Shown piece by piece: positions 1 to 64,000 of a DNA stretch of 64,000 bases (position 1 is its first letter; every line of letters starts with the position of its first letter). Source of the stretch: Bugula neritina. Its lineage: Eukaryota; Bryozoa; Gymnolaemata; Cheilostomatida; Bugulidae. The position numbers and the translations under genes are program-made. The notes below the pieces were generated by a model. It was given only the letters and a program-made list of their open reading frames with translations, was not told the DNA's origin and did not search any database. The DNA lies in contig OZ037770.1 of NCBI GenBank assembly GCA_964035545.1, positions 2,602,001 through 2,666,000 of the forward strand, read 5' to 3'.

Positions 1-44
1 TCATCCAGTCTATTCAGACTGTTAGCGTGCACCTTCTACTACTC

Positions 45-990
45 TTAAGTTGGAGATTTCCTTACAGCAGCGAACTGTAGCACGAGAGCGCCCAGGTACA
101 GTACAACGCTGCACCACCTGCACTCCCCCACCAAAGGTCGGCCAAACAGGTCAACACAGGGCAGCCCACGCCCGCCCATCACCACTGCCGACTTGTTAAA
201 ATCAAGGTGGCACCTATGTCGCTTCAGAAATGGCATGCCCAAGATGGCGTCCTCCTTGAGTTGACTGATGATAGAGGTATCGCTAATCACCTGATCACGT
301 ACTCTACCAGTCAACTCTATTACCCCATAGAAAGAAATACACGACCCGTCCGCCAACGTGCCATGCTCCACTTCATATGGTTCAAGGCTAGCCCTGTCCC
401 TAGCACTGAGTGTGTCAAACAGACGTTAGCTCAGAAGATTTGTGGTACACCCAGTGTCCAATAGGAAGGTGGCAGCTTTTCCGGCAAGTTTACTGAGGAG
501 GAAATAGCTGCTTCCATATGGCTGAGCGCTCACTGAGCGGTTTGTCTCTTGAGGTGACACCTCATGTGCATGGAGTTGGGAATGCACCTGTGCTTTCCGG
601 TTGCGAGGGGGTCGTCGACGCTTCGTGGGCAAGTGGGTTACATCTCAGTTTTGCTCACACACGGGTGGCCGAGTGAAAGCTCGGTCCTGCGCTCGTGTGG
701 GTAACCAAAGGAAATCCCTGTCTTGCTCCCACGCGTCGTACATCCTCTCATCAGGCAAACCTTCAAAGCGGTTTTTGAGTGCCCAAGCCGGAGGTTGTGG
801 CGGACCTTGCAGCCTACTAACTCTCTTTGGGGCTTGCCACTCTGGCGAAAGCAGCCTCCTCACCCGGTGGGGTTCGGGCCTTGGCCTTCGCCTCGGAGGG
901 TTAAACCAGGGCCCACAGTTGGCGGAGTCTATCGTGGGCTGTGGCCATTTAACTGCCTCGCTCTACCATGGGGGCAACTTCGTATGAAGT
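45..990 (-). pseudogene. gypsy element A gag/pol linker and aspartic protease (broken)
   Basis: The minus strand encodes a basic, proline-rich linker followed by a retropepsin-like protease. The active-site motif [12 protein letters not shown] lies near 470-430, followed by a conserved stretch with GSCISFYGVIELTGRVRDQ and the [11 protein letters not shown] region. A stop codon directly follows the active-site segment near 437 and another lies in the linker near 643. The protease would release Gag and Pol products in an intact copy. The same region is present in the four other gypsy copies of the window. Assignment by motif and by comparison inside the window; a non-functional copy. Confidence 0.75.
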
Positions 991-1256
991 GCCCACCACT
1001 ACCACAACCCTAACATACGGGGCCCCACCTGTCGTTGACTGCTGCCGGCGACCCCACTGGGTCGCTCGGATTTTGACTGTTGGCGTAGTTGCCTGATCTC
1101 GGCTAACAGCTCCCAAACCAAGCTTGTGGTCAAGCTAGTTGGCTCGTCGGCTGCCGCCGTGGCGACATGTACAGCTGTTATCGCCGGCGACGTCGACACG
1201 TCGTCGTCGGCTCCTACTTGCTGTATTGTCGTACCAGGCCGGCACGCACTGTCGGC

Positions 1257-1802
1257 TTAGAAATAGGCATTTCCAAGCCGGAGAGCTTGCTCCATAGTCT
1301 CAACCTCGGCCACCAGCAGGTGCTGCTTCAATCCGAGGTTGTTGACATACTGGAGGAATGCATCCAGCGCCAAGCTCTGTTGACTATCAGCAGGCGAGTC
1401 GCCATAAGCGACTTGTGCCAGTCGTTCGACTACGGTCGCGTGCTCTCGCAGGTTAGTCTTAGGATTTCTCCTAAGTCCCTGGAGTCGCGCGCGAGCATCT
1501 CGAGCGGTTAACCCAAACCGAGCTCTCAATGCCTCAAATATGTCACCGACATCCTGGCCTATCCCATAGGGTTTAGCCGGCCCTGTCAGACACCACCGTA
1601 GCTGGATCAGAAGAACCCTATTTGGCCATCTGCAAATGGCTGCCACATCACTGAATTCAATGATGAATTGCTCCACATCTTCTTCTCCTGAGAAGATGGG
1701 AGCCCGCAAATGGTACCTGTTCATAGGCAGCGCTGGGCCGCTTATGTTGTCCTCCTCCATCACTACCGGTTCCTGACGGGCTACGTCCTCGTCGTCGGCC
1801 AT
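1257..1802 (-). CDS. gypsy element A Gag N-terminal region (181 aa open frame)
   Basis: The open frame begins 43 bp inside the primer-binding site, as expected for gag. It contains the landmarks shared by all copies in the window: RYHLRAPIFSGEEDVEQFI, the LRARFGLTARDARARLQ segment and REHATVVERLAQVAYGD. These correspond to the capsid-like part of Ty3/gypsy Gag. The frame ends at a TAA while homologous copies continue, so the nucleocapsid part is separated by a stop. The role would be assembly of the retrotransposon particle. The call rests on position after the PBS and on similarity to the copies at 42754 and 59650. Confidence 0.75.
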   Translation of the reverse strand: MADDEDVARQEPVVMEEDNISGPALPMNRYHLRAPIFSGEEDVEQFIIEFSDVAAICRWPNRVLLIQLRWCLTGPAKPYGIGQDVGDIFEALRARFGLTARDARARLQGLRRNPKTNLREHATVVERLAQVAYGDSPADSQQSLALDAFLQYVNNLGLKQHLLVAEVETMEQALRLGNAYF

Positions 1803-1844
1803 TTTTTTTCTACTCCCTGGCTAGGAGCATTTGCAATAAGCAAG

Positions 1845-1862
1845 ATCCCACTGCTGCCACCA
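1845..1862 (-). promoter_or_regulatory. Primer-binding site (tRNA-Leu type), element A
   Basis: On the minus strand it reads TGGTGGCAGCAGTGGGAT, one base from the LTR end. It matches, with one difference, the complement of a typical metazoan tRNA-Leu 3' end (ATCCCACCGCTGCCACCA). Confidence 0.75.
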
Positions 1863-1863
1863 C

Positions 1864-2554
1864 TGTAGTGAATTTTGCAGTTCACTATAATTTGTGGGTC
1901 TACTTATGCAAAGCCACTTCACCAGGCTTATCACAATTAAATAGAGTTTATTACTTAGAAATGATACAACAATAAAAGCTACTAATACTAACACACACGA
2001 TTACATGTTACAGAGCAATTCATACACAGCTATTTCTGATCAAGTCCCAAGCTGCTCTGCCGGTCAAGCTGCCTAGCGTGTTTTCACAGCACATTCGCAG
2101 CTCCGCCTATTACTAATTACTAGCTGTGTCTCATTGGTCACAAGATGATGCCATCCCAATAAACGACACTGCCGGTGTCGGATAGCAGTCGGCGTAGTGG
2201 ATGCAGAGTCGTCCCTGTCGATATTAATTAACCCCATAACAATATGCATAACGCTGACATTTTCTACCAAGCACGCTAACTGCCAGTGCAAATCATCTGC
2301 ACCTCCTGTTAAGTTTGATTGGCTATTCTGCGTACGGTTGTTGATTCTAGTTAACTAGTCTTGCCTTGGTCCACTGCGTACAGCAGTAGCTAATAGTTAG
2401 TACACAGCCCAGCGTAGAAAAGATGCTATGAGTTGTAGTCGCAGCCCTCCCATAATTACGTCTACTGCCAATGTAGACGTCAAGCCATGATGTACTAAGA
2501 CTAAGCGGTGAGGAGTGGTCCATTCGATAATAACATAAACTAAAATCCTTTACA
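1864..2554 (-). repeat. 5' LTR of element A (691 bp)
   Basis: On the plus strand it begins TGTAGTGAATTTTGCAG and ends CCTTTACA, i.e. TG...CA ends on either strand. The inner end is similar to the LTRs at 8635-9029 and 9811-10205, which belong to a related family. The partner LTR lies outside the window. Confidence 0.75.
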
Positions 2555-2556
2555 AC

Positions 2557-2640
2557 ACAATATAGTAAATACAACAATAAAATAATATAATAAAACAATA
2601 TAATATAGTAAATACAACAATAAAATAATATAATACAATA
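2557..2640. repeat. A/T-rich tandem duplication of about 43 bp
   Basis: Two near-copies of a segment containing ATAGTAAATACAACAATAAA lie between the LTR of element A and the donor site of the gene 1 acidic exon. Confidence 0.6.
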
Positions 2641-2657
2641 TAGCACTGAACACTCAC

Positions 2658-20340
<17,683 letters not shown>

Positions 20341-20430
20341 GGTTACCAAATATCTTTACAATTGAGTCATTTTAATGTGTTTCAGCTTAGAATTGGCAGT
20401 TCCAGCTACAACAGATATGAACTATAGAAA
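20341..20430 (-). promoter_or_regulatory. 5' region conserved between gene 1 and gene 2
   Basis: About 90 bp upstream of the ATG resemble 60990-61068 (GTTACCAAATATCTTTA and AGCTACAACAGATAT are shared); farther upstream the paralogues diverge. Probably 5' UTR and part of the promoter; no TATA box can be assigned. Confidence 0.4.
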
Positions 20431-20689
20431 ATACATTTAACTATTCTCTTTTGCCCATTTCGATTTGAATTATAAATTAATGGTGCATTTCATTACTTGA
20501 AACGACACTGTGTCGAGTTAATATGGAACTTACTTAGTAAAATACTATATATAGACACACAGATACCCTAATGCATAGCGTACTGCACAATCTTGATACA
20601 TATCATATATGTAATAACTCGGTACATAGAATTGGTATGTCAAATTATATTACAAAAATATACAAGTAATATAATTTGACTTGTATATT

Positions 20690-20977
20690 TTCGTTCTTGT
20701 TCTTCTGCAATCCTCTTGATGGTCCTGTGTTTCTCTCTACAATTCTATTGCCGCTCAGAGCGTAAGCGGTGCGAAACCTCATAGCGATTCCCCACTTGCC
20801 AGAAAACTGCTCTACCGCTGCTGACCTAAACACCATGGAATTGTCTATGAGAAACTTGTAATATGGCCCTGGCTCAACAACAACACTTTGTGATTGAGCA
20901 AAAATATGCTCTGCATACATGGTCTGCAGTCGTCGCCATATGGCAAACATTGATGGACCACAGTCTATCATCGACAA
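20690..20977 (-). pseudogene. Integrase core fragment of a second gypsy-like family
   Basis: The minus strand encodes MIDCGPSMFAIWRRL, PYYKFLIDNSMVFRS and GKWGIAMRFRTAYALSGN followed by RIVERN. These correspond to the parts of a retroelement integrase core around the second Asp (DN) and the Glu (VER). The wording differs from the integrases of the other gypsy copies here ([14 protein letters not shown]), so it is another family. No complete element surrounds it. Confidence 0.6.
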
Positions 20978-21211
20978 GAAGCGTCGGCCCTAGTAGTGAG
21001 TCACACCAATGGCAACTCTGTTCCAGTTGTTTTTTACTGAGAAGTTTCTTGTTCACACAAAGCTTTCAGATCACAAGGCAGAATCAATTCTCAAAGATGC
21101 CTCGCACCCAGCGAGCTCTGTCTTTACTTGATATCAAAAACAGATCCCCACAAATCTGCCTAGCAGAATACAGAGTTTTATCAAAGCCATGTGGTGAGAA
21201 AAATGTGCGGC

Positions 21212-21835
21212 CTAATAAATTGAATCCTCGATACTTTCACCAGTGGCCAGTGCTACAGTCACATCTGCACCAAGACTTCCTGTTTCTGTGTCTGTTTCCT
21301 GTTGATGGCATAATATGGCGTCTCCATAAAAGTGGTATACTCCACAGGGGCAAAAAGTCACAGTAAAATGTGGGGGGACGTGTATTCGTAGGCATTTGAG
21401 TGTGGAGAATGTGCGTCGACAATCGCTACGTTTCCTGTTGGTGTCCTGTCCAATAATGACCTGTATCAAAGTTCGGGTTTGTCTGGTTGCCCAAGTCGTC
21501 CGTCGTAGTAATGCTAGGGGTAATTCCAGTTTTTCGGTGGTGTCCAGCTGTATAGCGTAGTCATCAGGGGTGGTTGTCGGCTGTTCCGTCGGCGTCGTCA
21601 GGTGTACGTCAGATAACATGCAAAGTCTAGCTTCAGATATGCCGTCCCAGTGTGTGGCGGGAGTGTCGAGTAGAGTCTGTATTTCGGAATATACAGGTAC
21701 AATCTTGCCTGCAACAGAGTATTCGGATTCAAGCATGATGTTCTCGAAGCACACTTCCTGCGGGGGACTCCACCTAGTCAGTACGACACTGTGACTGAGT
21801 TGGCAACCAACAACCTCCTGGATTCCATAGACCAT
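21212..21835 (-). CDS. Retroelement accessory ORF with CPCG zinc-finger-like motif
   Basis: 207 codons, open. The middle reads CLRIHVPPHFTVTFCPCG, then VYHFYGDAILCHQQ. It parallels [17 protein letters not shown] and [10 protein letters not shown] in the ORF at 53359-53775, which keeps an additional upstream CxxC. Both lie downstream of pol in gypsy elements, where an env or third ORF would be. The shared pattern is H...HF..T.CPCG...Y.....H, consistent with tandem C2H2-like fingers; here the first finger has lost a Cys. Function unknown; nucleic-acid binding is an inference. Confidence 0.5.
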   Translation of the reverse strand: MVYGIQEVVGCQLSHSVVLTRWSPPQEVCFENIMLESEYSVAGKIVPVYSEIQTLLDTPATHWDGISEARLCMLSDVHLTTPTEQPTTTPDDYAIQLDTTEKLELPLALLRRTTWATRQTRTLIQVIIGQDTNRKRSDCRRTFSTLKCLRIHVPPHFTVTFCPCGVYHFYGDAILCHQQETDTETGSLGADVTVALATGESIEDSIY

Positions 21836-22581
21836 CCGGATGATTGCTCAACTCGAAGTCACCAGTGAAATCATCTGACATCAGGAGTCCAACTTTATCA
21901 TTATGATAAAGTGAGACTGAAGTCGGTTACTAAAATAAATTCAAATTAATATAAACATAATCAGCTAGTAGACTTACCCTCTAAAACAGGTGTTGAACCA
22001 GCCATGCTGTTTTCTAGTCTGCTTTCGTAGGGCCCGTAGTAGCCAAGTTTTAGGAAACAAGACGTGCTGTCTTCCTGCTGGTTGTAATTGAAAAAAGCGC
22101 TCCACACAGCTAGAGTGGTTATGTAATACCCTTCTCGCTAGTGTATTGGCTTCGCCCTGCTGACCCCTCAGCTCACCTAATCTATACGTTGCTGGACAGC
22201 ATGCTATCAATTACTACTGTCCCACAGAATTATTTTGCACTGATAGACAGGTTATAATAAATTGTACATGTTGACCAAGTCGCAAAGGAAGTCTTGTAAA
22301 TAAGATGGTGGAGCTCTAGTACGTTGACTACTCTCCAACTGTACTAGGAGGGGGGCTGCTGCCACTGGCGACTCTATCACTACGGGTGGTGCCTCCAGTT
22401 TGGTGGGTCCACCAGTACGAGTGGTTCCCCTCTAGCTGCCTTCTCCTCGTAAATTCTAGGAGTTTCCTTCTCATCAGGGACGACAGGTGTGTCGGCCGGC
22501 TCCACAGACGGTGGGGCCAGCCCAGACCAGTTTTCGGATGTGTCAGCTGCCTCCTCCTGAGGTGGGGGCAGTCGGGACAAG

Positions 22582-22992
22582 TCAGTCGGCCACTCCTCTC
22601 TGATCTTGCAGCACCTCCTCCAACTTCATGTATGCCATGCCTCGTCCCTTCATGGTCGAACGGCACGCAGGCTCTAGGAGTAGAGGGGCCTGTTCTGCTG
22701 CATCAGGACTCACCCGGTACGGCTTCAATCGTGCTTCTTTCTGAACCGACACTTGGCCAGAACATTCCACTTTATACGTATGATTTGGCATCAACTCTAT
22801 CACGCAATAAGGACCCACAAACTTCGGCTGCAAATTAGGCGCCTGTCTGCGTCGCCAGTGATGACTGGTTATCCAGACCCAGTCGCCCACCTTATACAAA
22901 AGAGGGTCAACAGAGTGACTACTCCTGACCTGCCACTGCTGCTCACGTAGCACCTCGTGAGCCGTCTTCATGCTTTTAATGAGCTCATCCAC
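22582..22992 (-). pseudogene. Element B integrase C-terminal region
   Basis: Encodes [38 protein letters not shown] and SVQKEARLKPY, the GPY/F-type module after the integrase core. The same module occurs at 47480-47660 and 54830-55050. The catalytic core itself is deleted. Confidence 0.7.
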
Positions 22993-23199
22993 GTAATCAT
23001 GGACATTGCTCTCTTAAGCTGGAACATGATAGGATAGGTGTTCAGAAACCTGTGTTTCTCTCCCAAGCATGAGAAAGTTAGGGGTCTCGAGTGTACTGGA
23101 GTAAGGGGTACTACTATGATTTGCAGCATCACCAAGTCTCACTCTTCCTGACTCTCACCTATCAGCAGGCATCGACTCGGTATGAAAACGCAGCCAGTA

Positions 23200-24420
23200 T
23201 TTCAAGCCAGCCATATCAAAGAGGTGTGGTTTGTTTGTAATCTAAACGTACGTCCATACAGATGTGGTATAAAGTGTTTGACCGCCTTGACTACCGCCAG
23301 TAGCTATTTCCTGGTTGTACAGTAGTTCATCTCAGGGGCCGAGAGAGCTTTGCTATAGTAAGCTACCAGCACCTCACGGCCATCTGGGACCTAAGACAGC
23401 GCATCTCCCACATTGTGGTCAATGGCATCAGTATCCAAAATGCACTCCTTTGCCTGATCAGGGTACGCCAAGATGGGCGCCTCCACTAACCAATCCTTGA
23501 GGTGTTTGAATGCCTGCTATTCTGCATACGTCTACTGCCAACGTATACCCTTTGCAGTCAGCCAGTTTAGCATCTGAGCAATTTTTGCAAACTCAGGTAT
23601 GTACTGTCGATAGTACCCTAACAACCCCAGGAACGCTCGCAATTTAGGACGGTTGACAGGGACGGCCCAGTCCCTCACAGCACGTACCTTCTCCGGGTCG
23701 TTGGCATCCCCGTCTCGACCGACTACGTGGTCCAGGTACTTAACCTTCTGTTGCAATAATGCACACTTACAGAGCTTGAGCTTCAGACCAACAGCTCGAA
23801 GTCTGTTAAACACCTCTCTGAGCCGGCTGACATGAATGTCGAAGTCAGGGTAGATGACAATGACATCATCAAGATAGATTAGCAACGTCTTCCAGTGTCA
23901 ACCACTCAGGTCCTGCTCCATGAGTTGCTGGAAGGTGGCCGGCGCAGACGTAAGTCCGATCGACCGCATTTTCCACTTTCAGAGCTCATCTCGCATAATA
24001 AACGTGGCCTTATCCTGTGCATCAGGACTCAGGGGCATGTGTCAATACCCGCTCAGCAAGTCTAGCGTACTGAAGAACTTGCTACCAGCTAAGGCATCTA
24101 ACGACTCATCGATGCTAGGAAGAGGGTAAACGTCCTGGAGGGTCACGCTGTTCAGTTTGCAATAATCCATGCAAAACCTCCAGCTCTCATCCTCTTTCCA
24201 AACCAGGACAACTGGAGAACTCCAAGCATCATAGGCTGGCTCGATCAGGTTCCGGTTTAGAAGGTCTTGCACCTGTCAGCTCACTTCCTTTTTCTTCTCA
24301 GAACCTAGCCGGCGGGTCAGCTATTTAATAGGCACCGTCCCCGCTGCCAGGGGTATTTCATGACAGACAGCCTTAGCCAAGCCCATGTCATGGTCGCCCC
24401 AACTAAACACGTCTTTTTAT
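23200..24420 (-). pseudogene. Element B reverse transcriptase and RNase H (broken)
   Basis: RT landmarks: [46 protein letters not shown], then the catalytic [10 protein letters not shown] at about 23885-23860. RNase H follows: PILAYPD, CILDTDAIDHNVG and YYSKALSAPE. Several stops and frame changes interrupt it. Confidence 0.75.
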
Positions 24421-24766
24421 TCAGAGAGTAGCCGCGCCACTACCAGGCATTCCCGTTTACTCCCACAGTCATCACAGGCATCCCCGTACAAATCTACCAA
24501 GTGTTCAGGCACCGGCCCCCTGCTGTTCCTAGTTGGTACTCTCTGGGCCTCGTTCGCTGTCTCCAGGGCGAGCCTGACATTCTCCTCCTGTAAAGAGTAG
24601 AACTCCCCCACTAGTGAACCAGCCGGCAAATCTACCGGCTCCGTGAAAGGGTTTACACACTGAACCAGGAACTTCCCCCGCTCCTCCAGCCTATTCAGGT
24701 TGTTAGCGAGCTGGACGCTCCTCAGTGCACCTTCTACCACTCCTAAGTCGAATATTTCCCTACAGT

Positions 24767-25316
24767 TCACTCTGCAGCAAACTGTAGCCCGAGAGCGCCC
24801 AGGTACAGTACAGCGCTGTACCACCTGCACTCCCCCACCAAGGGTCGGCCAAATCGGTCGACACAGGCCAGCTCACGCCCGGCCATCACCACCGCCGACT
24901 TGTTAAAGTCAATGTGGCACTTGTGTCGCTTCAGAAATGGCATTCCCAAGATGGCATCCTCCTTGAGTTGACTGACGATGAAGGTCTCGCTGATCACCTG
25001 ATCACGGACTCTACCAGTCAACTCTATCACACCGTAAAAAGGAATACATGACCCGTCCGCCAACATGCCATGCTCCCCCCATATGGCTCCAGGTTTGCCT
25101 GGTCCTTGGTACTGAATGTGTCAAATAGACGCCGGCTCAGAAGATTTGTGGTACACCCAGGCATAACCGCAGCTGTATCAGAGTAACCCTGGCACGCCAT
25201 CGACAGATGGCTGCCACATCACTGAATTCACTGATAAATTGCTCCACATCCTCTTTTCCTAAAAAGATGGGAGCCCGCAAGTGGTACCTGTCTATAAGCA
25301 GCGCTGGGCTGCCTAG
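24767..25316 (-). pseudogene. Element B gag stub fused to protease
   Basis: The gag start (RYHLRAPIFLGKEDVEQFI) runs to about 25160 and is then joined to the protease downstream of its active site ([29 protein letters not shown]). Compared with element A about 1.1 kb is missing between gag and protease, including the DTG motif. Confidence 0.7.
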
Positions 25317-25339
25317 TTTTCTGATCTCACTGACACTAC

Positions 25340-25709
25340 AGTGGACACCTTTGTTACTCGTGGTTTAAAATTTTGCATGCAAAAATGCCACAGTTTTGCC
25401 CTAGGCTTAGATTATTATGCGTTTATTTAATACAATTTATACACAAGTAAAATTATACAGGACTTAGAAAACAAGTTACATAATCGCAGACAGAATCCAC
25501 ACACTTATTGCTAGCTAATGTATACTGCCTGACTGCCGGCTATCCAAGCGTGCTGCTATCTTCTAATTAACTAGTCCTGCCTTTGTTCACAGCGTGCATC
25601 AGTAGCGTAATAAGTACTGTCAGGCCGAATATAGGAGAGACGCTAATAGAAAAGTAGCAGAAGAGTTGGAGTTGTCCTTTTGATAATACTGCTATACGAA
25701 ATCTCTACA
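25340..25709 (-). repeat. LTR-like sequence of element B
   Basis: The right half (TTAACTAGTCCTGCCTTTGTTC to CTCTACA) resembles the right end of the element A LTR; the left boundary is not clear. Confidence 0.45.
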
Positions 25710-25727
25710 CTTGCATTTGAAAGTAGC

Positions 25728-28080
25728 GTAAAATTTTGCCAATAATTTTGAAATTTAGGCATCAACTTGAAAAGCAAATAGCTAGCTTGGTAGCTATTTA
25801 TTTAATCAGATTTAAAGGCTATAATTATCCAAAAATTGCCAAGCTGCCCCAATGACATCAATTTCAAAAACTTTTAGGCTATTCGGTTGAAAACTGGAAG
25901 TTTAAACTAAGCGCTATTGTTTACATACGTAAAAGACCATATATGGTCCATTGCTCTGTGTAGGGACAAATATAGTCCATTGATCGAGTAAGGGTTAATA
26001 TCAAGTAAAACATCTCAAATAAATGCTCTATTAGTACTAGAACTGTTGTAAAGATGTGATGAAGACATAGGGTAGAAAAAATATTTGAAAATTATATTAC
26101 AAAGATGCCTGTCTCCAAGTATAAAATAATTCAAATTAACTTTGCATAAATACTGAACTTTGCTTTTCTTTCAATGTTTTTCTTTTAAAGAAACCTTAGC
26201 CATGACGTAAAACTATGTAAAGCATTAGCGTTTCCTTAAACAAAATGTAGCACAAGCTCCTCAAAATATGCTGGAATGTTTGTGCAACAACTGGTAACTA
26301 CTGTACACAGTAAAACTTGATCACAAAGTTGAAAGGTCAACAGCTATAAAGTGCATGGTCATGACAGACAGGACAACAAATAAATAATAAGACTTATATC
26401 ATAGTTGCCATTTAAGCATTGCTCAGCAACAAAAGCCACTAAAATTTGTTCAGTAGCATATTTCCTTCAAAGTTTTTTTATGTTGGGAGGACACAACTTT
26501 CATTTATATACAGAAGATCTTGAGGACAAATATTATATAGGCAAATGCTGCTTCACAATGATGGTTTGTCTCAACTACTTTTCAAGACAACAAAATATTA
26601 ACGTTAATTAATTTCATGTAATGCAGTGTTTTAAAATTTAGTAACTGCCATACAAATAAATCTTAATGACTCTACAATTTTGAAAAATGTCTTCAGATAG
26701 AAGCACGTTTCAATAACGCTGCATGTTTGGTAAACTGTGAATAAGGTAAACCAGATGCATATTACAGAAATAAACAAAATGCTTACCGGCTGTCTTAGTT
26801 TTCTCCCATATGGAGGCGTTTGAATGGTGGCCCGTTGACTGCTCAGACATGTGTGATTGAAATGTGACCAGCTACTGAGTGTTGAAGATAATGATTGGTT
26901 GCTGAGACTAACTTGTTGTAGAAACATGCTTCACCCTCGTGATTCTTATTAGTCTAGAAGTAACCTCCAATTATCTTTCACTCATTATACTTCGAGGGGT
27001 GGCCACGCAATTTTTTTAGAAATAGAAAGTTTGAAGGGTCCTAATTAATCTGTGAAAACTCTAGACTGTTCTGTGCACCCAGTCAGTCACAAAGGCGCTT
27101 CAAACTTTTAAAATTAATCAGGAGTTGTTTTCTCTTAACGTTTTTGTGAATCGGCTAAATATTTTGGAATTATTCAAGCTAATTTATTATATATAAGCAA
27201 AATAAATTTGCTAATAATTATAGATACTTTTTTCACTTTTCTTTTATAAAAACTCTAAATTTTTCTGTTCACCCGGTTAGTCACAAAAACTCTTTTAAAT
27301 GTTACAGGAGTTGTTTCCCCACAACTTTGTCCAAATCTATTAAATATTATCTTGAAATTATTGAAGCTAGTTTATTATATATACAAGCAAAAACTTTTGC
27401 AGATAATCATAGATGTGTTTTTCACTTCTCTGAGTTTATTTCTAGTGATTTTTTTGTGAAAAAATCTGAAAAAAGTGGATTATTTGGACGAAAACAAGCA
27501 AAGGAATGGGTTTATTAGTTATAAGGCAAACATTATTATTGATCGGCTATAAAAAAGGCGAATTATAAGTAAAGCTGTGTCTGATAATAATTTTCTTCAC
27601 CATTTTTATTATATAATAACTACTTTTACAAAAAAGTAATGAGAAGCATGAGCTGGTTGATCTGGACTCCGGAAGATAATATTTTAAATGTGTACAATTG
27701 AGCTTTGCTAATAAATTTAGGCTGAACTATATATACATAAGCAATTTGGTTTTTAAAACAATGCTATTGGTTAAAATGCATATTTTTATACTATCTTGAT
27801 ATAATGACTATAGAGCCAATTTATCTCAGTTATAGTTACAGAAGAAATACCCTAAAGCTTTCCTATAATGTTTAATATATATGGTTATATTTAGACCACC
27901 CATTAGAAAAATGATCTTGGGCTGCCTCATTCAAAGATCATAGGCATGTACTTTTTTCATATGTGCCATTTGTTACAAAAATAATAATTTCTTATCAGCA
28001 AATAAAATAAGCTGAGTTTGAGACTGGTGCATTTTTGTGTGAAACATGGAGTAAAAATATTTTAGAGAACAATATTGTTA
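25728..28080. other. AT-rich intergenic DNA
   Basis: No supported gene. A possible small exon on the minus strand (26926-26788, MFLQQVSLSNQSLSSTL, donor-like GTAAGC) has no partner exon, so I do not call it. Confidence 0.4.
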
Positions 28081-28086
28081 TTATAG

Positions 28087-29490
28087 TTGATGCATACCAA
28101 AAAAAATTGCGTTCGCTACAATTGTACCAAACATGGTGGAATTCTTAAGAAAGCACAACTCAAATGCTTACAATTAGATCATGAGGAAGCAGATACACAA
28201 ACTTTGTTACATGCAAAATATCTTATGAACATCATAATCTCACGTGTAATAATCAAATCTCAATCTTTCATCCTAAGTCTCGCTATTTGCAAAACATTAC
28301 CTTCTTACCAATTATTTTTTTTCACTGGTGTGGTAATCATGGTGTCATGCCAGATAGAGGCTAGACTAAATTTCCCACTTAGACGCTAGTTATTCATTTT
28401 GGTAAAATGTATTTTCATGTGCAACTTATTTTAATATTATTGAAATATATGTATATTTAAATAAACTTGGATCAATTGCTTGTTATTTAGCACATAAATA
28501 AATTCTTTTGATTTGTATTAACTTATTAATTTTGTATATTATTTTATACATCTTGTCTGTAGTTTGAAAATATATTTTGCTAATAAGTATCCATTAAAGA
28601 TAGTGTCTATTATTAATGTATTACTATATTAGTATTAGTATTAGTATTAGTATATGTATTAGCTACATATAGCTATTAGCATATTAGCAATCAATTCATC
28701 AGTTATATAGGTAATATTAATATATATGGTAACAAAATAAAAACAGCGTCTATCTGGTAGAAAACCATAATCATATTAGATTTTTGGATGTCAACATTGC
28801 AGCAAATAAATCCAAACCACAGTTGTGTGCAGCACTTGGTAGATTTCATGCTTTAACAGGTTTTTATTCGACTATAGTGCTTTTTATGGAAAAGGATAGC
28901 GCACAGCCTACTCTTTTTTGAGAAAATATCCATAATGTATGGGAAACTTTGAACACCTTGGGAAGTATTTTAAGCTGTAAGCCATTACAGCGGCTGAAGT
29001 AGAACAATTTGTCTATAAGCTTTATGGAGCAGGAAATCCATATATAGATAATGTCTGATACACTGTATTTCGTTCATGCACCGTCTAAAATAACTTAATA
29101 GAGTTTGCCTCCAACAAAAGATGAATTAAATTTGCATGTAAAAAGAGCAAATTATCAGGCAGCCATTTGGAGAAGAGTGACAACAGCCTATATTGATGCA
29201 CTACCCCCAGAACATTATGAAAAGATTGTTGAGAATCATGGCAACATAAATATAAAGTGGATGATTCAAGCTTCCGTACCTGAACATGTATATTGCAAAG
29301 TTTAAACTGCTCCTGTAAGACCAGCTGCAACATATCAAGATGTGGATGTCAGAAATCTCAAATGCAGTGCATACACTGATGTTTGTCAATGTAAGGATTG
29401 TCTGAGAAGAAGCTCTATATTTGGGAAAAAGCTGATGAGACTGATGGCAGTGACAATGGTGACGAGAATACTTTTTCATAATAAAGCACT
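28087..29490 (+). pseudogene. Decayed gene of a repeat-associated, PIN/FEN-like protein family
   Basis: Plus-strand pieces read LDHEEADTQTLLHAKYL, LFFFTG, then after an inserted transposon RFLDVNIAANKS, ALGRFHALTG and LPPTKDELNLHVKRANYQAA with IWRR, ending with the Cys-rich CSAYTDVCQCKDC. I recognise the order ADTxxxHA ... GFHALTG ... PPTxDxLxxHxxRANYQ as a multi-copy family of uncharacterised invertebrate proteins; the acidic motifs resemble PIN/FEN nucleases, which is inference. Stops and frameshifts occur in every segment. It is interrupted at 28341-28767 by the small transposon. Confidence 0.6.
28341..28767 (+). mobile_element. Small TIR transposon, copy 1 (427 bp, 7-bp TSD)
   Basis: Left end GGTGTCATGCCAGATAGAGG; right end reversed TGGTTTTCTACCAGATAGAC. 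Flanked by TAATCAT on both sides (28334-28340 and 28768-28774). No coding capacity. The other copies are at 42066-49590 (split) and 51315-51748. Confidence 0.8.
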
Positions 29491-29827
29491 ATTTTTAGAC
29501 ATTTGTTATACATTTTGCTGCAACCAATTTGATTCTGATAATCTCTCATGCTTCTGTTCCTCTAAATAATTTTACAAAATCTTGTTGATTTTTGCAGACG
29601 TTTAACGGCTACCCACAGACTATAGCAAATGGTTCACTTGGGCTGAGCTCAAAAGATTTCAATATTTATTCATTTCAACATTTATTTTGTACTATAATTT
29701 TATAAATATAGTTTTTTCACACATCAGCATGACTTTGTTTTTATTTTTGTATAAATAGCTTGGTCATACATGATTTTTCTGCATGCTTATGCCTCATGCA
29801 ATATATGTCGATTCATAACAAACACAT

Positions 29828-30545
29828 ATGTTTATATAAACAACTTGGTTTTAATTTGAGATAGCGTCTTGCAGTCTTTAAATTCAATATCAGCATAGAA
29901 TTCTAAGTAAGAGGCAATTACTTTTGGTATTTCAGCAAATATTTTTTCTTCAAGATAGCTTGATAAAATTGGATACTATTTTGCACAATCCACATTTCTT
30001 TTTATCACCCATCTAAAATGTCGATTTGTTTTTTGCAATAACTTGAGTTTGGGTAGAGATAGAATTCTAAAATTTGTAGATTCAGAATCAGCACAAAATT
30101 CTAATCTAAAAACAACTTTTTTTGAGTGGCCATTTAGTAAAGTGTAATAAGCCAATTTTTTGAGCACTTTTTGGGAGCTTAATTACTTCTAGACTATATA
30201 TGTTTATATAAACAACTTGGTTATAATTTGAGATAGCCTCTTGCAGTCTTTAAATTCAGTATCAGCATAGAATTCTAAGTAAGAGGCAATTATTTTTGGT
30301 ATTTCAACAAATATTTTTTCTTCAAGATAGCTTGATAAAATTGGATACTATTTTGCACAATTCACAAATGCTGATTTGTTTTTTGCAATATCTTGAGTTT
30401 GGGTAAAGATAGAATTCTAGAGTTTGTAGATTCAGAATCAGCACAAAATTTTGATCTAGAAACAACTTTTTTTGAGTGGCCACCTAGTAAAGTGTAATAA
30501 GCCAATTTTTTGAGCACTTTTTGAGAGGTTACTTCTAGACTATAT
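29828..30545. repeat. Tandem duplication (~360-bp unit, two copies)
   Basis: 29828-30197 and 30198-30545 both start TATGTTTATATAAACAACTT and end TTACTTCTAGACTATA. The second copy lacks about 32 bp. Confidence 0.85.
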
Positions 30546-33200
30546 CTCTGATAGTCAATAAAACTCTTGTTTGTTTAAAGTCTCAATCACTGTGAGAAAC
30601 TGTTGGTAAGAGACTTGCTATAGCTGGGTTAAAAACTGTGTCCTTCATCAAACTGATAACACAGTGCGAGAGCCTGCATGTGACAATGTATGCTTCTAGT
30701 GTTATCTAAACTAAATCAACTTGCAATACTCGCAACACATTTGTGTATTTTAAAAAAACGCAACCATAGCTATTCTGGTCAATTACAGGACTTCATATTA
30801 TTTTATTGGCCAACTGTTTCCTAGCAAGTACTGCTAATAGCAAGACAATGCTGAAATTGACTGATCATATGATATCTCTAATCAGCATTTTAAATTATAT
30901 TTGAAATTACGAATTTTTCTAAAATGTGGTTATTCAACAGCTCAGTATTGTAAGTTTGAACTTGATGACTTGAAATTATGTGGTATAAGAATGTAAAATG
31001 TTTTATCAAAGTAGCCTACTGTTGGTGCTGGATTTGGAAAAAGTAACCTTGCAGAACAAAGTAGGCCTATTTTTGGGCAATATTGGAGTAAAAAAATGTC
31101 CCTTTCAGAATTTTCTTTCGCCGCTTTACCTAGCATCTATAAATAGGTAATAACTGAAAATTCACAATCACTTATATAAAGAAGAGATTAAAGGCCGCTG
31201 CCCATCAATATTATGATGAAATGATAAAAGCTGGTGAAGAGGCTGTGTTATAGATAGGAACTGTTATTGCAGTTAGCAAAAGAAGTGCAGCAAAGCATAC
31301 ATTAACTGTTTCAGCTAAAATTTAAACTCATGCTGTCAAAGTTTCTAAAGGAATTCAACTGACTAGTTTTTTACCTACGCCTAAATTGTTTTTATTATTC
31401 TTTAAGCAATCGTAGCAAGAGCAGCAAAACACTGTATAATAATAAACCTACTTATATGCTGTGAGCATCAACTGTGTTGTCAGTAATAAACATGACTCGC
31501 TGTATAATCAAGCTTGTCAACTTTGAAACTTTTTGGCTTTTAGCCAATATTGTAAAGGTGGGTTATGCAACTATATAAAACTCCTACTTAAATGGTAGTC
31601 TTAAATGGACAGAGCTGAGCTGATAATAATATTACAAGAGGGTTTAATCTTAAACTGAGGGATATCTAACAATGTGCCAGTTATTGAACACGGGACTCAA
31701 TGCATGCTGTTAGGCTAGATTAATCTCTCCGAAAACTATTAAACCATATTGATGCTCTCCTATTGAAATTTGACTCGCATAATAGCTATTTGATGCCCTT
31801 TGTAAACGTCATGAATTAGGGAAGTGGACAGCATAAAAGCAATAATTGAGAAGGCGTAATTATTACCGTATAAGTACGTTGTCTGATCGCCAAAGTAATG
31901 ACTAAATAACAATTTATACAAGGAGTTATTACTCCTATTCTGAAAACGGCCAATTAAGTTATCACAGTACAAAAGTTTCTACGAGTGGTTTTTACAATGC
32001 AATGCAACTTGGAGAAATTTTCACCCGGCCAAACTGAATTTCTGATCGAAAATCGTGAAAGTATAAAGGCAACTTTAGAAAATGTCTGCATCAGATCTAC
32101 ATTCTCACATACATATTTTCAGAAATTATTAAGTTTAATTGAAGATCGCACACACCCCAACTTGTTGTCATGTTTATTATACAAAATTGAAATTAACAAG
32201 TATAATTATATGTAACTCTATTAGAATTGTGGTAGCAATTAGTGTTTAACTACTGCACAGACAGCATACCATCATTCATTGTAGTAATATTATAAAAAGA
32301 CTATAATATTTCGGTTTGTACTATATAAATATCATACTGTGAGAGTGTTGAACACATGACAACCAGCTACCTAACTCTCTATTATTCATTGTTTGACAAA
32401 GATCTCAGCCCTAAAAATATAGTCTTTTATATAACCTAAAGTTAGAATGCTTTTTTTGCCAATTTTGAATTTTTGTTGCGTTTTGTTAAATTTTTTTTAT
32501 TTATGAATGTGTAAAATGATTCAACAAGTTTACTGCTAAAGAGTAGTGCAGCTACAGTTTGTAACACGAAACCTGTATTCAGTGAAATACTAGATTATTG
32601 CACTCTGAAATAAACAATTCCATGCAGTCGATTGCACCATAATCTTCATAATATTTGCACACCTGATAGATTATAAAGCTAATGGCATATGATAGTGATA
32701 AGAATAGCTGTAATGTTCAGTTATGAACAAATAAACCAAGTAGGGGAAACGTGGTAAGGCCTCTAGTCTAAGAATGGTCCAAATATCTAATCATGGGCTA
32801 CACTGCTTACTCATAAAAACTTGAAACAGCTACCCTCCTCTTTTGTTATCTCAAGCTAATTCTACAGGCAACTTATGTTTTCGAACTCAAAGTAATAAGT
32901 CATCAACTTTGAAATTATTACACATGACATTATAGCCTAGATACTACGCAAATTTTGCTTGTAAACATGGAACACAACTGACAAAGGAATAAAGTTTTAA
33001 ATGATCACCTGTTGATGAAATGTATTTGATTCGCTATATTGAAAATATCACAAATGATGCAACTTACTCTGCCAATTTTTCATGTAAACATGGATCACAA
33101 TTGAAGCCTTAATGAAGTTAAATCATCATTTCTTTGTGAACTATAATTTTCATCCCATTCTGCATGGTAACATCTTCACAAGAATAGCTAGTGCATTATA
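30546..33200. other. Intergenic DNA between gene 1 and gene 2
   Basis: AT-rich. One short plus-strand ORF (31985-32215) is described in the findings; nothing else is supported. Confidence 0.4.
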
Positions 33201-33209
33201 AATTCCATG

Positions 33210-33871
33210 GTATATATTATAGTCAAAACAGTATGTAGTACATAGTCTACACAGTGTATAGTATATAGTCAAAACAGTGTATGGTATATAGTCTACACAG
33301 TGTATAGTATATAGTCTACACAGTGTATAGTATATAGTCTACACAGTGTATAGTATGTAGTCTACACAGTGTATAGTATATAGTCTACACCGTGTATAGT
33401 ATGTAGTCTACACAGTGTATAGTATGTAGTCTACACAGTGTATAGTATGTAGTCTACACAGTGTATAGTATGTATAGTCTACACAGTGTATAGTATGTAG
33501 TCTACACAGTATATAGTATATAGTCTGCACAGTGTATAGTATGTAGTCTACACAGTGTATAGTATACAGTCTACACAGTGTATAGTATATAGTCTACACA
33601 GTGTATAGTCTATAGTCTACACAGTGTATAGTATATAGTCTACACAGTGTATAGTATATAGTCTACACAGTGTATAGTATGTAGTCTACACAGTGTATAG
33701 TATATAGTCTACACAGTGTATAGTATGTAGTCTACACAGTGTATAGTATGTAGTCTACATAGTGTATAGTATATAGTCTACACAGTGTATAGTATGTAGT
33801 CTACACAGTGTATAGTATACAGTCTAAACAGTGTATAGTATGTAGTCTACACAGTGTATAGTATGTAGTCT
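33210..33871. repeat. 23-bp minisatellite array (~28 units)
   Basis: Units of GTATAGTATATAGTCTACACA plus GT, with A/G variation in TATATAGT or TATGTAGT. The unit contains the palindromic ACACAGTGT. No unique spacers, so not a CRISPR. Confidence 0.9.
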
Positions 33872-34339
33872 TAATTTGACACTACAGGTTTGATACAAAA
33901 ACTTGCTTTTGCTTGAATGTGAAATTTCAAACTGAAATGGCCTCCAGATACCATTATCTGGATGTCATTTATTTTATTTGCAGTTTTTATAAAAGAAATG
34001 GTGAATTTTATTTTTATGATTTAATATCAATATTCTGGAGAATAGTTATTTGAAAACTTTACTTACTTAAGTCCTATTTAATTATAGCTGATTTATATTT
34101 TGATAAATAGTTTGTTTTGTCGTCTCTGCTATGGCAAAAGTAAGACTGATGAATGAAATATATAATAAATACATCATCATGTTTTCTATTTTGGGTTTAC
34201 TATCTGTATTCATTAACCAACTCTCACCAGCTAAGATGTAGGTGACTCTAGTACTATATGTGCTATACATGTTGTAGACAGAATATATCATACTCCACTT
34301 CTCTTGTCACCTTTATATTGCAGTGTACAAGGTAACCTG

Positions 34340-34461
<122 letters not shown>

Positions 34462-34661
34462 NNNNNNNNNNNNNNNNNNNNNNNNNNNNNNNNNNNNNNN
34501 NNNNNNNNNNNNNNNNNNNNNNNNNNNNNNNNNNNNNNNNNNNNNNNNNNNNNNNNNNNNNNNNNNNNNNNNNNNNNNNNNNNNNNNNNNNNNNNNNNNN
34601 NNNNNNNNNNNNNNNNNNNNNNNNNNNNNNNNNNNNNNNNNNNNNNNNNNNNNNNNNNNNN
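34462..34661. other. Assembly gap (200 N)
   Basis: Exactly 200 N, probably a placeholder length. It lies about 320 bp beyond the gene 2 stop codon. Confidence 0.98.
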
Positions 34662-34982
34662 TTTTCACAAACATCAAATTTGTCATTTTCAATGTTCTCA
34701 TTGATGACATAAGAATCCCCCTACTCAAAATGTAAGCAACAAGAAATTTGACTAAATAAAGAAATATTGGAATTGTCAGAAACCATAAATAAGAATTGTT
34801 AATGTTTTAAAAGACATAAATTCAACTGTTGCAATATTAAGATAATTAAGATAAAATAATATATGTCTATATAGGCATAACGTACTACATAGTATAAATC
34901 CGTTTAGAGTCAAATGTCATGCCAAGCTCTTCAAAATCTAACTTTAGCTTTGCACAGTTTCATAATGGGGTTATGTACTGAA

Positions 34983-35132
34983 TTAGAAGGTATACTCTCT
35001 AATAAAGCCGTGGAAGCCAGGAAACAGGTAAAGTCTTTTATGGTAAGGAAGAGTATTTGAGATTATAACCAGATTTCTGCTTCTCTCTGAATCTTCATTT
35101 GGATACAGTCTTCTGACTAATTTAGTCTGTAC
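34983..35132 (-). CDS. Gene 2 last exon: caspase p10 end
   Basis: 150 bp, acceptor CTACAG. Encodes [16 protein letters not shown] and [17 protein letters not shown], matching the caspase C-terminus (S/PTLxKKLYF), then TAA at 34983-34985. Confidence 0.8.
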   Translation of the reverse strand, partial: VQTKLVRRLYPNEDSERSRNLVIISNTLPYHKRLYLFPGFHGFIREYTF

Positions 35133-38100
35133 CTGTAGAGTAAGTAATAACTATTATAATATTGTTTATTAATTCACTACTAGCTGTGATAACATGCAAA
35201 TCTCAGCTGGTAAACTAATTTATCCTATTATGTCTGCTACAGTGATGTGATACATTTACTTGTACTATATAAAATGCAGCAGAACAGTAAGATTAGTTAT
35301 TAGCAAACTACAAAAACATAATATTATATTAAGGAGGAGAGAAGGTCTCTATATAGTGAGCTAGTATACTAAAGAAATTAAAGCAACAAATGCTAAAATA
35401 TACCATTTTAACCGAGGAAAGCCAGAAGTTACACTTTGTCGCTCAAAATAGTCCAATGCCTCTTTCAATTACCACAAAAGGGTTTGAACATATAGCAATG
35501 AAATAAATGATATAATGTGAAATACTTTCTTTAATGAAAGTTCAAAGAGCCAAAAGGTTTGTTAGTCTTAAACTCACCTGCTGAAAGATGGTGTAGAGAT
35601 CACGGTGACAAGCATGTTTGTATATTGAAGATACTAAAGCTCTAATCATAGGAGATCCATAATCAAGATGTCTCTCTGATGCTATAATAAATGTATATAC
35701 AGCCAAAATTCAGGTCTAGCAAAGCCAAGCCTAAGACATTCTAGTTATAGTGAAACATAATTTTAATCTAAAAGTTCTGGAACATATTTTACTCATTTCA
35801 GTTTAGAAACTGGTTGAAAACACAAGCTTATACAAAATGTGGGGGCAATACAATAAAAAGCAAATAATTTTCTAGATTATACATATCAGGCGCTGCAGTA
35901 CAGAAAAATTAGCAATAATCACCATCTCTTACTGTACTTACAGCAGACGTTACTCTTCAGAACGAGAAGATCATCAACATTCAGTTCAGTTCTAAACTTT
36001 TCTATTCTAGGATCTGGGGGTAAGGCAGGTCTGATGGGTCTCATTACACTGGGTGTTTTGGGGTATTCAACATCATCATTAGCTTCAGATGGCAATGCAG
36101 AAGAGACAGCTTCAGTTTCTTTTTCTGGAGTTGCTGCATGACCTGATCTGCCTGAATTGCTGTCAATATTTGCTACAAGAACATCATTTAAACTTGGTTA
36201 GTGCAAGCAGAAATTAGCACTCAGACACTAAATGAATGCGGAAAGTGCTTTTCACAGAGTTTTGTAGATTACTTTCACTACTCAACAAAAATGACGGTTT
36301 CCATTAAAAAACAGTGATTACCTCCACTGCTGGCTTCTAAGATGACAACTTTAGGTTTTCTCCTCATTCCGTCGAAATACAAAGGAGTGAGTAAATCATA
36401 TAGTTTGGTGAGGTTGACCTTCTCAAGGTCAGTTCCATAGATGCAGTTATCTTTTCCACCATGAGTCATAACAACCAGTATATGACATCCTAGCTTTTTG
36501 TTTTTCTCTTCTTTTACCTCAGATTTCACAGTAGACAATATCTCCTAGAATATTTAAATAGTATTTTTAACCAAATCCTCAAACATTCTGAATACCAAAA
36601 ATTATAACTATAATTATTGTAACTCAAACTTTATAAAGCCACATGGTTTTCAAAAAAACTTTTTAGTAGTAAATGATACAATCATTTGGTAAGATAATAC
36701 ATTGGCAAAGTCAATCAGCTGTGCTGTGATATTAACTTGTAGTTAGAGGAGAACCTTTCTTTTAATCAGGTTTAACAAAAAAATGAACAGTGGTTTAAAA
36801 GCAAACATGCCAAGTTTTCTACCAAGTTTGAAAAATCCTCACAATATTGCAAAATTGTGTATAATTATTCTTTTATCTAACATAAAAATTATTATAAGTG
36901 AGATCAAAAAGGACTTAAAATAAGGTTTTGCGAAGAGGCTGTGAGTTTTGTTCTTATAAACAACTAGCAGGCTACTTTGAAAGTGAAAACTGTTTCTCTC
37001 AGTCTGAAAACACACATTTGCAGCAAGGTCTGTGTGCGTCATAACATCAAACTTGAGAGATTTCAACATGGCAGACATATTCTCAACATCAGCATCTGAA
37101 CCTTCCCTGCATAAGTCTGGTCTTTCAACAAAGTTCTTGTTGTTTATTATAAGAGCTCTTCCTCTCTCTCTGCTCATACTGAACACCTGAATACAAGTGT
37201 ATTTAGAATATAATTTTATAAGTGTACACACACACACACATGCGCGCGCACGCAAACGCGCACACACACGCGCACGCACGCACACACACACACACAATAA
37301 ATTAATTATCTGCAAATTTGGTTATCTATAACTAAAAGGAGCCTGTGGAAGCTAGAATAATCTAGTGAAGTTTGAGGGTTTAGTGTCCAAAAGGGAACTG
37401 CTAAAACTTATGTTCATTAGCTGACACATTCACCTTGTCAGTATTTGAGAAGAGTTGCTTTATCCGTGGGTTGGTTGTTGGCTTTAGTTCAAGTTGTATT
37501 AATTTCAGGCCTTCCTTGTTCTCTTTATCAGGGTACAGATTGTCATCATCTTCCGAGAGATCACTCAGATCATCATCTGATTTGTCTGCAGTCATATGAT
37601 TGGGGTGATTAATGCCAGCATTTGAAACCATAGACAACATATCTTGCTTATTCATCAGAAGAAGCAATAAATTTTTTTAAAAAGGCACAATTAAACATAT
37701 TTTGAAAATAAATGTATAGCCAAATAATTGCAAAGCCTATATAATTTTTCCAATACTGTGGGTTCAAAAAGTAAGTTCTGTCCTGAAAGTTTACCGTTTG
37801 ATTTGTTCTGTTCACTTCGGAGTTTGAGCTCAGAAAGGAATTTTTTAAATTTATTTGTTTCTGTTTCAGACAAAGTCTCACCTAAAAAATACAGACAGCA
37901 TTAGTTATACTATATCTTGATGAAAGTCATTAGACTAATATGTGATAAAAAAGAGCTATGTTTGTAAGTTGAAATTTTATAAATTAAAATGAAAATGCAA
38001 TAAAGTGCTGTGTAGCTTTCTAATTTCCATCTATTATTAAAATTCATTAATGCAGGACAAAGAATTAGATATGATTTGTTACTGTAAGACTATTTAAAAT

Positions 38101-41100
38101 ATATTATCAAGAAATTTAGAAGTGAATCATATGTGTAAACATACATGGGTGAAGTAGAGCACTGGGTATCTCTTCACCATTACACAGTATCTTCGAAGAT
38201 CCATGGCACTTGTCGACATCGGATGGCAGTCGGCTTTTCAAGGAACGAAAACACCATTTAGGATGCAGAAGCTTTTCAGGGCAAGAAACCCCTAGTATGA
38301 GACAGTGAGCACAAATGCAGGCGGTGACTGGTCGACTAGCAGTCCAAGTTTCCATCACATGTCTGAGGATGTTGTTGTTGGCTAAAATGAGCTTCTCCCA
38401 CATCCTGGAAATGTGAGCAGAATCAGATGACACATAGAGTAAGACTCTTCTAGAATCATAATCATGTGTCAGCTGTGTGTAAATTTCATCTTGATAGACA
38501 TTAACTCCATTTCCCTTCACCTCCATCGTAGCAAACTCGTCAGAAAATAGTTCTAACAAACCAACTGTCATTTGATGGTACACATGCCGTGGTAATGCAA
38601 GACCATTGAATTGTGTTTCGGTATGTAACAGCAGATCCTTGGGTGATGTGTATGAAACACTGTAATGATCCTTAGCAAACTGTGGAATGATGAAGTACGG
38701 CTCATGAACATTTCTTTCCAGAGGGCCGTACAACAAACGGAATGTTTTAAGCAAGCAAACGGCAATTTCAACATCATGAGAGCTTTTGAATAAAGTTTCC
38801 TCTGCAATCAAATATGTTAAAAGAGATATCATCATCAAGCCTGTTTTTTCGAAGTGATTCACAAATTCTCCAAACTCTTGTTTCTCCAGTCTCAACTCTT
38901 CACTAGAAAAACATGGTTTAAAATGATCAACTCGACTCTTCCAGATGTCTGGGTCATGATGATACAAAACACAGAGTAGTTTGGTAACTTCTGTGATCTT
39001 GTGAAATATGTATGGTTTAAGTGCTTCAATATTTTTATACCACAAAACTTTGCCGCAGTCATGCATGTATGTGAGAATGGTATCTAGCTGGTCTGGCTCA
39101 ACTTCAATGCCTGCTTTTCTCAGTTCAGGCAAAATAAACCAAAAAGAGCTAAAGGCTCCAGGCAAAGACGAAACTTTTTCATTCACTTTCTCCCAGATCA
39201 GTGGCAAAGGCTGAACAAAGTGCTGACTACTTTTAAGAAGTGAGCTCTTTATCGAATCAAACTCAGCATACTGGTCTTCCTTTCCAATTTGATAAGTATC
39301 TTTACTGGCAAACACCTTTCCACTTGATGAATTAAAATGCTGAATCTTTGCAAATTCTCGATCTAAACTTTTTTCTTCATCAAGAACTTCTTTGCACAGC
39401 TGTTCAAATATCTCAAGAAAACTATCTTGAAGCTGCTGAAATTTTTCGCTCTGAAACTTATCTTTGTGTGTGAAGACTAGTTTAGGTGGGCCAAGAGATG
39501 GATGGGTAAGATAGAGGTGGGACATGAAGTTAAAAGCCAACTTTCTGACAGCCTCTTTGTTTGTAAACTTATTTGAAATCTGATCAAACTGCTCCATGTT
39601 GACTACAATTACCGGTACGCAATTTTGTCTCAGTGTTAAATGGTATGTGATATGGTAGACCTCTTGGCCTCCCATATCTATGAGACGAAGAGTAGTACCA
39701 TTCACCTCTACCTCTTCCACATTAAACACTTTTGTGGTTTCATCCTGTTTTGCATTAGGACTTCTGTCAGTCAGAACTCTTTTCCTGTCACTGCTTTGTA
39801 ATGTTTGGATTAAACTGGTTTTTCCTGCCATTGTGTTCCCCAAAACAACTATTGTAGCAAATGGCAAGTTTTTACCAGCACCTTTAGCCAAGTCTTTGTA
39901 GTATTGCTGAACAGAATTTAATCCTCTTCTGCATATTTCTAGCGGTGGAGATGTAAGATCAAAACATCCACCTGTATCGAGAGACTGAAGTTGTGTTAGC
40001 TGTAGTATGTCAGGGTTCAAGAATGTCATGGAGCTGTTGTAGGATATATTCAGTGTGTGCAGATTACTCATTGTGCACACTGAAGGTGGGAGACTGGTGA
40101 AGTTATTAAATGATATGTTTAGTCTCTGTAACTTCTGTAGTCTCTGTATTCTAATAACATATAATATTTCTATTATCAGCATAAACCAGAGGTAAGTGAT
40201 CTACTATATGTCATGAGCAAACAATGATAATACACCAATACCTATACACAGAGCAGTGATAAGCAACAGTGACTTGTACAAAGCATGCTGACATAGTAGG
40301 CTACAGTAAATAAATGTCATTTTAAAAATGTGCCTAATAGTACAGAATATGGGCATTGTTGCAATCGTCATATTATTATATGTTTAAAATTTAAAATAAT
40401 ATTATTTATAAGAATTCATAGAAAATTATGAATCTATTCAGTTCCAATACTAAATACGTACTGTATATACTGCCATTTAAACATAACATAATACTATACA
40501 TCACACAAAAATATAGTTATATATGTACACCAGTTAGTATCTACATGTTCATACTGATCTTCTACTATAGATGTAATCAAAAAGACAAAAGTAATTTTAT
40601 ACTGCGGGACAGACAACATTATAAGCATGTGATATAAAACAGTTATTATCTCATAAAAGAAGCGTTGTGCTGATTTTGTAAAATGTGTTCAGGCGATTTC
40701 AGATGAAACTATAAATTTCTCTCCAACAATAATATATTTATTAAAACGATTTTATAGTGATATGAGAGTATATTATTATACTCTCATATCACTATAAAAT
40801 CGTTTTAATAAATATTCACTAAAATCTTGTAAACATAATTTTATAAATTATACAAGCTAACTTGCTATCGTGAGCTACAAGTTAATGAAATGCCATTATC
40901 ATGTTCCATATCTTGAAAGGCAGCCTATCTTGGTTCTAAATATAAATAAATGTTAAAAAGAATGTATTGTATTACCAGAAACAAAATACATTTTGACTGT
41001 TAATGCTGAGAGTGGAAACAGACAGCTGTTGTAGCGAGTGCCAAACACCCAAACAATATTCGAAATTGTAATTATACTTTTTTGTTCTTTCCTCCTAGCC

Positions 41101-44100
41101 TTGCAATATATTGTTAGGTTATTAATTTTCTAAAACAAAGCTAAAGTAGATGCTCAGTTCTGTGACTATCTTGATGTGTATTATATAAACCAGAGCAAAG
41201 ACATGCAGCAACAAATCTTCCGACATCTTTTAGCCTACTTTTGTAACATAATTTTAATAATAATAATTTGATACAATCAAAAATAATACTAATCCTGCAT
41301 GTATACTGAGTCATGAATATTTGAAACGCTAGCACAAAAGAATATTAAAAAGAAACAGCCTGCATGTGGCAGTGATAATGCTGTGAAGAATTTACAGGTT
41401 TTTGAAAAGCAAGAATTGGTACAAAACCAGAGCAGAATCAGTACTGGATAATGAAATAGTAAAACTCTTGTGAGATTTCAACATACACACCGACAGAGTG
41501 AAGCTATAGGAGGCTGGATATAGTGACAGTTAACAAGCGTTACATTGCTAAAGTAATGCTCATGGAACTAGTCCTCTCTTGTGACCATAGAGCAAAAGAG
41601 AGAAAATCAGAGTAGATAGGAAAATATTATAGGATTCAGCAATAGAAACAAAATTATTTTGGAAAACATCAAGAAAGGTCATTGCTATTAAAATTGGGGC
41701 CCTTGGAGCTGCATACAAGACTCTAGATTGGATGGTACTACTTGGAGTAGCTGAGAATAAATACTCCATAATTCAGCAGACAACATTACTTATAGGATCA
41801 GCTCACATCTTGAGAAAAATAGAACTAAGCTGAGGATAGAAGGTTATGCCAGCAAAAATAGCTATATATACATAGCAATAATAATAATAATAATGATATA
41901 GTCCTATTATACACAACTTTTATAAATGTACGTCAGTTAACAGCCGATACCGCTGAAAACTTAGTCTAAAACAAAAAAGATTTACCTAACCTATTATTGC
42001 GTGTAAACTCTAAGTACCTAAAAACTTTCACTTTTAATTTTATTAAAGGCTCGATGACTTTCATTGGGTGCCATCCCAGATAGACGCTTCCCAGTAAGAC
42101 CATACGCTAAATTTTTTACTTGGACGCTTTCCCCTTATAGAGGCTTTCCAGCTAAACACTATTTATTTATCTCGGTACAAAAGATATTGTATGTGCTATT
42201 TATTTAAATATTATTGAAATACATGCATAATGTAATGGATTCTCATCCTCGATTAGTTCCGAAATAACTGCGTGTATTGTGATTACTGTTGCGTATCGTT
42301 TTGGATGCTGTAATTGTAGTAAGCTAGCTTGATAATGCCCAATTTTTGTGATTACTGTTAAAGCTTTCAACATAATGTAATTTTGCTAAAATACGCATTC
42401 CGGAGTTATTTTCTTTTGTGTTGCTATTTTATCGTTTAATACTGATACTGGAAATTTGTGGTTCGAGTTTCGGCTCTGCCGAATTTTGGAGCTGCTGAAT
42501 TTCGGACCACAAAAAATCTTTTGTCTACATGTTCTTTTGTTCTCTGTGTATAAAAGCAGGCGAGTTCCAGTGTAGATTCAGTCTACTACTGGAGCTCGCC
42601 TGGGTAAGTCGGAGTTATTTCTGCTACAATAAAACACTTTTTGAACTTTGCTACCTCAACCTCTCTTGTTCTGCACTAAGTTACATTCAACCCACAAGTT
42701 TATCACATTGGTGGCAGCGGTGGGATTCTGAATACTAGTGTAAGAAGAACAAGATGGCTCCAGGGGGTGAGGAGGCGACCCCTGGAGCAGCAGCAACACC
42801 AACCCTCACTGTGGAGGCTTTGGTGACAGCCCTCCGAGAGTTGCAGGAGACAGGGCAGGCGCCACCTGGTGACAGGTACCGCCTCAGTCCCCTCGATTTT
42901 CGGAGGTGACAGGGATGTGGAGCAATTCATCCGGGAGTTCCAGGACGTGGCCACCATCGCTGAATGGCCAGCTCGGGCGCGCGTCCTCTAACTCAGTGCC
43001 TGTTTGACAGGCTGGGCCAAGAGTTTTGCTCTGGGGCCCGATGAAGCACACATCTTGCGTGCCCTAAGGACCAGGTTTGGCATGACGTCAGAGGAAGCGT
43101 CTGATCGCCTACAGGTCATGAGAAGGAACAAGAGAACATCATTGGAGGACCACGCCAATGAGGTGGAACGCTTGGCCCAGGCTGCTTTCAGCCATGCCAC
43201 TGGACCGGAGAGACAGCGCTTGGTGTACAACGCGTTTTTCCAGAGCATAAATCATCCTGACCTCCAACGCTATTGAATGGCTGCCAAGGTGGGCAGCCTG
43301 GACGAAGCTCTGGAAACGGGTAAAGCCTATTTCCAGGTGGAGGAGCTTTAAGGGCCAAGGTTCACCGCCCGCCAGGTAGTCGAGGATGAGACCACCATGC
43401 CTGCTAAACCTCAAGTAGCGGCGGCAGCAACTGAGTCATCGGAGCAGACGCAGCTCACCATGTTGATAGACATGGTGAAGGGCCTGCAGGCTACGGTGAC
43501 TGAGTTACAGCGAGGCCAGATGGGTAGGCGGGCTCCCAGAGTACGGGACGACCCTACCCGCCCCTTTCAGCTTACCTGCTGGGAGTGCGGAGCACCAGGA
43601 CACGTGCGGAGACACTGTCCGAAAGGCAATCTGCCTTTAAACAACCAAGGCTCACGATAACTTCCGCCGACCGTGGGCCCCAAGCCAATCCCATCCAGGA
43701 CAGGGCTCAGAGGAAGACTGAGAGGACCTCGATGGAGCTTGCTGATACTAAGTGGAAGGCGCCACGGAGATCTCGGAGACTGAAAGGTCTGCTCGATCCT
43801 CCTGCCATGCAACTCAAAGCCCGGATGAAGTCAACAGACTCAGGATGGCAGACACCTCGGAGATCTCGGAGACCGCAAGGTCTACCCGATCCTGCGGCCT
43901 GGCCACTCCAGAACCGGTTCGTGGGGTTGCCCGAAGAGGTTGTGGAGGAGGACTCAGCTTATTCACAAGAGTACCCCAAGCTGCCCTCCCGACCTCAGAA
44001 AACCCCCGTCGTCTCTAGGACGAAGAGGAGGCCCGCTGTGCGGACCCAAGTTGTGTCTCCCCCAGAGACTAACCGCTCCAGGAGCACCCAGCCGTACGAA

Positions 44101-47100
44101 AGCAGCTACTTCCTGCCCGGAAAAATTTCAGGCAAAGCTGCCACATTCCTACTGGATACTGGGTGCACTACAAACCAGCTGAGTAGGCGTCTCTTTGACA
44201 CTCTTGGTGCCCGAGAGCGAGCAAGCCTGGAGCCGTACGAAGATGCACATGGTACGGACGGATCATGTATTCCTTTTTACGGCGTTATTATGCTACCTGG
44301 ACGCGTCCGTGATCAAGTGATTAACGAGACGTTCATAGTCAGCCAGCTGAAGGAGAACGCCATTCTGGGATTGCCGTTTCTGGAGAAACACCAGTGCCGC
44401 ATGGATTTCCAGAAGTCAGTGGTGGTGATGGCTGGAAGAGACCTTGTCTGTGTGGACAAGTTCGGCAGGCCCTTGGTGGGCGGAGTCCAGGTAGTGCGGG
44501 ACTGCACGGTTCCGGGGATATTACAGGCAACTCTCCGCTGCAGAGTCAACTGTAAGGAGATCGCCAGCCTGGGAGTGGTTGAGGGAACGCACGGAGCGAT
44601 CCGACTAGCAAACAGCCTGAATCGGCTAGACTGTCGGCAAGAGCTCCTCGTGCAGTGCATCAACCCCTTCACGAAACCTGTCCAATTATCGGCTGGAGCA
44701 CTAGTGGGGAAGTACCACTCTATCCAGGAGGCAGATGTGGGGCTGGCACTAGAAGCAGTGGCCGACACCCAGGGAAACCCCCCCCGCACTAGCCGAGGAA
44801 CAGTCCCGGAGCATGTGGCTGACCTATACGGTGGAGCGAGTGGAAACTGTAAGAGTAGTACTGAACGCCAAGCACTGGCTCAACTACTCACGGAGTACAG
44901 TGATGTCTTCAGTCATGGCGGTGGAGACATGGGGCTGAATAAGGTTATCTCTCACGAGATACCCCTGGCAGCCGGCACCACTCCCATCAGGCAGCCCACC
45001 CGACCTCTAGGCCCAGAGAAGGAGAAGGAGGTGAGCCGGTAGGTGGAAGATCTTCTTGATCGGGATCTGATTGAGCCTGCCCACGGTGCGTGGAGCTCTC
45101 CAGTAGTCCTGGTCAAGAAGAATGATGGTAGCTGGAGATTCTGCGTAGATTACCGCATACTCAACAGCGTTACCATCTAGGACGCCTACCCTCTCCTACG
45201 GATAAATGAGTCTCTGGATACCCTCGCGGGTAGCAAGTACTTTAGTACTTTGGATCTGCTTAGCTGGTACTGGCAAGTGCCCCTCAGTCCTGATGCTCAG
45301 GACAAAGCAGCATTTATTACTCAGGACGAGCTCTGGAAGTGGAAAGTACTGCCATTTAGACTAACGTCCGCCCCGGCAACTTTCCAACGACTCATGGAGC
45401 AGGTCCTCAGTGGATTACACTGGAAGACCCTCCTAATTTATCTGGACGATGTCATTGTAATCTCCCCAGACTTTTCGACTCATGTCAGTCGTCTGCAGGA
45501 AGTCTTTGACCGTCTCCGGGCAGCTGGACTGAAGCTGAAGCCCTCCAAGTGTGCTTTCCTGCAGCCGGAAGTCACGTACCTAGGCTATGTGGCTGGCTGT
45601 GACAGGGTCGCTACCGACCCGGAGAAGGTACAGGCTGTGAAGGAGTGGGCTGTCCCCCGTGACCTCCCTTAGTTGCGAGCATTCCTGGGCCTAGTAGGGT
45701 ACTACCGGCAGTACATACCTGGCTTTGCAGGAGTGGCTCAGCCGTTAAATCGGCTGACCGCAAAGGGGGTCCGGTGGCAGTGGACACAGGAGGAGCAGCA
45801 GGCATTCGACCACCTCAAGCAACGGCTAATGGAGGCGCCAATTCTGGCGTACCCTGATCCAGCCAAGGAGTACATCCTGGACACCAACGCAAGCGACCAC
45901 AATGTGGGAGCTGTTCTGTCTCAGGTCCAGGGTGGAAGCGAGGTGGTTGTGGCTTATAACAGCAAGACTCTCGCGGCCGCCGAGAAGAACTACTGCACTA
46001 CTAGGAAGGAGCTCCTAGCAGTAGTCAAGGCGGTCAAGCACTTTCGGCCATATCTGTAGGGGAGAATGTTCCGATTGCGAACAGACCATGCATCACTGAT
46101 ATGGCTGTGTAAACGTGTGGAGCCTTCGAGCCAGGTAGCTCGTTGGCTGGAGATTCTTGCTGAGTTCTCCTACCGGATAGAGCACCGTGCTGGCCGGAAG
46201 CACGGGAATGCCGACGGCATGACTTGTTGGCCGGTAGAGGACTGCAAGCAATGCCTGCATATAGAGAGACAGAACGGGGGACCCGCTCGCCTTGACGTAA
46301 AAACAGAATTAGGGGAGGGCGCCGTCTATCGGTGGGAGCATGGCCATCTTCGGACCGAAACCCACTCTGACGACGTCCAGGTACTTTGTGCCAACCCCAC
46401 TCTGTATCAGCACGTCAAGGAACTGTGCCGACTCCAGGAGACGCTACCCGGCGTAATAGTGGACATATTTCGAGCCAAGAAGGAGGGCCGATGACCTAGC
46501 GAGGAACAGCAGCGGCAGGGAGACGTTGAGTTCCAACTCCTCTGTCATCGCTGGAATTCCCTCAAAGTTAGTCCTGAAGGCCTCCTGATGATGACGCTAG
46601 CAGCAGACAACCGTCAGCAGGAGAGAGACCGCGTCATCTGTCCATGCGCTCTCCGACGGGAACTGATTTGGGACACCCATAAGCAGGCTCATTCAGGAGT
46701 CAGTCGAGTCATTAGGTGTCTGCAGCTGCATTGGTACTGGCCCGGAATGACTCAGGACATACGACTGCGGGTACGGTAGTGCGAGGTCTGCCAAGCTAGT
46801 AAGCATGACCGCCCCACGGAAACCACTGGTTGACGCCGGCTGTACGCTGGTCGATCGTGGCAAGTAGTGGCGGTGGACCTCGTTGGACCTATGCCGTTAT
46901 CCGCCAGAGGGAACACCTGGATACTGGTGCTCACGGACCACTTGACCCGGTGGGCAAATGCTCTGGCCATTCCAGACGCATCGGCTCCCACGGTGGCCCG
47001 GGCTCTGGACCAAAACGTATTCTTCTACCTCGGTTTACTCGAGCAGATACATATAGACCAGGGCACCCAGTTCCAGTCTCAGCTCATGGGAGACCTCTGC

Positions 47101-50100
47101 CGGATATGGGGGGTGAACCAGAGTCGGACCACTCCATATCACCCGCAAGGGAACGGAGTCGTCGAGCGGAACAACAGGATGTTGGGTGACGCCCTCAGGA
47201 GCCTACTCCTCGGTTGAGGTCAGGAAGAATGGGAGGTGGCGCTGCCACAAATCATGCGGGCTTACCGCAGCACACCACGCTCCACTACACAGGAGACTCC
47301 AAACTTCTTGATGGTAGGACGGGGGACGCGGGTTCCGGAACACCTGACATACCACGTTCCCGCCCCCGAGTCGCCAGTACATGAGTACATGGGGAGACTG
47401 ATAGAGATCATGGGTAAAGCCCATGACGCACTGCAGGCCCAGCAATGGCAGATCCATACAGAAGACTTAGAAGAGCCTCCATTGTACCAGGTGGGAGACT
47501 GGGTCTGGATGGTGAGCTACTGTAGGCGACGCGGACAGTCGGCTAAACTTTAGCCCAAGTTCGTGAGTCCCTACTGCGTGGTGGAGGTGCTGCGCAACCA
47601 CACATACCGTGTGGAGCGCTCTGGACAGGTTTCAGTTTAGAGCGAGCAGCGCCTGAAACCATACTATGCCAGCCCAGACGCGGTGGGTCAGGCTCCACCC
47701 CTCTTGGAGCCCAACCGCCAGCCCAACCATCAGGGGAGGGCCACCCAACCCCGAGAGGTGGAAATTGTCATCCGAAGGGAGGCAGAGCAAGAGCAGGCTG
47801 CCCTGCTGGAACAGTTGGAACAGCAACAAAGGCAGGAGCAGCAGCAACAGCAGCAGCAGGCCCCAGGGCCACCACCCTTCTCGGAGGAAGACAGTCCTAC
47901 CCGTGTTACAAGTGAAGGCGGGGACCCCCTACTGTGGTAACGGGAGAGCAACTGGCACCACCAGCGCCTGCACAGCCAGAAAGGAGCCAGAGAGCTAGGA
48001 AACTACCCAGATATCTGGCGGATTGCCAAGTGGGACACATGGAAATGTCCCCACGGAGGAGTGGTACACCCAGTACGGGTAAAAACTTTGAGCCTCAGTT
48101 GCAAAACAGCCCTGGCAGTACAGGACTTCTCCAAAAGCAACAACCCGCAGACCAGCACAGTCACCTGGACAACAGGTGCCCAGCTCTTTCGGGTAATGTT
48201 GGCCGAGTTAGGTGGCGATACCCCATACCTATGACTGACTTGGACCCCCCTCCAGAAAAGGAAGATGAGGCCACGACCCTACTACCCGCCCAGCTGATTA
48301 GAGATGGCGCTACCGCAGCCACCACCCAGCCTCTACAGGTAGCGTTGGCAAGACTGGGCAAGGAGCCTGGAGCACCAGGCAGCCAGATAGAAGAGAAGAC
48401 CCAGCTGACCTACTCACACTTGCTCCGTCACCGGCAGAGTATGGCACCTCCTTACCGAGAGTGTGTCCTAGATAGTGCAATCCAGGCCTGGTCCAAGATC
48501 CTTGACCGATGTACAGAAGAGATAGAGAGCCTGGTGCACTATCTCCAATGACTGAACCGGACAACTAGGAGCCACCGGCATTAGCCCCCTGGATTGTATC
48601 TATTGTGGGTGCTAATACGATTGTTATATCATTGTGACACGCGTGATTAATCATAATACTTTTCTGTTAACCACATATTTTCCATTTTTGTGTTTTTTTT
48701 TTGTGACCTGTTTTGTACAAACACCTTGTTTCTGTTATCGAAAAGGGGATGCTTTTCGATGCGGGAGAATGTAATGGATTCTCATCCTCTATTAGTTCCG
48801 AAATAACTGCGTGTATTGTGATTACTGTTGCGTATCGTTTTGAATGCTGTAATTGCAGTAAGCTAGCTTGCTAATGCCCAATTATTGTGATTACTGTTAA
48901 AGCTTTCAACATAATGTAATTTTGCTAAAATACGCATTCCGGAGTTATTTTCTTTTGTGTTGCTATTTTATCGTTTTGCATTAATACTGATACTTGAAAT
49001 TTGTGGTCCGAGTTTCGGCTCTGCCGAATTTTGGACCACAAAAGATCTTTTGTCTACATGTTCTTTTGTTCTCTGTGTATAAGAGCAGGCGAGTTCCAGT
49101 GTAGATTCAGTCTACTACTGAAGCTCGCCTGGTTAAGTCATAGTTATTTCTGCTACAATAAAACATTTTCGAACTCTACTACCTCAACCTCTTTTGTTCT
49201 GCACTAAGTTACATTCAACCCACAAGTTTATCACAATATTTAAATAAACTTGGATCAATTGTTTGCTATTTAGCACATGAATAAGTTCCTTTGGTCCGCA
49301 TTAACTTATTAATTTTGCATATTCTATAGCTATTTCTTAGTGTCTGAAAAAAAAATTTTTTTTAATAAGTTTTCATTAAAAATAATGTCTTTTATTAATG
49401 TATTACCGTTTTTTGCCCCACAAAAATGGGGGGGGGGAAAGTGGGCTATTATTCCAGGTACTTTATATTAGCCATTATAGTTGTTAGCATATTAGCTATT
49501 TAGCAATCAATACACCGGTTATATACATTATTATGGTACCAAAAGAAAAAATAGCGTCTAACTGGGAAACATCTATCTGAGATGAAACCTTTCATAGGAA
49601 TCTATATAAGCCAATTGCCAAAATAACAGCATTCCAGTTATATCCTATAATTATCTGGTATTTTGCTTCAAAATGACAGGAACTCACTGAATTTGCTTGC
49701 AATATTGCACACAATACCATCTTTTTAGTAATCAGTTCTACCCAAAACCTATCAACAATTTGTCTCTGGGGGAACTGGCATGGTGAACACGTTACATGAA
49801 GTTATGGACCTATGATATAATGATCTTTGAAATTGGCTGAAATTTCTCGACAAAGTACTTCTTGACAATACTTCTATAAGCAGTAAGGATTCTACAGGTT
49901 CACAAAAAAGGAGGTATAAATATCATATTGCAGTTTTGGTTGTGTTGAATATTTTACTGTAACATACAAGTTAACAAATGTTTTAAATGGTAAGTTTATT
50001 GTAAAACACAAACCTCTTAGGTAGAGTAGATAATTTGCAGTTTTGCATATTCAACTCTTTAAGTGATGTGAGTGATGACACAACTTCTGGTACTTCGTTG

Positions 50101-53100
50101 AGAGGATTCCTTCCTATGTCTAGTTTCTCCAACTGAGTCAGCTGACGTAAACTGTAATATAAAATATGTTAAATATGTATATAGTCTACCTCATCATAGT
50201 ATTGTATAATGTATATAATGTGTTTAACCAGGTATACAACTACAAAAATATAGCAATAAAATTACCGTAGCATATGGTACGAGCAAAGAAAAAGCACGAG
50301 GGTAATACTGTGATAATATATAATAAAAGACGCAGAACGTGTTCTATGATTTACTACACAGCTATATTATATACAGAGTATAATTACATGGGTTAAGATA
50401 ACTACCATGTAGTTATGAAAGATTATAGAGCAACTATATTATAAATATTTTACTTCTTTATAAATTTTTTATTCAACTTATCATAAAAATTGGCTACTTA
50501 TTCTAAGTAAAGATATAAGAGGGTATAATTTTTCACCTATCCCAGCTTTGTTCTGTTCGGGTAGCTGGGATGATAGTGTATTCTAATGGATTAGAACTAT
50601 TAATTACTCAGTAAATACTAGTAAACTACAAATGGCGGCTTATGATAGGTAGAAACTATTTTAACATAATTATATAACATACTGTACTCTGCTTGTGTAG
50701 TCAATAATATATAAACACATGCGTGCAATAAATTTATTACCACAAGACAGATTCAATGCAAATGAAAAAGACTAATGAGCAGTTTTTAGTTACTGCATGC
50801 ATACTGGTAAAATACAAATGGCTGCTCTATTATTGATTACAATTTCTTTTCTTGATACAGTACGTATTACATAATGGCATACCCTAAACGCAATGTAATT
50901 TCTAGGATAGATTGAAGTATGATATGTATACTTTCAGAAAATCAATTTATGTTTTTAACATAGTAGTATATATTGGCATAAATTATTACTACAATTGATG
51001 AATATATAAATATATAACCGAGTTGATTTTTCAAACAACACAAAATGTGTGACGCACAAACCTCTCTGGCAGATTAGATAAGTCACAGTCCCACATTTTC
51101 AACTCTTTAAGTGATGTGAGTGATGACACAACTTCTGGTACTGTGTTGAGAGGATTGCCTCCTATGCTTAGTTTCTCCAACTGAGTCAGCTGACATAAAC
51201 TGTAATATATAAAGTATGTGATACAAGATATGGTCAGCTACTGCTATATTCAAAGAATGGACACTTAGCAAGCAACGATTCAATAAGCTTTAGATACTAG
51301 CTAAAGATACAAACAGTTCTATCCCAGATAGATGCTATTTGTTATTGTGGTACCATGATAACATATATAACTGGTGTATTGATTGTTAAATAGCTGATAT
51401 GCTTATAATAGCTATATAATAGCTATTATGAAGTATCTGGAATAATAGCCTACGTTTCATGGATTTGCGTGGGGAAAAAACAGTAATATATTAACAATAG
51501 ACATTATTTTTAATGAATACTCATTAACTAAATATTTCCTCAAACAAAAATAAGTATAGAATATGCAAAATTGATAAGTTAATGCAGATCAAAGGAGTTT
51601 GATTATAAATATAGCAGATAATCCATCCAAGTTTATTTAAATATACATTTATTTCAATAATATTCAAATAAATTGCACATAAAATATATATTGTACCAAA
51701 ATAAATAAATAGCATCTAAGTGGGAAGCGTCTAAGTGGGATGACACCCTACAAACTGCTTCTTTAGTAATTACAAAGTCTTTGTTTGCATAAAAATAAAT
51801 AATGCCGTACCTTAGAATTATATTGTTTTCAAGATATAGCAAGCTGTTGAATAATTTCAAAAAAATTATGTTTATATTTCAACTGCTATATAGTATAATA
51901 ACAAAGACATACTTTAACACTGCTTGGTAAGATCTGTGAATTAATGAATGTTTGAAACAATACAAAACCTGTGACGCACAAACCTCTCAGGAAGATTAGA
52001 TAATTTACATTTCCACATATTCAACTCTTTAAGTGATGTGAGTGATGACACAACTTCTGGTACTGTGTTGATAGGATTGTCTCCTATGTATAGGTTCTCT
52101 AACTGAGTCAGCTGACATAAACTGTATTATAATGAAGTGTGTGATATATGCAATTTATTGTATCATAACAATACATTCTGCAAAATTTGCGATGTACAAT
52201 ATTCAAGAACTAAATTCAATGCACAGGTAAAATTCTCCAGAATGTAATAACGTGGTAATATTTTTATTAATTTGCAGCGTCTGAGACAGTTAATTACCCT
52301 GAATATCACGTGCATGATGTCATTAGAGCAGTTACAATTAAGAAATTATATTATATATAGATATAATATATTTAGGAGGTTGTAGATATTGAGAGTGGAG
52401 AGAGCTTTACTTTAATTACACGCGGTTAACCTGTTAGTTTAGTATAGATGAGACCTCACTTCATATTGTTATGATTTTCAGAATTAGGGTTGATATGCAA
52501 TCCGGAGAGTCTATTTATTTGCTAGAGAACTTCACCAGGATAAGTCGAATAAATACGAGTATATTTTACACACAAGAATACATCACAAAAACTATACAAA
52601 TACATTCAGCAAATCTACACATCTATATCATTCAGCACTCTATCTTCGACTAACTAACAGCGGGAAGACTAACTACTGCTACTAACTATCAGTGTCGCTA
52701 ATTGGCTGTCCATTGTTCCGGGTCAATTACGTGACCCTATGCTATAGTAGTGGGGAAAATAACATTTCCCCGTATTACGCTGCTGGTAGCTCCACAAGCC
52801 ACCACACCGCCCCCACCAGCAGAAAGCTCTCTTTCTGATACAAAAAAAAATATTTTACAATTAACCACATACATCAGTAGACCAAAAGAAAAAGACATAA
52901 CATATATATATATATATATAGATACACAATAACAGACATAATCATTATAACGGCATGTCACATACAATTGGCTAGCTATAGAAAGAGGATACCGGCTAGC
53001 TGTAGTGTTGGACAAGAGGTCGAGCTGTCAAGCATTTACATGATAGTCTTGGGCCTCCAAGAGGGTGAGGCTTGCGGATCATTCCGGGCAGAAGAGCCAG

Positions 53101-56100
53101 AGTCAGTGTTTGGCAAGCCGATGTTTGGCTTGGCGGGCACGTAGCTTTCTTTTAATCCGGCCGACAGAGCCTTTTAACTGATAAAGACCCGTTGTGGTAC
53201 TAAGTAGATCTGGGGCTAACTGGGTGAACTCAGCCTGCACGTGAAGGAGACGCTCCTCTACAATGGCCAGGCGAGTAGGGTCTGGGGACGGCGTCCGCCT
53301 TCGACGAGGGGGGGAACCTGGAGATTGGGTCCGCCTGCTAGTTGAAGGGCGGGGAGACTTACTCTTCTTCTTCAGGGTAGGCAAACTCTTCGGGGGTATA
53401 CACAATCTGAGGGCGGTCGGACACCAATGGGGATTGTTGCCTGGCGTAATCTAACACATGTTGAAAGCCGGAGGTCAGGACGGCCAATAACATTGCCTTC
53501 TTCACTAAGGGTCGTATTAGAGTCAGGAATTCCGGGTAGAGCTTAGCATCTACTACGTAATTCTCTTCGGGGAAACGGCCCGCCGCTCGGTGTCTAGTGA
53601 CGGAATAGGGGTAGACATCATTATATCCGCAGGGGCAGACTGTGAGTAAGAAGTGGGCGTTGACATGTAGCCTCATGGAGCGGTGAGAGGCACACTCTTC
53701 GTCACAAATCTGGCACTGTTTCCTTCCTTTGGGTCCCCAGGCTGTCTCTATTTGCTTCTCCGTCTCCGGCGACACCCACCACCAGCGGCGGCGCAGTGGC
53801 TCAGGCCGGTTGCCATTGGTGTACTCCTCGTGATGCGGAGCGGGAGGTGCTCTATCCCGTACCCTGGTTGTAACGGTCGAGTGTAACCTGAAAGAGTTTC
53901 AACAGCGTTAGTATAATACACTGCAGTGTTGTCGGCTTGGACAGCCTGGCAACTTCTCAGTCAGTTAACACTCGTAGAGATTTATGGTAGTGAGTAGTTG
54001 GATAGAACACGTATTGCAATGAGATTGTAAAATCTCTAAGTCAAACTGAATTCCTACCACAGTAGTTCACTAACCTATCTCCAGCTCAATTGACTCAGGT
54101 GAGTCGGAGCTGAGTGATGCAATCTAGTTTCCATATCAAGATATAGTTAACTCACCCCACGATCCGTTGTCGTACGACATACTGAACTTGTGAAATGGTT
54201 TGAACTATTGACTAGGAACACGTCTGCTCTTGACTGCATCAGCATAAGAAAAGATCGAGCAACGTGGTTGGGGTGGGTGACTAAGACTTTGCGCACCCAG
54301 CGGATGAATTTTGTTTCTAAATCCGCCGATACAAAAGTTGATATTTCCGTGGTGTTGACAACTCCCACAATTGCTCGATACTTTTCCCGTACGGTTCCCC
54401 GCTAGACTTTCATACGCGCCGCTTTTAATGCAGTCACATACGAAGTCCTTTAAATATGATGGGGGTTGCCTCGTACGTTGTCCCCGCTCTAGGGGAGGTG
54501 ACGCACTCGCCGGTGTACTAGTAGGGGCCTCTGGCGGCGTCTCTACTTCACTATTAGTGGTCACTTCTTCCTGTTCTCTGGATGGAGCCCCTCCCTCCGT
54601 GGGGGTTTGCACTTCCAGAACCGGCTCGGTCTCCGGAAGTGATGGAACCAGACTTGGCGCAGGCGGTGGCGGACGCGCTTCTGCAGGCAAAAGTGGTCGC
54701 TCATCCCTCACCAAATCTTCTGCCCGCGGAATGACCACTTTGTACTCAGGTCCATGCCGCCGTCGCCCGCGCATTGTTGTCTGCCTCCTGGGCTCCAACA
54801 ACGGGGGGCTTCTCTCACTGCGTCAGGGCTAGCCCAATACGGCTTCAAGCGAGCCTCATTCTGGGTAGACACCTGTCCTGAGCGCTCAATCTTGTAGGTA
54901 TGGGTGGGCATAGCCTCGAGTATTACGTAGGGTCCCACGAACTTAGGCTGTAACTTAGCCGCCTGTCCGCGACGCCTACGGTAATTGACCATCCACACCC
55001 GATCTCCTGTCTGGTAGAGGGGTGGTTCCTCGAAATCCTCATGCCCAACCTGCCACTGCTTTTCTTGCGGTATTTTGTGTGTGACCCTCATCCGTTCCAC
55101 TAGTTCACTGGCATACTCGTGGACCGAGCAGTCTTGCTCTGGAACATGGTAGGTAAGATGGTCAGAGACACGAGTCTCTCTCCCGAGCATTGGGGTCTCA
55201 CCAGTACTGGTGTGTGGGGTGCTACGGTATGCGCGCATGATTTGCGGCAACACCGTGTCCCATTCCTACTGACTGCGTCCGAGGAGTAGACTCCGGAGCG
55301 CATCACCTAGCATCCTGTTATTGTGCTCCACCACCCCGTTACCTTGGGGATGGTAAGGGGTGGTCCTGCTCTGATTTACTCCCCAGAGGCGGCAAAGGTC
55401 GCTCATCAGTTGAGACTGAAACTGAGCGCCGTGATCAGAGTGTATCTGTTCGGGGAGCCCGAAGTAACAGAATACATGTTGGTCTAGCGCCCTGGCCACT
55501 GTCAGGGCTGACGCATCTGGGATAGCCAGAGCGTCTGCCCACCTCGTAAAGTGGTCGGTCAATACTAAGATCCAACTATTGCTTCTGGGGGTTAGGGGCA
55601 TGGGTCCGACCAGGTCGACAGCTACTACTTGCCACGGCCTTCCAGCATATAACCTCCGCTGTCTCGCTTCACTAGGGGGACGGCCATGCTTGCTGGCCTG
55701 GCAGATTTCACACTGTTTTACCCTGAGCCGGACATCTCGCCCCATTTTGGGCAAATACCACCGGAGTTGTAATTTAGAGATCACTCTCATGACTCCTGCG
55801 TCAGCCTGTTTGTGAGTGTCCCAGATTAACTCAAAGCGTATGGCACTAGGGCAAACCACCCTCTTCTTCTCTGGGTGTCTGCCGTTGGCAGCTAGAGAAA
55901 TGGTCAGCAGACCATCCTGCCCGATCCTCAGCGAGTCCCAACGCTGGCAGAATAGCCGAAAAGCGGCACATCCCTGCCGTATTTGCTCCTCGCTGGGTCG
56001 TCGCCGTTCCTTTTTGGCCCGATATATGTCTGCCACTCCCCCAGGCAGCTCTTCCTGGAGCTTCTTCAGCTCCCAGACATTATCGGCCGATACAGGATTT

Positions 56101-59100
56101 GCGCGGAGGTTTTGTACAACCTCCGGGGACTCGTCAACCTTCTGCTTGAGTTGACCCTAGTCCCAGTCAAACTGCGCTCCCTGGTGAGCCAGTGTCTCCA
56201 ATTCACATCGCGGGGGACCTCCGTCCCTCCTCTCGATATTGAGACACTGTTTGCAACCTCCATCAGGTCGGCGGCTCAAACCGTCCGCATTGCTGTGTCT
56301 CTTGCCCGGTCGATGTTCTATCCGGTACGAGAACTCAGCTAGGATTTCGAGCCACCGGGCGACCTGACTGGAAGGCTCTGCTCTCTTGCACAACCAGATC
56401 AGAGAGGCATGATCCGTACGCAGCCGGAACTTTCTGCCGTATAGGTATGGTCTGAAGTGCTTCACTGACTTGATTACTGCCAACAGCTCCTTGTGGGTAG
56501 TGCAGTAATTTCGTTCAGTGGGTGAAAGAGACTTGCTGTAGTAGGCTACTACTACCTCCCAGCCTTCTTGCACTTGAGACAGCACAGCACCAACGTTCTG
56601 GTCAATGGTGTCAGTGTCGAGGTTGTACTCCAGAGTAGGATCTGGGTAGGCCAAGATGGGTGCCGTCAGTAGGCAACCTTTGAGGCGGTCGAACGCTCCT
56701 TATTCGACCGGGGTCCACTGCCACGTCACTCCCTTTGCGGTGAGCCGGTTCAACGGCTGTGCTATGCTCGCAAAGTCTGGTATGTATTGTCTGTAATACC
56801 CTATCAGCCCCAAGAAAGCCCGAAGTCCGGTCAATTCTTGGAGGGTGACCCAGTCTTCTATCGCCCGTACCTTTTCAGGATCCGTTGCCACGCCGTTTCG
56901 ACCGACAACGTGCTCCAGGTACTTGACCTCCGGCTGCAATAGAGCGCACTTGGAAGGTTTGAGCTTCAGACCAACACCTCGGAGTCTCTCGAAAACCTCC
57001 CGCAGAGGACTGAAATGTGTCTCGAAGTCTGGGGAGATCGCGATGACATCATCAAGGTAGATCAGCAGTGTCTTCTAATGGAGCCCGCTGAGGACTTGCT
57101 CCATCAGCCTCTGGAAGGTGGCTGGGGCGGAAGTTAACCCGAAAGGCAGCACCTTCCACTTCCACAAACCATCCCGTGTGATAAACGCCGCCTTCTCCTG
57201 GGCGTCGGGACTCAGAGGAACTTGCCAGTAACCGCTCAACAAGTCTAACGTACTGAAGTACTTGCTGCCGGCTAGGGCGTCCAATGACTCGTCAATACGA
57301 GGTAGAGGGTAGGCGTCCTGTATGGTTACGCTATTGAGCTTGCGGCAATCCACACAGAACCGCCAACTGCCGTCTTTCTTCCGGACAAGTACGACCGGCG
57401 AGCTTCACACACTGTGGGCGGGCTCGATGAGGCCGCGGTCCAGAAGATCCCGGACTTGTCAGCTAACCTCCTTTTCCTTCTCCGGCCCCAGCCTGCATGT
57501 GGGTTGCCGAATAGGGACCGTCCCTGCAGTCAGCGGTATTTCGTGTTTGACAGCTCCAGTCAGTCCCACGTCTTGATCTCCGCTGCTGAACACATCACCG
57601 TAGTCGCGTAGCAACTTCGCCATGGCTTGGCGTTCCTCGTTGCTTGCGCAGCCACCACAGGCTGTCTCATATAACTCCTGGATGTGTGTTGGGACCGCTC
57701 CTCGCCCCTGAGTAGGGCGTTGAGGGGGTGCCTTCGTCGCATCTCCCAGCGACGGGCCCGCGTCTTCTTCCTGGACAGAGTGGAACCGGCCCAGCATAGA
57801 CCCAGCTGGGAGCTTGATGGGCTCAGTGAAGGGATTGACACATTGCACTAAGATCTCTCCTCGTTCAATCAGTTGGTTTAAACTGCTGGCGAGTTGGATC
57901 CTTTCGTGCGCACCTTCGACTACCCCGAGTCCAGAGATCCGGCTATTGTTCACCCTGCAGTGAATGGTAGCACGGGAGCGGCCTGGCACGATACAGTTTC
58001 GTACCAACTGCACGCCTCCCACCAAGGGGTGGCCGAACTTGTCGACGCATGCGAGTGCTCGCCCGGACATTGCCATCGCAGATTTACTAAAATCGATGTG
58101 ACATCCGTGCCGTTTCAGGAATGGCATTCCAAGGATGGCGTCCTCCTTGAGCTGACTGACGATAAACGTCTCTTGGATCGTTTGATCACGGACGCGTCAT
58201 GTCAGCTCAATTATACCGTAGAAGGGAAGGCACGACCCGTCAGTCAGGGTGCCATACTCCCCCTCGTACGGTTCCATCTTGCCCCTGACCCTAGCGCTGA
58301 GGGTGTCAAAGAGTTGGCGACTTATGAGGTTCGTGGTACAGCTCGAATCAATTAGGAAAGTGACAGCTTTGCCTTCTAATTTGCCGGGCAAGAAATAGCT
58401 GTTTCCATGGGGCTGCACCTGAACTGTCTCTTCGTGCCTTGCTCTCGCAGGGAGTACCTCCCTCGCTCTAGGTCGCGAAGGAGGTCGCTTGGGATGGTGG
58501 TAGATTGGCCTTGGAGGTGAGCAGGCTAAGTTTTCAGCTACCTTTGCTGGCTCCCATCCAGATTCTTGTGGAGGGGCATAGAGAAGTCAGCGGCGTGGTC
58601 GGAGCCTCTTGCTGGTCCGTCGTGGCTGTCGCCACTCTCGGTTGTCAGCACGTGGTACCCGTCTGGGTGACCTACGTTTCTTCTTCCCTGAGGGGTTCAT
58701 CGCCGGCCCGCAGGAGGTGGGAACATCTGCGGGCCGCGGTAGTTTAACCCCGAAGTTAGGAAGGGACAGCACCTGCGGAAATGTCTTTGGTTTCCGCATT
58801 CCCAGCAAAAACTGACCGTTTCCCCCGGTGGCGGCGCCGGTGGTCGTACTGGCTCAGAGTCGGTACCTACTGGGGTTTGGGGTGTCAGTGTTGCTATCAG
58901 TTTGGCCAGCATGTCGGTCAGTTGAGTGACCTTCGATGCGGCCGTTAACTGAGCCACGGCAGCCGTCGTGGAGGGCTCCGCCTCTCGCTCCGCTGCCGTG
59001 TTCGCGCGGAGTACCTCCACCTGACGGGAGTTCCTGCAACTTTTATGCATCTGGTTTGCCAGGAGATAAGCTTCTCCCTCCGCCAGAGCATCTTCAACGG

Positions 59101-60989
59101 TGGTGACTCCCCTACCTAGAAACTGGTGGTGGAGACCCAAGTCGTTGACAGATTGTATAAAGGCGTCAAGAGTATACCTCTCAGGGTTAGCTTGGAGCAG
59201 ATCGCTATACGCAATCTGTGCCAGTTTCATGACCGTGGCGGCATGTTCTTGCAGCGGGGTGTGAGGATCACGCCGCAGCCTTTGTAGTCGGGCCCTGGCA
59301 TCTGTAGCAGAGATGCCGAAGCGGGCCCGCAGAAAAGCAAAGATACTATCGATGTCTGCACCTAGCCCATAGGGCTTAGCCTTGTCTATCAATGACATTC
59401 TGAGCTTCAGCAGGGCCACCCGAGGGGGCCACTGGGCGACGTCCATTACGTCACTAAACTCTTAGATGAATTGCTCCACCTCTTCTTCGCCCGTGAAGGT
59501 GGGCGCTTTTAACCGGTAGCGATCCTTGTTCAGCTCTCGAGGAACCCTTCGCTCTTCTACCACATGATTCACAGGCATAGCATCGTTTTTACGCTCACCT
59601 TCTGCTGCCGGTGATGCATTCCAGCGTTTACAGTCTCCATCGTGGATGTACACTATCCCACTGCTGCCACCACTGTTATGATTTTCAGAATTTGGGTTGA
59701 TATGCAATCCAGAGGGTCTATTTATTTGCTACAGAACTTCACCAGGATAAGTCGAGTGAATACGAGTATATTTTACACACAAGAATACATCACAAAAACT
59801 ATACAAATACATTCAGCAATTTTACACATTTATATCATTCAGCACTCTATCTTCGACTAACTAACAGCGGGAAGACTAACTACTGCTACTAACTATCAGT
59901 GTCGCTAATTGGCTGTCCATTGTTCCGGGTCAATTACGTGACCCTATGCTATAGTAGTGGGGAAAATAACATTTCCCTGTATTACGCTGCTGGTAGCTCC
60001 ACGAGCCACCACAATATTGCTATGTAGGTTGATGTCATAATTTTGTAATTAGGTGCATTTAAACATATGAAATATAATAGCGTTCTGTAAAATTTTGAAG
60101 ACTTTATGGTACTTTTGTATTCAGCTACATAAAACATGCTTTAAGTGATGATATCAAGTAACAGCATACACATTGTGACACTGTTTTCAATTCCTACATC
60201 TGATTCAGCTGGTATATAGATACAATGCTTTACGTATTATACTATTAGTTATACACTGTATGATTATATTATGTGTAAAAATATGTTTTCGCATTCAATT
60301 AGTCAAATATTTTGTAAACAAGAAATAATGTCATCTACCCTCTATACAGTTGCTGTATTATAAACACTCACTTGTTCAGACTTGCTCTGTCAGTCAGGCT
60401 AGAAACATGTAGATACAGGGCTTTACCGGCAATCTCTCCAATGTTGTCGGGAATTTCCCCTTCCAGTTTGAGATGTGTAATGTCATAACTCCCAACTTCA
60501 CGTTTCACCTCAGCAGTAGTATATGACTTGGTACCAGCAAAAATTGTATCTAACCAGCCTACAGCAGGCTGTCCAGAATGTCTAAACCAAACACTCATAT
60601 TCTCTGTAACATTATACAGTGTGATTATTACACAGTGCTAGCAGGTGATGTCTCTCATTCTGATCTACTGATTGAATATATTTATTATCTGCATGCTGTG
60701 TATCAGTCAGTCAACTATCACAGCAATAAAGAACTGAATTACACATTTTATTATAGCAGCTGTAGGTTTAACAAAGTAAAAACTTCGAGTTATAAAATAA
60801 AATGAATAAAATCAGCAATTTCCTAAAGTCATATATACCTGATTTAATATCTCTAGAATTATGCTGATTGTGTTTCAGTATAAAAACATCTCAAATCTCC
60901 TTTTTATGTATTACATACAATGATGTTAAAATAATGTAATATATTTTGAGCGTTTGCAATATTTCAAAACACTCACCACCAGTTGCCAT
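34983..60989 (-). CDS. Gene 2: LRR-ROC-COR-caspase-like protein (1279 aa model)
   Basis: Exons on the minus strand: 60989-60977, 60603-60372, 52121-51984, 51199-51062, 50151-50014, 40150-38145, 37881-37795, 37642-37434, 37186-37016, 36544-36322, 36172-35942, 35681-35578, 35132-34983. All borders are GT-AG, all phases agree, and the total is 3840 nt including TAA. Domains: N-terminal region 1-81, six LRRs 82-219 plus more to about 290, ROC with P-loop near 324-331, DMGG near 378 and THKD near 447, COR to about 780, linkers to 987, caspase-like p20/p10 988-1279. ROC would bind GTP and COR dimerise, so the caspase-like part may be brought together by the nucleotide state; this is inference. The predicted catalytic Cys is Ser. 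Two gypsy elements and two small transposons lie in its introns. A separate start at the ATG in exon 37186-37016 (MSRERG) cannot be excluded. Confidence 0.8.
35578..35681 (-). CDS. Gene 2 exon: caspase p10 helix region
   Basis: 104 bp, acceptor TTATAG, donor GTGAGT. Encodes [20 protein letters not shown], aligned to the SWRDxxxGSWFIQALCxxL segment of caspases. The Trp of the substrate pocket is absent. Confidence 0.8.
35942..36172 (-). CDS. Gene 2 exon: inter-subunit linker
   Basis: 231 bp, acceptor TTGTAG, donor GTAAGT. Acidic and Pro-rich ([30 protein letters not shown]), ending [11 protein letters not shown]. It sits where caspases have the p20/p10 linker. DDVEYP contains Asp residues that could be cleavage sites, but this is not shown. 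Confidence 0.7.
36322..36544 (-). CDS. Gene 2 exon: caspase p20 catalytic region
   Basis: 223 bp, acceptor TTCTAG, donor GTAATC. Encodes [19 protein letters not shown], with the conserved catalytic His near residue 1072, and [13 protein letters not shown] in place of KPKLFIIQACRGG. The catalytic Cys and the following Arg are both Ser. Confidence 0.85.
37016..37186 (-). CDS. Gene 2 exon: caspase p20 start
   Basis: 171 bp, acceptor TTCAG, donor GTGTGT. Encodes [19 protein letters not shown], then [20 protein letters not shown] and [10 protein letters not shown]. This is the first beta strand and helix of the p20 fold. The Arg of RxGxDxD, which contacts the P1 Asp in caspases, is kept. The DKV.SM motif typical of caspases spans the junction with the preceding acidic exon (NTDK|VFSM). 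Confidence 0.85.
37225..37298. repeat. CA/CG alternating purine-pyrimidine tract
   Basis: ACACACAC with GCGCGC and ACGCACGC stretches in a short gene 2 intron; a potential Z-DNA former. Confidence 0.85.
37434..37642 (-). CDS. Gene 2 exon: acidic linker
   Basis: 209 bp. Encodes [20 protein letters not shown] and [15 protein letters not shown]. Acceptor GCAAG, donor GTGAATG. Paralogous to 2658-2839. Confidence 0.75.
37795..37881 (-). CDS. Gene 2 exon: 29-residue linker after COR
   Basis: 87 bp, encodes [20 protein letters not shown]. Same size and phases as 5109-5195. Confidence 0.75.
38145..40150 (-). CDS. Gene 2 exon: terminal LRRs, ROC GTPase and COR
   Basis: 2006 bp, acceptor TTATTAG, donor GTATGT. 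LRRs [15 protein letters not shown] and [13 protein letters not shown]-loop [10 protein letters not shown] (about 39840-39811); [18 protein letters not shown] with [16 protein letters not shown] and the PYFIIPQF strand; a Cys/His-rich end ([10 protein letters not shown]). The ROC part and the last 130 residues are nearly the same as in gene 1, while the COR middle differs strongly. Confidence 0.9.
40734..40815. repeat. Perfect 39-bp inverted repeat with 4-nt loop
   Basis: Left arm 40734-40772, loop TTAT, right arm 40777-40815. The arms are exact reverse complements. The matching gene 1 intron (about 8029-8075) has only one arm. Confidence 0.9.
42231..42707 (+). repeat. 5' LTR of element C (477 bp)
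   Basis: TGTAATGGATT ... TTTATCACA. It contains TGTATAAAAGCAGGCGAG (42547-42564), a likely TATA box, and AATAAAACA at about 42628, a likely polyadenylation signal. Confidence 0.9.
42709..42726 (+). promoter_or_regulatory. Primer-binding site, element C
   Basis: TGGTGGCAGCGGTGGGAT, fully complementary to a typical tRNA-Leu 3' end; one base after the LTR. Confidence 0.85.
42754..43660 (+). pseudogene. Element C Gag
   Basis: Starts [19 protein letters not shown] 1-bp frameshift near 42890, a TAA at 42990-42992, a TGA near 43276 and a TAA near 43350 break it. Landmarks: [46 protein letters not shown], and a CCHC zinc knuckle [14 protein letters not shown] near 43577-43618. It would package the element RNA. 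pol overlaps its end by 76 nt in the -1 frame, suggesting frameshift expression in the ancestor. Confidence 0.85.
43585..47940 (+). pseudogene. Element C Pol: protease, RT, RNase H, integrase
   Basis: One reading frame without any frameshift but with ten internal stops (about 45040, 45178, 45670, 46057, 46492, 46777, 46828, 47215, 47551, 47638). Protease LLDTGCTTN near 44150; RT with [17 protein letters not shown] and the catalytic [15 protein letters not shown] near 45430; RNase H with [18 protein letters not shown]; integrase zinc-binding THKQAHSG and CEVC, catalytic [10 protein letters not shown] (about 46866), [12 protein letters not shown] (about 47050) and GNGVVERNN (about 47150); GPY-type module near 47500-47650; and a Gln-rich tail ([13 protein letters not shown]). 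The order PR-RT-RH-IN defines Ty3/gypsy. Not functional as read. Confidence 0.9.
47934..48551 (+). CDS. Element C 3' ORF, unknown function
   Basis: 205 codons, uninterrupted, overlapping the end of pol. Pro/Gln-rich start ([20 protein letters not shown]), then a region ending [17 protein letters not shown]. No transmembrane segment or env-like signal, and no zinc-finger motif like those in the other two families. It may be a continuation of the integrase tail in another frame. Confidence 0.45.
   Translation: MVTGEQLAPPAPAQPERSQRARKLPRYLADCQVGHMEMSPRRSGTPSTGKNFEPQLQNSPGSTGLLQKQQPADQHSHLDNRCPALSGNVGRVRWRYPIPMTDLDPPPEKEDEATTLLPAQLIRDGATAATTQPLQVALARLGKEPGAPGSQIEEKTQLTYSHLLRHRQSMAPPYRECVLDSAIQAWSKILDRCTEEIESLVHYLQ
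48770..49235 (+). repeat. 3' LTR of element C (466 bp)
   Basis: Same ends as the 5' LTR; preceded by the purine tract GCGGGAGAA. Confidence 0.9.
50014..50151 (-). CDS. Gene 2 LRR-pair exon (last before ROC)
   Basis: 138 bp, donor GTTTGT. Encodes [20 protein letters not shown] and [20 protein letters not shown]. Confidence 0.85.
51062..51199 (-). CDS. Gene 2 LRR-pair exon
   Basis: 138 bp. Encodes [20 protein letters not shown] and [20 protein letters not shown]. Confidence 0.85.
51315..51748 (-). mobile_element. Small TIR transposon, copy 3 (434 bp, 7-bp TSD)
   Basis: Reverse orientation. Ends AGTTCTATCCCAGATAGATG and, reversed, GGGTGTCATCCCACTTAGAC. Flanked by TACAAAC at 51308-51314 and 51749-51755. 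Confidence 0.85.
51984..52121 (-). CDS. Gene 2 LRR-pair exon (first)
   Basis: 138 bp, acceptor ATACAG, donor GTTTGT. Encodes [20 protein letters not shown] and [20 protein letters not shown]. Confidence 0.85.
52467..52806 (-). repeat. 3' LTR of element D
   Basis: 340 bp, TGTTATGATTTTC to AAGCCACCACA on the plus strand. Confidence 0.9.
53103..53405 (-). CDS. Element D second 3' ORF, basic
   Basis: 100 codons: an Arg/Ser/Pro-rich start ([17 protein letters not shown]) and a possible coiled-coil region ([18 protein letters not shown]), ending with a basic tail ([16 protein letters not shown]). It overlaps the end of the zinc-finger ORF in another frame and may be its continuation after a frameshift. 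Function unknown; nucleic-acid binding is plausible from the charge. Confidence 0.45.
   Translation of the reverse strand: MCIPPKSLPTLKKKSKSPRPSTSRRTQSPGSPPRRRRTPSPDPTRLAIVEERLLHVQAEFTQLAPDLLSTTTGLYQLKGSVGRIKRKLRARQAKHRLAKH
53359..53775 (-). CDS. Element D 3' ORF with tandem zinc-finger motifs
   Basis: 138 codons. The first finger has [21 protein letters not shown] (C-x2-C ... H-x3-H), immediately followed by FLLTVCPCG and [12 protein letters not shown], a second finger-like unit. The rest is acidic at the end (EFAYPEEEE). It lies after integrase, where retroviruses have env. The ORF at 21212-21835 has the same double motif. I know no standard gypsy domain of this kind. A DNA- or RNA-binding role is inferred. 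Confidence 0.55.
   Translation of the reverse strand: MSPETEKQIETAWGPKGRKQCQICDEECASHRSMRLHVNAHFLLTVCPCGYNDVYPYSVTRHRAAGRFPEENYVVDAKLYPEFLTLIRPLVKKAMLLAVLTSGFQHVLDYARQQSPLVSDRPQIVYTPEEFAYPEEEE
54205..56150 (-). pseudogene. Element D integrase and C-terminal tail
   Basis: Integrase zinc-binding part with DTHKQADAG (the second His of HHCC is Asp here) and [10 protein letters not shown]; catalytic [10 protein letters not shown] near 55615, [12 protein letters not shown] near 55430 and GNGVVEHNN near 55340. The GPY module [19 protein letters not shown] lies near 54940, then a Pro-rich tail in a shifted frame (54801-54205). A stop at about 55266 separates the core from the end. Confidence 0.8.
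56157..57461 (-). pseudogene. Element D reverse transcriptase and RNase H
   Basis: [37 protein letters not shown], then [14 protein letters not shown] near 57060, and the thumb with [17 protein letters not shown]. RNase H has [38 protein letters not shown] and the [12 protein letters not shown] connection. Stops at about 57458, 57403, 57075, 56700 and 56157, all in one frame. Confidence 0.85.
57459..58418 (-). pseudogene. Element D protease and linker
   Basis: The active-site segment reads [20 protein letters not shown]: the DTG/DSG triad of aspartic proteases has become DSS, so it should be inactive. Downstream [13 protein letters not shown] and [17 protein letters not shown] match the other copies. 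A TGA lies at about 58197. Confidence 0.8.
58587..59650 (-). pseudogene. Element D Gag
   Basis: The capsid region begins [19 protein letters not shown]; a TAA at about 59462 interrupts it, and the frame then continues for 249 codons with [17 protein letters not shown] and the CCHC knuckle [14 protein letters not shown] near 58815-58770. A probable start is the Met of MPVNHVVEE near 59580. Confidence 0.8.
59655..59672 (-). promoter_or_regulatory. Primer-binding site, element D
   Basis: Minus strand TGGTGGCAGCAGTGGGAT, tRNA-Leu type with one difference, one base from the LTR. Confidence 0.8.
59674..60013 (-). repeat. 5' LTR of element D
   Basis: 340 bp, same ends as its partner. Confidence 0.9.
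60372..60603 (-). CDS. Gene 2 exon 2: N-terminal region
   Basis: 232 bp, acceptor TTACAG, donor GTGAGT. Encodes [20 protein letters not shown] and [18 protein letters not shown]. Paralogous to 19651-19882, same length and phases. No domain recognised. Confidence 0.8.
60977..60989 (-). CDS. Gene 2 exon 1: start codon
   Basis: ATGGCAACTGGTG plus GTGAGT donor; same as gene 1. Chosen because the phase fits and the sequence is conserved between paralogues. Confidence 0.7.
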
Positions 60990-61068
60990 GGTTACCAAAT
61001 ATCTTTATATCTGATTCATTCTAATGTGTATCAGTTAACTCTAGCTACAACAGATATATAATATAGAA
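60990..61068 (-). promoter_or_regulatory. 5' region conserved with gene 1
   Basis: Similar to 20341-20430 and diverging beyond; probable 5' UTR or core promoter. Confidence 0.4.
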
Positions 61069-62210
61069 GTGATATTAGATGTTTTATTTTTGTCGGTTAT
61101 GCCAAAACTTACAATTTTTTTCTGGAAATATTATATTTTTGCACCAGATTAAGAAAAATAAACTTAAACCTTAGAGATTTGGACAAAACTCAACATTTAG
61201 CCAATACATGTGATTTAAAAATTTTAAAATCATTACCAAATATTTATACAATATATTATAGTATCAATCTGATAGATTTGCCCTTGTCTTACAACCAGCT
61301 ATTTATAAGTGAGCAGCGTTCCTATTTTTATTGCCCATATAAAACTGGAATAGAAACTATAATATACTTCAAAGCCACCTTGCTTGCAGATGAACCAAGC
61401 TTGTTGCTTTAAACTGACAAATTAATTTCAGGTGTTCAATTGAATAAAAAACCTTTAATTCACAAATAGCAGTGCTCACCAAATAAACTTACATGAAAAC
61501 TTCAAATAAATATGTTGAAATCACATTAGGAATACCAAAATAAAATGTTACTACACAGAGGTCATTTAATTTACCAAAACAAAGCAAAAACAACGCCATT
61601 AGTTAAACATCTACTTAGGGCAGCCAGCTCTCACTCACAACTGAGGCTGAGAACAAACTTAAGACTCATACACTTTCATACATTGTTCATAATATATGTC
61701 TTAAATTAAAATAATTTCACTCAACGATACTATAATAGACAATACATTTCTTTATTTCTGCATGATGATATTATAGTGAGAAAAATGACCAAAATGCAGA
61801 AACCCTGTTTGTTATAGCTCAACAATGGGCTGTTTTCATGTGAGTAACATGCTGAGCAGGAAGTGCAGCAAGCTTGTGCGGGTTTGATTTAATTGACCAA
61901 TTACCGTTAGCAAACACATTTCTTGAAATTAAATTTTAAATATCAAATAATTTTTAGCTAACTGAAATAAAACATTTTCATATTTGAATTCCAAGATGAT
62001 TAGCTAATAAATTTCCTCACCTACAACCCACACATTTTGTATGGCGGGAAACTCGCATCATATGGCCCTACGCTAACATACTTTGAAATATGCTTTATTG
62101 ACGTGTATTCATCATAATGTATTCATAAACTTTGTTAACAGATGTATTTTCAAACTATAGTTTATGTACATGTGTTGCAATTTGCGCTTCACTGTTTATT
62201 AATGGGTCTA
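61069..62210. other. AT-rich DNA upstream of gene 2
   Basis: No gene, RNA or repeat structure recognised. It should contain the gene 2 promoter. Confidence 0.4.
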
Positions 62211-62399
62211 TTGTTGTGAATTTATGCTTCACTTGTAATTATTGGGTCTACTTAAGCAAAGCAGATACTAATAAAAGGTACAACTATTCAAAACCGTTAC
62301 ATAATAAAGAGATAAAATATACAATTAGACTTTACAGTGCTTCGTTCTGGACCAACACTTGGCCAGAACGTTCCACTCTGTACGTGTGATTTGGCATCA

Positions 62400-63120
62400 T
62401 CATTGCTGCTCACCCAACACCTCGTGAGCCGTCCTCATGCATTTTATGACCTCATCCACGTAATCATGAATGTTGCTCTCTGGAACTGGAACATGGTAAG
62501 TTACGTGTTCAGGAACCTTTGTTTTCCTCCCCAGTATGAGAAAGTTAGGAGTCTCCAGTGTGCTGGAGTGAGGGGTACTAAGGTAAGCTCGCATGATTTG
62601 CGGCAGCACCAAGTCCCACTCTTTCTGACTCTTACAAATAAGCAGGCTTCTCAGTGAGTCACCTAGCATTCGGTTGTTCCGCTCTACAACCCCATTCCCT
62701 TGCCGGTGTTACGGGGTCATCCGACTTTGGTTAACCCCCACCGTCTTACAGAGATCGCTCATAAGTTGCGACTAAAACTGGGCGTCTTGATCAGAGTGTA
62801 GTTGTTCCAGCAGGCCGAAACAACAGAACACCTGCTGATTCAAGGCCCTGGCCACCGAGGGGGCCGACGCATCTGGAATAGCCAGCACATCAGCCCACCA
62901 TGTAAAATGGTCAGTTAACACCAGTATCCAGTTACTACTTCTCACAAACGTGGGCATGGGGCCCACCAGATCTACAGCCACGATCTGCCACAAATGACCG
63001 GCATGTAGTTGACGCCTCCCTGCGGCCATGCTTGCTAGCTTGACCGATCTCACACTTCCGCACCCGGAGTTAGACATCCCGGGTCATACCGGCCAATACC
63101 ACTGGAGTTGAAGGCATCTA
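62400..63120 (-). pseudogene. Element E integrase
   Basis: [10 protein letters not shown] near 62965, HSDQDAQF near 62790, and the post-core [13 protein letters not shown] near 62610. A stop and small indels break the frame around 62700-62770. Confidence 0.75.
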
Positions 63121-63719
63121 GTCACCCGCCCAGTTCCTGCATGACCTCGCTTATGGGTGTCCAAGATCAACTCCCGTCGCAGAGCAAACAGGCAGACTAC
63201 CCTCTCTCGTTCCCGGTAATTTGCATCGGTTAACAACGTTATCGTTAACAACCCATCACCATTAAACTGGAGGGAATCCTAGTGGTTACAGAAGTACTTA
63301 AACTCTGCGCACTTGACTCGCTGTTTGGCCTCACCAGGCCGCCGTTTTTCCTTCTTGGCCCATACTAGGTCAGCTACTACCCCAGGTAGTGTAGCTTGCA
63401 GCCGACACAGCTCCTTGAAGTTCCTGACCAGCGTAGGGTTTGCATGAAGGTTGTTAACAGCTTTAGTAGGGGATTCGGACTAGAGTTGTCCTTCATCCCA
63501 GCTGTATGTATCAGCTTTCCCCGTCTGCTCCTCCACATCGAAGCGAGGGGGTCTACTATCCCTGCGCTCGATGTTTAGGCATTGCTTACACCCATATACT
63601 TGGCGGCGGCTTAATCTGTCGGCATTACCGTGTTTCTTACCGGGTTGGTGTTCGATCCGGTACGAAAACTCAGCCAGGATTTCAAGCCAGCACGCTACTT
63701 AGCTAAAAGGTTCAGTCCG

Positions 63720-64000
63720 TCAACACAGCCATATCAAGGACGCATGGTCCATTTGTAACCTGAACGTACGCCCATACAGATACGGTATAAAGTGTTTTAC
63801 CGCCTTGACTACTGCCAGGAGCTTTCTCCTGGTTGTACAGTAGTTCTTCTCAGAGGCCGACAGAGCCTTACTAGAGTAAGCTACCTCTACCTCACGACCA
63901 TCTTGGACCTGAGACAGCACAGCCCCCACATTGTGGTTACTGGCATCAGTATCCAAAATGTACTCACTTGCCAGATCAGGGTACGCTAAGATGGGCATCT
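63720..64000 (-). pseudogene. Element E RNase H (partial)
   Basis: PILAYPDLASEYILDTDASN, then [33 protein letters not shown] and [12 protein letters not shown]. Cut by the window edge. Confidence 0.8.

Follow-up and report, generated by a model that had tools for sequence, protein, structure and literature searches.

NLR families are large and clustered and carry a variable LRR sensor, and cFLIP-type pseudocaspases combine tandem DED with a caspase domain that has no catalytic Cys. The described groups of Roco proteins are LRR-only, kinase and DAPK1 forms, none of them with a caspase in the accessible part of PMC6337361. In bacteria, LRR-AP-GTPase-COR proteins are joined to at least 24 kinds of effector, caspase included (PMC8195603, available portion), and ROCOs of brown algae, whose LRR exons are shuffled, are regarded as candidate immune receptors (PMC11378527, available portion). 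A figure legend on sponge NLRs mentions COR and caspase, and no Roco-caspase is described in the available excerpt of that source (PMC12909245).

Here we describe a gene on chromosome 6 of the bryozoan Bugula neritina, located in a 64,000-nucleotide stretch of DNA (C6:2602001-2666000, hereafter the window), whose predicted product contains LRRs, Roc, COR, an acidic linker and a caspase, in that order. The protein shares its LRR-Roc-COR order and a fold match to LRRK2 with Roco proteins (LRRK1/2, MFHAS1/MASL1, DAPK1 and bacterial Roco), but it ends in a C-terminal caspase. It resembles NLRs and plant NB-LRRs in having a variable LRR sensor, an NTPase switch, a death-type effector and a large clustered family, whereas Roc-COR replaces NACHT or NB-ARC and the effector lies in the same chain. 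Like cFLIP-type pseudocaspases, it has a constrained caspase domain without the catalytic Cys; unlike cFLIP, it has LRR-Roc-COR and no DED match. Bacterial AP-GTPase-COR conflict systems, compared by description only, have the same LRR-GTPase-COR-effector order with caspase among the effectors (PMC8195603, available portion), whereas the Bugula family, with about 108 paralogues, has a caspase of animal type as its recurring effector. In brown algal ROCOs, too, the LRRs are variable and their exons share a single length and phase; however, these exons are of 72 bp and come with no other domain in the portion of PMC11378527 available, while the Bugula exons hold two LRRs in 138 bp and are joined to a caspase. 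No report of an animal Roco-caspase was found in the literature searched (mostly open papers, preprints excluded), and this, together with the groups listed in the accessible part of PMC6337361, agrees with an earlier note on this DNA, which knew of no such fusion described in animals.

Gene structure and domains of the window protein

In our gene model, 13 minus-strand exons from 60989 to 34983 are spliced into a product of 1279 aa (3840 nt):

60977..60989, minus strand: exon 1, start codon, 13 nt; GT donor, in phase with exon 2
60372..60603, minus strand: exon 2, N-terminal region, without a Pfam match ahead of the LRRs
51984..52121, minus strand: exon 3, two LRRs of 23 residues each, encoded by 138 nt in phase 2-2
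51062..51199, minus strand: exon 4, LRR pair
50014..50151, minus strand: exon 5, LRR pair
38145..40150, minus strand: exon 6, Roc GTPase (20 protein letters not shown), preceded by the last LRRs and followed by the COR region and a Cys-rich end
37795..37881, minus strand: exon 7, linker
37434..37642, minus strand: exon 8, which encodes the acidic linker (17 protein letters not shown); its last residues are the DK of DKV.SM
37016..37186, minus strand: exon 9, start of the caspase large subunit; Peptidase_C14
36322..36544, minus strand: exon 10, large subunit; His (MTHGG), with Ser at the catalytic Cys site (LEASSG)
35942..36172, minus strand: exon 11, linker between the subunits and first part of the small subunit
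35578..35681, minus strand: exon 12, small subunit
34983..35132, minus strand: exon 13, end of the small subunit and stop
5458..7458 (5428-7497 at its widest), minus strand: second Roc-COR exon, from another family member, 74% identical to that of the window gene

The reading frame begins with an ATG at 60989 and contains a sole stop, the terminal one at 34983; all 12 introns have GT...AG boundaries. When frames were checked exon by exon, the frame used was the sole open one in 11 of 13 exons; the two exceptions, exon 7 and the 13-nt exon 1, were open in more than one. The earlier note had proposed that 13 exons join in phase as LRR-ROC-COR-linker-caspase, with a DKV.SM motif straddling the junction between the linker exon and the first caspase exon; the 1279-aa frame is open, the splice sites are intact and the motif is present as claimed.

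A Pfam scan of the 12-exon form of the protein matched the LRRs, Roc (E 8.4e-8, passing its cut-off) and Peptidase_C14 (E 1.5e-27), and PDB caspases match the caspase part. Of the profiles that the earlier note proposed to search, Roc and Peptidase_C14 were thus recovered, and COR-A stayed below its curated cut-off (E 0.06). The Roc profile PF08477 is above cut-off in the window copy and is matched in 19/19 rows of an alignment (A1) that comprises the window copy, 13 of 20 fetched paralogous loci and P0001-P0005. The Roc core motif residues, which we take to be the P-loop, DxGG and THxD motifs, are invariant in all 19 rows. The Roc-COR region was also modeled, with modest confidence (mean pLDDT 63.7, pTM 0.47), and the model matched the Roc-COR fold of LRRK2 in a Foldseek comparison covering the best 1000 chains. 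Because of this predicted model, beside the sub-threshold matches, we count a COR domain as present after Roc. Profile matches were obtained to LRRK1 and LRRK2 and to 'Rab family protein' chains of bacteria, presumably Chlorobium Roco. No NACHT or NB-ARC was found by Pfam in the window protein at E up to 1, and one of 19 relatives has a NACHT match (E 0.027); Pfam lists no DED in the window protein.

After COR, a CxHC...WC...C pattern (38145-38330, minus strand) is conserved in the Bugula rows and is possibly metal-binding; CxHC occurs in 9 of 13 proteins of Watersipora subatra.

Two LTR insertions account for about 15 kb of the 26-kb gene. A Gypsy-like element, identified by eye, lies in intron 2 (52430-60030, minus strand), with interrupted frames and end repeats that are 96.8% identical over 340 bp; a second LTR element lies in intron 5 (42150-49250, plus strand), with end repeats 91.8% identical over 485 bp. 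Outside the gene, we noted by eye Gypsy-like open frames at 45-1820 and 21212-25120 (minus strand), and a 365-aa open frame at 11052-12149 (minus strand) that resembles part of a non-LTR or Penelope-like element. A run of N (34462-34661) adjoining a CT microsatellite lies just beyond the gene's 3' end.

Family size and exon pairing in two bryozoans

We now turn to the question of whether one gene or two is present. The B. neritina genome searched has 215.85 Mb in 295 contigs; the tzBugNeri2.1 assembly is given as 216.00 Mb in 320 scaffolds in the available portion of PMC11480708. A 103-residue Roc core query gave at least 109 matches and, after one split copy was merged (C6:3525426 and 3526248), at least 108 loci, distributed over eight chromosomes (C1 39, C6 37, C7 10, C5 7, C4 6, C3 4, C8 4, C2 1). 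Exon 9 has 87 matches in the genome, and the second large-subunit exon (exon 10) has at least 130.

Among the 108 listed Roc loci, a caspase exon lies downstream on the same strand within 5 kb in 98, within 7 kb in 100, within 10 kb in 103 and within 20 kb in 106; none has an opposite-strand caspase exon within 20 kb. Upstream pairs on the same strand are absent up to 7 kb; there is one at 10 kb, and there are 13 at 20 kb, a distance at which neighboring genes begin. At 7 kb, random placement produced at most 4 pairs (mean 0.64, 200 runs), and with circularly shifted positions the count never exceeded 3 (mean 0.36, 200 runs). The two loci unpaired at 20 kb have other caspase matches downstream (C1:2757026 and C6:15226684).

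The second family member in the window presumably includes the LRR exons at 12835-19047 (minus strand), and its likely caspase exon, which reads QACSG, is found 15.4 kb downstream at C6:2591816, beyond the window.

We fetched 20 of the 22 plus-strand Roc matches with a long frame. The linker and both large-subunit exons follow in order in 20/20 loci, although the linker match is weak (33-37% identity) in L023-L025. A donor GT follows the Roc-COR exon in 20/20 and the linker, at its projected place, in 19/20, and an acceptor AG precedes both large-subunit exons in 20/20. Of the 20 loci, 16 gave a match to exon 12 of the small subunit, and L009, L019, L022 and L027 gave none. In-frame stops occur in 3 of 66 Roc-COR exons, in the linker of L018, in the small subunit of L022 and L023 and in a caspase exon of L110.

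The earlier note had suggested looking for the same architecture in related genomes, and it was found in a second bryozoan, W. subatra, which like B. neritina belongs to Flustrina, Cheilostomatida. A linker-plus-caspase query returned three proteins, all from W. subatra, and one of these, used as a query against the 8000 candidates sharing most words and within the tool's length limits, returned at least 13 relatives, again all from W. subatra. An earlier Roc-COR query had returned six proteins, five of them exon-sized and one a distant LRR-Roc-COR protein without a listed caspase. A precomputed caspase domain is present in 11 of the 13, several of which are named MFHAS1 homologues at NCBI. 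Ten of the chains were scanned: Peptidase_C14 was matched in 10/10, LRRs in 8/10 and Roc, below cut-off, in 7/10, with the Roc cut-off reached by none of the ten. With the 1279-aa Bugula protein as the BLAST query, 7 of the 13 (P0008, P0009, P0010, P0011, P0013, P0015 and P0018) aligned in an unbroken run that begins in the LRRs, crosses Roc-COR and the linker and reaches the end of the caspase (Bugula 68-1270 with P0009 131-1363, for instance). The alignment of P0007 begins inside Roc, and the remaining alignments are shorter or split, two of them without the caspase. The acidic linker is partly kept. In a tree with long branches and some unsure joins, a branch with 100/100 support parts the Bugula rows from the Watersipora rows, from which the two expansions seem to be separate, lineage by lineage.

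The downstream pairing, the conserved splice sites and the single-chain W. subatra predictions that span the linker very strongly support the reading that Roc-COR and caspase are fused in one gene, and they back the earlier note's assignment of the caspase part to the Roco transcript. An adjacent Roco gene and caspase gene, co-duplicated as a cassette, would suit a gene model built on genomic sequence alone, and 24 of the 130 listed caspase exons have no listed Roc core within 20 kb. However, phase is kept across every junction, splice sites and linker are conserved, and W. subatra single-chain predictions align in one stretch. We rejected the two-gene reading on the same-strand downstream pairing, which is far above that of random and shifted positions, and we consider it extremely improbable.

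Many of the 24 Roc-less caspase exons are clustered on C2 and C9. At L138 (C1:33882000-33891900), the Roc-COR exon lies in a 2363-aa open frame, far beyond the length of the other copies. Several small contigs (C58, C90, C99, C210, C144 and C36) contain Roc/Rab-type GTPases that are readable only through TAA and TAG, a ciliate-like code, and are perhaps from a cobiont in the assembly.

Catalytic site and LRR variability

In the top PDB alignment, where the His is in place, EASSG of the window protein faces QACRG of an effector caspase; the window copy therefore retains its His and has Ser at the catalytic Cys. Misplaced splicing was ruled out as a source of the missing Cys, since the residue is internal to exon 10 and paralogues have Cys there. 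Judged by eye against the positions in caspase-3, the Arg residues in LCREGSD and SERH are candidates for the P1-Asp pocket. We compared 130 distinct caspase exons (131 rows; L046 and L138 are one exon). His and Cys are both kept in 112; Ser is at the Cys site in 10 (the window copy and nine others), Tyr in one and Ala in one, Leu replaces His in one, and five are partly read. All 12 of the Cys-less copies are Roc-paired. From its sequence, the window copy is a predicted pseudocaspase, proteolytically dead, as most of the family is not. The earlier note's label of cell-death effector would need correction for this copy.

Eight copies encode the Ser by AGC and two by TCC, and live relatives have TGC; from these two codons, the catalytic Cys was probably lost at least twice. 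Across the eight AGC copies, dN/dS is 0.26 (28 pairs, one 222-nt exon), and the live comparison gives 0.47 (3 pairs of the same short exon); gene conversion may contribute to both values. The low ratio in the AGC clade argues for a retained non-proteolytic role in the dead copies. The loss of Cys and the two LTR elements in introns could also be expected of a decaying pseudogene, but 1279 codons are open with intact splice sites and seven more copies have Ser with the same codon at a dN/dS of 0.26, making decay very unlikely. Another reading is that the caspase domain acts mainly as a scaffold for other signaling, with proteolysis secondary. Absence of Cys from 12 of 130 exons, constraint in the tested clade and the loss of the second Arg of the presumed P1 pocket, in the small subunit (Ile in L010-L012, Ser in L028), are in its favor; we nevertheless hold it to be improbable, as the His-Cys pair is kept in 112 of 130 exons and the site reads QAC(S/G)G in all ten of 13 W. 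subatra chains where a pattern located it.

Variation in the LRRs is concentrated on the concave face. We compared full-length LRR exons, leaving out one broken window exon, partial matches in L020 and L028 and four L011 exons of another type; pN and pS were obtained by simple counting over non-independent pairs, and the six concave-face positions were set by the LRR consensus after protein variation there had already been seen. On this basis, the concave-face codons of 14 chromosome-6 type exons have a pN of 0.49 and a pS of 0.34 (ratio 1.43; whole-exon pS 0.16), and those of 10 chromosome-1 type exons have a pN of 0.40 and a pS of 0.15 (ratio 2.66; whole-exon pS 0.10). The ratio is 0.48 and 0.62 at the other LRR codons, and 0.33 and 0.28 in the Roc-COR exon. 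Random six-codon sets reached the observed pN in 0 and 1 per 100000 draws. By these counts, the LRRs resemble a surface for recognition on which selection is diversifying. The earlier note's comparison to an NLR-type layout is strengthened by this variability and by the family size; LRR-GTPase-COR order with a caspase is already described in bacteria.

Proposed mechanism and its meaning for Bryozoa

An LSDLS motif lies inside the acidic run of the linker in 17 of 20 fetched loci, with a looser form in L023-L025, and four aligned W. subatra rows have an SDxSD.E..Y.DE pattern; the linker could be a putative self-cleavage or phosphorylation site. Genome searches, which were exon-wise with prokaryotes as controls and may under-count, gave one match for NACHT, three for DED, four for CARD and three for gasdermin-like exons. 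Set against 108 Roc-caspase loci, the customary set of NLRs and adaptors appears small, and gasdermin-like proteins would be candidate substrates.

We consider it probable that the window gene belongs to a bryozoan family of single-chain, receptor-like proteins, with at least about 108 members, in which LRRs sense and Roc-COR pairs the caspases, dead members acting as regulators. Proximity activates initiator caspases, and cFLIP is an inactive partner that acts on caspase-8. In the mechanism that we infer, the LRRs would bind a non-self or damage ligand, and ligand and nucleotide state together would alter Roc-COR dimerization; Roc-COR modules dimerize in a nucleotide-linked manner (PMC6337361, accessible part). 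Dimerization would bring two C-terminal caspase domains together, cutting or phosphorylation of the acidic linker would release or tune them, and the outcome would be cell death or inflammation-like signaling. The window copy, with Ser for Cys and a constrained sequence, would pair with live paralogues without activity of its own, either activating or inhibiting them, as cFLIP does with its partner.

Whether the NLR/inflammasome job has moved, in cheilostomes, to about a hundred germline-diversified one-chain receptors, with dead members tuning mixed dimers, appears to us evenly balanced; we are equally divided on the correspondence that it implies, by which variable LRRs, Roc-COR and caspase stand in for the sensor, NACHT and the recruited caspase. 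Bryozoans are colonial, and the same fused family might instead serve allorecognition between colonies (fusion or rejection) and not microbial defense, a use to which variable LRRs and a large clustered family are suited equally well. Known allorecognition systems have few loci, in contrast to 108 spread over eight chromosomes, and we regard this use as unlikely.

If the receptor reading is true, the family would be a further independent solution, beside NACHT NLRs and plant NB-LRRs, in which an NTPase switch links a variable sensor with a death protease; we know of no earlier animal system of that kind built on an LRRK2-type GTPase. Because sensor, switch and protease share one chain, proteolysis would be a simple readout for how Roc-COR converts its nucleotide state into output, and the dead family members would serve as built-in controls. 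Bryozoa, a little-studied phylum, would thereby gain a testable receptor repertoire.
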